Position numbers and translations under genes: made by a program. From the NCBI GenBank assembly GCA_027574665.1, contig CM050690.1:67055905-67119904 (forward strand): a DNA stretch of 64,000 nt, in the 5' to 3' direction. Positions within the stretch are counted from its first letter, which is position 1; every line of letters starts with the position of its first letter. The stretch comes from Rhynochetos jubatus. Its lineage: Eukaryota; Chordata; Aves; Eurypygiformes; Rhynochetidae. Below, piece by piece: positions 1-64,000 of this stretch. The notes beneath the pieces were generated by a model. The model was not told where the DNA came from, ran no database searches, and saw only the letters and a program-made list of their open reading frames with translations.

Positions 1-59
1 GGGCAGCGGAGGCACAGCCGGACGCCAAGTCCGGCTTACTTTCACCGGTCCACTCATCG

Positions 60-1040
60 CTGCACAGGCTGGACACTAAAACGTGGCCCCCCCGCTCCCG
101 GGGGGCTGCTCCGCGCACCCCACCGCAGGCGCGGGCAGGGCGCTGAGCCTCCGCGGCGCGGCAGGGGTTCAAGGGGGGCGTCCGGCGCCTGGGGGGCGGT
201 GAGCGGGAGGTCGAGGAGGGAGAGGGGGGCCCGCTTACCCCGTTGGCCGCCGCCATCTGGACGACGATCTCGATGGCCGCCTTGCTGAAGTACCTGCCGT
301 CGCTGCCCACCACCATGGTGCAGCCCTGGCGGTCGCGGAGGTCGACGGAGGAGAGGAGGCTCTGCACGAAGTTGGGCAGGTAGTTGCGCCGGCTCTCGAA
401 GAGCCCCGTGGGCCGCCGCAGCCCCCCGCCGCCCGTCGGCCGCTGGTCCTCGAAGGGCGCCGTCTGCACCGTCAGCACCGGGATGGGGGTCCTCTCCATG
501 GCGGCACCCCGCTGCCGCCCGGCCGCGGCGGCCCCTCGCTCAGGCCGTCTGGCCGCCGACGGCGAGCGGAGAGGCGTTTCCCTGCCGCGGGGTCGGGCTC
601 CCTGACGGCCGGCCCCCCGCGGGGCCGCAGGCGGGCTGGCTCAGGGCTCGCCGGCGGGAGCCGGGGCGCCGCGGGGGAAGCGGGGCGGGCGCGGGGTGCG
701 CGCCGCCCCTTCCTTCCCCCCCGGCCGGGGATCCCACGCCGGGGCTCGCCGGTCCGCTGCCAGCAGCGTGCGGTGGCCCCGGCCAAAAATCAGCTCGGCA
801 GGCGAGGCTGAGAATGGCCGTCTGCTGCCAGGGATGTAACCGGAGGCAGGGGGCGGAGGGCGAGCCAGCGGCGCACACTTGCTCGGGGGGATCACGCCCT
901 GTCAGCGCTGGAGCCGGCCCTGCCGAGCCCCGCCGGCTGCCTCCCTCTTGAAGGGCAGCCGCCGGCCCCCGGGAGCCGGTGAAACGCGCCGGCGGTCCCT
1001 GCCCTGCGGAAGCGGCTCCCGGCTGAACGAGGGGCCAGGG
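60..1040. promoter_or_regulatory. CpG-rich island over PGM5 exon 1 and promoter
   Basis: Base composition is strongly G+C with very frequent CpG from about 60 to 1,040, then drops sharply to A+T-rich sequence. The island covers the start of intron 1, exon 1 and the 5' flank of PGM5, which is the usual arrangement for a vertebrate CpG-island promoter read on the minus strand. I see no clear TATA box. Open frames inside the island on both strands look like composition effects, not genes. Confidence 0.75.
239..499 (-). CDS. PGM5: PGM5 (phosphoglucomutase-like protein 5, aciculin), first coding exon
   Basis: The minus strand encodes 87 residues from an ATG at 499-497 to residue Gly87, directly followed by a consensus donor GTAAGC at 238-233. 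The protein begins MERTPIPVLTVQTAPFEDQR and includes the segments RRPTGLFE, RNYLPNF, DLRDRQGCTMVVGSDGRYFS and AIEIVVQMAAANG. These match the N-terminus of vertebrate PGM5 almost residue for residue, including the PGM-superfamily GSDGRY segment. PGM5 is a catalytically weak or inactive phosphoglucomutase relative found at adherens junctions and the dystrophin/utrophin complex in muscle. The exon ends in phase 0, as expected because the next PGM5 residues (Ile-Gly-Arg) would start a new codon. Only this exon is in the window; the rest lies beyond position 1. PGM1 is the main alternative, but the Gly-rich GGGGLRRPTGLF stretch favours PGM5. Confidence 0.95.
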
Positions 1041-4000
1041 AATCGGTCCCCTGGCCGGAGCAAGGCCGGGAGCTGGTACTGTCCCGCTGTGCAGGCGAGA
1101 AGACGGGAGAACAGGCAACCAAGGAATGAACAAGTTATTCCACTACTGAACCTTAAGCGAGGGGAATCGATGTTTTTTTTAACTGTATGGCTTGAAAGCA
1201 AGTTTTTTTCATAGTAAGCAAGCTTACAGAGGGATTCTGATTTGTTCCTTTCACAGCAGGAGCCAAGCACTGCAGGGAGAGTCTGGTCCGATTGTAGGAT
1301 AACTGATGGCGCTGGTTTCTTTCCAGCCTTACGCCCTGCAAGGCCGCGCAACCCTCTGTAACCATAAGGTGTTTCATACGGGTGCGGTGAGGCTGCGTTC
1401 CCTGACGTACGTGTTCATTCTGCTTAAATTAAATGCGGAGGTGGCATTTGCACTGGCAGTTGCGAAGAAGCCCGACATTTCCAGCCCTCGAGGCTGTGTT
1501 TACAGATGCCTATGACTGTCAAGCATCAGCTGAAATTTTCCATCCCAATGCTCGTTTCACACTGGGCCCACGCAACAACGTTTTGCAGGGACAACTGTTG
1601 GCTGGAGAGCTGGAAAAAAGAGTCATTTAACCTAGATGGCATTCTTCTACTTAAGAAATCCCTGGTGTGGACCTGCACCTGAGCAGGCAACAGTAATTTT
1701 GTAAGACATTCTTCAGGGCTTTACGTGGGAGCCTGCTCACGAACTGCTCAGAAGCATGACGGAGCATCACGGCTCAACCAGACCAGGCGTTAAGCTGCAT
1801 GACATGAGGTGGCCAGGTAAACGTGGGGTGAAGTGCTTTTGTCTGTTACATAGGCTGAGAGCTCGTTAAGAACCACTGAGAGTCACCTGGAGAATGGTAA
1901 CCAGAGGAACTCAGTCATGGTTTGGAGCCTTGTCTCTGAAAGACTTTTCAGTGGTTCATAGCAGATAGACTGAAACTTAGGGTTTATGACCAGCTCATCT
2001 TAAGATACCATTGTCTGCTACTCGCCCATCCCTTTGGCAGTGATCTTCACAGTAGAAAACTATACATGCTACAGTGGGCAAGGCCCAACAGCTCAGTTTC
2101 AATAAAATATAGCTTAGTTTATGTACCACTGAAGCAGAAACAAGAATCCTAGCTCTGTCAAAGGAATACCCATACGCTGGGCCATAGACTCTGGCCAAAA
2201 CAGGTACAGAGAATCAGTAACCTCTTCATTCTCTTTTGTTAAACCTCCTAGTCTGTAGTCACAGTTGTGGCTTCCTGTGCTGATTCAAAATGCATTTTAA
2301 ATAGCAAAAGGAAAAATTCTGTAATATGGAAATGCCAGTTCTCACATCCCTACTGTCACCAAGGTTGTTTATATTTCGTTTAGATGAGGTTGTTACACCT
2401 TTTTTGGGCACTGCTGGTAATGAGGCCTCGACATAGTCTGCGTTAGGGAAAGCTGAAATGGAATCAGGTAACCACAGCATGTGTCCAACAAGGAAACAGC
2501 AACAAAGGTTGAAAGCATTAGAAAGAACAGATGATAAGTTCCCAATGCCAACTAAAGGAAAACAGATGTCCCAAGTAAGAAGCAAAGCAATAGTCTTCGA
2601 AACAATTGACTGCATTTTTCATATGGATAGGGGAAATGTGTTCAGCATTTGGAAGAAAATACATCAGTTTGAATCAGTTTTCAAAACTCTGCGAACACTG
2701 ACATTCCCAGAATCATCTTGACAGTGGCTCCACTAGGAGTGTAATGGGTTGTAAAGAGCCCTGTAAATTTTTCAGCTCAAGCTCAGGCTCTGCTTGAGAT
2801 CATTCCAAGCAGGAGTTTCTGTAACCCTTCTTTTACTGTGATTCCTGTAATACTTTGCAAAGCTCAGGTTCCCAAAAACATCCTATTTCATCAGAAGCTC
2901 AGGTTTTGTTTAAAAAAATTAAAAAGCCAACCTTCACTGTAGTAGTGGAATGTGTGAAAAAGTTAAATGTAGAGAGCCTGAACATTCTGGTACAAAAGTT
3001 GAAGAAATGGAACTATTTTTTTGCTTTTTTTACTAAATGCTTCAGTTTTCCAGTATCTGGGTTAGCATTACGTTGACACATTTTTACATGGGGAAGTTCT
3101 TCAAATTCTCTTTTATAGCAGTGCAAGTCTCACAAGCAGTTCTGCTCTGGGCAGATTTCACTGAGAAGCGGAGGTCTCTGTAAATGACCAGTGCGTTAAG
3201 TGATTACTGCCATGTATCTTCAACACAGGAATAATCATTAATATGGGATGATACTAAAAGCCTGGAATGCCTTCTTGGAAAACAACAGCTAAATATATTC
3301 TTAGTATTACCATAGTGTGTTGTTAGTTTGTAAAAGGTTGTTAAAATAAAAAACAACTTAATGGAGTGATAGGATACATGTTAATTTTGTTCCTTTTCCA
3401 AGTAAAACAATTAGCTTTCTGACTGCCAGTTTTGCAAGCTTGGCTTGACATAGGCTATCTAGTTCAGAAACATTTTCAACCCTTAACTTTGATTCTTTTT
3501 AATTCCTGAGCCTGCAGATGTTTGCCATAACTCATGTGTCTTGTGCAATTGGCCAAGGCAATGTTAATTACTTTAGGAGCCATAATTTTTGCATTTCCTT
3601 CGCTTTTTTTTTTACCAGCGTTGCCTTTCTGTGTCCTTTTAGGTCCAATTTTTTCACGCACTGAGCTGGGCATTGGGTTGTTGACTGCATCGACTCCAAG
3701 GAAAGAAATCTGTCTCACAGCAACAGAAGCCCTCTATAGCCACACAATTACTTCTGATTCAGTTGACCTGGTGACCCGAAGTGCCCCCTCTACAAGATGG
3801 CAGAAGTACTAATGGATCTTCTTAAAGGTAGATTATGGAAGCCCAGCCCAGCTCTGATTTGTTGCTAATATACAAGAAATTGCTGGGGACCTGAAGCTTA
3901 CTTTCATATCAGCTTGCAAATGTTGCAGCAGAACTGTACCAGCACCGTTAATTAAGCAAGTTTTGCTCCTTCAGTTTCACTACGTTCACAACTCAGCGCT

Positions 4001-7000
4001 AGTATAATAACCAAGTTTTAGAAGGAAACATATTTTTGCAGTTTTGTCATGCAATATGTGTTTGCGATAGAAACGTGTACCAAAAGTTAATTCAGCCATT
4101 CCTCATGGCGCCATGTTTTGCAGTTCAAATTCTCAGTCTGCCCCTGAACGGGATTTTCCAATTACTCTTATAGTGTAGGTGTCACTTGAAGAATGTTAGT
4201 GGTATTATAAGATAACCTGGTTGTTAAGCTGAGCTATTGAAAAAATCATTTTGCAGGAAAGTTCTAAAAATAAAATGTTGGTTTATCAAAGCCAATACCA
4301 TCCAAAGAAAATGGCTAATTTCAGTGAATATATTGGTTTGCTAATAAAAGCAAAAGTAGTTTTAAAACACAGTGCTTCCAACTGAGGCATTTCCTACTTG
4401 TGAATACTTGGTTTTCTTTGACTTTGTTTCAAAATGTAAATTACTTAGGAGTTAAAAAAGAGACAGTAAAACTGGATTTCTTTTTAGACATTTTGACTGA
4501 CTTGCTCTGTCTTGTCTTTCAGTTCACAAATGAAAGCTTTTTAATGTAGGCCGTGCTATAATGTGTAGAAAAGACAGAGAAAGTCTGTTTTGTACTCTTA
4601 TAGGAAAATTAGCTGCAGAGCTTTATTGAGAGGTTGTATTTATGATCTGGTGGTTACCACAACTCAGTGAGGTTGTTTTCTGGAAATTATAGTTAATCAC
4701 CAGAAAAGACTATATTTTGCTACAGCTGTAAGTCTCTAATTGCTGTGAAACAGAGCAATTGTTCTAAGGAACATATTCACGCAAACTTACATGCAAATTG
4801 ATTTATAGACCCAAAACAGGAAAAATTCCCTGAAAACGTATTTCTTATAATTGACAACTGATTTACTATGTCAGCAACTCGTAATGTTGTGTATAATGTT
4901 GCCTGTTACTATGCATCAAGTAACAAGGAAGGAAGGAAGGAACTGATGAAGGGAGGAAGACCACCGATCATTGACCTAATAAAAAAAAGCAGCCTTTGTA
5001 AAAAGGGCATTCCCCAAAGTGCCCAAAGACTCAGTTGCAGAAAGTTTATTCAAATAGTTTGGTGCATGGCAGAGAAAATCAACAGAAATAACCATTTCAA
5101 AACTCTAACAATATGCCTACACAAGTTAGTGCCTTGGATATCTTAGAATCACTAGCAATTTTTCATTTTCCAGTGTTTCTGACAGACCAGTCCCATCATT
5201 CTTGTTTTCAGCAAGTAATTCCATAGAAATACTCTAGGTAAGCACATGGAATGCTAGGCCATAAGGTGTTACAGACGGGTATGAACAGCAGATCCATCAT
5301 GTGATGGCTCTTGACAACGTGGGAAAGAAGCAGAACCTGGACATGGACCCAAGAGCCTTTCCCCCAGCTCTAGTCCTGCCACAGTTTGTCCTGTTGCTGG
5401 TCTAGCCTCTTCCCACTGCCAGGACTGGAATAAGCGGTGGAAGCAACTGACACTGTAATTGTCCTATCGCCTTAACAGCAGCTTGGAATGTGCCTCACCA
5501 GCACAGGAGAGGAAACAAAATGTAATTCCTGGGAGTCGGAGTAAGCCCTCTCTCCAGTTCTGCAAGGAGGTATGCAATGCTTCTCCTCTGAGTAGGTCAC
5601 CTCACTAGCAAGAGCACCATCCTACTTATTTACACAGCTTGCTTAGATTCGTCACTTGTTATGCACTCCTTTGTAGATTAAGGCAAGCCATTACAGATGT
5701 GTTAAAGCCTTCCTCCACATGCTAGGTTCTGCTAAATGGCTTGTGGAGACCAAAACAGGCACTGCTGTGCAACAGCTTTTGCTGAAAGTCTGAAATCCAG
5801 GATATAGTGGATATACTGCACAAATTACAGCTTCTCCTTAGGCAGCCTCTCTGGGTTGGCATCGGAGGGAACAAGGGGTGGAATAAATGCTGCATTGATG
5901 CAAAGGCTGTAAGTAATATATGGTTCAAGTTTTTCCCAGTATTGTTCAGTAACCCTTGTTGAACAGCTGCTAGATCTGATCATTCAAATAAGCTGTAAAA
6001 TTTGTACAATTCTTTGGGCACACGGTAGCCACGAATATTAGGAGTTAGGACATCTGCAGAGGGCATCTTCTGGGAAGAAAGTCTGTATTTTTTACTTGGG
6101 TTCATGTTTGGATTTATATACAGATGTGAGATTATTTTTTTTTCTGTATGGGAATTAAAAGTAAATTAATACCAGAAAGTTCAGGATAGAATGATGAACC
6201 ATCAGCACATGCAATGTTTGTTGCTGTCATTTAATTAAGTACAGATGGGGAAGTAACATGATTCAAGGGTGGAAAGGGCTATGATGGGGATGAGGAAGGG
6301 AAAGGCTATGGACAGGAAAGAGCTACACAATCTAGTGGTCTCGCCTGTCATGGGAGAAGAAGGCAGTTGGAGAGGACACTGCAGTACGATTCCCTCCTGC
6401 TGCCCTGTAAATACTCTTCTATGTGGTTAACGTCCAGAATTAATGTAGCAGAGACACAATCCCAAAATAACAAAGATGTCTGATGTGAATCCCCTGCGAG
6501 TTCTTACAAAATCTGCAAGTATATTTAAGCCATCTAAAATAGTAACATTTTCAGATATTAACACTTTGTAACTAACGGACTAAATTCCTGCTCAGGAAAT
6601 GACAGATTCCCTGAGTCCAACACAAGGTCTGTGTGGAAGTGCTGAATATGGAAGGGTGCTTCATACCCTTAGTTTTGCCCACTGTCGAGAGTCATATACT
6701 TTTTCTAACTGCAACTAAGTTAGTTAATTTATCTTACTTCATGTAAAATGAAGTGTGCAGTCACCACAGTCTTGCCAGACTGCATGGTGGAGATAGATAT
6801 ATTCTGCTTCAGCTGTTTGTACTGCCAAGTAAGCACTGTGTTGTCAACACCTGGTTTAGCAGGAGCTTACTCCATACGCACTGTGGAAGCCTTACACTTC
6901 CATTTATAGCTATTTACCTGTTGTGTCACAAGCTAAGAGTGTAAACCTTGTCCATATGATTGCCATTCTGGCATATGATATGCAAAGAATAAAACAGAAC

Positions 7001-7872
7001 CCACAAATGGGTCCTACTGCCAGAGGCCTGCAGATTCCAGGTCTGATTTCCAGAGGTATGAGAAATAGGTACTCCCCACCACCTTCAGTGACAGTGACAC
7101 AAGACTAGGCCCTGCAGGCTGTAATGCTCAGATGCCATCATGTTGTATAACCATGACAAAATATACCTTACAGATACTGCCAACTGAATGGCCTCTCCCA
7201 TGTGATCACCCACTTGTGCACTGCAGAATCCTGTCAGGCAAGTTATTTCATGGCCTACAGGCCACACCTTCCAAGCTAGCACATTCTCCATGCATGTTCA
7301 TCCTTTTCAGTGGTGGAATTACTGAGTAAAATGCAAATCTCAGCTGAGGTACAATGATTTGATCCTGGAAACTGGGCAGTGATAATACAGAAGTGAAAAA
7401 TACATTCTCAAATATATCCTGGATACCTATCTCCTAGCCCCAGGAATGCTAGTGATTAAAGGTAAGAGACGAAAATGCTGGTTTTCTTGCTGTGTAACAG
7501 ATTGGTACATGAAGCAGAGACTGAACTGATAGTACAGATCTACTGTCCACCCATTTAAAAAGCCCAGGACTTTGAACATTAAGTCAAAGCATATGCAAAG
7601 CTTAAAAACACAGAGCAGGTACTGTTCCCCTGACACCCTTCTGACAATAAACACACCTGAAGGAAGATACACACTCGACATAATGGTAGTTTGGTAGAAG
7701 AATTCCTCATCTTATATGTACCAGCTTCTACAGCAATATATCGAGGTAGGAAAAGCAAACCGTCATCACCCCTGCTCTAACTCACAGTGTCTCTGACAAA
7801 GACGCGAGACTAAAGCTACTCAAGAATACAACAAAAACGGAGGAAGAAAGCAGCATGGAAAAACAGCTCCTT
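1041..7872. other. Non-coding PGM5 upstream region, nothing recognised
   Basis: This stretch is A+T-rich, has no frame longer than about 150 codons, and I recognise no protein or repeat family in it. The only minor repeat is a short GGAA run at 4,928-4,941. It appears once in the window, unlike the sequence from 7,873 onwards, so it marks the single-copy side of the amplicon boundary. Confidence 0.6.
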
Positions 7873-10800
7873 GGAATATGGGGAAAAGAATAAAAAAAGG
7901 GTTTTAATACCAGTTTTCTTTCCGAGTTTTTGGGGAAGTCACAAAACATTTAACTCGTCGGTTCACCAACAAAATTCACTGGCCTTTTAGAGAGCACTTT
8001 GAGAAGTAGGGATTAAAAAGCCCTATTTTAAGACAGGCTCACAGGTAGAATTCCAGCAATTTCTTAGCAAGTGTCAGTGTCGTGGTTGTGATCACTTTGC
8101 ATAGCTCCTTAAAGATTTACATTGTTTTTTACACCCGCTGAAAAAGACATTGACATCACTGCCTGCTGTTTCTGGCCCTGCCATTTGGAGGGAACAGGAC
8201 TGGACACAGCACTTGAGAGTTTAAGAGTTCCCTTCTCTCTCATGACGCCGGGCAGGTAATTTTTCAGCTGACAGATTGATTCTGCCAGGCAACTTATTTT
8301 ATCTTCTGACTACACCTGGCGAAGAGAAGAAGAATTTCTTGCAGCAATATACAGCGTCTGCTAGGCAACCTCTCCAAATTCACGTGGCTCTGATCGTTTC
8401 CTTGGCCGCCAATGAGGTTAGGTAGACGTAAAAGCAGTACTTTAAACTGATGAAAACAATCCAGAAAGAGCCACTGGCTTTAAGATCCAGGGAAATTTTT
8501 AAAATAAATAAATAAATAGAAAAGACAGAGTGAGTCAAAGGTGTCATTCAAGATGCCTCAAGACACCTGCACCTGAGCCTGGTTTGCAGCTCAGAACCCC
8601 AGGCAGCTGCAGGTGCCACCCGCAGTGTGGCAAGTGGTCGAGCAGCGCCTCCCTCTGTGGGCATTGTCTGCTCTGCCTTAAGGTCTGCTCTGTGAGGGTC
8701 TGTCCACAGGAAAAGTGTGAGTTCTTTTTCCCTTCTGTAACCGACCGTTTCCTCTGGCTCATCGCTGAGAAGTTCGCTCTCAGTTCTCACGACCTGCAAG
8801 CCCGGAAGGGTGCTTAATTAGGGGCAGCCGTTTGGATGTCTGTCTTCAGGCACTTGCAGTCAGACAAACCAGCCCTGCAGTTTTGGTGTGTCTTCTCCTG
8901 GTCTTGCCTGGCCTTTCACCTGGCCCCGGCTAAATCCAGCGTAACCTCAGATTTTCTTCCTTAGATTCTGTGAAAGTGTAAGCGGAACAAAACCCTGAAG
9001 CACTGTGGGAAATGAGCGTAGTCGTACTTGGCAGCTGCAATACCAAGGTAGCTAAACTAAAGGGTCACTTGCAGGTGTTCAGTAGGGCGTTTCCTTAAGA
9101 TCACCAAAGACCTGGAGTCAGTGCAGCTATTTCTACCTGCAGTCCACACCTGGGCTGTCTGGAACCTACTGCTGCAGGAAGGAAATCCGTTGTGGAAGTG
9201 GCTTGTAAAGTCTGTCGTATTGAGACCACAACGCTGTTAGAGAAGTAACGTGCTGCTTGCACCCTGTACTCTGGAATCACAGGCTCTTTTTCCCAGCAGG
9301 CTGCCCTTGCACAGAAGTGGTGGGCTCTTTCTACCTGCCGCTTTTCCTGAGGGTGCTGGTTTGACTCGCCCTCGTTGGCCTTTGCCTGTCAGGTTTTACC
9401 CTGAATCAGTGTCAAGGACACCCCTTCCCTTCCAGCCTCTCCCATGGCCACACGATTAACCAGCAAACACCTGGCAAAACTGGTGGGTTTCTGGGATTTC
9501 TGGACCTTTATTTTTAGCTTTTTTCCAGTGTTGAAGCTGTCCCTGCCTTAAAGAAAAGTAATTGTTCTGGGGCGATCTTGAGTTTAGAAGCCTGCCTTTC
9601 ATTTGCCTTCCTAAGACCCTAGTCAAGTGGAAGGGGCTGGACACACACTTGAAAACATCAGACGGTTTAACTTTCTCCTTTCTCATGCACATTGCTCTGA
9701 CACAGATATTTAAAAAGAGGTTCGCAGAAACGTGGAAGTGGGTCTTGGTGGACCCCCACATCACTTTTTCTCAGTGTTCTCTCTTCACAGGGGTGTCTAA
9801 TGGCATAGCCTCATTTCTCATCTCTCCCACCCTTTCCCAGCAGTGCTGTGGGCGTCCTTTCCCGCCTGCCAAACCTTGAGCAGAAGGCAGCATCCCAGGT
9901 TTAACATTCATGTTTTTCCTGGTTCTCTGATGCACGATTGGAGACTTCCCTCCAGAGTACCTGCCGTCTAAAAGCCCTCGGTGTAACTGCCTTTAAACGA
10001 TGCAAAGCAGGGGTGGTTTGTTTGACAGGTCTTCAAAGAGTATACGTTGATGCAGCTTTACTGATAGCTACCGAGCTAAACCGAGCAGCAGGAGCTGTAC
10101 CTCAGGACCCCACGCATGGTATGTTACAGATGTGAAGGATGCCTCAAGAATTCATGTGTCACTCTCCAACTTGTAGCACCAAGAATACCTGTGGAGGACA
10201 CAAAAATAACCATAACAATCTAACTGTAACAACATTATACAATCACCATATTATAACTCTATTATACAATAACACTGTTAACAGTAACTATAACAAAGTT
10301 ATCCCTCTTCCTATGGTGGTGGCGGTGGAAAGCTCCAGCTTAGACTTCAGGCACCTTTGATGCCATCATTCAATCTCGCAATGATGTCAGCAAAGCCCTG
10401 TGTGAAACAAATGAAGTCAGAATGCTCGTAGTTTTAGAAGGAAGAGGAAAGCTTTTGGCAGGAAGAAAATGTCACTAGGATTTTCGAGCAAACCATCAGT
10501 AAAGGGATACAGAATTTTTAGTCTTCATCAATCCCCTACGACCTGGAAAGAGCATAAAGCCAAAATGCGGCATACCATTTCCTAGGAGAAACCTAAAACT
10601 GCATTCTTGCAGCTCACAAGCCGTTGCTAAAATAAACGTTACCACCAGATGACAGCAAATCCTCGTTTTCTGTGACACTGTCTTGCCTGTGCTCAATGAC
10701 TCGGCGGCAAAATTAGGCAAAGAACCGCTGCGTTAAAGGAGGAGCTGGGCTGAATCGCCAGTTGGAAACAACTCCTGTTCCCCCTGCAAACACCAGCAGA

Positions 10801-11280
10801 GCTCTTCATGGAGTCAAGAGCACTTGCTGGGCTGTAAATGCTTTGTTTCGGCCCGAGTAGCCTGATGTTTTCTAGTCCTCCCTGTTTTCAGGAAGAAGCA
10901 GCAGTGTGGGGAGCTCAGTCTGCCAGATGGAGATGACAGTCCTTCCTGGGGCCCCCTCTGGCTGCCCAGGATGGCTAGGAACGTCTCCAAGGGCAGAAAT
11001 CCAGTCGTTTCCAGCCTTTCCCGAAGGAGGAGGCTCCTCGCCTCAGTTCACAGCCCCCACTAAATTGCCTCGTGCGTATAGGGTAACGGAACTGCTTGAA
11101 AAATCTCAAGGAGGTCAAGTGGCAGAAAGATTTTGTCACAATTCCTCGCCTGTTGCCCTCGTTCGCCCCGCCCCCTTCAGGTGCCCGCGGGCGGCCGCGT
11201 GTGGCAGCCGCGTCCCGTCGCCCGGGGCAACGGCGGGTCCGTTGGCAGACGCTGTGGCGAGGACGCGCTGTGCGGGGCTG
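7873..11280. other. Upstream part of the ARL13B-like block, no gene recognised
   Basis: I find no convincing coding region here. Contents are a short AAAT microsatellite at 8,501-8,518, an A+T-rich ATTATACAA-type stretch at 10,224-10,300, and a 35-bp segment at 9,118-9,152 that recurs imperfectly at 54,227-54,261. The equivalent in copy 2 is 54,262-57,646. Short open frames are identical in the two copies only because the DNA is. Confidence 0.55.
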
Positions 11281-11382
11281 CCGAGCGGAGCCGAACGGAG
11301 CCGAGCCGAGCGGAGCCGAGCCGAGCCGAGCAGGGCCGAGCCGAGCCGAGCCGAGCGGAGCGGAGCCGAGCCGAGCGGAGCC
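11281..11382 (+). repeat. GAGCC-type pentanucleotide repeat
   Basis: Runs of GAGCC and GAGCG (CCGAGCCGAGCCGAG and variants) repeat for about 100 bp in a CpG-rich stretch just upstream of the ARL13B-like start codon. All forward frames read Ser/Arg/Ala/Glu/Pro repeats, which explains several spurious open frames here. Confidence 0.85.
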
Positions 11383-11512
11383 TCACGTCGCACCTCCGGT
11401 GGCCAGACAACGCCTGGGCTCCTGCGCTCTCTCTCCCGGCCGCCTTTGGCTGTTCTCGACCGGCCACGCCGTCTCCCCAGCCCTCCAGAGCCACCGAGGC
11501 CGGCAAAGGGGG

Positions 11513-13007
11513 ATGTTCAGCCTAACGGCCGGCGGCTGCGGCCTGTTCAGGCAGCGGCAGGAACCTGCCAGGAAGGTGACGCTGGTGATGCTGGGCCTGG
11601 ATCGTGCTGGCAAGACTGCTGTGGTCCACACAATTCAAGGCAAGTCGACTAAAGATGTGCCTCCAACAGGTGGCTTTTCCCAGATCCACGTGCCAAAGGG
11701 ACACTTGGAAATCACCATCTTTCCACCCCCTAAATCAAAAGAAATGCCAACTCTCTGGAGGAAATACTATGCTGAGTGCTAGGGGGGCATCTTTGTCGTG
11801 GATTCTAGTGATGTTTCAAGAATGGAAGAAACCAAGGAAGCCAGGAGAGAAGTTTTAAAGAGCCCCGAGCTCACAGGAAACCCCATGTTGGTCCTGGCAA
11901 ATAAGCAGGACAGAGAAGAAGCTCTGCCAGTAGCAGATCTCCTCCACTGCTTATCTCTGGAGAAGATGGTCGGTGAGTCCAAGTGTCCGGCCCAAACTGA
12001 ACCTTGCTCAGCCACCATGGGCTGGGGGAAAAAAAGTCAGTAAGTCCATCCAAAAGGGTTTATACTGGCTTCTACAAAACATAGAGGAAGGTTTTAACAC
12101 CCTAGAGGAACGCATCAAGAGAGACACCGCGGAACAAAAAGCGCATGAAGAAAACCAGAAACGAGAACGGGCTGAGAGAGTGAGAAGGATAAGAGAAAGA
12201 AGAGAAAGAGAAGGTGGAAGAAGCGGCAGAGAAGAAAAAAATGTCAGAGAAGGAGGAAGAAGTGACAGAGAAGAAGAAACAAGCCAAAAAGAAGAAGGAA
12301 GAAGTGAAAGCGAAGAAGGAAAAAATGACAGAGAAGAAGGAAGAAGTGACAGAGAAGAAGGAAGAAGTGCAAGAGAAGAAGAAACAAGCCAAAAAGTAGA
12401 AGGAAGAAGTGAAAGAGAAGAAGGAAGAAGCGACAGAGAAGAAGGAAGAAGCGAAAGAGAAGAAGGAAGAAGCGAAAGAGAAGAAGAAACACGCCAAAAA
12501 GAAGTAGGAAGAAGCAAAGGAGAAGAAGGAAGAAGTGAAAGAGAAGAAGAAAAAAGTGAGAGAGTAGAAGGAAGAAGCAACAGAGAAGAGGAAAAAAGTG
12601 ACAGAGGAGGAGGAAGAGACAGAGAAGGAGAAAAAAGCAAACATGAAGACAGAAGAAGCAAAAGAGAAAAGAAAAAAAGTCGAATCCTAAGATTAAGAAC
12701 GGGCTGCAGAGTAGAATCCCTGGATGTCGAGAACACTGTACCCACCCTTCTTACACCACCAGCAGCTCTTCTGCCACAGAACTGGCTTCTGCGCCTTTCA
12801 CGAGAATCAAGCGCAACCATGGCGTCTTTTGTCTGCCTTCATTTTCCTTCAGTTGCCTGGGGAACCCCGTACACACTCCATCCACTCGGAGAACTTGAGC
12901 CACATCGTGCGCACACAGGGGAGAAGGCGACAAACAACCCCCAGATGAAGAGATTTCTAGGGAAGGCCTCTGCCCCCTCTGACTGTAAGCCAGTGACTCC
13001 CCAGTGA
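11513..13007 (+). pseudogene. ARL13B: ARL13B-like intronless copy, interrupted (copy 1)
   Basis: The frame opening at ATG 11,513 begins MFSL and aligns with ARL13B, the ciliary Arf-like GTPase that acts as a GEF for ARL3. Visible motifs are the P-loop [24 protein letters not shown], the G4 motif ANKQD, the G5-like EPCSA, and GLYWLL followed by a coiled-coil rich in Arg/Glu ([14 protein letters not shown]). The C-terminus keeps VESLD, WGTP and PLGE blocks. Defects: the G3 DxGGG region is replaced by PPPKS; a TAG at 11,780-11,782 interrupts between KYYAEC and GGIFVVD; and a +1 shift in the A-run near 12,030 moves the rest into the next frame, which ends at 13,007. ARL13B is a multi-exon gene, but all segments are contiguous here, so this looks like a retrocopy. 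A 21-bp-type repeat has expanded the middle. ARL13A is a weaker match. Confidence 0.85.
12180..12690 (+). repeat. Purine-rich GAAGAAGGAAGAAGYGA tandem tract in the ARL13B-like copy
   Basis: About 500 bp are almost only A and G on the plus strand, built from imperfect 21-bp and 15-bp GAAGAAGGAAGAAGYGAYAGA units. In the frame continuous with both ARL13B-like flanks it reads [15 protein letters not shown] repeats. The next frame reads [10 protein letters not shown] repeats. Confidence 0.85.
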
Positions 13008-13399
13008 TACCCGTGGTGTCTGGATCACAAATAGCATTTTAAAGAAACATTTAAAAAAAACTCCAATCAGAAACTTCTATTTCTTGTCCTTGGAGAAAAA
13101 ATTTCAAAACTACTTTTTTTTTTTTTTTTCAAGAGCTCGTTGCAAAATATCTCGGTGACAATAAAATCTGGAGTTTGTTCTCTTGCACTTCTTTGAACCG
13201 ACTGTCATTTACTGTTCACAGCACCAGCTCTTCTTCAGGCTTCAGAATGATGAAATGGAGACAGGTCCGTGTGTCCGTGGCTGCTCATATGGACACGGCA
13301 GGGAGTATTTATTGGGTTGACTTGTGAACACACCCAGCTGTAAACCTGAGACCCCCTTCAAGATCACCCAATCCTGGGTTGTGTGTTCTCATCCAAAGA
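13008..13399 (+). other. 3' flank of the ARL13B-like copy
   Basis: After the final stop the region contains a T-run at 13,113-13,129 and an AATAAA at 13,162-13,167, followed by GTTTGTTCTCTTGCACTTC. This segment (13,160-13,230) recurs imperfectly at 52,605-52,672 in the spacer. It could be the 3' UTR and poly(A) signal of the copied transcript. Copy 2 equivalent: 59,353-59,744. Confidence 0.5.
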
Positions 13400-13668
13400 G
13401 GAGAAGGGGTAGTGGGTTTAAACTGAAAGCAGGCACATTTAGATTAGATATCAGGAAGAAATTCTTCCCGGAGAGGGTGGTGAGGCACTGGGACAGGTTG
13501 CCCAGAGAAGCTGTGGATGCCTCATCCCTGGAAGTGTTCAAGGCCAGGCTGGGTGAGGCTTTGAGCAACCTGGTCTAGTGGAGGGTGTCCCTGCCCATGG
13601 CAGGGGGGTCGGAGCTAGATGATCTTTAAGGTCCCTTTCAGCCCAAACCCCTCTGATTCTGTGATTCA
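13400..13668 (+). mobile_element. CR1 LINE 3' end, copy 1
   Basis: This is the highly recognisable 3' untranslated end of avian CR1: TTTAGATTAGATATCAGGAA, then GGTGGTGAGGCACTGGGACA, then CTAGATGATCTTTAAGGTCC, ending CTCTGATTCTGTGATTCA, a degenerate version of the ATTCTATG terminal repeat. CR1 copies are usually 5'-truncated, as here. Its short open frame is not a gene. Confidence 0.95.
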
Positions 13669-14514
13669 GGTGGCGAGGTGAAAAGCGCTCTTATTCAGCA
13701 CCACCAATACTCTGTCATAGGATCATAAATATAGAGTCAGCACTGTGAATTAATTTTAAAAATTACTGTCCTGGTAGCCAAAAAACTTGACAGGAAAAAA
13801 ATGTCATAGGTTCTTCGGTGAAAAAACCACAGTTACATGAAACCTCATCTCACTTTCCTGCATGGTACAGGAATGTCATCTTTCACCCTGTAGCTCAGGG
13901 AATACGATACCAAGGAATCCGAACCACAAAGTATATTTTACAAGGACATCCTACTTTGATTTAAGGACCTCGGGTAACTGAGACGCCAGACTGCTTCAAA
14001 TGAATATCTGAAAGAAAGCTCCGCACTGGGCTGACTCTGCCTAGATCCAGCTGTAGTCTTCAGCTCTGGCTGTGACCTCTCCTGCTAGAGGAAGAACACT
14101 TTAATCTGTGAAAAGTCTTTCACAGTGGTGAGTAACTGACAGATACAGCAGACAAGGGGAAAAAAAGAGCATAGCATTAGAAGGGAAAAGCAAACTAAAT
14201 ATACAAAGCACGAGCCTTCAAGTGATTCTGCTAGCTAGAGGTTACTTCTAGAGCTGTGAATTCTCCCAGTTCCTAGCAGAAAGAAAACAGAGACGAGCAA
14301 TCTCCACTTTCTCAAAGGGCAAAAAGTGCTCATTTCTTCAGTGGCTTGAAGTTCCCCAAGGCATGTTTTAGCACCAACAGACAGAAACAATTTAACTTTC
14401 ACGTCTCCTTTGAAAAGTCTGTTTGTTTTGTGCTCTCTTCTGAAACACACAGATTCAAGAAGACGAGCTGGTTTTAAACACAGGCACCTGCTAACAGTGC
14501 CACTAAGAAAATTG
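13669..14514. other. Non-coding, shared by both amplicon copies
   Basis: The stretch between the CR1 end and the array has no recognised gene or repeat. Equivalent in copy 2: 60,014-60,859. Confidence 0.5.
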
Positions 14515-14961
14515 TGCAGTTACAGTGAATTCAGCTACTGTAATGCAGACCACCGTTTCAGCCAGCCCAGTTGAACGTATTCTCTTTTCCAGCCACGCAT
14601 TCCTGCTCATCAGCTGAGGTCGATGCTCTTACCAGTCAATGCAAACTCGATCTTCTCCAGCGTAGTGCCAGACCCGTCTGATGTTCAGGACAACCTGACC
14701 TAACTGGTTTGACCTGGCACTGAAATGGTTTAGGCAGCGCTGGCTGGAGCCCTCCTGCAGGGAAGAAGGGCATCTCCAGGAGAGCAGCAGTTAACTATTC
14801 GAATCATGACAGCTTTTTTTTTTTTCCCCAAAGAAAGTGAATAGAAAATAAAACGCCTTGAGGGAAAAGGGGGAGTCCCGCTGGGGCAGAAGGCCAGCCC
14901 TTCCACTCAAAGGCTGCCCTGCTCTGCCCAGTTGTTGATCTCAGGGTTTAACTGTACAACA
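14515..14961. other. 447-bp segment present only in amplicon copy 1
   Basis: Copy 2 joins the base equivalent to 14,514 directly to that of 14,962 (60,859/60,860). The segment holds a T-run at 14,816-14,826 but no gene. There is no target-site duplication that would mark it as an insertion, so a deletion in copy 2 is more likely. Confidence 0.75.
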
Positions 14962-14976
14962 ACCTGGCCCCTCATC

Positions 14977-15346
14977 CTCGCAGCAGCAGAGGTGAGCTGG
15001 GAGGGAAAAGCCCAACCTGGAGACTTCCGAGATTTCCTTCCTGAGCGGCCTGGGGTGTTGGATGGGCCAGGGTAACCCTCGTGATACTGAGGAGTGGGAG
15101 AGCAGCCCCGCAGCTCGCCCGGAACATGCTAAAACCAAAGGGGATGCTGCTTCACCCAACCCAGCACCCTTCCATCATGCTGACAGACATGAGGCAGAAG
15201 AGGTCCCCAGCACCTCATCGGCTCCCCTTCAGGGGGGTCCCAGCAGCCCCTCCCCTGCCCTCAATCCACTGTCTCTCCCCATCCTACCACGTACAGCTGG
15301 GAAAAGCTTGTCCCCCTGCCCTTGATTCCTTCCCCATAGGCACGGG
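14977..15346 (+). other. Mosaic left edge of the array
   Basis: This edge is stitched from array pieces. 14,977-15,060 matches the gene-B non-coding exon end and its AGAG|GTGAGC donor. About 15,075-15,270 matches the C-terminal part of gene A (EEVPSTSSA-type coding). From about 15,270 it matches the A-to-B intergenic region. The joints do not match the order in complete units. The copy in block 2 is 60,875-61,244. Confidence 0.7.
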
Positions 15347-16513
15347 GTGTGCTTCAATGTGCCCCGAGGCCTTCCCTGCTCCATGCTGGACCAGCTTCAG
15401 ACACACAGACGCTTCATGGCTCCCCTCAGACCCTCAGGTCTGTCAGCTTTCCCCCTGCGCAGGACCCCGAATGGGACGCAGTGCCGTGTATCCAGCAGAG
15501 GGGTTAAGGGTCAGCCCGAGTGCCCCCTCTTCAGAAGGAGGGTGACGTCCATCGTGCGCTCGGTGCAGCGGGATGACAGATTGGAGGGGCATGTCATCCC
15601 ACCGCGTGCCCCACTGGGACATCCTGGCCATCCAGCCACCCGCCGCCTCCACCCCCGCACAGCTCTTGTGCACAGACGACGACGACGCCACCCCTGGCCG
15701 TCACGCTTCTGGGAACACCTAGCTCTGATCCAGCCCACGATGCTCCGGCTGCGACAGGACCTGCAGCAGCAGCTGTTCAGGGCTGGCAGGTCGGCAAGAG
15801 CAGCAGCACGGGCGCTCGTGCTGTCCACCCTGCAGCGCTTTGGCCTGGATGAGGACAGCCTGGTCCGGATGCTGCAGACTGACCTGCGCCAGCACCTGAG
15901 GACCTTCATCCAGCGGCGGATTGACAGCATTGTGGACTGGTGCGGCCGTGAGGCCCGACGCTGGATGGGCCTGGGGGACCCCCGTGACGCCGAGGAGCGG
16001 GAGATCAGCCCCGCAGCTCCTCCCAGTCCTGCCGCCTCTGAAGGGGAAGCTGCTGCACCCAACTCAGCCCCCTCCCACCATGAGGACAGGCAGGAGGCAG
16101 AAGAGGTCGTCCCCAGCACCCCATCAGCTGCCCTACAGGAGGATCCCGGCAGCCCCTCCCATGCCCCTGAACCCACCCATGCGGGGCAGGAAGAGCCTCA
16201 GGACCCCCGAGAGGAGGCTGTGCCTGGACCCTCCACGCTCAGCCAGGGCAGCCAACGCTCCCCGCAGGAGCCCCGGCAAGCACCAAAGAGGAGGGCTGAT
16301 GGCCAGGTGGCCACTTCCCTGCCGAAAAAGAGGCCAGCCCATCGGCAGGAAGAGGCACAGGACCAGCAAGAGGAGGCTGTGCCTGGGCCCTCCACGCTCA
16401 GCCAGGGCAGCCAACGCTCCCCGCAGGACCCCCGGCAAGCACCAAAGAGGAGGGCTGATGGCCAGGTGGGCACTTCACCACCAAACAAGAGGCCAGCCCG
16501 TCGGCAACAGTAG
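15347..16513 (+). pseudogene. Topors-like gene B, RING-less chimera (unit 0)
   Basis: An open frame of 388 codons is present. Its first ~55 residues (VPRGLPCSM..., RTPNGTQCR) derive from what is intergenic sequence in complete units. It then joins the last pair of the RING as QPECPLFRRRV, where the second Cys has become Phe. The remaining parts are one 53-residue N-terminal repeat, the helical TOPORS-like region (QDLQQQLFRAGRSARAAARA ... LRTFIQRRIDSIVDWCG) and two C-terminal 53-residue repeats ending KRPARRQQ. Without the RING it cannot be an E3 ligase. No matching promoter segment precedes it, so translation from 15,347 is doubtful although the frame is intact. ATTAAA follows at 16,618. Confidence 0.65.
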
Positions 16514-16617
16514 GAGGCTGCCCCAGGTGCTGGTGACACCAACGCCGGACCTGCAGCTGGGGCACCCGCAAGCTCCAAGGGGAGCGGGAGGCTGACCTTA
16601 TCAGTCCATCTCCAATC

Positions 16618-16623
16618 ATTAAA
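16618..16623 (+). promoter_or_regulatory. ATTAAA poly(A) signal of gene B
   Basis: The common variant signal ATTAAA lies 105-110 bp after the stop and is followed by a GTGT-containing stretch. It recurs at 22,829; 29,200; 35,412; 41,624; 47,677 and 62,516, always at the same distance from the gene-B stop. Confidence 0.55.
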
Positions 16624-16793
16624 GAATCCAACAGTGTACAAAAGCTACCGAAAGAGCCTAGGCATTCCTGACAGTGTAGCTGGTGTTGCTATCCCCAACG
16701 GTGTGCGTTTCTCCTGTGGCCTGCCATGGCTACCAGGACTCGGTCCATACTTTCCCCAGAGGTGGAAGCGAGGATGAACTCTCCCGCAGTGCC

Positions 16794-17009
16794 TCAGCCC
16801 ATCCTCTTGCCTTTTTGGCAGATGGGGTGCAACACCTGTCCCTCCCTAGTCTTTGGTACCTCCCCCAACTGCAGTCTTCCAAAGATGACAGAGGGTGGCC
16901 TGGCTGTGACATCAGCCCGCTCACTTGACACCCCCAGACAAATCCCGTCAGGGTCCTTGGGCTTGTACGGGGCAAGATTTCTTAGGAGCCCCCTGAGTTG
17001 CACGTCCTC
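16794..17009 (-). mobile_element. CR1 reverse-transcriptase fragment (unit 1)
   Basis: The minus strand reads LRNLAPYKPKDPDGI, then ERADVTARPPSVIFGRLQLG, then EVPKTREGQVLHPICQKGKR. This follows the CR1 ORF2 pattern in which a stretch ending in GPDGIHP is followed by LAD(V)xxKPLSIIF, GEVPxDW and PIFKKGK. It is degenerate but colinear over about 70 residues. Confidence 0.75.
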
Positions 17010-18237
17010 TGCTGCTGGGATTCCTCCGCTCCTTGATCGCAGCCTCGGGGACGAAACACCTGGGGGCAGCGGCAGTGAAGGCTGAGATGGAGAAGGCCCC
17101 GAGTCCCTCAGCCTCGCACGCGCCTGCTGTCGCTGCATCGCTCGGCCCGTTTGGCCAGCGGGCACGACGCAGCTCCAAGGACCCCCAACACCTCCGCCCC
17201 CCAGGCTGCGAGGGCACGCCCAGCCAGGCCTGTTGACAGACGGCAGCGTCAGGGTACTGGCGCTGCGAGCTCAGCTTATCGGCTTCGTCAACGCTGACAA
17301 AGAAAGGTCCAGAAGCTTCTCAGAGTGTCTTTCTTTTCAAAGCCAAGCACAAGGCACTGCAGGCAATGCCTTCCAGCAGGCTCTCAACAGGCCAGGAAAG
17401 CAAAAGGGGAGAATATCTTGGGGTGTGCAGTGAACTTCTTTAATGGGAATGCTGCAAGAGAGCCCCTTTCGCTCCCACGCCGCCAGCCTCTCCCTTCCCA
17501 GCACCGGAGCAAGGCTGTCCAAGCCCCTTGACCATCAGCAGGGCCGCCGGTCCTGAGGCAAAGCCAGGGGCCACGGACACAGGCCGTGCTGACAGCCCTC
17601 TCCCTGCTGGTGCCTCCACCCGCAAATGGCTCCCGGCACCCTCTAGTCACAGCCCTCTCAGCCTTCCCCTGACACCGCTCCACAACAGCGGCCCAAGCCC
17701 GCCAGCCCCAAAGCCCGCGGCCACGGCTGGCAGGCAGGAGGGCGTTGCTCTTCTCTTGTGGGGACAGGCCTGCTGCACGAAGGACGTGGCAGGTGACGGA
17801 GGCCCATCTCTCAGGCCTTGCCTTGGCCTGTGCGGACAGCAAAGCCCTAAACCCCGAGCACCCCAGGATTTCGGGAGCAATCCAGAAACAGATTGGCCGT
17901 TCAAGCAGAACACTTTTGTGCCGTGGGCTGAAATGCCCCGCCTCCCCCGGCTTCTCGCTGGGCCCACCTCTGTCCTGCTTTGAAGCCTTTCCCCAGACAT
18001 ACTGGCACCAGCCTGGCCCGTTCCCACAAGCCTCTCGACAACAGCCTCTCCAAAGGTCTGGGCAACCCCACACGCTTTCGCCCCACGTCCTGCAAGGACT
18101 CCCCCAGCCCTGCTGGCAGACAGCCCTGCTGGCAGACACCCCTGCAGCCTGCAAGGCCGCTGCACGGCCTTCCTGCGCGTGATCCGCCTCGGCTTTGCAG
18201 AAAAGGAAGCGGGGCTCCTGGGGGACACCAAAACGCA

Positions 18238-18535
18238 GAACGTGCCAGCAGCGGGCCCCGGTGGCAACGGCGGCCAACGGTCTGCTGGGCTGCATCAGGA
18301 GGAGTGCTGCCAGCACGTGGAGGGAGGGGGTCCTTGCCCTCTCCTCAGCACTGGTGCTGCCAGCCCTGCACTGCTGTATCCAGCTGCCCAGGACGAGAGG
18401 GACGAGGAGGTGCCGGAGAGAGCCCAGCCAAGGGCCAGCAAGATGCTGAAGGGCCTGGAGGATGTCTCCTGTGAGGAAAGGCTGGGAGAGCTGGGACTGG
18501 TCAGCCTGAACAAGAGAGGGCCCAGGGGCACCAGC
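18238..18535 (+). mobile_element. CR1 fragment, end of ORF2 (unit 1)
   Basis: The plus strand matches the end of CR1 ORF2: CAGCGGGCCCCGGTGGCAAC, GGGCTGCATCAGGAGGAGTG, then ASKMLKGLEDVSCEERLGEL and LVSLNKRGPRG, which follow the CR1 pattern (R)ATKMIKGLEHLSYEERLREL, LFSLEKRRLRG. It precedes the gene-A 5' exon by about 100 bp and may contribute promoter or leader sequence. Confidence 0.85.
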
Positions 18536-18954
18536 CTCTCGCCAAGGCCCCAGGAAGGGCTGGGGTGGCTTGAGGCTTGGAGCTGTCGTGACAGGCTGCT
18601 TTTGGTGCTGGCGTCATGCTCAGGCAGTTGTTCGCCACAGCTCTCAGTGGCCGACCCCAGAGCCACCAGGGGATTCTTCCCGGCCCTGCCATCTTCAGGC
18701 AGCCGGGGCACCTGGGAAGCAGACTCCCTCGCAGCAGCATAGGTGAGCTGCGATGGGAAAGCTCAGCCTGGGGTGGGGTGTTGGCAGGGTTTCCTTTCTG
18801 AGGGGCCAGGGCATGTCTTCCAGCTCTCCCTGGAGCAGCCCATGACCATGGCCACTCTTCATTTTTTAGCGCAGCACCCGCTGCTGCAGCGGCAGTGAGA
18901 GGGAGCTGCTTGTCACCCCCAGCTCCCCCCAGCCCACTGCGGCGAGTGGACAGC

Positions 18955-19670
18955 ATGGCCACAGAGCTGGAGAACCGCTGTCCCATACGCCTGCACAGCT
19001 GGGAGGAGGCCAGCTACGCCATGACGTGCCTCCACCAGTTGTGTTACGGGTGCGTCCTGCGGTGGGCTGAGGGCAAGCCCGAGTGCCCCCTGTGCAAGAG
19101 GCGGGCGACCTCCACCGTGCGCTGGGTGCGGGCACACAACGACTTTGAGGAGCATGTCATCCCACACCTGCAGCTCCATCAGTCGTCGTCCAGCTGACAG
19201 GAGAAGCTCCCGGACACCCAACCGCCCACAGCCTCCCTCAGCCTGCAGCAACCTGGCTGGCAGGTGCGAAGTCGCTGCTCCAGGCTCCAGTGGGCGGGTT
19301 CTATGCCTACGTCTGGGCATAAGTCTTCCGTGTCTCGGAAGAGCAGCATCCCCATCTCCCAAGGGGATGCTGCTGCACCCAACCCAGCACCTTCCCACAA
19401 TCCCAACAGACTGGGGGCAGAAGAGGTCCCGAGCACCTCATCGGCTGCCCTTCGGAAGTATCCCGGCAGCCCCTCCTCTGCCCCCAACCCCACCCACGGG
19501 CAGCAGGAAGAGCCGCAGGAGCACCCAGAGGAGGCAGTGCCCAGGACCTCCACTCCCATGCAGGGCAGCCAAGGCTCCCGGTGGGGGCCCCGGCAAGCCC
19601 GAAGAGGAGGGCTAGCGGCCAGGAGGCCACTTCACTGCCAAACGAGAGGCCACCCCGCCGGCGACAGTAG
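18955..19670 (+). pseudogene. Topors-like gene A, short RING paralogue (unit 1)
   Basis: ATG 18,955 has a strong Kozak context (ACAGCATGG) and follows a short intron (18,743-18,869; donor AG|GTGAGC, acceptor TTTTTTAG). The first 80 codons encode a RING with TOPORS spacing, Cys9, position 12, Cys25, His27, Cys30, Cys33, Cys44 and Cys47, but position 12 is Arg (CPIRLHSW), so one zinc ligand is missing. FEEHVIP follows, then a TGA at 19,195. Beyond the stop, in the same frame, lies a C-terminus like gene B (EEVPSTSSAALRKYPGSPSS, then PRQA). Unit 1 alone lacks one C near 19,597 (CAAGCCCGAAG), shifting the last ~25 codons. It could still yield an 80-residue RING-like peptide. The helical middle of gene B is absent. 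Confidence 0.75.
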
Positions 19671-20969
19671 GAGGCTGCCCCAGAAGCTGGTGAGACCAGT
19701 GCTGGACCAGCAGCTGGGGTGCCCGCCAGCTCCAAGGGGACTGGGAGGCTGACAATATCAGCCCTCAGGACTCTCATCAGGATTGGCCGCTGTCTCTCCC
19801 CATCCTACCAGGCACAGCTGGAAAGAGCTTGGTCTCCCTGCCCTTGATGCCTTTCCCGTAGGCACTGGGGTGCGCTTCGATGTGCCCCGAGGCCTTCCCT
19901 GCTCCATGCCGGACCAGCCCCAGACACACAGATCCTCCTTGGCTCCCCTGAGTCCCTCTGGTCTGTGGGCCTCCGCCCTGCCCAGGACCCCAAACGGGAC
20001 GCAGTGCCGGGATGAGGCCTGGTGGGTGCTGAGCGGGGGGATCACCCTTGTGCCGCCTGGCTGGGGGAGAGGGAGAGGAGGAAACGCGCGAGAGGGAGCC
20101 AAGTGCTGCTGTGACCCCCGTGGGAGCCCAGGGGCCTGGCCAGCAGTGCTGGGGCGTGGGGGGAGCCTGTGGGACTTTGTCCTGCAGCCTCCCAGGGAGG
20201 CAGGAGGTGTCACCCTGTCAACCCTCTTGCTGCAGGTGCCTGGAGACGGCTGCCCCAGCCAGAGCGAGCTGACAGGGCCCTGGGAAGACACGGCCGAGGC
20301 CTCGGTGCCTGGCGTGAAACACCGATGCTGGGCACAAGCCAGGAGATGGGGGGATGGAGTGGGCAGTGGCGCTGTGGGAACCCCAGACACGTGAGCTGGG
20401 GCTGCAGGGCTGCTGGGCCAAGGGTTGCCCATTGTGATATCACTGAGCGATGGTTCCAATGAGGTATGGTCCCCAGCGATGGGTTGGTTCTGTTGTCGCC
20501 GACGGGTGGACTGTGATGTCACCGAGCGATGCAATGTCTCCAGGCATCAAAGTCCCACCCAGCCGGCCCGTGCCCTCACTCCAGCTGAGCAGTCTGCGAG
20601 GCTGCACTGCTCACAGGAGCCCTGGTGCTTGGGTCCTGATTGTGGAGTTCGTCCTGGCAGTTTTCCGCTCGCTGCTCCAGAGCAGCGGGAGGACTTTCCC
20701 CGGCCGGGCCTGCCAGCTGCAGGCAGCCGGGGCACCCAAGGGCCACACTCGCAGCAGCAGAGGTGAGCTGGGAGGGGAAAGCCCAACCTGGGGAGCTGGG
20801 AGGTTTCCTTCCTGAGCGGCCTGGGCCTTTCTTCCCCTCCCGCCTGGCCCAGTGACTGACTGCGGCCCCTCTCCCCTTTCCAACGAGACACCGGCTGCTG
20901 CTGCAGCAGTGAGAGGGAGCGTCCCGACACCCCCAGCTCCCCCCAGGCCCACCGCAGCACACAGAGAGG
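19671..20969 (+). other. Gene A to gene B intergenic region with gene-B promoter and 5' exon
   Basis: 19,671-20,400 shows no recognised gene. A paired CRE-like element lies at 20,433-20,531. A non-coding exon homologous to the one before gene A ends at 20,762 with the donor AGAG|GTGAGC. The intron (about 20,763-20,906) ends in CTGCTGCTGCAG, and the ATG follows 63 bp later. Equivalents: 25,883-27,181; 32,254-33,552; 38,466-39,764; 44,678-45,976. The RING-less edge copies lack the promoter part. Confidence 0.55.
20433..20531 (+). promoter_or_regulatory. Paired CRE-like elements upstream of gene B (unit 1)
   Basis: TGTGATATCACTGAGCGATG (20,433-20,452) and TGTGATGTCACCGAGCGATG (20,512-20,531) are an imperfect 20-bp direct repeat, 79 bp apart. 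Each has a TGATRTCA core close to the CREB/CREM/ATF site TGACGTCA. A CCAAT lies between them at 20,456. The pair sits about 230 bp upstream of the gene-B donor, a plausible promoter position. CREM-type sites are common in spermatid-expressed genes; applying that here is inference. Confidence 0.45.
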
Positions 20970-22724
20970 ATGGCTGCAGAGCTGGACAACCGCTGTCCAA
21001 TATGCCTGGACAGCTGGGAGGAGCCCAGCTACACCATGCCATGCCTCCACCGGTTTTGCTATCCGTGTATCCGGCGGTGGGCTGACAGTCAGCCCGACTG
21101 CCCCCTCTGCAGAAGCAGGGTGACGTCCATCGTGCAGCGGGATGGCAGTTTGGAGGAGCATGTCATCCCACCACCTGCAGCAACGGGAGCTCCTGGCCAT
21201 CCAGCCACCCACCGCCTCCAGCCCCGCGCAGCTCTTGTGCGCGAACGACACCCCCTCTTCAGAAGGAGGGTGAGGTCCATCGTGCGCTCGGTGCAGTGGG
21301 ATGACAGATTGGAGGAGCATGTCATCCCACCGCATGCCCCACTGGGACATCCTGGCCATCCAGCCGCCCGCCGCCGCCAGCCCCGCGCAGCTCTTGTGCG
21401 CGAACGACACCCCCTCTTCAGAAGGAGGGTGACGTCCATCATGGGCTCGGTGCAGCGGGATGACAGATTGGAGGAGCATGTCATCCCACCGCGTGCCCCA
21501 CTGGGACATCCTGGCCATCCAGCCGCCCGCCGCCTCCACCCCCGCGCAGCTCTTGTGCGCAGACGCCGACGCCGACGCCGCCACCCCTGGCTGTCACGCT
21601 TCTGGGAACACTTAGCTCTGATCCAGCTCGCGATGCTCCGGCTGCGACAGGACCTGCAGCAGCAGCTGTTCAGGGCTGGCAGGTCGGCAAGAGCAGCAGC
21701 ACGGGCGCTCGTGCTGTCCACCCTGCAGCGCTTTGGCCTGGATGAGGACAGCCTGGTCCGGATGCTGCAGACTGACCTGCGCCAGCACCTGAGGACCTTC
21801 GTCCAGCGGCGGATTGACAGCATCGTGGACTGGTGCGGCCGTGAGGCCCGACGCTGGATGGGCCTGGGGGACCCCCGTGACGCCGAGGAGCGGGAGATCA
21901 GCCCCGCAGCTCCTCCCAGTCCTGCCGCCTCTGAAGGGGAAACTGCTGCACCCAACTCAGCCCCCTCCCACCATGAGGACAGGCAGGAGGCAGAAGAGGT
22001 TGTCCCCAGCACCTCATCAGCTGCCCTACAGGAGGATCCCGGCAGCCCCTCCCATGCCCCTGAACCCCCCCGTGCGGGGCAGGAAGAGCCTCAGGACCCC
22101 CGAGAGGAGGCTGTGCCTGGACCCTCCACGCTCAGCCAGGGCAGCCAACGCTCCCCGCAGGAGCCCCGGCAAGCACCAAAGAGGAGGGCTGATGGCCAGG
22201 TGGCCACTTCACCACCAAACAAGAGGCCAGCCCATTGGCAGGAAGAGGCACAGGACGCCCGAGAGGAGGCTGTGCCTGGGCCCTCCACGCTCAGCCAGGG
22301 CAGCCAACACTCCCCGCAGGAGCCCCGGCGAGCACCAAAGAGGAGGGCTGATGGCCAGGTGGCCACTTCCCTGCCGAAAAAGAGGCCAGCCCATCGGCAG
22401 GAAGAGGCACAGGACCCCCGAGAGGAGGCTGTGCCTGGGCCCTCCACGCTCAGCCAGGGCAGCCAACACTTCCCGCAGGAGCCCCGGCGAGCACCAAAGA
22501 GGAGGGCTGATGGCCAGGTGGCCACTTCACCACCAAACAAGAGGCCAGCCCATTGGCAGGAAGAGGCACAGGACCCCCGAGAGGAGGCTGTGCCTGGGCC
22601 CTCCACGCTCAGCCAGGGCAGCCAACACTTCCCGCAGGAGCCCCGGCGAGCACCAAAGAGGAGGGCTGATGGCCAGGTGGCCACTTCACCACCAAACAAG
22701 AGGCCAGCCCGTCGGCAACAGTAG
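20970..22724 (+). CDS. Topors-like RING protein, gene B, intact RING (unit 1)
   Basis: 584 codons from an ATG in strong Kozak context (GAGAGGATGG). Residues 9-47 form a C3HC4 RING with Cys9, Cys12, Cys25, His27, Cys30, Cys33, Cys44 and Cys47, the same spacing as TOPORS, a nuclear ubiquitin and SUMO E3 ligase. LEEHVIPP after the RING matches the TOPORS DDFKEYV region. Residues ~48-205 hold three ~53-residue repeats (RRRVTSIV..DDRLEEHVIPP..PRAALV) ending in an eight-Arg run. Residues 215-297 (QDLQQQLFRAGRSARAAARA ... LVRMLQTDLRQHLRTFVQRR) resemble the TOPORS helical region. Residues 372-583 are four 53-residue repeats, each with basic APKRRAD and KRPAHWQ patches that could act as nuclear-localisation signals. 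It is much shorter than TOPORS (~1,000 residues) and lacks its RS-rich tail. This is the only copy here with all zinc ligands, hence the best candidate for an active ligase. Confidence 0.85.
   Translation: MAAELDNRCPICLDSWEEPSYTMPCLHRFCYPCIRRWADSQPDCPLCRSRVTSIVQRDGSLEEHVIPPPAATGAPGHPATHRLQPRAALVRERHPLFRRRVRSIVRSVQWDDRLEEHVIPPHAPLGHPGHPAARRRQPRAALVRERHPLFRRRVTSIMGSVQRDDRLEEHVIPPRAPLGHPGHPAARRLHPRAALVRRRRRRRRHPWLSRFWEHLALIQLAMLRLRQDLQQQLFRAGRSARAAARALVLSTLQRFGLDEDSLVRMLQTDLRQHLRTFVQRRIDSIVDWCGREARRWMGLGDPRDAEEREISPAAPPSPAASEGETAAPNSAPSHHEDRQEAEEVVPSTSSAALQEDPGSPSHAPEPPRAGQEEPQDPREEAVPGPSTLSQGSQRSPQEPRQAPKRRADGQVATSPPNKRPAHWQEEAQDAREEAVPGPSTLSQGSQHSPQEPRRAPKRRADGQVATSLPKKRPAHRQEEAQDPREEAVPGPSTLSQGSQHFPQEPRRAPKRRADGQVATSPPNKRPAHWQEEAQDPREEAVPGPSTLSQGSQHFPQEPRRAPKRRADGQVATSPPNKRPARRQQ
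21111..21578 (+). repeat. N-terminal 53-codon repeats of gene B (unit 1)
   Basis: Three tandem copies of a module reading RRRVTSIVRSVQRDDRLEEH, then VIPP, GHPGHPA, RPRAALV. Copies 2 and 3 are 53 codons (159 bp); copy 1 lacks RSV. Each reproduces the end of the RING plus the EEHVIPP segment, so the duplication began at the RING's 3' edge. Units 3-5 have three copies, unit 2 has two, and the edge chimeras have one. Confidence 0.85.
22083..22718 (+). repeat. C-terminal 53-codon minisatellite of gene B (unit 1)
   Basis: Four tandem 159-bp copies of EEAQDPREEAVPGPSTLSQG, then SQHSPQEPRRAPKRRADGQV, then ATSPPNKRPAHWQ. Two subtypes alternate: ATSPPNKRPAHWQ and ATSLPKKRPAHRQ. Copy numbers: edge copies 2 each, unit 1 four, unit 2 six, units 3 and 4 four, unit 5 three. 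Confidence 0.9.
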
Positions 22725-23004
22725 GAGGCTGCCCCAGGTGCTGGTGACACCAACGCCGGACCTGCAGCTGGGGCACCCGCCAGCTCCAAGGGGAGCGGGA
22801 GGCTGACCTTATCAGTCCATCTCCAATCATTAAAGAATCCAACAGTGTACAAAAGCTACCGAAAGAGCCTTGGCATTCCTGACAGTGTAGCTGGTGTTGC
22901 TATCCCCAACGGTGTGGGTTTCTCCTGTGGCCTGCCATGGCTACCAGGACTCGGTCCATACTTTCCCCAGAGGTGGAAGCGAGGATGAACTCTCCCGCAG
23001 TGCC

Positions 23005-23220
23005 TCAGCCCATCCTCTTGCCTTTTTGGCAGATGGGGTGCAACACCTGTCCCTCCCTAGTCTTTGGTACCTCCCCCAACTGCAGTCTTCCAAAGATGAC
23101 AGAGGGTGGCCTGGCTGTGACATCAGCCCGCTCACTTGACACCCCCAGACAAATCCCGTCAGGGTCCTTGGGCTTGTATGGGGCAAGATTTCTTAGGAGC
23201 CCCCTGAGTTGCACGTCCTC
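23005..23220 (-). mobile_element. CR1 reverse-transcriptase fragment (unit 2)
   Basis: Same fragment as at 16,794-17,009, carried by the 6.2-kb unit. Confidence 0.75.
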
Positions 23221-24448
23221 TGCTGCTGGGATTCCTCCGCTCCTTGATCACTGCCTCGGGGACAAAACACCTGGGGGCAGCGGCAGTGAAGGCTGAGATG
23301 GAGAAGGCCCCGAGTCCCTCAGCCTCGCACGCGCCTGCTGTCGCTGCATCGCTCGGCCCGTTTGGCCAGCGGGCACGACGCAGCTCCAAGGACCCCCAAC
23401 ACCTCCGCCCCCCAGGCTGCGAGGGCGCGCCCAGCCAGGCCTGTTGACAGACGGCAGCGTCAGGGTGCTGGCGCTGCGAGCTCAGCTTATCGGCTTCGTC
23501 AACGCTGACAAAGAAAGGTCCAGAAGCTTCTCAGAGTGTCTTTCTTTTCAAAGCCAAGCACAAGGCACTGCAGGCAATGCCTTCCAGCAGGCTCTCAACA
23601 GGCCAGGAAAGCAAAAGGGGAGAATATCTTGGGGTGTGCAGTGAACTTCTTTAATGGGAATGCTGCAAGAGAGCCCTTTTCGCTCCCACGCCGCCAGCCT
23701 CTCCCTTCCCAGCACCGGAGCAAGGCTGTCCAAGCCCCTTGACCATCAGCAGGGCCGCCGGTCCTGAGGCAAAGCCAGGGGCCACGGACACAGGCCGTGC
23801 TGACAGCCCTCTCCCTGCTGGTGCCTCCACCCGCAAATGGCTCCCGGCACCCTCTAGTCACAGCCCTCTCAGCCTTCCCCTGACACCGCTCCACAACAGC
23901 GGCCCAAGCCCGCCAGCCCCAAAGCCCGCGGCCACGGCTGGCAGGCAGGAGGGCGTTGCTCTTCTCTTGTGGGGACAGGCCTGCTGCACGAAGGACGTGG
24001 CAGGTGACGGAGGCCCATCTCTCAGGCCTTGCCTTGGCCTGTGCGGACAGCAAAGCCCTAAACCCCGAGCACCCCAGGATTTCGGGAGCAATCCAGAAAC
24101 AGATTGACCGTTCAAGCAGAACACTTTTGTGCCGTGGGCTGAAATGCCCCGCCTCCCCCGGCTTCTCGCTGGGCCCACCTCTGTCCTGCTTTGAAGCCTT
24201 TCCCCAGACATACTGGCACCAGCCTGGCCCGTTCCCACAAGCCTCTCGACAACAGCCTCTCCAAAGGTCTGGGCAACCCCACACGCTTTCGCCCCACGTC
24301 CTGCAAGGACTCCCCCAGCCCTGCTGGCAGACAGCCCTGCTGGCAGACACCCCTGCAGCCTGCAAGGCCGCTGCACGGCCTTCCTGCGCGTGATCCGCCT
24401 CGGCTTTGCAGAAAAGGAAGCGGGGCTCCTGGGGGACACCAAAACGCA

Positions 24449-24746
24449 GAACGTGCCAGCAGCGGGCCCCGGTGGCAACGGCGGCCAACGGTCTGCTGGG
24501 CTGCATCAGGAGGAGTGCTGCCAGCACGTGGAGGGAGGGGGTCCTTGCCCTCTCCTCAGCACTGGTGCTGCCAGCCCTGCACTGCTGTATCCAGCTGCCC
24601 AGGACGAGAGGGACGAGGAGGTGCCGGAGAGAGCCCAGCCAAGGGCCAGCAAGATGCTGAAGGGCCTGGAGGATGTCTCCTGTGAGGAAAGGCTGGGAGA
24701 GCTGGGACTGGTCAGCCTGAACAAGAGAGGGCCCAGGGGCAGCAGC
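24449..24746 (+). mobile_element. CR1 fragment, end of ORF2 (unit 2)
   Basis: Same fragment as at 18,238-18,535. Confidence 0.85.
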
Positions 24747-25165
24747 CTCTCACCAAGGCCCCAGGAAGGGCTGGGGTGGCTTGAGGCTTGGAGCTGTCGT
24801 GACAGGCTGCTTTTGGTGCTGGCGTCATGCTCAGGCAGTTGTTCGCCACAGCTCTCGGTGGCCGACCCCAGAGCCACCAGGGGATTCTTCCCGGCCCTGC
24901 CATCTTCAGGCAGCCGGGGCACCTGGGAAGCAGACTCCCTCGCAGCAGCATAGGTGAGCTGCGATGGGAAAGCTCAGCCTGGGGTGGGGTGTTGGCAGGG
25001 TTTCCTTTCTGAGGGGCCAGGGCATGTCTTCCAGCTCTCCCTGGAGCAGCCCATGACCATGGCCACTCTTCATTTTTTAGCGCAGCACCCGCTGCTGCAG
25101 CGGCAGTGAGAGGGAGCTGCTTGTCACCCCCAGCTCCCCCCAGCCCACTGCGGCGAGTGGACAGC

Positions 25166-25882
25166 ATGGCCACAGAGCTGGAGAACCGCTGTCCCATACG
25201 CCTGCACAGCTGGGAGGAGGCCAGCTACGCCATGACGTGCCTCCACCAGTTGTGTTACGGGTGCGTCCTGCGGTGGGCTGAGGGCAAGCCCGAGTGCCCC
25301 CTGTGCAAGAGGCGGGCGACCTCCACCGTGCACTGGGTGCGGGCACACAACGACTTTGAGGAGCATGTCATCCCACACCTGCAGCTCCATCAGTCGTCGT
25401 CCAGCTGACAGGAGAAGCTCCCGGACACCCAACCGCCCACAGCCTCCCTCAGCCTGCAGCAACCTGGCTGGCAGGTGCGAAGTCGCTGCTCCAGGCTCCA
25501 GTGGGCGGGTTCTATGCCTACGTCTGGGCATAAGTCTTCCATGTCTCGGAAGAGCAGCATCCCCATCTCCCAAGGGGATGCTGCTGCACCCAACCCAGCA
25601 CCTTCCCACAATCCCAACAGACTGGGGGCAGAAGAGGTCCCGAGCACCTCATCGGCTGCCCTTCGGAAGTATCCCGGCAGCCCCTCCTCTGCCCCCAACC
25701 CCACCCACGGGCAGCAGGAAGAGCCGCAGGAGCACCCAGAGGAGGCAGTGCCCAGGACCTCCACTCCCATGCAGGGCAGCCAAGGCTCCCGGTGGGGGCC
25801 CCGGCAAGCCCCGAAGAGGAGGGCTAGCGGCCAGGAGGCCACTTCACTGCCAAACGAGAGGCCACCCCGCCGGCGACAGTAG
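25166..25882 (+). pseudogene. Topors-like gene A (unit 2)
   Basis: Same structure as the unit-1 copy: Arg at zinc-ligand position 12 and the same TGA after 80 codons (25,406-25,408). The downstream frame is intact to its own stop and ends PNERPPRRRQ, without the 1-bp deletion seen in unit 1. Residue 57 is His (STVHWV) where units 1 and 5 have Arg. Confidence 0.75.
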
Positions 25883-26644
25883 GAGGCTGCCCCAGAAGCT
25901 GGTGAGACCAGTGCTGGACCAGCAGCTGGGGTGCCCGCCAGCTCCAAGGGGACTGGGAGGCTGACAATATCAGCCCTCAGGACTCTCATCAGGATTGGCC
26001 GCTGTCTCTCCCCATCCTACCAGGCACAGCTGGAAAGTGCTTGGTCTCCCTGCCCTTGATGCCTTTCCCGTAGGCACTGGGGTGCGCTTCGATGTGCCCC
26101 GAGGCCTTCCCTGCTCCATGCCGGACCAGCCCCAGACACACAGATCCTCCTTGGCTCCCCTGAGTCCCTCTGGTCTGTGGGCCTCCGCCCTGCCCAGGAC
26201 CCCAAACGGGACGCAGTGCCGGGATGAGGCCTGGTGGGTGCTGAGCGGGGGGATCACCCTCGTGCCGCCTGGCTGGGGGAGAGGGAGAGGAGGAAACGCG
26301 CGAGAGGGAGCCAAGTGCTGCTGTGACCCCCGTGGGAGCCCAGGGGCCTGGCCAGCAGTGCTGGGGCGTGGGGGGAGCCTGTGGGACTTTGTCCTGCAGC
26401 CTCCCAGGGAGGCAGGAGGTGTCACCCTGTCAACCCTCTTGCTGCAGGTGCCTGGAGACGGCTGCCCCAGCCAGAGCGAGCTGACAGGGCCCTGGGAAGA
26501 CACGGCCGAGGCCTCGGTGCCTGGCGTGAAACACCGATGCTGGGCACAAGCCAGGAGATGGGGGGATGGAGTGGGCAGTGGCGCTGTGGGAACCCCAGAC
26601 AAGTGAGCTGGGGCTGCAGGGCTGCTGGGCCGAGGGTTGCCCAT

Positions 26645-26743
26645 TGTGATATCACTGAGCGATGGTTCCAATGAGGTATGGTCCCCAACGATGGGTTGGT
26701 TCTGTTGTCGCCGACGGGTGGACTGTGATGTCACCGAGCGATG
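26645..26743 (+). promoter_or_regulatory. Paired CRE-like elements (unit 2)
   Basis: Identical pair; the spacer has one change (CCCCAACGATGG). Confidence 0.45.
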
Positions 26744-27181
26744 CAATGTCTCCAGGCATCAAAGTCCCACCCAGCCGGCCCGTGCCCTCACTCCAGCTGA
26801 GCAGTCTGCGAGGCTGCACTGCTCACAGGAGCCCTGGTGCTTGGGTCCTGATTGTGGAGTTCGTCCTGGCAGTTTTCCGCTCGCTGCTCCAGAGCAGCGG
26901 GAGGACTTTCCCCGGCCGGGCCTGCCAGCTGCAGGCAGCCGGGGCACCCAAGGGCCACACTCGCAGCAGCTGAGGTGAGCTGGGAGGGGAAAGCCCAACC
27001 TGGGGAGCTGGGAGGTTTCCTTCCTGAGCGGCCTGGGCCTTTCTTCCCCTCCCGCCTGGCCCAGTGGCTGACTGCGGCCCCTCTCCCCTTTCCAACGAGA
27101 CACCGGCTGCTGCTGCAGCAGTGAGAGGGAGCGTCCCGACACCCCCAGCTCCCCCCAGGCCCACCGCAGCACACAGAGAGG

Positions 27182-29095
27182 ATGGCTGCAGAGCTGGACA
27201 ACCGCTGTCCAATATACCTGGACAGCTGGGAGGAGCCCAGCTACACCATGCCATGCCTCCACCGGTTTTGCTATCCGTGTATCCGGCGGTGGGCTGACAG
27301 TCGGCCCGACTGCCCCCTCTGCAGAAGGAGGGTGACGTCCATCGTGCAGCGGGATGACAGATTGGAGGAGCATGTCATCCCACCACCTGCAGCAACGGGA
27401 GCTCCTGGCCATCCAGCCGCCCACCGCCCCCAGCCCCGCGCAGCTCTTGTGTGCGAACGACACCCCTTCTTCAGAAGGAGGGTGACATCCATCGTGCGCT
27501 CAGTGCAGCGGGATGACAGATTGGAGGAGCATGTCATCCCACCGCGTGCCCCACTGGGACATCCTGGCCATCCAGCCGCCCGCCGCCTCCACCCCCGCGC
27601 AGCTCTTGTGCACAGACGACAACGATGACGACGCCACCCCTGGCTGTCACGCTTCTGGGAACACTTAGCTCTGATCCAGCTCACGATGCTCCGGCTGCGA
27701 CAGGACCTGCAGCAGCAGCTGTTCAGGGCTGGCAGGTCGGCAAGAGCAGCAGCACGGGCGCTCGTGCTGTCCACCCTGCAGCGCTTTGGCCTGGATGAGG
27801 ACAGCCTGGTCCGGATGCTGCAGACTGACCTGCGCCAGCACCTGAGGACCTTCATCCAGCGGCGGATTGACAGCATTGTGGACTGGTGCGGCCGTGAGGC
27901 CCGACGCTGGATGGGCCTGGGGGACCCCCGTGACGCCGAGGAGCGGGAGATCAGCCCCGCAGCTCCTCCCAGTCCTGCCGCCTCTGAAGGGGAAGCTGCT
28001 GCACCCAACTCAGCCCCCTCCCACCATGAGGACAGGCAGGAGGCAGAAGAGGTTGTCCCCAGCACCCCATCAGCTGCTCTACAGGAGGATCCCGGCAGCC
28101 CCTCCCATGCCCCTGAACCCCCCCGTGCGGGGCAGGAAGAGCCTCAGGACCCCCGAGAGGAGGCTGTGCCTGGACCCTCCACGCTCAGCCAGGGCAGCCA
28201 ACGCTCCCTGCAGGAGCCCCGGCAAGCACCAAAGAGGAGGGCTGATGGCCAGGTGGCCACTTCACCACCAAACAAGAGGCCAGCCCATTGGCAGGAAGAG
28301 GCACAGGACGCCCGAGAGGAGGCTGTGCCTGGGCCCTCCACGCTCAGCCAGGGCAGCCAACACTCCCCGCAGGAGCCCCGGCGAGCACCAAAGAGGAGGG
28401 CTGATGGCCAGGTGGCCACTTCCCTGCCGAAAAAGAGGCCAGCCCATCGGCAGGAAGAGGCACAGGACCCCCGAGAGGAGGCTGTGCCTGGACCCTCCAC
28501 GCTCAGCCAGGGCAGCCAACACTCCCCGCAGGAGCCCCGGCGAGCACCAAAGAGGAGGGCTGATGGCCAGGTGGCCACTTCCCTGCCGAAAAAGAGGCCA
28601 GCCCATCGGCAGGAAGAGGCACAGGACCCCCGAGAGGAGGCTGTGCCTGGACCCTCCACGCTCAGCCAGGGCAGCCAACACTCCCCGCAGGAGCCCCGGC
28701 AAGCACCAAAGAGGAGGGCTGATGGCCAGGTGGCCACTTCACCACCAAACAAGAGGCCAGCCCATTGGCAGGAAGAGGCACAGGACCCCCGAGAGGAGGC
28801 TGTGCCTGGGCCCTCCACGCTCAGCCAGGGCAGCCAACACTCCCCGCAGGAGCCCCGGCAAGCACCAAAGAGGAGGGCTGATGGCCAGGTGGCCACTTCA
28901 CCACCAAACAAGAGGCCAGCCCATTGGCAGGAAGAGGCACAGGACCCCCGAGAGGAGGCTGTGCCTAGGCCCTCCACGCTCAGCCAGGGCAGCCAACACT
29001 CCCCGCAGGAGCCCCGGCAAGCACCAAAGAGGAGGGCTGATGGCCAGGTGGCCACTTCACCACCAAACAAGAGGCCAGCCCGTCGGCAACAGTAG
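27182..29095 (+). pseudogene. Topors-like gene B with nonsense codon (unit 2)
   Basis: The full frame would be 637 codons, but a CGA in the Arg run has become TGA at 27,626-27,628, leaving a 148-residue product that ends just after the N-terminal repeats. The rest is open in the same frame to 29,095. In the RING, Cys12 is Tyr (CPIYLDSW) while Cys33 and Arg35 are kept. It has two N-terminal repeats where others have three, and six C-terminal 53-residue repeats, the highest number here; the last begins with VPRPSTL instead of VPGPSTL. A downstream ATG at 27,686 could start a RING-less protein of 469 residues. Confidence 0.8.
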
Positions 29096-29375
29096 GAGGC
29101 TGCCCCAGGTGCTGGTGACACCAACGCCGGACCTGCAGCTGGGGCACCCGCCAGCTCCAAGGGGAGCGGGAGGCTGACCTTATCAGTCCATCTCCAATCA
29201 TTAAAGAATCCAACAGTGTACAAAAGCTACCGAAAGAGCCTTGGCATTCCTGACAGTGTAGCTGGTGTTGCTATCCCCAACGGTGTGGGTTTCTCCTGTG
29301 GCCTGCCATGGCTACCAGGACTCGGTCCATACTTTCCCCAGAGGTGGAAGCGAGGATGAACTCTCCCGCAGTGCC

Positions 29376-29591
29376 TCAGCCCATCCTCTTGCCTTTTTGG
29401 CAGATGGGGTGCAACACCTGTCCCTCCCTAGTCTTTGGTACCTCCCCCAACTGCAGTCTTCCAAAGATGACAGAGGGTGGCCTGGCTGTGACATCAGCCC
29501 GCTCACTTGACACCCCCAGACAAATCCCGTCAGGGTCCTTGGGCTTGTACGGGGCAAGATTTCTTAGGAGCCCCCTGAGTTGCACGTCCTC
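29376..29591 (-). mobile_element. CR1 reverse-transcriptase fragment (unit 3)
   Basis: Same fragment as at 16,794-17,009. Confidence 0.75.
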
Positions 29592-30819
29592 TGCTGCTGG
29601 GATTCCTCCGCTCCTTGATCGCAGCCTCGGGGACGAAACACCTGGGGGCAGCGGCAGTGAAGGCTGAGATGGAGAAGGCCCCGAGTCCCTCAGCCTCGCA
29701 CGCGCCTGCTGTCGCTGCATCGCTCGGCCCGTTTGGCCAGCGGGCACGACGCAGCTCCAAGGACCCCCAACACCTCCGCCCCCCAGGCTGCGAGGGCGCG
29801 CCCAGCCAGGCCTGCTGACAGACGGCAGCGTCAGGGTGCTGGTGCTGCGAGCTCAGCTTATCGGCTTCGTCAACGCTGACAAAGAAAGGTCCAGAAGCTT
29901 CTCAGAGTGTCTTTCTTTTCAAAGCCAAGCACAAGGCACTGCAGGCAATGCCTTCCAGCAGGCTCTCAACAGGCCAGGAAAGCAAAAGGGGAGAATATCT
30001 TGGGGTGTGCAGTGAACTTCTTTAATGGGAATGCTGCAAGAGAGCCCCTTTCGCTCCCACGCCGCCAGCCTCTCCCTTCCCAGCACCGGAGCAAGGCTGT
30101 CCAAGCCCCTTGACCATCAGCAGGGCCGCCGGTCCTGAGGCAAAGCCAGGGGCCACGGACACAGGCCGTGCTGACAGCCCTCTCCCTGCTGGTGCCTCCA
30201 CCCGCAAATGGCTCCCGGCACCCTCTAGTCACAGCCCTCTCAGCCTTCCCCTGACACCGCTCCACAACAGCGGCCCAAGCCCGCCAGCCCCAAAGCCCGC
30301 GGCCACGGCTGGCAGGCAGGAGGGCGTTGCTCTTCTCTTGTGGGGACAGGCCTGCTGCACGAAGGACGTGGCAGGTGACGGAGGCCCATCTCTCAGGCCT
30401 TGCCTTGGCCTGTGCGGACAGCAAAGCCCTAAACCCCGAGCACCCCAGGATTTCGGGAGCAATCCAGAAACAGATTGGCCGTTCAAGCAGAACACTTTTG
30501 TGCCGTGGGCTGAAATGCCCCGCCTCCCCCGGCTTCTCGCTGGGCCCACCTCTGTCCTGCTTTGAAGCCTTTCCCCAGACATACTGGCACCAGCCTGGCC
30601 CGTTCCCACAAGCCTCTCGACAACAGCCTCTCCAAAGGTCTGGGCAACCCCACACGCTTTCGCCCCACGTCCTGCAAGGACTCCCCCAGCCCTGCTGGCA
30701 GACAGCCCTGCTGGCAGACACCCCTGCAGCCTGCAAGGCCGCTGCACGGCCTTCCTGCGCGTGATCCGCCTCGGCTTTGCAGAAAAGGAAGCGGGGCTCC
30801 TGGGGGACACCAAAACGCA

Positions 30820-31117
30820 GAACGTGCCAGCAGCGGGCCCCGGTGGCAACGGCGGCCAACGGTCTGCTGGGCTGCATCAGGAGGAGTGCTGCCAGCACGT
30901 GGAGGGAGGGGGTCCTTGCCCTCTCCTCAGCGCTGGTGCTGCCAACCCTGCACTGCTGTATCCAGCTGCCCAGGACGAGAGGGACGAGGAGGTGCCGGAG
31001 AGAGCCCAGCCAAGGGCCAGCAAGATGCTGAAGGGCCTGGAGGATGTCTCCTGTGAGGAAAGGCTGGGAGAGCTGGGACTGGTCAGCCTGAACAAGAGAG
31101 GGCCCAGGGGCAGCAGC
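30820..31117 (+). mobile_element. CR1 fragment, end of ORF2 (unit 3)
   Basis: Same fragment; carries the GCTGGTGCTGCCAACC variant shared with units 4 and 5. Confidence 0.85.
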
Positions 31118-31536
31118 CTCTCACCAAGGCCCCAGGAAGGGCTGGGGTGGCTTGAGGCTTGGAGCTGTCGTGACAGGCTGCTTTTGGTGCTGGCGTCATG
31201 CTCAGGCAGTTGTTCGCCACAGCTCTCGGTGGCCGACCCCAGAGCCACCAGGGGATTCTTCCCGGCCCTGCCATCTTCAGGCAGCCGGGGCACCTGGGAA
31301 GCAGACTCCCTCGCAGCAGCATAGGTGAGCTGCGATGGGAAAGCTCAGCCTGGGGTGGGGTGTTGGCAGGGTTTCCTTTCTGAGGGGCCAGGGCATGTCT
31401 TCCAGCTCTCCCTGGAGCAGCCCATGACCATGGCCACTCTTCATTTTTTAGCGCAGCACCCGCTGCTGCAGCGGCAGTGAGAGGGAGCTGCTTGTCACCC
31501 CCAGCTCCCCCCAGCCCACTGCGGCGAGTGGACAGC

Positions 31537-32253
31537 ATGGCCACAGAGCTGGAGAACCGCTGTCCCATACGCCTGCACAGCTGGGAGGAGGCCAGCTACG
31601 CCATGACGTGCCTCCACCAGTTGTGTTACGGGTGCGTCCTGCGGTGGGCTGAGGGCAAGCCCGAGTGCCCCCTGTGCAAGAGGCGGGCGACCTCCACCGT
31701 GCACTGGGTGCGGGCACACAACGACTTTGAGGAGCATGTCATCCCACACCTGCAGCTCCATCAGTCGTCGTCCAGCTGACAGGAGAAGCTCCCGGACACC
31801 CAACCGCCCACAGCCTCCCTCAGCCTGCAGCAACCTGGCTGGCAGGTGCGAAGTCGCTGCTCCAGGCTCCAGTGGGCGGGTTCTATGCCTACGTCTGGGC
31901 ATAAGTCTTCCATGTCTCGGAAGAGCAGCATCCCCATCTCCCAAGGGGATGCTGCTGCACCCAACCCAGCACCTTCCCACAATCCCAACAGACTGGGGGC
32001 AGAAGAGGTCCCGAGCACCTCATCGGCTGCCCTTCGGAAGTATCCCGGCAGCCCCTCCTCTGCCCCCAACCCCACCCACGGGCAGCAGGAAGAGCCGCAG
32101 GAGCACCCAGAGGAGGCAGTGCCCAGGACCTCCACTCCCATGCAGGGCAGCCAAGGCTCCCGGTGGGGGCCCCGGCAAGCCCCGAAGAGGAGGGCTAGCG
32201 GCCAGGAGGCCACTTCACTGCCAAACGAGAGGCCACCCCGCCGGCGACAGTAG
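31537..32253 (+). pseudogene. Topors-like gene A (unit 3)
   Basis: Same as unit 2, including Arg12, His57, the TGA at 31,777-31,779 and the intact downstream frame. Confidence 0.75.
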
Positions 32254-33015
32254 GAGGCTGCCCCAGAAGCTGGTGAGACCAGTGCTGGACCAGCAGCTGG
32301 GGTGCCTGCCAGCTCCAAGGGGACTGGGAGGCTGACAATATCAGCCCTCAGGACTCTCATCAGGATTGGCCGCTGTCTCTCCCCATCCTACCAGGCACAG
32401 CTGGAAAGAGCTTGGTCTCCCTGCCCTTGATGCCTTTCCCGTAGGCACTGGGGTGCGCTTCGATGTGCCCCGAGGCCTTCCCTGCTCCATGCCGGACCAG
32501 CCCCAGACACACAGATCCTCCTTGGCTCCCCTGAGTCCCTCTGGTCTGTGGGCCTCCGCCCTGCCCAGGACCCCAAACGGGACGCAGTGCCGGGATGAGG
32601 CCTGGTGGGTGCTGAGCGGGGGGATCACCCTCGTGCCGCCTGGCTGGGGGAGAGGGAGAGGAGGAAACGCGCGAGAGGGAGCCAAGTGCTGCTGTGACCC
32701 CCGTGGGAGCCCAGGGGCCTGGCCAGCAGTGCTGGGGCGTGGGGGGAGCCTGTGGGACTTTGTCCTGCAGCCTCCCAGGGAGGCAGGAGGTGTCACCCTG
32801 TCAACCCTCTTGCTGCAGGTGCCTGGAGACGGCTGCCCCAGCCAGAGCGAGCTGACAGGGCCCTGGGAAGACATGGCCGAGGCCTCGGTGCCTGGCGTGA
32901 AACACCGATGCTGGGCACAAGCCAGGAGATGGGGGGATGGAGTGGGCAGTGGCGCTGTGGGAACCCCAGACAAGTGAGCTGGGGCTGCAGGGCTGCTGGG
33001 CCGAGGGTTGCCCAT

Positions 33016-33114
33016 TGTGATATCACTGAGCGATGGTTCCAATGAGGTATGGTCCCCAGCGATGGGTTGGTTCTGTTGTCGCCGACGGGTGGACTGTGAT
33101 GTCACCGAGCGATG
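33016..33114 (+). promoter_or_regulatory. Paired CRE-like elements (unit 3)
   Basis: Identical to unit 1. Confidence 0.45.
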
Positions 33115-33552
33115 CAATGTCTCCAGGCATCAAAGTCCCACCCAGCCGGCCCGTGCCCTCACTCCAGCTGAGCAGTCTGCGAGGCTGCACTGCTCACAGG
33201 AGCCCTGGTGCTTGGGTCCTGATTGTGGAGTTCGTCCTGGCAGTTTTCCGCTCGCTGCTCCAGAGCAGCGGGAGGACTTTCCCCGGCCGGGCCTGCCAGC
33301 TGCAGGCAGCCGGGGCACCCAAGGGCCACACTCGCAGCAGCAGAGGTGAGCTGGGAGGGGAAAGCCCAACCTGGGGAGCTGGGAGGTTTCCTTCCTGAGC
33401 GGCCTGGGCCTTTCTTCCCCTCCCGCCTGGCCCAGTGACTGACTGCGGCCCCTCTCCCCTTTCCAACGAGACACCGGCTGCTGCTGCAGCAGTGAGAGGG
33501 AGCGTCCCGACACCCCCAGCTCCCCCCAGGCCCACCGCAGCACACAGAGAGG

Positions 33553-35307
33553 ATGGCTGCAGAGCTGGACAACCGCTGTCCAATATACCTGGACAGCTGG
33601 GAGGAGCCCAGCTACACCATGCCATGCCTCCACCGGTTTTGCTATCCGTATATCTGGCGGTGGGCTGACAGTCGGCCCGACTGCCCCCTCTGCAGAAGGA
33701 GGGTGACGTCCATCGTGCAGCGGGATGACAGATTGGAGGAGCATGTCATCCCACCACCTGCAGCAACGGGAGCTCCTGGCCATCCAGCCACCCACCGCCT
33801 CCAGCCCCGCGCAGCTCTTGTGCGCGAACGACACCCCCTCTTCAGAAGGAGGGTGACGTCCATCGTGCGCTCGGTGCAGTGGGATGACAGATTGGAGGAG
33901 CATGTCATCCCACCACCTGCAGCAACGGGAGCTCCTGGCCATCCAGCCGCCCACCGCCCCCAGCCCCGCGCAGCTCTTGTGTGCGAACGACACCCCTTCT
34001 TCAGAAGGAGGGTGACATCCATCGTGCGCTCAGTGCAGCGGGATGACAGATTGGAGGAGCATGTCATCCCACCGCGTGCCCCACTGGGACATCCTGGCCA
34101 TCCAGCCGCCCGCCGCCTCCACCCCCGCGCAGCTCTTGTGCACAGACGACAACGACGACGACGCCACCCCTGGCTGTCACGCTTCTGGGAACACTTAGCT
34201 CTGATCCAGCTCGCGATGCTCCGGCTGCGACAGGACCTGCAGCAGCAGCTGTTCAGGGCTGGCAGGTCAGCAAGAGCAGCAGCACGGGCGCTCGTGCTGT
34301 CCACCCTGCAGCGCTTTGGCCTGGATGAGGACAGCCTGGTCCGGATGCTGCAGACTGACCTGCGCCAGCACCTGAGGACCTTCATCCAGCGGCGGATTGA
34401 CAGCATTGTGGACTGGTGCGGCCGTGAGGCCCGACGCTGGATGGGCCTGGGGGACCCCCGTGACGCCGAGGAGCGGGAGATCAGCCCCGCAGCTCCTCCC
34501 AGTCCTGCCGCCTCTGAAGGGGAAGCTGCTGCACCCAACTCAGCCCCCTCCCACCATGAGGACAGGCAGGAGGCAGAAGAGGTTGTCCCCAGCACCCCAT
34601 CAGCTGCCCTACAGGAGGATCCTGGCAGCCCCTCCCATGCCCCTGAACCCACCCGTGCGGGGCAGGAAGAGCCTCAGGACCCCCGAGAGGAGGCTGTGCC
34701 TGGACCCTCCACGCTCAGCCAGGGCAGCCAACGCTCCCCGCAGGAGCCCCGGCAAGCACCAAAGAGGAGGGCTGATGGCCAGGTGGCCACTTCACCACCA
34801 AACAAGAGGCCAGCCCATTGGCAGGAAGAGGCACAGGACGCCCGAGAGGAGGCTGTGCCTGGGCCCTCCACGCTCAGCCAGGGCAGCCAACACTCCCCGC
34901 AGGAGCCCCGGCGAGCACCAAAGAGGAGGGCTGATGGCCAGGTGGCCACTTCCCTGCCGAAAAAGAGGCCAGCCCATCGGCAGGAAGAGGCACAGGACCC
35001 CCGAGAGGAGGCTGTGCCTGGACCCTCCACGCTCAGCCAGGGCAGCCAACACTCCCCGCAGGAGCCCCGGCAAGCACCAAAGAGGAGGGCTGATGGCCAG
35101 GTGGCCACTTCACCACCAAACAAGAGGCCAGCCCATTGGCAGGAAGAGGCACAGGACCCCCGAGAGGAGGCTGTGCCTGGGCCCTCCACGCTCAGCCAGG
35201 GCAGCCAACACTCCCCGCAGGAGCCCCGGCGAGCACCAAAGAGGAGGGCTGATGGCCAGGTGGCCACTTCACCACCAAACAAGAGGCCAGCCCGTCGGCA
35301 ACAGTAG
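33553..35307 (+). CDS. Topors-like gene B, RING lacking two zinc ligands (unit 3)
   Basis: 584 codons, three N-terminal and four C-terminal 53-residue repeats. Two zinc ligands are lost: Cys12 to Tyr (CPIYLD) and Cys33 to Tyr (CYPYIWRW), and Arg35 is Trp. A folded RING and E2 binding are unlikely, yet the rest of the frame is open and the promoter, splice donor and ATTAAA are intact. The protein could still use its helical and repeat regions, or act as a decoy; both are inference. Confidence 0.7.
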   Translation: MAAELDNRCPIYLDSWEEPSYTMPCLHRFCYPYIWRWADSRPDCPLCRRRVTSIVQRDDRLEEHVIPPPAATGAPGHPATHRLQPRAALVRERHPLFRRRVTSIVRSVQWDDRLEEHVIPPPAATGAPGHPAAHRPQPRAALVCERHPFFRRRVTSIVRSVQRDDRLEEHVIPPRAPLGHPGHPAARRLHPRAALVHRRQRRRRHPWLSRFWEHLALIQLAMLRLRQDLQQQLFRAGRSARAAARALVLSTLQRFGLDEDSLVRMLQTDLRQHLRTFIQRRIDSIVDWCGREARRWMGLGDPRDAEEREISPAAPPSPAASEGEAAAPNSAPSHHEDRQEAEEVVPSTPSAALQEDPGSPSHAPEPTRAGQEEPQDPREEAVPGPSTLSQGSQRSPQEPRQAPKRRADGQVATSPPNKRPAHWQEEAQDAREEAVPGPSTLSQGSQHSPQEPRRAPKRRADGQVATSLPKKRPAHRQEEAQDPREEAVPGPSTLSQGSQHSPQEPRQAPKRRADGQVATSPPNKRPAHWQEEAQDPREEAVPGPSTLSQGSQHSPQEPRRAPKRRADGQVATSPPNKRPARRQQ

Positions 35308-35587
35308 GAGGCTGCCCCAGGTGCTGGTGACACCAACGCCGGACCTGCAGCTGGGGCACCCGCCAGCTCCAAGGGGAGCGGGAGGCTGACCTTATCAGTC
35401 CATCTCCAATCATTAAAGAATCCAACAGTGTACAAAAGCTACCGAAAGAGCCTTGGCATTCCTGACAGTGTAGCTGGTGTTGCTATCCCCAACGGTGTGG
35501 GTTTCTCCTGTGGCCTGCCATGGCTACCAGGACTCGGTCCATACTTTCCCCAGAGGTGGAAGCGAGGATGAACTCTCCCGCAGTGCC

Positions 35588-35803
35588 TCAGCCCATCCTC
35601 TTGCCTTTTTGGCAGATGGGGTGCAACACCTGTCCCTCCCTAGTCTTTGGTACCTCCCCCAACTGCAGTCTTCCAAAGATGACAGAGGGTGGCCTGGCTG
35701 TGACATCAGCCCGCTCACTTGACACCCCCAGACAAATCCCGTCAGGGTCCTTGGGCTTGTATGGGGCAAGATTTCTTAGGAGCCCCCTGAGTTGCACGTC
35801 CTC
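35588..35803 (-). mobile_element. CR1 reverse-transcriptase fragment (unit 4)
   Basis: Same fragment as at 16,794-17,009. Confidence 0.75.
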
Positions 35804-37031
35804 TGCTGCTGGGATTCCTCCGCTCCTTGATCGCTGCCTCGGGGACAAAACACCTGGGGGCAGCGGCAGTGAAGGCTGAGATGGAGAAGGCCCCGAGTCC
35901 CTCAGCCTCGCACGCGCCTGCTGTCGCTGCATCGCTCGGCCCGTTTGGCCAGCGGGCACGACGCAGCTCCAAGGACCCCCAACACCTCCGCCCCCCAGGC
36001 TGCGAGGGCGCGCCCAGCCAGGCCTGTTGACAGACGGCAGCGTCAGGGTGCTGGCGCTGCGAGCTCAGCTTATCGGCTTCGTCAACGCTGACAAAGAAAG
36101 GTCCAGAAGCTTCTCAGAGTGTCTTTCTTTTCAAAGCCAAGCACAAGGCACTGCAGGCAATGCCTTCCAGCAGGCTCTCAACAGGCCAGGAAAGCAAAAG
36201 GGGAGAATATCTTGGGGTGTGCAGTGAACTTCTTTAATGGGAATGCTGCAAGAGAGCCCTTTTCGCTCCCACGCCGCCAGCCTCTCCCTTCCCAGCACCG
36301 GAGCAAGGCTGTCCAAGCCCCTTGACCATCAGCAGGGCCGCCGGTCCTGAGGCAAAGCCAGGGGCCACGGACACAGGCCGTGCTGACAGCCCTCTCCCTG
36401 CTGGTGCCTCCACCCGCAAATGGCTCCCGGCACCCTCTAGTCACAGCCCTCTCAGCCTTCCCCTGACACCGCTCCACAACAGCGGCCCAAGCCCGCCAGC
36501 CCCAAAGCCCGCGGCCACGGCTGGCAGGCAGGAGGGCGTTGCTCTTCTCTTGTGGGGACAGGCCTGCTGCACGAAGGACGTGGCAGGTGACGGAGGCCCA
36601 TCTCTCAGGCCTTGCCTTGGCCTGTGCGGACAGCAAAGCCCTAAACCCCGAGCACCCCAGGATTTCGGGAGCAATCCAGAAACAGATTGGCCGTTCAAGC
36701 AGAACACTTTTGTGCCGTGGGCTGAAATGCCCCGCCTCCCCCGGCTTCTCGCTGGGCCCACCTCTGTCCTGCTTTGAAGCCTTTCCCCAGACATACTGGC
36801 ACCAGCCTGGCCCGTTCCCACAAGCCTCTCGACAACAGCCTCTCCAAAGGTCTGGGCAACCCCACACGCTTTCGCCCCACGTCCTGCAAGGACTCCCCCA
36901 GCCCTGCTGGCAGACAGCCCTGCTGGCAGACACCCCTGCAGCCTGCAAGGCCGCTGCACGGCCTTCCTGCGCGTGATCCGCCTCGGCTTTGCAGAAAAGG
37001 AAGCGGGGCTCCTGGGGGACACCAAAACGCA

Positions 37032-37329
37032 GAACGTGCCAGCAGCGGGCCCCGGTGGCAACGGCGGCCAACGGTCTGCTGGGCTGCATCAGGAGGAGTG
37101 CTGCCAGCACGTGGAGGGAGGGGGTCCTTGCCCTCTCCTCAGCGCTGGTGCTGCCAACCCTGCACTGCTGTATCCAGCTGCCCAGGACGAGAGGGACGAG
37201 GAGGTGCCGGAGAGAGCCCAGCCAAGGGCCAGCAAGATGCTGAAGGGCCTGGAGGATGTCTCCTGTGAGGAAAGGCTGGGAGAGCTGGGACTGGTCAGCC
37301 TGAACAAGAGAGGGCCCAGGGGCACCAGC
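37032..37329 (+). mobile_element. CR1 fragment, end of ORF2 (unit 4)
   Basis: Same fragment and same variant as unit 3. Confidence 0.85.
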
Positions 37330-37748
37330 CTCTCACCAAGGCCCCAGGAAGGGCTGGGGTGGCTTGAGGCTTGGAGCTGTCGTGACAGGCTGCTTTTGGT
37401 GCTGGCGTCATGCTCAGGCAGTTGTTCGCCACAGCTCTCGGTGGCCGACCCCAGAGCCACCAGGGGATTCTTCCCGGCCCTGCCATCTTCAGGCAGCCGG
37501 GGCACCTGGGAAGCAGACTCCCTCGCAGCAGCATAGGTGAGCTGCGATGGGAAAGCTCAGCCTGGGGTGGGGTGTTGGCAGGGTTTCCTTTCTGAGGGGC
37601 CAGGGCATGTCTTCCAGCTCTCCCTGGAGCAGCCCATGACCATGGCCACTCTTCATTTTTTAGCGCAGCACCCGCTGCTGCAGCGGCAGTGAGAGGGAGC
37701 TGCTTGTCACCCCCAGCTCCCCCCAGCCCACTGCGGCGAGTGGACAGC

Positions 37749-38465
37749 ATGGCCACAGAGCTGGAGAACCGCTGTCCCATACGCCTGCACAGCTGGGAGG
37801 AGGCCAGCTACGCCATGACGTGCCTCCACCAGTTGTGTTACGGGTGCGTCCTGCGGTGGGCTGAGGGCAAGCCCGAGTGCCCCCTGTGCAAGAGGCGGGC
37901 GACCTCCACCGTGCACTGGGTGCGGGCACACAACGACTTTGAGGAGCATGTCATCCCACACCTGCAGCTCCATCAGTCGTCGTCCAGCTGACAGGAGAAG
38001 CTCCCGGACACCCAACCGCCCACAGCCTCCCTCAGCCTGCAGCAACCTGGCTGGCAGGTGCGAAGTCGCTGCTCCAGGCTCCAGTGGGCGGGTTCTATGC
38101 CTACGTCTGGGCATAAGTCTTCCATGTCTCGGAAGAGCAGCATCCCCATCTCCCAAGGGGATGCTGCTGCACCCAACCCAGCACCTTCCCACAATCCCAA
38201 CAGACTGGGGGCAGAAGAGGTCCCGAGCACCTCATCGGCTGCCCTTCGGAAGTATCCCGGCAGCCCCTCCTCTGCCCCCAACCCCACCCACGGGCAGCAG
38301 GAAGAGCCGCAGGAGCACCCAGAGGAGGCAGTGCCCAGGACCTCCACTCCCATGCAGGGCAGCCAAGGCTCCCGGTGGGGGCCCCGGCAAGCCCCGAAGA
38401 GGAGGGCTAGCGGCCAGGAGGCCACTTCACTGCCAAACGAGAGGCCACCCCGCCGGCGACAGTAG
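37749..38465 (+). pseudogene. Topors-like gene A (unit 4)
   Basis: Same as unit 2, including Arg12, His57, the TGA at 37,989-37,991 and the intact downstream frame. Confidence 0.75.
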
Positions 38466-39227
38466 GAGGCTGCCCCAGAAGCTGGTGAGACCAGTGCTGG
38501 ACCAGCAGCTGGGGTGCCCGCCAGCTCCAAGGGGACTGGGAGGCTGACAATATCAGCCCTCAGGACTCTCATCAGGATTGGCCGCTGTCTCTCCCCATCC
38601 TACCAGGCACAGCTGGAAAGTGCTTGGTCTCCCTGCCCTTGATGCCTTTCCCGTAGGCACTGGGGTGCGCTTCGATGTGCCCCGAGGCCTTCCCTGCTCC
38701 ATGCCGGACCAGCCCCAGACACACAGATCCTCCTTGGCTCCCCTGAGTCCCTCTGGTCTGTGGGCCTCCGCCCTGCCCAGGACCCCAAACGGGACGCAGT
38801 GCCGGGATGAGGCCTGGTGGGTGCTGAGCGGGGGGATCACCCTTGTGCCGCCTGGCTGGGGGAGAGGGAGAGGAGGAAACGCGCGAGAGGGAGCCAAGTG
38901 CTGCTGTGACCCCCGTGGGAGCCCAGGGGCCTGGCCAGCAGTGCTGGGGCGTGGGGGGAGCCTGTGGGACTTTGTCCTGCAGCCTCCCAGGGAGGCAGGA
39001 GGTGTCACCCTGTCAACCCTCTTGCTGCAGGTGCCTGGAGACGGCTGCCCCAGCCAGAGCGAGCTGACAGGGCCCTGGGAAGACACGGCCGAGGCCTCGG
39101 TGCCTGGCGTGAAACACCGATGCTGGGCACAAGCCAGGAGATGGGGGGATGGAGTGGGCAGTGGCGCTGTGGGAACCCCAGACAAGTGAGCTGGGGCTGC
39201 AGGGCTGCTGGGCCGAGGGTTGCCCAT

Positions 39228-39326
39228 TGTGATATCACTGAGCGATGGTTCCAATGAGGTATGGTCCCCAGCGATGGGTTGGTTCTGTTGTCGCCGACGG
39301 GTGGACTGTGATGTCACCGAGCGATG
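39228..39326 (+). promoter_or_regulatory. Paired CRE-like elements (unit 4)
   Basis: Identical to unit 1. Confidence 0.45.
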
Positions 39327-39764
39327 CAATGTCTCCAGGCATCAAAGTCCCACCCAGCCGGCCCGTGCCCTCACTCCAGCTGAGCAGTCTGCGAGGCTGC
39401 ACTGCTCACAGGAGCCCTGGTGCTTGGGTCCTGATTGTGGAGTTCGTCCTGGCAGTTTTCCGCTCGCTGCTCCAGAGCAGCGGGAGGACTTTCCCCGGCC
39501 GGGCCTGCCAGCTGCAGGCAGCCGGGGCACCCAAGGGCCACACTCGCAGCAGCTGAGGTGAGCTGGGAGGGGAAAGCCCAACCTGGGGAGCTGGGAGGTT
39601 TCCTTCCTGAGCAGCCTGGGCCTTTCTTCCCCTCCCGCCTGGCCCAGTGGCTGACTGCGGCCCCTCTCCCCTTTCCAACGAGACACCGGCTGCTGCTGCA
39701 GCAGTGAGAGGGAGCGTCCCGACACCCCCAGCTCCCCCCAGGCCCACCGCAGCACACAGAGAGG

Positions 39765-41519
39765 ATGGCTGCAGAGCTGGACAACCGCTGTCCAATATAC
39801 CTGGACAGCTGGGAGGAGCCCAGCTACACCATGCCATGCCTCCACCGGTTTTGCTATCCGTATATCTGGCGGTGGGCTGACAGTCGGCCCGACTGCCCCC
39901 TCTGCAGAAGGAGGGTGACGTCCATCGTGCAGCGGGATGACAGATTGGAGGAGCATGTCATCCCACCACCTGCAGCAACGGGAGCTCCTGGCCATCCAGC
40001 CACCCACCGCCTCCAGCCCCGCGCAGCTCTTGTGCGCGAACGACACCCCCTCTTCAGAAGGAGGGTGACGTCCATCGTGCGCTCGGTGCAGTGGGATGAC
40101 AGATTGGAGGAGCATGTCATCCCACCACCTGCAGCAACGGGAGCTCCTGGCCATCCAGCCGCCCACCGCCCCCAGCCCCGCGCAGCTCTTGTGTGCGAAC
40201 GACACCCCTTCTTCAGAAGGAGGGTGACATCCATCGTGCGCTCAGTGCAGCGGGATGACAGATTGGAGGAGCATGTCATCCCACCGCGTGCCCCACTGGG
40301 ACATCCTGGCCATCCAGCCGCCCGCCGCCTCCACCCCCGCGCAGCTCTTGTGCACAGACGACAACGACGACGACGCCACCCCTGGCTGTCACGCTTCTGG
40401 GAACACTTAGCTCTGATCCAGCTCGCGATGCTCCGGCTGCGACAGGACCTGCAGCAGCAGCTGTTCAGGGCTGGCAGGTCGGCAAGAGCAGCAGCACGGG
40501 CGCTCGTGCTGTCCACCCTGCAGCGCTTTGGCCTGGATGAGGACAGCCTGGTCCGGATGCTGCAGACTGACCTGCGCCAGCACCTGAGGACCTTCATCCA
40601 GCGGCGGATTGACAGCATTGTGGACTGGTGCGGCCGTGAGGCCCGACGCTGGATGGGCCTGGGGGACCCCCGTGACGCCGAGGAGCGGGAGATCAGCCCC
40701 GCAGCTCCTCCCAGTCCTGCCGCCTCTGAAGGGGAAGCTGCTGCACCCAACTCAGCCCCCTCCCACCATGAGGACAGGCAGGAGGCAGAAGAGGTTGTCC
40801 CCAGCACCCCATCAGCTGCTCTACAGGAGGATCCCGGCAGCCCCTCCCATGCCCCTGAACCCCCCCGTGCGGGGCAGGAAGAGCCTCAGGACCCCCGAGA
40901 GGAGGCTGTGCCTGGACCCTCCACGCTCAGCCAGGGCAGCCAACGTTCCCCGCAGGAGCCCCGGCAAGCACCAAAGAGGAGGGCTGATGGCCAGGTGGCC
41001 ACTTCACCACCAAACAAGAGGCCAGCCCATTGGCAGGAAGAGGCACAGGACGCCCGAGAGGAGGCTGTGCCTGGGCCCTCCACGCTCAGCCAGGGCAGCC
41101 AACACTCCCCGCAGGAGCCCCGGCAAGCACCAAAGAGGAGGGCTGATGGCCAGGTGGCCACTTCCCTGCCGAAAAAGAGGCCAGCCCATCGGCAGGAAGA
41201 GGCACAGGACCCCCGAGAGGAGGCTGTGCCTGGACCCTCCACGCTCAGCCAGGGCAGCCAACACTCCCCGCAGGAGCCCCGGCGAGCACCAAAGAGGAGG
41301 GCTGATGGCCAGGTGGCCACTTCCCTGCCGAAAAAGAGGCCAGCCCATCGGCAGGAAGAGGCACAGGACCCCCGAGAGGAGGCTGTGCCTAGGCCCTCCA
41401 CGCTCAGCCAGGGCAGCCAACACTCCCCGCAGGAGCCCCGGCAAGCACCAAAGAGGAGGGCTGATGGCCAGGTGGCCACTTCACCACCAAACAAGAGGCC
41501 AGCCCGTCGGCAACAGTAG
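39765..41519 (+). CDS. Topors-like gene B, RING lacking two zinc ligands (unit 4)
   Basis: 584 codons with the same RING changes as unit 3 (Tyr12, Tyr33, Trp35), three N-terminal and four C-terminal repeats. Its last repeat carries VPRPSTL, as in unit 2, which shows exchange between units. Confidence 0.7.
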   Translation: MAAELDNRCPIYLDSWEEPSYTMPCLHRFCYPYIWRWADSRPDCPLCRRRVTSIVQRDDRLEEHVIPPPAATGAPGHPATHRLQPRAALVRERHPLFRRRVTSIVRSVQWDDRLEEHVIPPPAATGAPGHPAAHRPQPRAALVCERHPFFRRRVTSIVRSVQRDDRLEEHVIPPRAPLGHPGHPAARRLHPRAALVHRRQRRRRHPWLSRFWEHLALIQLAMLRLRQDLQQQLFRAGRSARAAARALVLSTLQRFGLDEDSLVRMLQTDLRQHLRTFIQRRIDSIVDWCGREARRWMGLGDPRDAEEREISPAAPPSPAASEGEAAAPNSAPSHHEDRQEAEEVVPSTPSAALQEDPGSPSHAPEPPRAGQEEPQDPREEAVPGPSTLSQGSQRSPQEPRQAPKRRADGQVATSPPNKRPAHWQEEAQDAREEAVPGPSTLSQGSQHSPQEPRQAPKRRADGQVATSLPKKRPAHRQEEAQDPREEAVPGPSTLSQGSQHSPQEPRRAPKRRADGQVATSLPKKRPAHRQEEAQDPREEAVPRPSTLSQGSQHSPQEPRQAPKRRADGQVATSPPNKRPARRQQ

Positions 41520-41799
41520 GAGGCTGCCCCAGGTGCTGGTGACACCAACGCCGGACCTGCAGCTGGGGCACCCGCCAGCTCCAAGGGGAGCGGGAGGCTG
41601 ACCTTATCAGTCCATCTCCAATCATTAAAGAATCCAACAGTGTACAAAAGCTACCGAAAGAGCCTTGGCATTCCTGACAGTGTAGCTGGTGTTGCTATCC
41701 CCAACGGTGTGGGTTTCTCCTGTGGCCTGCCATGGCTACCAGGACTCGGTCCATACTTTCCCCAGAGGTGGAAGCGAGGATGAACTCTCCCGCAGTGCC

Positions 41800-42015
41800 T
41801 CAGCCCATCCTCTTGCCTTTTTGGCAGATGGGGTGCAACACCTGTCCCTCCCTAGTCTTTGGTACCTCCCCCAACTGCAGTCTTCCAAAGATGACAGAGG
41901 GTGGCCTGGCTGTGACATCAGCCCGCTCACTTGACACCCCCAGACAAATCCCGTCAGGGTCCTTGGGCTTGTACGGGGCAAGATTTCTTAGGAGCCCCCT
42001 GAGTTGCACGTCCTC
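41800..42015 (-). mobile_element. CR1 reverse-transcriptase fragment (unit 5)
   Basis: Same fragment as at 16,794-17,009. Confidence 0.75.
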
Positions 42016-43243
42016 TGCTGCTGGGATTCCTCCGCTCCTTGATCGCTGCCTCGGGGACGAAACACCTGGGGGCAGCGGCAGTGAAGGCTGAGATGGAGAA
42101 GGCCCCGAGTCCCTCAGCCTCGCACGCGCCTGCTGTCGCTGCATCGCTCGGCCCGTTTGGCCAGCGGGCACGACGCAGCTCCAAGGACCCCCAACACCTC
42201 CGCCCCCCAGGCTGCGAGGGCGCGCCCAGCCAGGCCTGCTGACAGACGGCAGCGTCAGGGTGCTGGCGCTGCGAGCTCAGCTTATCGGCTTCGTCAACGC
42301 TGACAAAGAAAGGTCCAGAAGCTTCTCAGAGTGTCTTTCTTTTCAAAGCCAAGCACAAGGCACTGCAGGCAATGCCTTCCAGCAGGCTCTCAACAGGCCA
42401 GGAAAGCAAAAGGGGAGAATATCTTGGGGTGTGCAGTGAACTTCTTTAATGGGAATGCTGCAAGAGAGCCCCTTTCGCTCCCACGCCGCCAGCCTCTCCC
42501 TTCCCAGCACCGGAGCAAGGCTGTCCAAGCCCCTTGACCATCAGCAGGGCCGCCGGTCCTGAGGCAAAGCCAGGGGCCACGGACACAGGCCGTGCTGACA
42601 GCCCTCTCCCTGCTGGTGCCTCCACCCGCAAATGGCTCCCGGCACCCTCTAGTCACAGCCCTCTCAGCCTTCCCCTGACACCGCTCCACAACAGCGGCCC
42701 AAGCCCGCCAGCCCCAAAGCCCGCGGCCACGGCTGGCAGGCAGGAGGGCGTTGCTCTTCTCTTGTGGGGACAGGCCTGCTGCACGAAGGACGTGGCAGGT
42801 GACGGAGGCCCATCTCTCAGGCCTTGCCTTGGCCTGTGCGGACAGCAAAGCCCTAAACCCCGAGCACCCCAGGATTTCGGGAGCAATCCAGAAACAGATT
42901 GGCCGTTCAAGCAGAACACTTTTGTGCCGTGGGCTGAAATGCCCCGCCTCCCCCGGCTTCTCGCTGGGCCCACCTCTGTCCTGCTTTGAAGCCTTTCCCC
43001 AGACATACTGGCACCAGCCTGGCCCGTTCCCACACGCCTCTCGACAACAGCCTCTCCAAAGGTCTGGGCAACCCCACACGCTTTCGCCCCACGTCCTGCA
43101 AGGACTCCCCCAGCCCTGCTGGCAGACAGCCCTGCTGGCAGACACCCCTGCAGCCTGCAAGGCCGCTGCACGGCCTTCCTGCGCGTGATCCGCCTCGGCT
43201 TTGCAGAAAAGGAAGCGGGGCTCCTGGGGGACACCAAAACGCA

Positions 43244-43541
43244 GAACGTGCCAGCAGCGGGCCCCGGTGGCAACGGCGGCCAACGGTCTGCTGGGCTGCA
43301 TCAGGAGGAGTGCTGCCAGCACGTGGAGGGAGGGGGTCCTTGCCCTCTCCTCAGCGCTGGTGCTGCCAACCCTGCACTGCTGTATCCAGCTGCCCAGGAC
43401 GAGAGGGACGAGGAGGTGCCGGAGAGAGCCCAGCCAAGGGCCAGCAAGATGCTGAAGGGCCTGGAGGATGTCTCCTGTGAGGAAAGGCTGGGAGAGCTGG
43501 GACTGGTCAGCCTGAACAAGAGAGGGCCCAGGGGCACCAGC
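43244..43541 (+). mobile_element. CR1 fragment, end of ORF2 (unit 5)
   Basis: Same fragment and same variant as unit 3. Confidence 0.85.
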
Positions 43542-43960
43542 CTCTCACCAAGGCCCCAGGAAGGGCTGGGGTGGCTTGAGGCTTGGAGCTGTCGTGACAG
43601 GCTGCTTTTGGTGCTGGCGTCATGCTCAGGCAGTTGTTCGCCACAGCTCTCGGTGGCCGACCCCAGAGCCACCAGGGGATTCTTCCCGGCCCTGCCATCT
43701 TCAGGCAGCCGGGGCACCTGGGAAGCAGACTCCCTCGCAGCAGCATAGGTGAGCTGCGATGGGAAAGCTCAGCCTGGGGTGGGGTGTTGGCAGGGTTTCC
43801 TTTCTGAGGGGCCAGGGCATGTCTTCCAGCTCTCCCTGGAGCAGCCCATGACCATGGCCACTCTTCATTTTTTAGCGCAGCACCCGCTGCTGCAGCGGCA
43901 GTGAGAGGGAGCTGCTTGTCACCCCCAGCTCCCCCCAGCCCACTGCGGCGAGTGGACAGC

Positions 43961-44677
43961 ATGGCCACAGAGCTGGAGAACCGCTGTCCCATACGCCTGC
44001 ACAGCTGGGAGGAGGCCAGCTACGCCATGACGTGCCTCCACCAGTTGTGTTACGGGTGCGTCCTGCGGTGGGCTGAGGGCAAGCCCGAGTGCCCCCTGTG
44101 CAAGAGGCGGGCGACCTCCACCGTGCGCTGGGTGCGGGCACACAACGACTTTGAGGAGCATGTCATCCCACACCTGCAGCTCCATCAGTCATCGTCCAGC
44201 TGACAGGAGAAGCTCCCGGACACCCAGCCGCCCACAGCCTCCCTCAGCCTGCAGCAACCTGGCTGGCAGGTGCGAAGTCGCTGCTCCAGGCTCCAGTGGG
44301 CAGGTTCTATGCCTACGTCTGGGCATAAGTCTTCCGTGTCTCGGAAGAGCAGCATCCCCATCTCCCAAGGGGATGCTGCTGCACCCAACCCAGCACCTTC
44401 CCACAATCCCAACAGACTGGGGGCAGAAGAGGTCCCGAGCACCTCATCGGCTGCCCTTCGGAAGTATCCCGGCAGCCCCTCCTCTGCCCCCAACCCCACC
44501 CACGGGCAGCAGGAAGAGCCGCAGGAGCACCCAGAGGAGGCAGTGCCCAGGACCTCCACTCCCATGCAGGGCAGCCAAGGCTCCCGGTGGGGGCCCCGGC
44601 AAGCCCCGAAGAGGAGGGCTAGCGGCCAGGAGGCCACTTCACTGCCAAACGAGAGGCCACCCCGCCGGCGACAGTAG
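43961..44677 (+). pseudogene. Topors-like gene A (unit 5)
   Basis: Arg12, Arg57 as in unit 1, TGA at 44,201-44,203 and an intact downstream frame. A few private changes occur after the stop (for example GTGGGCAGGTTC for GTGGGCGGGTTC). Confidence 0.75.
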
Positions 44678-45439
44678 GAGGCTGCCCCAGAAGCTGGTGA
44701 GACCAGTGCTGGACCAGCAGCTGGGGTGCCCGCCAGCTCCAAGGGGACTGGGAGGCTGACAATATCAGCCCTCAGGGCTCTCATCAGGATTGGCCGCTGT
44801 CTCTCCCCATCCTACCAGGCACAGCTGGAAAGAGCTTGGTCTCCCTGCCCTTGATGCCTTTCCCGTAGGCACTGGGGTGCGCTTCGATGTGCCCCGAGGC
44901 CTTCCCTGCTCCATGCCGGACCAGCCCCAGACACACAGATCCTCCTTGGCTCCCCTGAGTCCCTCTGGTCTGTGGGCCTCCGCCCTGCCCAGGACCCCAA
45001 ACGGGACGCAGTGCCGGGATGAGGCCTGGTGGGTGCTGAGCGGGGGGATCACCCTCGTGCCGCCTGGCTGGGGGAGAGGGAGAGGAGGAAACGCGCGAGA
45101 GGGAGCCAAGTGCTGCTGTGACCCCCGTGGGAGCCCAGGGGCCTGGCCAGCAGTGCTGGGGCGTGGGGGGAGCCTGTGGGACTTTGTCCTGCAGCCTCCC
45201 AGGGAGGCAGGAGGTGTCACCCTGTCAACCCTCTTGCTGCAGGTGCCTGGAGACGGCTGCCCCAGCCAGAGCGAGCTGACAGGGCCCTGGGAAGACACGG
45301 CCGAGGCCTCGGTGCCTGGCGTGAAACACCGATGCTGGGCACAAGCCAGGAGATGGGGGGATGGAGTGGGCAGTGGCGCTGTGGGAACCCCAGACAAGTG
45401 AGCTGGGGCTGCAGGGCTGCTGGGCCGAGGGTTGCCCAT

Positions 45440-45538
45440 TGTGATATCACTGAGCGATGGTTCCAATGAGGTATGGTCCCCAGCGATGGGTTGGTTCTGT
45501 TGTCGCCGACGGGTGGACTGTGATGTCACCGAGCGATG
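45440..45538 (+). promoter_or_regulatory. Paired CRE-like elements (unit 5)
   Basis: Identical to unit 1. Confidence 0.45.
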
Positions 45539-45976
45539 CAATGTCTCCAGGCATCAAAGTCCCACCCAGCCGGCCCGTGCCCTCACTCCAGCTGAGCAGT
45601 CTGCGAGGCTGCACTGCTCACAGGAGCCCTGGTGCTTGGGTCCTGATTGTGGAGTTCGTCCTGGCAGTTTTCCGCTCGCTGCTCCAGAGCAGCGGGAGGA
45701 CTTTCCCCGGCCGGGCCTGCCAGCTGCAGGCAGCCGGGGCACCCAAGGGCCACACTCGCAGCAGCTGAGGTGAGCTGGGAGGGGAAAGCCCAACCTGGGG
45801 AGCTGGGAGGTTTCCTTCCTGAGCGGCCTGGGCCTTTCTTCCCCTCCCGCCTGGCCCAGTGGCTGACTGCGGCCCCTCTCCCCTTTCCAACGAGACACCG
45901 GCTGCTGCTGCAGCAGTGAGAGGGAGCGTCCCGACACCCCCAGCTCCCCCCAGGCCCACCGCAGCACACAGAGAGG

Positions 45977-47572
45977 ATGGCTGCAGAGCTGGACAACCGC
46001 TGTCCAATATACCTGGACAGCTGGGAGGAGCCCAGCTACACCATGCCATGCCTCCACCGGTTTTGCTATCCGTGTATCTGGCGGTGGGCTGACAGTCGGC
46101 CCGACTGCCCCCTCTGCAGAAGGAGGGTGACGTCCATCGTGCAGCGGGATGACAGATTGGAGGAGCATGTCATCCCACCACCTGCAGCAACGGGAGCTCC
46201 TGGCCATCCAGCCACCCACCGCCTCCAGCCCCGCGCAGCTCTTGTGCGCGAACGACACCCCCTCTTCAGAAGGAGGGTGACGTCCATCGTGCGCTCGGTG
46301 CAGTGGGATGACAGATTGGAGGAGCATGTCATCCCACCACCTGCAGCAACGGGAGCTCCTGGCCATCCAGCCGCCCACCGCCCCCAGCCCCGCGCAGCTC
46401 TTGTGTGCGAACGACACCCCTTCTTCAGAAGGAGGGTGACATCCATCGTGCGCTCAGTGCAGCGGGATGACAGATTGGAGGAGCATGTCATCCCACCGCG
46501 TGCCCCACTGGGACATCCTGGCCATCCAGCCGCCCGCCGCCTCCACCCCCGCGCAGCTCTTGTGCACAGACGACAACGACGACGACGCCACCCCTGGCTG
46601 TCACGCTTCTGGGAACACTTAGCTCTGATCCAGCTCGCGATGCTCCGGCTGCGACAGGACCTGCAGCAGCAGCTGTTCAGGGCTGGCAGGTCGGCAAGAG
46701 CAGCAGCACGGGCGCTCGTGCTGTCCACCCTGCAGCGCCTTGGCCTGGATGAGGACAGCCTGGTCCGGATGCTGCAGACTGACCTGCGCCAGCACCTGAG
46801 GACCTTCATCCAGCGGCGGATTGACAGCATTGTGGACTGGTGCGGCCGTGAGGCCCGACGCTGGATGGGCCTGGGGGACCCCCGTGACGCCGAGGAGCGG
46901 GAGATCAGCCCCGCAGCTCCTCCCAGTCCTGCCGCCTCTGAAGGGGAAGCTGCTGCACCCAACTCAGCCCCCTCCCACCATGAGGACAGGCAGGAGGCAG
47001 AAGAGGTTGTCCCCAGCACCCCATCAGCTGCCCTACAGGAGGATCCCGGCAGCCCCTCCCATGCCCCTGAACCCCCCCATGCGGGGCAGGAAGAGCCTCA
47101 GGACCCCCGAGAGGAGGCTGTGCCTGGACCCTCCACGCTCAGCCAGGGCAGCCAACGCTCCCCGCAGGAGCCCCGGCAAGCACCAAAGAGGAGGGCTGAT
47201 GGCCAGGTGGCCACTTCACCACCAAACAAGAGGCCAGCCCATTGGCAGGAAGAGGCACAGGACGCCCGAGAGGAGGCTGTGCCTGGGCCCTCCACGCTCA
47301 GCCAGGGCAGCCAACACTCCCCGCAGGAGCCCCGGCGAGCACCAAAGAGGAGGGCTGATGGCCAGGTGGCCACTTCACCACCAAACAAGAGGCCAGCCCA
47401 TTGGCAGGAAGAGGCACAGGACCCCCGAGAGGAGGCTGTGCCTGGACCCTCCACGCTCAGCCAGGGCAGCCAACACTCCCCGCAGGAGCCCCGGCGAGCA
47501 CCAAAGAGGAGGGCTGATGGCCAGGTGGCCACTTCACCACCAAACAAGAGGCCAGCCCGTCGGCAACAGTAG
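45977..47572 (+). CDS. Topors-like gene B, RING lacking one zinc ligand (unit 5)
   Basis: 531 codons: Tyr12 and Trp35 but Cys33 kept (CYPCIWRW), three N-terminal repeats and only three C-terminal repeats. One extra change, Phe to Leu, occurs in the helical region (LQRLGLDED). The frame is fully open. Confidence 0.7.
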   Translation: MAAELDNRCPIYLDSWEEPSYTMPCLHRFCYPCIWRWADSRPDCPLCRRRVTSIVQRDDRLEEHVIPPPAATGAPGHPATHRLQPRAALVRERHPLFRRRVTSIVRSVQWDDRLEEHVIPPPAATGAPGHPAAHRPQPRAALVCERHPFFRRRVTSIVRSVQRDDRLEEHVIPPRAPLGHPGHPAARRLHPRAALVHRRQRRRRHPWLSRFWEHLALIQLAMLRLRQDLQQQLFRAGRSARAAARALVLSTLQRLGLDEDSLVRMLQTDLRQHLRTFIQRRIDSIVDWCGREARRWMGLGDPRDAEEREISPAAPPSPAASEGEAAAPNSAPSHHEDRQEAEEVVPSTPSAALQEDPGSPSHAPEPPHAGQEEPQDPREEAVPGPSTLSQGSQRSPQEPRQAPKRRADGQVATSPPNKRPAHWQEEAQDAREEAVPGPSTLSQGSQHSPQEPRRAPKRRADGQVATSPPNKRPAHWQEEAQDPREEAVPGPSTLSQGSQHSPQEPRRAPKRRADGQVATSPPNKRPARRQQ

Positions 47573-47852
47573 GAGGCTGCCCCAGGTGCTGGTGACACCA
47601 ACGCCGGACCTGCAGCTGGGGCACCCGCCAGCTCCAAGGGGAGCGGGAGGCTGACCTTATCAGTCCATCTCCAATCATTAAAGAATCCAACAGTGTACAA
47701 AAGCTACCGAAAGAGCCTTGGCATTCCTGACAGTGTAGCTGGTGTTGCTATCCCCAACGGTGTGGGTTTCTCCTGTGGCCTGCCATGGCTACCAGGACTC
47801 GGTCCATACTTTCCCCAGAGGTGGAAGCGAGGATGAACTCTCCCGCAGTGCC

Positions 47853-48068
47853 TCAGCCCATCCTCTTGCCTTTTTGGCAGATGGGGTGCAACACCTGTCC
47901 CTCCCTAGTCTTTGGTACCTCCCCCAACTGCAGTCTTCCAAAGATGACAGAGGGTGGCCTGGCTGTGACATCAGCCCGCTCACTTGACACCCCCAGACAA
48001 ATCCCGTCAGGGTCCTTGGGCTTGTACGGGGCAAGATTTCTTAGGAGCCCCCTGAGTTGCACGTCCTC
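47853..48068 (-). mobile_element. CR1 reverse-transcriptase fragment (truncated last unit)
   Basis: Same fragment as at 16,794-17,009. Confidence 0.75.
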
Positions 48069-49296
48069 TGCTGCTGGGATTCCTCCGCTCCTTGATGGCT
48101 GCCTCGGGGACGAAACACCTGGGGGCAGCGGCAGTGAAGGCTGAGATGGAGAAGGCCCCGAGTCCCTCAGCCTCGCACGCGCCTGCTGTCGCTGCATCGC
48201 TCGGCCCGTTTGGCCAGCGGGCACGACGCAGCTCCAAGGACCCCCAACACCTCCGCCCCCCAGGCTGCGAGGGCGCGCCCAGCCAGGCCTGCTGACAGAC
48301 GGCAGCGTCAGGGTGCTGGCGCTGCGAGCTCAGCTTATCGGCTTCGTCAACGCTGACAAAGAAAGGTCCAGAAGCTTCTCAGAGTGTCTTTCTTTTCAAA
48401 GCCAAGCACAAGGCACTGCAGGCAATGCCTTCCAGCAGGCTCTCAACAGGCCAGGAAAGCAAAAGGGGAGAATATCTTGGGGTGTGCAGTGAACTTCTTT
48501 AATGGGAATGCTGCAAGAGAGCCCCTTTCGCTCCCACGCCGCCAGCCTCTCCCTTCCCAGCACCGGAGCAAGGCTGTCCAAGCCCCTTGACCATCAGCAG
48601 GGCCGCCGGTCCTGAGGCAAAGCCAGGGGCCACGGACACAGGCCGTGCTGACAGCCCTCTCCCTGCTGGTGCCTCCACCCGCAAATGGCTCCCGGCACCC
48701 TCTAGTCACAGCCCTCTCAGCCTTCCCCTGACACCGCTCCACAACAGCGGCCCAAGCCCGCCAGCCCCAAAGCCCGCGGCCACGGCTGGCAGGCAGGAGG
48801 GCGTTGCTCTTCTCTTGTGGGGACAGGCCTGCTGCACGAAGGACGTGGCAGGTGACGGAGGCCCATCTCTCAGGCCTTGCCTTGGCCTGTGCGGACAGCA
48901 AAGCCCTAAACCCCGAGCACCCCAGGATTTCGGGAGCAATCCAGAAACAGATTGGCCGTTCAAGCAGAACACTTTTGTGCCGTGGGCTGAAATGCCCCGC
49001 CTCCCCCGGCTTCTCGCTGGGCCCACCTCTGTCCTGCTTTGAAGCCTTTCCCCAGACATACTGGCACCAGCCTGGCCCGTTCCCACAAGCCTCTCGACAA
49101 CAGCCTCTCCAAAGGTCTGGGCAACCCCACACGCTTTCGCCCCACGTCCTGCAAGGACTCCCCCAGCCCTGCTGGCAGACAGCCCTGCTGGCAGACACCC
49201 CTGCAGCCTGCAAGGCCGCTGCACGGCCTTCCTGCGCGTGATCCGCCTCGGCTTTGCAGAAAAGGAAGCGGGGCTCCTGGGGGACACCAAAACGCA

Positions 49297-49593
49297 GAAG
49301 TGCCAGCAGCGGGCCCCGGTGGCAACGGCGGCCAACGGTCTGCTGGGCTGCATCAGGAGGAGTGCTGCCAGCACGTGGAGGGAGGGGGTCCTTGCCCTCT
49401 CCTCAGCGCTGGTGCTGCCAGCCCTGCACTGCTGTATCCAGCTGCCCAGGACGAGAGGGACGAGGAGGTGCCGGAGAGAGCCCAGCCAAGGGCCAGCAAG
49501 ATGCTGAAGGGCCTGGAGGATGTCTCCTGTGAGGAAAGGCTGGGAGAGCTGGGACTGGTCAGCCTGAACAAGAGAGGGCTCAGGGGCACCAGC
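49297..49593 (+). mobile_element. CR1 fragment, end of ORF2 (truncated last unit)
   Basis: Same fragment; one base is missing at its start (GCAGAAGTGCC for GCAGAACGTGCC). The array ends 76 bp after it. Confidence 0.85.
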
Positions 49594-49669
49594 CTCTCGC
49601 CAAGGCCCCAGGAAGGGCTGGGGTGGCTTGAGGCTTGGAGCTGTCGTGACAGGCTGCTTTTGGTGCTGG

Positions 49670-52600
49670 TGAAGTACACATGAAGACAAATGCACAGAAT
49701 CAAAGTGAGAAGGATTAATTAATAGCATGGAATCGTTTTAAACAGCCTAAACAATGCTAATGCACAAATATGGTCTTCAGCATGAAATGCTGCATGTGCA
49801 AAGAGGGGCAGAAAGTGTTATGAGTTTCCTTTCCGCACCCCTGTTCCAGGCTGTGGGTGGACAGTCACATCCTTTGGAATCTCAAGCCACCTGCGATCAA
49901 CGCTTCATGTCATCTATTGATAGTATCTAAACTGGGGCTAGCTCCCGTCTGCTGACGGAAATGGGCATGCCCGAACCACGTTTGTGGCTACATGCCCAAG
50001 TGCCTTAAGAGGCTGTGAAGCACTAGCAAAGATGAGTTCTTTGGCAAACGGCAAGCTGGAATGCTTTCTTCATCTCTGTAGTCAGCAACACTTCATTTTG
50101 ACCCATTTTTTTTGACTGGTTTTGGTGAGACTTTTACAATAAGTTCAATTTAGCAACAGCCCTATTTTCTTGACAGTTGTTGACTGGAAGACCAAGCAGA
50201 TATTACATGCTGCTGTTCTGATTTTGTGCCTCTGGTGTCATGGCCTAGAATTGCATGAGACTAAGAGCAAAGGAAAATTTCTTAGATTCCCCACAAAAAC
50301 CTTTCCCTAAGGACAATCCAAAGCTAATGTGGTCGGTTCACAATGAAGAATAACTAGCCTTGAACTACCCCACAGGCAGCAGGCTGGTTTCATAATTTTC
50401 CTACATCACAGAGGCACATTCTGCCCTCAGACACGTATGATCTTCCTCTCTGAATTTGCCAGGAATGTGATTTATATATTAAAAGAGCACAGTTAGCAGC
50501 ATAGTTAGCAATTCCGGCAACTGCTGAAGAAGGAAGTGTACTGCGGTTGACAAAAACCCTTTGCGATGTTGTAGATCCCCAGTGAGCTGCTGGTCTAAGA
50601 GAGTCCCCGTGGGCCAATGTGGAGAACTTGTCCCTTTTCAGACAGAAACAGAGGCAGCAAGGAATGATGAATAGCAGCGGGGAGACTGCACGGTGGTGAA
50701 GAGTATCCTAGTCTTTCCTCATTCCTACCACCTTTACTAGGTAGTTCCACCCTAGTTTTTGAGGGAAGGAGAAATAAATATGTACGAGGCGTGGGCTTGC
50801 TACAGTGAGCATCTTGGGCTATTTCTGACCTTTGGAGAGTCTGCAGCGCTGGTTCAAATGATCCTTCATGCCCCTCAGGTATACTGAGGAAGCCACGTGA
50901 GCCTGGGCACTGCTAATAAAGTAGTCCTTCCCTAGCACTCATTAATTCTGTACTGGGCTTTGGTGTGAAGCTGCCAAAGTGCTCACAAACCCTGGCACCT
51001 TTATGGGCTGGATAACTGATGGTCAGCACCAGTCTATTCACCATCCTTCACCAGACCAAGCGATTACTCTTCCTTTAGAGAAGGGAATTCCCTAAAGCGC
51101 GTTGCTTCCTAGTGGTTTCCACACTGGCAGAAGCTTGCGTTAAGAGGCAGAAGCTGAGCCACTCTTTCTTTTTATGTATGGCAATTTCTTGTTTTCATCT
51201 TCTCAGCAAGCTTCTGCCCACTAAAACAGACACCTCAGGGTATGTCTAAGAGGCGGAGGCCCTAATTCCTTAAACAGATAAGAATTCAGGTATCTGTCTG
51301 CCTCAGCTTAGTTCAGCCACGGGCAAATCCAAGATACAAAGTTTCTATAGATTCCTTGAAAATAAGGGGCTTGATAGGAGTTTGTAAGTTAGTGCCCCCC
51401 CTGCCGTAACACCAGAGGTGTCATTCTAACAATTAGTGTTCTGTGAGCCGGCCCATCAGCTGGTACGGGTTTGCCAAGCAGCCAGTGTACACAACAGGAG
51501 CTGCCACTTTCCCTGCTGGGCAGAAAAACTCATTCTTGCTTCTTTGTGAATTAGTGTATCACACTGGCACAGAAGGTTAGGTGTGTCCCATGGTAAAGAC
51601 CAAGCAGGAAAAGAAAGCAGCACAGCCAGTTGGAACATGAGAATCGGGACCCTCAGTGCACCAATAGGCTCTGCAACCTCTTGCTCCCCAAGGGTTTGGC
51701 TGCCTGTGTGTAACTCCAGCTCTGATATGGTACAGCCTTTTAACCTGGGAATGCTGGGGAAAAAATGGATAAGAAGGGCTGTGAAAAGCCACATCTGGGG
51801 ATTTGCACCCACACCCCCCTCACCGCCTGGCTTGGGAGCTGCACTGGTGCTTGCCTGAGCTACTCTGTAGGTGTGCTTGTGTTTCACTAGCTGACGGGGT
51901 TGGCAGAAAGAACACAGATACCAAGTTAAAGTGGGAAAGAGAAACTTGTTTACTGCAGTCTAAACCAGCAGACAGCATAGGCAAGGTAACGCATCTATCC
52001 TTACTACACCAAGTTACTACTAGTGGTTAAGAAAGATACAGCACCAACGGCCCTAATACTTTACCGTCATCCAGATCCGCACATCAGCTGGGGAGCCCGG
52101 TCGCAGCCAGGATTTGGAGAACCTGTCCCGGCAATTGGGAAATCCTACGCAGTGCGTCCACTCGTAGGTGAGGATCTCCAAAGTCGCTGCGAGAGGGTCC
52201 AGCTGTTACACAGCTGAATAAACAATCTTTGAGACTCCACGTGCGGACACATCTGACGTTCCCCCCGCTTCCACTGGATTCCACCCGAGGCCTGGCCAGG
52301 GCCCAGGGCGGAATCCAAAAGTGGCATCTCGATCTGTTTGGCTCGGACAAGGCTGGACATCTGGCTGTATGGCCTTGGCAGTCTGTCTCTAAATAGATGT
52401 TTCATGCTTCTAGTGATTATATTTTATCTAAGCTTCATCCTCTGCTAACGAGCACATCCATTCCACCAATGGTCAGCGGGTACTCCCACAGTCACCTCCC
52501 ACACTGATATGATGCTGGTCGGGAGACTCACTCAGAAGTCAACTTTGGTTCGAGGCCTATGATTCAGGCCTGTTGGAGGCCTATAATCTAGGCATTTTTA

Positions 52601-54261
52601 TATCACAATAAAATATGGAGTTTGTTCTGTTGCACTTACTGGATTCGACTGTCATTTACTGTTCACATCACCAAAACATTATACAATATTGTATTATAAC
52701 TATATTATACAATAACTGTAACAAAGTTATCCCTCTTCCTATGGTGGCAGCTCGGTGTGCTACACTGCTGGCCCCAGAGGGAGAAAGAGGAGAAAAATTA
52801 CCTTTAGGCAAAAGATTTCATTATAACCAGCCATTTCTCATCTCCTCGCATTTTTTCAAAGGTGCCCATCATTCATCCCTAATGCACAATTAATCACTGT
52901 GTCTTTCTTAACAGTAATCTTACCATGAGCATTTCTTCACATGAGCAGCAACAAGTCATGGTGGCTTGAAAGCATACACGTCCCGTCCACCCCACCCCCA
53001 CCCCACACACACACCCCCAACCCCCCAACCCCCCCCCCGTGAGAAGGTTAATCCTGTCACAGAACGAGTTAAGGAAGAAAGGAAGGTACCACCAGTCAGT
53101 GCGGGCAAAGCCAGACTTGGGCAGCAGCTTGTGCTGCGCCCCAGGACCGACCAAGGAGCACTCACACAGTTTTCATGACAGAAAATGCCATTGCATCTGG
53201 CTCCTGCTGCTGCTAGCAGCTGGTTCAGTCACAAACGCAGGTGGAAAAATCTTCCGTAGCTGCCAGGGGAAAGGCTGTACTCCGATGAAAGCAAGACACA
53301 GTGTTCAACAGCAGGAAAGCAGGGTTCAACAGACCTCCTCACTGTGCGATATTGGACAAATCCAGTGGGAAATTCCAGCTACGCTGGGATACACATGGAC
53401 AAGTATAAGAACTGCAAGCTGAGAGAGGACATTGTTAAAGGGAAACCGTATTGCCATGCGGGGTGGAAACTACACACCCAGGGATCAACTAGCTTTTGTT
53501 ACTCCTTCATTATTTTTTTCTGCCTTTAACCTCACTACCTTCCCCCTTGTGACCCCTCTTCCTTCATACCTGTCAATAACCACTGGAAGCTTTGGCCTGC
53601 TGCCTATAAACTACTTTTCCCTGCAAACAGCTCATGAACCACATATCCTAAAGGATTGTTCGATATATTCAGCCAAAACCAGTCCTACATTCCGGTCAGC
53701 AAGCCTGAGTCACCCCAGTACCTCAACAGAATCTCAGGGTAATCCAAGGAAGAATTAATTAGCCTAGTCTAACTAGAGTTAGTTAAAAACTTCCACCGAA
53801 ATTAAGTTGCACATAAACCCTTTTTTCTTAAGGTAACGTTAATCTGATGTTGTCTGTTTCTCCTCTTTTGTTTGAAAATGGGCAAACCCAGAAGGTTTGC
53901 AGTGCAAGATGTACGCGTGGCAACCTCCCAAGTCTGATAAAAAGGTGTTTGACAACCAACTATCTTTTTGTTTGGGGGTTTTCACTGACAACTGCAAATG
54001 CCTCTGAAAACATAAACAAGCACGGTATGTTTTTTACATTCAGGTTGCAGCTGGAAAAAAATGGAGCAAAGCAAGACAGCGTTCCTCTGCTCAGCACAGT
54101 TGCAGCCTTACCCAGCTCGGGAGGTCGAGAGCTCTGTTCAGAGCAACACAAAGGTGAGCTAGACAGGAACTAACAGATTATTACTGTCTTATGAATCCTA
54201 TGGAAAACCTAACACCCTGGAAAGTGGGAGTGCAGCTATCTCTACCTGCAGTCCACACCTG
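49670..54261. other. Spacer between the array end and amplicon copy 2
   Basis: The sequence is present once in the window and no gene is recognised. 52,605-52,745 joins two segments that lie 3 kb apart in the ARL13B-like block. 52,981-53,038 is a C-rich run. 53,196-53,235 encodes a short hydrophobic WLLLLLAAGSV stretch in an otherwise broken region, and an AATAAA lies at 52,217. These may be remnants of a retroelement, but I cannot name one. 54,227-54,261 resembles 9,118-9,152. Confidence 0.45.
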
Positions 54262-57200
54262 GGAATATGGGGAAAAGAATAAAAAAAGGGTTTTAATACC
54301 AGTTTTCTTTCCGAGTTTTTGGGGAAGTCACAAAACATTTAACTCGTCGGTTCACCAACAAAATTCACTGGCCTTTTAGAGGGCACGTTGAGGACTAGGG
54401 ATTAAACAGCCCTATCTTAAGACAGGCTCTTAGCAAGTGTCAGTGTCGTGGTTGTGATCACTTTGCATAGCTCCTTAAAGATTTACTTTGTTTTTTACAC
54501 CCGCTGAAAAAGACATTGACATCACTGCCTGCTGTTTCTGGCCCTGCCATTTGGAGGGAACAGGACTGGACACAGCACTTGAGAGTTTAAGAGTTCCCTT
54601 CTCTCTCATGACGCCGGGCAGGTAATTTTTCAGCTGACAGATTGATTCTGCCAGGCAACTTATTTTATCTTCTGACTACACCTGGCGAAGAGAAGAAGAA
54701 TTTCTTGCAGCAATATACAGCGTCTGCTAGGCAACCTCTCCAAATTCACGTGGCTCTGATCGTTTCCTTGGCCGCCAATGAGGTTAGGTAGACGTAAAAG
54801 CAGTACTTTAAACTGATGAAAACAATCCAGAAAGAACCACTGGCTTTAAGATCCAGGGAAATTTTTAAAATAAATAAATAAATAGAAAAGACAGAGTGAG
54901 TCAAAGGTGTCATTCAAGATGCCTCAAGACACCTGCACCTGAGCCTGGTTTGCAGCTCAGAACCCCAGGCAGCTGCAGGTGCCACCCGCAGTGTGGCAAG
55001 TGGTCGAGCAGCGCCTCCCTCTGTGGGCATTGTCTGCTCTGCCTTAAGGTCTGCTCTGTGAGGGTCTGTCCACAGGAAAAGTGTGAGTTCTTTTTCCCTT
55101 CTGTAACCGACCGTTTCCTCTGGCTCATCGCTGAGAAGTTCGCTCTCAGTTCTCACGACCTGCAAGCCCGGAAGGGTGCTTAATTAGGGGCAGCCGTTTG
55201 GATGTCTGTCTTCAGGCACTTGCAGTCAGACAAACCAGCCCTGCAGTTTTGGTGTGTCTTCTCCTGGTCTTGCCTGGCCTTTCACCTGGCCCCGGCTAAA
55301 TCCAGCGTAACCTCAGATTTTCTTCCTTAGATTCTGTGAAAGTGTAAGCGGAACAAAACCCTGAAGCACTGTGGGAAATGAGCGTAGTCGTACTTGGCAG
55401 CTGCAATACCAAGGTAGCTAAACTAAAGGGTCACTTGCAGGTGTTCAGTAGGGCGTTTCCTTAAGATCACCAAAGACCTGGAGTCAGTGCAGCTATTTCT
55501 ACCTGCAGTCCACACCTGGGCTGTCTGGAACCTACTGCTGCAGGAAGGAAATCCGTTGTGGAAGTGGCTTGTAAAGTCTGTCGTATTGAGACCACAACGC
55601 TGTTAGAGAAGTAACGTGCTGCTTGCACCCTGTACTCTGGAATCACAGGCTCTTTTTCCCAGCAGGCTGCCCTTGCACAGAAGTGGTGGGCTCTTTCTAC
55701 CTGCCGCTTTTCCTGAGGGTGCTGGTTTGACTCGCCCTCGTTGGCCTTTGCCTGTCAGGTTTTACCCTGAATCAGTGTCAAGGACACCCCTTCCCTTCCA
55801 GCCTCTCCCATGGCCACATGATTAACCAGCAAACACCTGGCAAAACTGGTGGGTTTCTGGGATTTCTGGACCTTTATTTTTAGCTTTTTTCCAGTGTTGA
55901 AGCTGTCCCTGCCTTAAAGAAAAGTAATTGTTCTGGGGCGATCTTGAGTTTAGAAGCCTGCCTTTCATTTGCCTTCCTAAGACCCTAGTCAAGTGGAAGG
56001 GGCTGGACACACACTTGAAAACATCAGACGGTTTAACTTTCTCCTTTCTCATGCACATTGCTCTGACACAGATATTTAAAAAGAGGTTCGCAGAAACGTG
56101 GAAGTGGGTCTTGGTGGACCCCCACATCACTTTTTCTCAGTGTTCTCTCTTCACAGGGGTGTCTAATGGCATAGCCTCATTTCTCATCTCTCCCACCCTT
56201 TCCCAGCAGTGCTGTGGGCGTCCTTTCCCGCCTGCCAAACCTTGAGCAGAAGGCAGCATCCCAGGTTTAACATTCATGTTTTTCCTGGTTCTCTGATGCA
56301 CGATTGGAGACTTCCCTCCAGAGTACCTGCCGTCTAAAAGCCCTCGGTGTAACTGCCTTTAAACGATGCAAAGCAGGGGTGGTTTGTCTGACAGGTCTTC
56401 AAAGAGTATACGTTGATGCAGCTTTACTGATAGCTACCGAGCTAAACCGAGCAGCAGGAGCTGTACCTCAGGACCCCACGCATGGTATGTTACAGATGTG
56501 AAGGATGCCTCAAGAATTCATGTGTCACTCTCCAACTTGTAGCACCAAGAATACCTGTGGAGGACACAAAAATAACCATAACAATCTAACTGTAACAACA
56601 TTATACAATCACCATATTATAACTCTATTATACAATAACACTGTTAACAGTAACTATAACAAAGTTATCCCTCTTCCTATGGTGGTGGCGGTGGAAAGCT
56701 CCAGCTTAGACTTCAGGCACCTTTGATGCCATCATTCAATCTCGCAATGATGTCAGCAAAGCCCTGTGTGAAACAAATGAAGTCAGAATGCTCGTAGTTT
56801 TAGAAGGAAGAGGAAAGCTTTTGGCAGGAAGAAAATGTCACTAGGATTTTCGAGCAAACCATCAGTAAAGGGATACAGAATTTTTAGTCTTCATCAATCC
56901 CCTACGACCTGGAAAGAGCATAAAGCCAAAATGCGGCATACCATTTCCTAGGAGAAACCTAAAACTGCATTCTTGCAGCTCACAAGCCGTTGCTAAAATA
57001 AACGTTACCACCAGATGACAGCAAATCCTCGTTTTCTGTGACACTGTCTTGCCTGTGCTCAATGACTCGGCGGCAAAATTAGGCAAAGAACCGCTGCGTT
57101 AAAGGAGGAGCTGGGCTGAATCGCCAGTTGGAAACAACTCCTGTTCCCCCTGCAAACACCAGCAGAGCTCTTCATGGAGTCAAGAGCACTTGCTGGGCTG

Positions 57201-57646
57201 TAAATGCTTTGTTTCGGCCCGAGTAGCCTGATGTTTTCTAGTCCTCCCTGTTTTCAGGAAGAAGCAGCAGTGTGGGGAGCTCAGTCTGCCAGATGGAGAT
57301 GACAGTCCTTCCTGGGGCCCCCTCTGGCTGCCCAGGATGGCTAGGAACGTCTCCAAGGGCAGAAATCCAGTCGTTTCCAGCCTTTCCCGAAGGAGGAGGC
57401 TCCTCGCCTCAGTTCACAGCCCCCACTAAATTGCCTCGTGCGTATAGGGTAACGGAACTGCTTGAAAAATCTCAAGGAGGTCAAGTGGCAGAAAGATTTT
57501 GTCACAATTCCTCGCCTGTTGCCCTCGTTCGCCCCGCCCCCTTCAGGTGCCCGCGGGCGGCCGCGTGTGGCAGCCGCGTCCCGTCGCCCGGGGCAACGGC
57601 GGGTCCGTTGGCAGACGCTGTGGCGAGGACGCGCTGTGCGGGGCTG

Positions 57647-57748
57647 CCGAGCGGAGCCGAGCGGAGCCGAGCGGAGCCGAGCCGAGCCGAGCCGAGCAGG
57701 GCCGAGCCGAGCCGAGCCGAGCGGAGCGGAGCCGAGCCGAGCGGAGCC
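57647..57748 (+). repeat. GAGCC-type pentanucleotide repeat, copy 2
   Basis: This is the same repeat as at 11,281-11,382 with a few base changes between GAGCC and GAGCG units and equal length. Confidence 0.85.
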
Positions 57749-57878
57749 TCACGTCGCACCTCCGGTGGCCAGACAACGCCTGGGCTCCTGCGCTCTCTCT
57801 CCCGGCCGCCTTTGGCTGTTCTCGACCGGCCACGCCGTCTCCCCAGCCCTCCAGAGCCACCGAGGCCGGCAAAGGGGG

Positions 57879-59352
57879 ATGTTCAGCCTAACGGCCGGCG
57901 GCTGCGGCCTGTTCAGGCAGCGGCAGGAACCTGCCAGGAAGGTGACGCTGGTGATGCTGGGCCTGGATCGTGCTGGCAAGACTGCTGTGGTCCACACAAT
58001 TCAAGGCAAGTCGACTAAAGATGTGCCTCCAACAGGTGGCTTTTCCCAGATCCACGTGCCAAAGGGACACTTGGAAATCACCATCTTTCCACCCCCTAAA
58101 TCAAAAGAAATGCCAACTCTCTGGAGGAAATACTATGCTGAGTGCTAGGGGGGCATCTTTGTCGTGGATTCTAGTGATGTTTCAAGAATGGAAGAAACCA
58201 AGGAAGCCAGGAGAGAAGTTTTAAAGAGCCCCGAGTTCACAGGAAACCCCATGTTGGTCCTGGCAAATAAGCAGGACAGAGAAGAAGCTCTGCCAGTAGC
58301 AGATCTCCTCCACTGCTTATCTCTGGAGAAGATGGTCGGTGAGTCCAAGTGTCCGGCCCAAACTGAACCTTGCTCAGCCACCATGGGCTGGGGGAAAAAA
58401 AGTCAGTAAGTCCATCCAAAAGGGTTTATACTGGCTTCTACAAAACATAGAGGAAGGTTTTAACACCCTAGAGGAACGCATCAAGAGAGACACCGCGGAA
58501 CAAAAAGCGCATGAAGAAAACCAGAAACGAGAACGGGCTGAGAGAGTGAGAAGGATAAGAGAAAGAAGAGAAAGAGAAGGTGGAAGAAGCGGCAGAGAAG
58601 AAAAAAATGTCAGAGAAGGAGGAAGAAGTGACAGAGAAGAAGAAACAAGCCAAAAAGAAGAAGGAAGAAGTGAAAGCGAAGAAGGAAAAAATGACAGAGA
58701 AGAAGGAAGAAGTGACAGAGAAGAAGGAAGAAGTGCAAGAGAAGAAGAAACAAGCCAAAAAGTAGAAGGAAGAAGTGAAAGAGAAGAAGGAAGAAGCGAC
58801 AGAGAAGAAGGAAGAAGCGAAAGAGAAGAAGAAACACGCCAAAAAGAAGTAGGAAGAAGCAAAGGAGAAGAAGGAAGAAGTGAAAGAGAAGAAGAAAAAA
58901 GTGAGAGAGTAGAAGGAAGAAGCAACAGAGAAGAGGAAAAAAGTGACAGAGGAGGAGGAAGAGACAGAGAAGGAGAAAAAAGCAAACATGAAGACAGAAG
59001 AAGCAAAAGAGAAAAGAAAAAAAGTCGAATCCTAAGATTAAGAACGGGCTGCAGAGTAGAATCCCTGGATGTCGAGAACACTGTACCCACCCTTCTTACA
59101 CCACCAGCAGCTCTTCTGCCACAGAACTGGCTTCTGCGCCTTTCACGAGAATCAAGCGCAGCCATGGCGTCTTTTGTCTGCCTTCATTTTCCTTCAGTTG
59201 CCTGGGGAACCCCGTACACACTCCATCCACTCGGAGAACTTGAGCCACATCGTGCGCACACAGGGGAGAAGGCGACAAACAACAGCCAGATGAAGAGATT
59301 TCTAGGGAAGGCCTCTGCCCCCTCTGACTGTAAGCCAGTGACTCCCCAGTGA
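57879..59352 (+). pseudogene. ARL13B: ARL13B-like intronless copy, interrupted (copy 2)
   Basis: This is the duplicate of 11,513-13,007. It has the same in-frame TAG (58,146-58,148), the same frameshift in the A-run near 58,396 and the same lost G3 motif, so it was already broken before the 46-kb duplication. Differences are few: one leucine-to-phenylalanine change (KSPEF for KSPEL), a short repeat tract with seven codons fewer, and a handful of single-base changes. A translated product, if any, would be a truncated GTPase of about 89 residues with the P-loop but no G4 or G5. Confidence 0.85.
58546..59035 (+). repeat. Purine-rich tandem tract, copy 2
   Basis: This is the equivalent of 12,180-12,690 and shorter by 21 bp, one repeat unit. 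The loss is in frame and lies in the run of GRSEREE units. Confidence 0.8.
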
Positions 59353-60859
59353 TACCCGTGGTGTCTGGATCACAAATAGCATTTTAAAGAAACATTTAAA
59401 AAAAACTCCAATCAGAAACTTCTATTTCTTGTCCTTGGAGAAAAAATTTCAAAACTACTTTTTTTTTTTTTTTTCAAGAGCTCGTTGCAAAATATCTCGG
59501 TGACAATAAAATCTGGAGTTTGTTCTCTTGCACTTCTTTGAACCGACTGTCATCTACTGTTCACAGCACCAGCTCTTCTTCAGGCTTCAGAATGATGAAA
59601 TGGAGACAGGTCCGTGTGTCCGTGGCTGCTCATATGGACACGGCAGGGAGTATTTATTGGGTTGACTTGTGAACACACCCAGCTGTAAACCTGAGACCCC
59701 CTTCAAGATCACCCAATCCTGGGTTGTGTGTTCTCATCCAAAGAGGAGAAGGGGTAGTGGGTTTAAACTGAAAGCAGGCACATTTAGATTAGATATCAGG
59801 AAGAAATTCTTCCCGGAGAGGGTGGTGAGGCACTGGGACAGGTTGCCCAGAGAAGCTGTGGATGCCTCATCCCTGGAAGTGTTCAAGGCCAGGCTGGGTG
59901 AGGCTTTGAGCAACCTGGTCTAGTGGAGGGTGTCCCTGCCCATGGCAGGGGGGTCGGAGCTAGATGATCTTTAAGGTCCCTTTCAGCCCAAACCCCTCTG
60001 ATTCTGTGATTCAGGTGGCGAGGTGAAAAGCGCTCTTATTCAGCACCACCAATACTCTGTCATAGGATCATAAATATAGAGTCAGCACTGTGAATTAATT
60101 TTAAAAATTACTGTCCTGGTAGCCAAAAAACTTGACAGGAAAAAAATGTCATAGGTTCTTCGGTGAAAAAACCACAGTTACATGAAACCTCATCTCACTT
60201 TCCTGCATGGTACAGGAATGTCATCTTTCACCCTGTAGCTCCAGGAATACGATACCAAGGAATCCGAACCACAAAGTATATTTTACAAGGACATCCTACT
60301 TTGATTTAAGGACCTCGGGTAACTGAGACGCCAGACTGCTTCAAATGAATATCTGAAAGAAAGCTCCGCACTGGGCTGACTCTGCCTAGATCCAGCTGTA
60401 GTCTTCAGCTCTGGCTGTGACCTCTCCTGCTAGAGGAAGAACACTTTAATCTGTGAAAAGTCTTTCACAGTGGTGAGTAACTGACAGATACAGCAGACAA
60501 GGGGAAAAAAAGAGCATAGCATTAGAAGGGAAAAGCAAACTAAATATACAAAGCACGAGCCTTCAAGTGATTCTGCTAGCTAGAGGTTACTTCTAGAGCT
60601 GTGAATTCTCCCAGTTCCTAGCAGAAAGAAAACAGAGACGAGCAATCTCCACTTTCTCAAAGGGCAAAAAGTGCTCATTTCTTCAGTGGCTTGAAGTTCC
60701 CCAAGGCATGTTTTAGCACCAACAGACAGAAACAATTTAACTTTCACGTCTCCTTTGAAAAGTCTGTTTGTTTTGTGCTCTCTTCTGAAACACACAGATT
60801 CAAGAAGACGAGCTGGTTTTAAACACAGGCACCTGCTAACAGTGCCACTAAGAAAATTG
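59353..60859. other. Non-coding 3' part of the ARL13B-like block, copy 2
   Basis: Parallels 13,008-14,514: T-run, AATAAA at 59,507-59,512, the CR1 3' end at 59,745-60,013, then unrecognised sequence up to the 447-bp deletion point. No gene is seen. Confidence 0.55.
59745..60013 (+). mobile_element. CR1 LINE 3' end, copy 2
   Basis: This is the duplicate of the CR1 end at 13,400-13,668. It was carried by the 46-kb duplication, because flanks and length match, rather than inserted independently. Confidence 0.95.
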
Positions 60860-60874
60860 ACCTGGCTCCTCATC

Positions 60875-61244
60875 CTCGCAGCAGCAGAGGTGAGCTGGGA
60901 GGGAAAAGCCCAACCTGGAGACTTCCGAGATTTCCTTCCTGAGCGGCCTGGGGTGTTGGATGGGCCAGGGTAACCCTCGTGATACTGAGGAGTGGGAGAG
61001 CAGCCCCGCAGCTCGCCCGGAACATGCTAAAACCAAAGGGGATGCTGCTTCACCCAACCCAGCACCCTTCCATCATGCTGACAGACATGAGGCAGAAGAG
61101 GTCCCCAGCACCTCATCGGCTCCCCTTCAGGGGGGTCCCAGCAGCCCCTCCCCTGCCCTCAATCCACTGTCTCTCCCCATCCTACCACGTACAGCTGGGA
61201 AAAGCTTGTCCCCCTGCCCTTGATTCCTTCCCCATAGGCACGGG
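60875..61244 (+). other. Mosaic left edge of the array, copy 2
   Basis: Duplicate of 14,977-15,346, with the same joints between gene-B 5' exon, gene-A C-terminal and intergenic pieces. Confidence 0.7.
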
Positions 61245-62411
61245 GTGTGCTTCAATGTGCCCCGAGGCCTTCCCTGCTCCATGCTGGACCAGCTTCAGAC
61301 ACACAGACGCTTCATGGCTCCCCTCAGCCCCTCAGGTCTGTCAGCTTTCCCCCTGCGCAGGACCCCGAATGGGACGCAGTGCCGTGTATCCAGCAGAGGG
61401 GTTAAGGGTCAGCCCGAGTGCCCCCTCTTCAGAAGGAGGGTGACGTCCATCGTGCGCTCGGTGCAGCGGGATGACAGATTGGAGGGGCATGTCATCCCAC
61501 CGCGTGCCCCACTGGGACATCCTGGCCATCCAGCCACCCGCCGCCTCCACCCCTGCGCAGCTCTTGTGCACAGACGACGACGACACCACCCCTGGCCGTC
61601 ACGCTTCTGGGAACACCTAGCTCTGATCCAGCCCACGATGCTCCAGCTGCGACAGGACCTGCAGCAGCAGCTGTTCAGGGCTGGCAGGTCGGCAAGAGCA
61701 GCAGCACGGGCGCTCGTGCTGTCCACCCTGCAGCGCTTTGGCCTGGATGAGGACAGCCTGGTCCGGATGCTGCAGACTGACCTGCGCCAGCACCTGAGGA
61801 CCTTCATCCAGCGGCGGATTGACAGCATTGTGGACTGGTGCGGCCGTGAGGCCCGACGCTGGATGGGCCTGGGGGACCCCCGTGACGCCGAGGAGCGGGA
61901 GATCAGCCCCGCAGCTCCTCCCAGTCCTGCCGCCTCTGAAGGGGAAGCTGCTGCACCCAACTCAGCCCCCTCCCACCATGAGGACAGGCAGGAGGCAGAA
62001 GAGGTCGTCCCCAGCACCCCATCAGCTGCCCTACAGGAGGATCCCGGCAGCCCCTCCCATGCCCCTGAACCCACCCATGCGGGGCAGGAAGAGCCTCAGG
62101 ACCCCCGAGAGGAGGCTGTGCCTGGACCCTCCACGCTCAGCCAGGGCAGCCAACGCTCCCCGCAGGAGCCCCGGCAAGCACCAAAGAGGAGGGCTGATGG
62201 CCAGGTGGCCACTTCCCTGCCGAAAAAGAGGCCAGCCCATCGGCAGGAAGAGGCACAGGACCCCCGAGAGGAGGCTGTGCCTGGGCCCTCCACGCTCAGC
62301 CAGGGCAGCCAACACTCCCCGCAGGAGCCCCGGCGAGCACCAAAGAGGAGGGCTGATGGCCAGGTGGCCACTTCACCACCAAACAAGAGGCCAGCCCGTC
62401 GGCAACAGTAG
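61245..62411 (+). pseudogene. Topors-like gene B, RING-less chimera (amplicon copy 2)
   Basis: This is the duplicate of the 15,347-16,513 chimera with the same fusion at QPECPLFRRRV and two C-terminal repeats, 388 codons. Its second repeat (EEAQDPREEAVPGPSTL, QHSPQEPRRAPKRR) matches the main-array type, while the copy at 15,347 has QDQQEEA and QDPRQ at these places. The frame is open but the start lies in former intergenic sequence. Confidence 0.65.
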
Positions 62412-64000
62412 GAGGCTGCCCCAGGTGCTGGTGACACCAACGCCGGACCTGCAGCTGGGGCACCCGCCAGCTCCAAGGGGAGCGGGAGGCTGACCTTATC
62501 AGTCCATCTCCAATCATTAAAGAATCCAACAGTGTACAAAAGCTACCGAAAGAGCCTTGGCATTCCTGACAGTGTAGCTGGTGTTGCTATCCCCAACGGT
62601 GTGGGTTTCTCCTGTGGCCTGCCATGGCTACCAGGACTCGGTCCATACTTTCCCCAGAGGTGGAAGCGAGGATGAACTCTCCCGCAGTGCCTCAGCCCAT
62701 CCTCTTGCCTTTTTGGCAGATGGGGTGCAACACCTGTCCCTCCCTAGTCTTTGGTACCTCCCCCAAGCTGCAGTCTTCCAAAGATGACAGAGGGTGGCCT
62801 GGCTGTGACATCAGCCCGCTCACTTGACACCCCCAGACAAATCCCGTCAGGGTCCTTGGGCTTGTACGGGGCAAGATTTCTTAGGAGCCCCCTGAGTTGC
62901 ACGTCCTCTGCTGCTGGGATTCCTCCGCTCCTTGATCGCAGCCTCGGGGACGAAACACCTGGGGGCAGCGGCAGTGAAGGCTGAGATGGAGAAGGCCCCG
63001 AGTCCCTCAGCCTCGCACGCGCCTGCTGTCGCTGCATCGCTCGGCCCGTTTGGCCAGCGGGCACGACGCAGCTCCAAGGACCCCCAACACCTCCGCCCCC
63101 CAGGCTGCGAGGGCGCGCCCAGCCAGGCCTGTTGACAGACGGCAGCGTCAGGGTGCTGGCGCTGCGAGCTCAGCTTATCGGCTTCGTCAACGCTGACAAA
63201 GAAAGGTCCAGAAGCTTCTCAGAGTGTCTTTCTTTTCAAAGCCAAGCACAAGGCACTGCAGGCAATGCCTTCCAGCAGGCTCTCAACAGGCCAGGAAAGC
63301 AAAAGGGGAGAATATCTTGGGGTGTGCAGTGAACTTCTTTAATGGGAATGCTGCAAGAGAGCCCCTTTCGCTCCCACGCCGCCAGCCTCTCCCTTCCCAG
63401 CACCGGAGCAAGGCTGTCCAAGCCCCTTGACCATCAGCAGGGCCGCCGGTCCTGAGGCAAAGCCAGGGGCCACGGACACAGGCCGTGCTGACAGCCCTCT
63501 CCCTGCTGGTGCCTCCACCCGCAAATGGCTCCCGGCACCCTCTAGTCACAGCCCTCTCAGCCTTCCCCTGACACCGCTCCACAACAGCGGCCCAAGCCCG
63601 CCAGCCCCAAAGCCCGCGGCCACGGCTGGCAGGCAGGAGGGCGTTGCTCTTCTCTTGTGGGGACAGGCCTGCTGCACGAAGGACGTGGCAGGTGACGGAG
63701 GCCCATCTCTCAGGCCTTGCCTTGGCCTGTGCGGACAGCAAAGCCCTAAACCCCGAGCACCCCAGGATTTCGGGAGCAATCCAGAAACAGATTGGCCGTT
63801 CAAGCAGAACACTTTTGTGCCGTGGGCTGAAATGCCCCGCCTCCCCCGGCTTCTCGCTGGGCCCACCTCTGTCCTGCTTTGAAGCCTTTCCCCAGACATA
63901 CTGGCACCAGCCTGGCCCGTTCCCACAAGCCTCTCGACAACAGCCTCTCCAAAGGTCTGGGCAACCCCACACGCTTTCGCCCCACGTCCTGCAAGGACTC
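62412..64000 (+). other. Start of the next array unit in amplicon copy 2
   Basis: Matches 16,514-18,101: ATTAAA at 62,516, the minus-strand CR1 piece, and the unrecognised linker. The window ends before the gene-A exon. Confidence 0.7.
62692..62908 (-). mobile_element. CR1 reverse-transcriptase fragment (amplicon copy 2)
   Basis: Same fragment with one extra base (CCCAAGCTGCAG near 62,766), which shifts the frame relative to the other copies. Confidence 0.75.

What the first reader, a model, noticed from the sequence alone, without database searches (positions are those of the whole stretch)
20970..47572. RING zinc ligands decay across gene-B copies while the frames stay open
Only the copy at 20,970 keeps all eight ligands. 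Units 2-5 have Cys12 to Tyr, units 3 and 4 also Cys33 to Tyr, and both edge copies lack the RING. Apart from unit 2, frames of 388-584 codons remain open. Either the ligase function is dispensable and another part (helical region, repeats) is retained, or most copies are very young pseudogenes.
Basis: partly seen in the sequence, partly recalled or inferred. Interest (0 to 1): 0.8.

Follow-up and report, generated by a model that had tools for sequence, protein, structure and literature searches.

The report
Young Topors-like array with decaying RINGs
A bird genome carries a very young row of near-identical copies of a ubiquitin-ligase-like gene in which most copies have lost a zinc-holding residue; the data fit recent copies drifting without detectable constraint, and give no support for a new zinc-independent job.

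Summary
Five tandem 6.2-kb units each carry a Topors-like gene. Unit 1 alone keeps all eight RING ligands; units 2-5 have Cys12Tyr, units 3 and 4 also Cys33Tyr, and both edge copies lack the RING. The proteins belong to a bird family called Topors-like or TOPRS ligase; 50 of 56 relatives found keep all eight ligands and none shows a ligand substitution.

The pattern is less than it looks. Two ligand mutations, nested on one lineage and multiplied by duplication or exchange, explain it. Open frames say little: 4 of 6 long spacer ORFs without a Pfam match stay open in all five units. N:S in single-copy domains is 11:4, omega 0.89 (0.27-3.85); RING 4:0 and helical 3:2 cannot be told apart. The gene body varies about three times more than flanks, at silent and replacement sites alike, and units recombine, so exchange with diverged copies is likelier than selection. 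Each unit also holds an older broken Topors-like relic with Cys12Arg.

Best reading: a young array of mostly non-ligase paralogues drifting towards pseudogenes; unit 1 is the only window copy able to be an E3. A dominant-negative role is untested.

The parts
20970..22724 (+). Gene B unit 1 (584 codons): Topors-like RING + helical protein, all eight ligands (C12 codon 21003-21005, C33 codon 21066-21068)
27182..29095 (+). Gene B unit 2: Tyr12, Cys33; 159-nt in-frame deletion; TGA at 27626-27628; six tail repeats; a 469-codon ORF begins at 27686
33553..35307 (+). Gene B unit 3 (584 codons): Tyr12 (33586-33588), Tyr33 (33649-33651), Trp35
39765..41519 (+). Gene B unit 4 (584 codons): Tyr12 (39798-39800), Tyr33 (39861-39863), Trp35
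45977..47572 (+). Gene B unit 5 (531 codons): Tyr12 (46010-46012), Cys33 kept, Trp35; one tail repeat fewer than units 1, 3 and 4
15383..16513 (+). Edge copy E1 (376 codons): N-terminus comes from sequence like the units' spacer, RING missing; helical region and two tail repeats kept
   Evidence: spacer-like stretch 85.7% over 223 bp; no Pfam match
61281..62411 (+). Edge copy E2 (376 codons), in the second copy of a larger duplication
18955..19667 (+). Older Topors-like relic in unit 1: RING with C12 to Arg, frameshift, helical region mostly gone
25166..25879 (+). Same relic, unit 2
31537..32250 (+). Same relic, unit 3
37749..38462 (+). Same relic, unit 4 (its RING part still matches Pfam zf-C3HC4_2, 32.2 bits)
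43961..44674 (+). Same relic, unit 5

Best explanation
This is a young tandem array of a bird Topors-like gene (N-terminal C3HC4 RING, helical domain, Ser/Pro-rich linker and basic tail). Shown: the units are about 99% identical at DNA level, carry variants in conflicting combinations, and differ inside the gene by 159-nt blocks that do not shift the frame. Shown: Cys12Tyr sits in four units and Cys33Tyr in two of those, in a nested order that needs one mutation each. Shown: protein change among copies cannot be told from neutral in the three single-copy domains tested. Inferred: Cys12 and Cys33 are both ligands of zinc site 1 (ligands 1, 2, 5, 6 of the RING cross-brace, established knowledge), so units 2-5 should not fold site 1 properly and should not pass ubiquitin; only unit 1 could be an E3. 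Inferred: frames remain open because the copies are too young and exchange sequence too often to have collected stops, so most are paralogues drifting towards pseudogenes, like the older broken Topors-like relic in every unit.
For: Self-comparison: long stretches of unit against unit are 98.8-99.4% identical; gene-only comparisons with unit 1 fall to 96.3%. Nested RING sites. N:S 11:4 against an expected replacement fraction of 0.755, omega 0.89 (0.27-3.85); with edge copies 14:6, omega 0.76 (0.28-2.40). One nonsense change among 16 single-copy changes against about 0.9 expected. Four of six spacer ORFs without a Pfam match open in 5 of 5 units. 89 of 171 pairs of informative sites are incompatible with one tree, so units exchange sequence. 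Silent and replacement sites are both about threefold above the flank-based expectation (4 against 1.35, P 0.048; 11 against 4.14, P 0.004), as expected for imported variation rather than selection on the protein. Edge-type alleles turn up singly in unit 2 (codon 221), unit 3 (367) and unit 5 (368). Relic with Cys12Arg and frameshift in all five units. 50 of 56 relatives keep all eight ligands, none substituted.
Against: The counts are small, so purifying selection with omega near 0.3 is not excluded. Two ligand hits among four missense changes is mildly more than chance (P 0.063). Taking all 57 variable gene sites rather than the single-copy ones, 3.3 nonsense changes would be expected and P(at most 1) is 0.15: still compatible with neutrality, but leaning to fewer stops than chance. 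The donor copies assumed for exchange were not seen. No expression data.
Confidence: 0.72

Rival explanations
1. RING-dead copies are kept as competitors: they retain the helical domain and tail, bind the targets or partners of the active ligase, and block it (dominant negative).
For: In human TOPORS a RING-mutant protein had a dominant-negative effect when the normal protein was present (PMC11402782, passages). Helical region and tail are retained in units 1, 3, 4, 5 and both edge copies.
Against: No constraint detected on the helical domain. The human RING mutations (I105, L140, K142) spared the zinc ligands. SUMO-binding motifs, which human TOPORS needs, were not found outside the helical region by a crude pattern scan. 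Youth alone explains retention.
Confidence: 0.1
2. The RING is dispensable and a RING-independent function of the helical domain and repeats is under selection. In human TOPORS the RING is obligatory for p53 ubiquitination but optional for p53 sumoylation.
For: Review statement in PMC7916862 (passages, citing Weger 2005). Both edge copies keep an in-frame 376-codon ORF without a RING. N:S leans the predicted way, RING 4:0 and helical 3:2. Relatives P0030 and P0056 also lack the RING or its first half, though P0056 comes from a 1,120-base contig and may be a fragment.
Against: RING 4:0 against helical 3:2 is not a significant contrast. In relatives the RING is the better conserved domain, and P0045 keeps the RING but has lost the second half of the helical domain. 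PMC11402782 found little SUMO-ligase activity of TOPORS in vitro (passages).
Confidence: 0.1
3. Diversifying selection: copies are driven apart in the gene body, as in conflict-driven multicopy sex-chromosome genes.
For: Single-copy gene body varies about three times more than flanks (15 of 702 against 35 of 4457, P 0.003; against the relic 7 of 1001, P 0.015). Long stem of the window lineage in the family tree (0.48 against a median end branch of 0.13).
Against: Silent sites are raised about as much as replacement sites, and omega is not above 1. Three of the variable sites carry edge-copy alleles, pointing to exchange.
Confidence: 0.06
4. Assembly artefact: collapsed or chimeric copies create false combinations of variants.
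For: Near-identical tandem units are hard to assemble, and conflicting combinations of variants are also what mis-joined reads would give; the reads were not available.
Against: Tyr12 is in four units and Tyr33 in two, each with their own private differences. There are no N runs in the window.
Confidence: 0.05

Closest known systems
Avian 'E3 ubiquitin-protein ligase Topors-like' / 'TOPRS ligase' proteins (e.g. P0002 Grus japonensis, P0005 Haliaeetus albicilla, P0017 Fregata magnificens)
   Same: Same start (MAAELDNRCPICLDSWEE...), RING, post-RING stretch, helical domain, Ser/Pro linker and basic C-terminus; several family members in one species, e.g. Grus and Mycteria
   Different: The window copies of units 1-5 are longer: extra post-RING modules and three to six copies of a 53-residue basic tail repeat (two in the edge copies). 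The lineage sits on a long stem, has Q or R at residue 41 where all 29 aligned relatives have K, and four of five units have lost a zinc ligand
Human TOPORS, ubiquitin/SUMO ligase and SUMO-targeted ubiquitin ligase (PMC11402782, PMC7916862: passages only)
   Same: C3HC4 RING of the CPIC...CPLC type (recalled); residues matching the E2-contact positions mutated in human TOPORS (I105, L140, K142) are present as I11, L46, R48 (mapping by motif, my inference)
   Different: Much shorter than the human protein (recalled length); no SUMO-binding motif found outside the helical region by a crude scan; no direct alignment to human TOPORS was run
Herpesvirus ICP0-type RING (1chc, equine herpesvirus 1)
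   Same: Closest solved structure by sequence (E 1.6e-13) and first by Foldseek (E 1.7e-3), RING only
   Different: The match ends with the RING (query residues 5-57); ordinary RING similarity, not a claim of origin
Young multicopy gene arrays on sex chromosomes (e.g. the chicken Z amplicon; recalled, not read)
   Same: Tandem near-identical genes exchanging sequence
   Different: Linkage of this window was not shown; chicken TOPORS is listed on Z in PMC1876622 (passage of a table)

Membership tests
Avian Topors-like family | N-terminal C3HC4 RING with eight ligands | tested here: met
   Met in unit 1 only (Pfam zf-C3HC4_2, 48.2 bits). Not met in units 2-5 (C12Y, C33Y) or in E1/E2
Avian Topors-like family | Helical domain after the RING (FGLDED... 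and E-A-R region) | tested here: met
   Aligned with relatives; helices between 206 and 296, pLDDT 71-83 for residues 211-300 except the last block
Avian Topors-like family | Basic C-terminus ...APKRRA...KRPPR | tested here: met
   Present, repeated two to six times
Functional RING ubiquitin ligase | All eight zinc ligands | tested here: met
   Unit 1 only; not met in units 2-5 and edge copies
Functional RING ubiquitin ligase | Ubiquitin transfer with an E2 | not testable with these tools
   Needs an in vitro assay
SUMO-targeted ubiquitin ligase (TOPORS/RNF4 type) | SUMO-interacting motifs outside the RING | tested here: inconclusive
   A pattern scan of seven copies finds hits only inside the helical domain; the pattern is crude
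Pseudogene | Frame-breaking mutations | tested here: inconclusive
   Unit 2 has one stop; units 1, 3, 4, 5 and both edge copies have none. The relics are broken in all five units
Pseudogene | No constraint on the protein | tested here: inconclusive
   omega 0.89, interval 0.27-3.85
Pseudogene | No transcript or protein | not testable with these tools
   No RNA or protein data on hand

The most novel reading that the evidence does not exclude
Tandem exchange is manufacturing RING-dead Topors-like decoys on a bird chromosome: a Tyr12 allele is being spread through the array because copies that bind partners but cannot pass ubiquitin damp the active ligase, a gene family that supplies its own inhibitors.
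Probability: 0.07. Interest if true: 0.75.

Novelty: new member of a known kind. Interest (0 to 1): 0.3.

Why it matters
It is a clear case of how a tandem array can carry a disabling allele into most copies with two mutations while most frames still look healthy, so open frames in young arrays should not be read as evidence of function. It also gives markers (codons 12, 33, 35, 41) with which expression and turnover of single copies could be followed. If the decoy reading were true, it would show a multicopy gene producing its own dominant-negative forms.

Tried and rejected
RING-independent selection on the helical domain: tested by N:S and by domain divergence, not supported. CpG decay as the cause of ligand loss: the C12 and C33 changes are G-to-A in TGCC and TGTA contexts, not CpG (sequence); R35W is at a CpG. 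Diversifying selection: silent sites are raised as well. Open frames as proof of function: spacer ORF control; two of those six ORFs overlap the relic, and no Pfam match does not prove that an ORF is not a gene.

Tools that gave little: no relative encoded in viral contigs (86 pattern matches, none confirmed). Pfam gave no match for the helical region alone at E up to 10. Foldseek and VIA-align matched the RING; the other residues were barely tested, so nothing is claimed about the fold of the helical part. All three protein searches scored only the roughly 8,000 candidates sharing most words, so the 56 relatives are not a census. Paper searches (listings only, open-licence papers only) showed no report of this array: 'TOPORS, birds, sex chromosome, amplification' 2 papers; two of 'TOPORS, ARL13B, PGM5' 27 papers, 20 listed, none on birds by title; 'Topors-like, avian, multi-copy...' 1,662 papers with two terms, none of the 15 listed holding 'Topors-like'; 'ampliconic, Z chromosome, birds, testis, tandem' 7 papers; 'TOPORS, W chromosome' 1 paper.

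Choices that affect counts: the N:S test uses codons 1-48, 205-305 and 306-390. The post-RING modules (49-198), the Arg run (199-204) and the tail repeats were left out because they look as if they exchange among themselves; this was decided after seeing the table, and the N:S tallies were made by hand from it. Searches used 16 changes including the nonsense at codon 202, just outside the 702 nt; with 15 the result holds (P 0.0009 against the flank spectrum, 0.003 against flanks). In one search fourteen of nineteen rows of one fork of the tree were used: the two window rows, P0052 (long), P0019 and P0030 (incomplete RING) were left out. P0045, which lacks half of the helical domain, had inflated the helical spread there, so the comparison was repeated without it (13 rows); the earlier ratios were RING 1.8-2.2, helical 1.5, interval 0.72-2.38. 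In one search P0053-P0055 and the short P0050 and P0056 were left out.
Full report
What is there. The window holds five tandem units of about 6.2 kb, each with one copy of 'gene B', and two edge copies in a larger duplication (7869-14514 repeats at 54258-60859, 99.0%, and 14962-18101 at 60860-64000, 99.4%). Gene B encodes an N-terminal RING (Pfam zf-C3HC4_2, 48.2 bits in unit 1, 35.6 in unit 3, 41.7 in unit 5, no match in E1), a stretch of post-RING modules, a helical domain, a Ser/Pro linker and two to six copies of a 53-residue basic tail repeat.

What family. Three protein searches gave 56 relatives; those with an organism name are all birds, called 'E3 ubiquitin-protein ligase Topors-like', 'TOPRS ligase', uncharacterized, or now and then another ligase name. 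The second search used the RING-less part of an edge copy, so it was not conditioned on a RING; 26 of its 27 hits still carry a Pfam RING. Of the 56 proteins, 49 match the full eight-ligand pattern; P0049 has all eight with one extra residue; four begin at a methionine inside the RING and keep the remaining six ligands; P0030 and P0056 lack the RING or its first half; none has a ligand substituted. So Cys12 and Cys33 are ancestral and the tyrosines derived. Unit 1 is not pristine: it has Gln41 (Arg41 in units 2-5) where all 29 aligned relatives have Lys, and Ser49 where the other units have Arg.

How many events. For units 1-5 codon 12 reads C Y Y Y Y, codon 35 R R W W W, codon 33 C C Y Y C. 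These three sites fit one nested order: Y12, then W35, then Y33. So two ligand mutations, not a decay running independently through copies, account for the finding. Both ligands belong to the first zinc site of the RING cross-brace (established knowledge), so that site was probably already lost after Y12. The rest of the unit does not follow one tree: 89 of 171 pairs of informative sites are incompatible, and the commonest pattern groups units 2 and 4 (7 of 19 sites). Units therefore exchange sequence by unequal crossing-over or conversion (or are mis-joined), which can carry an allele through an array.

Do open frames mean anything. Little. Of six ORFs (161-303 aa) in the spacer, none with a Pfam match, four are open in all five units and two in four of five. 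About 5.8% of random changes in this gene give a stop, so 16 single-copy changes predict about 0.9; one was seen (unit 2). For all 57 variable gene sites 3.3 would be expected and P(at most 1) is 0.15. Inside the gene the indels are whole numbers of 159 nt and so do not shift the frame.

Is any domain constrained. With a mutation spectrum from 35 flank differences, the neutral replacement fraction is 0.755. Observed: RING 4:0, helical 3:2, linker 4:2; total 11:4, omega 0.89 (0.27-3.85); with edge copies 14:6, omega 0.76 (0.28-2.40). RING against helical: Fisher P 0.44. On the longer scale, distance to 13 relatives is 1.8-2.1 times the within-group value for the RING and 1.6-1.7 times for the helical domain; the bootstrap interval of the ratio of the two runs from 0.67 to 2.07 over the three copies tested. 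The lineage as a whole is fast (stem 0.48 changes per column against a median end branch of 0.13).

An unexpected contrast. The single-copy gene body differs among units more than the flanks: 15 of 702 against 35 of 4457 (P 0.003), and more than the region of the broken relic, 7 of 1001 (P 0.015). Without unit 1 the contrast is weaker, 9 of 702 against 26 of 4457 (P 0.046). Silent and replacement sites are raised alike. I read this as import of variation from diverged copies, which share the gene body but not the spacer; single edge-type alleles in units 2, 3 and 5 (codons 221, 367, 368) agree. In unit 1 the block of differences at codons 121-160 looks like replacement of one post-RING module by another (by eye).

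The relic. About 1.3-2.0 kb upstream of every gene B lies an older Topors-like copy: leader, start, RING with CPIR in place of CPIC, a frameshift after the RING, most of the helical region gone, tail still recognisable. Its RING is nearer to other birds (52 of 67 residues with P0006) than to unit 1 (38 of 64). It shows that broken Topors-like copies are carried along in these units.

Structure. The model of unit 1, residues 1-339 (28-row alignment), has mean pLDDT 61.8 and pTM 0.34; residues 21-50 are above 90, the helical domain about 71-83, the modules mostly below 50. Foldseek and VIA-align place the RING among ordinary ligase RINGs; the rest was barely tested.

Mechanism and rivals. Best: a young array of mostly non-ligase paralogues, unit 1 the only window copy able to be an E3 (0.72). 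Rivals: dominant-negative decoys (0.10; human RING-mutant TOPORS is dominant negative, PMC11402782, passages); RING-independent role (0.10; in a review the RING is optional for p53 sumoylation by TOPORS, PMC7916862, passages, but PMC11402782 saw little SUMO-ligase activity); diversifying selection (0.06); assembly artefact (0.05).

Where it lies. A phosphoglucomutase-like first exon lies at 2-640 on the minus strand (Pfam PGM_PMM_I; the name PGM5 and its Z linkage in birds are recalled). Chicken TOPORS is listed on Z (PMC1876622, passage of a table). A dozen or so relatives lie on contigs of 74-101 Mb, which would suit Z, but others lie on contigs of 15, 45 and 207 Mb or on short ones. Sex-chromosome linkage is therefore plausible but not shown. 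The species is not identified.

Noticed in passing
   Followed up: yes
11612-13004 and the repeat at 57.3-59.2 kb: Co-duplicated gene resembling ARL13B (name recalled; weak Pfam Arf match E 0.0018, under its cut-off), with a long 21-nt repeat coding for charged heptads; the part after the GTP-binding loop looks altered (by eye).
   Followed up: partly
2-640 (minus strand): Phosphoglucomutase-like exon (Pfam PGM_PMM_I 1.6e-6), probably PGM5 exon 1 (recalled); suggests the array sits beside a gene recalled as Z-linked in birds.
   Followed up: partly
20970-47572: Single-copy parts of gene B vary about three times more among units than flanks or the relic, at silent and replacement sites alike; the donors of this variation were not identified.
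   Followed up: partly
units 1-5: Informative sites most often group units 2 and 4 against 1, 3 and 5 (7 of 19 sites), hinting at duplication by pairs or long exchange tracts.
   Followed up: no
gene B residues 49-198 and 391 onwards: Both the post-RING indel and the tail repeat have a 159-nt length, so copy-number change does not shift the frame.
   Followed up: no
P0045 (Columba livia), P0034 (Phalacrocorax aristotelis): Bird relatives with an intact RING whose helical region is cut short (P0045) or looks disrupted (P0034, by eye).
   Followed up: partly
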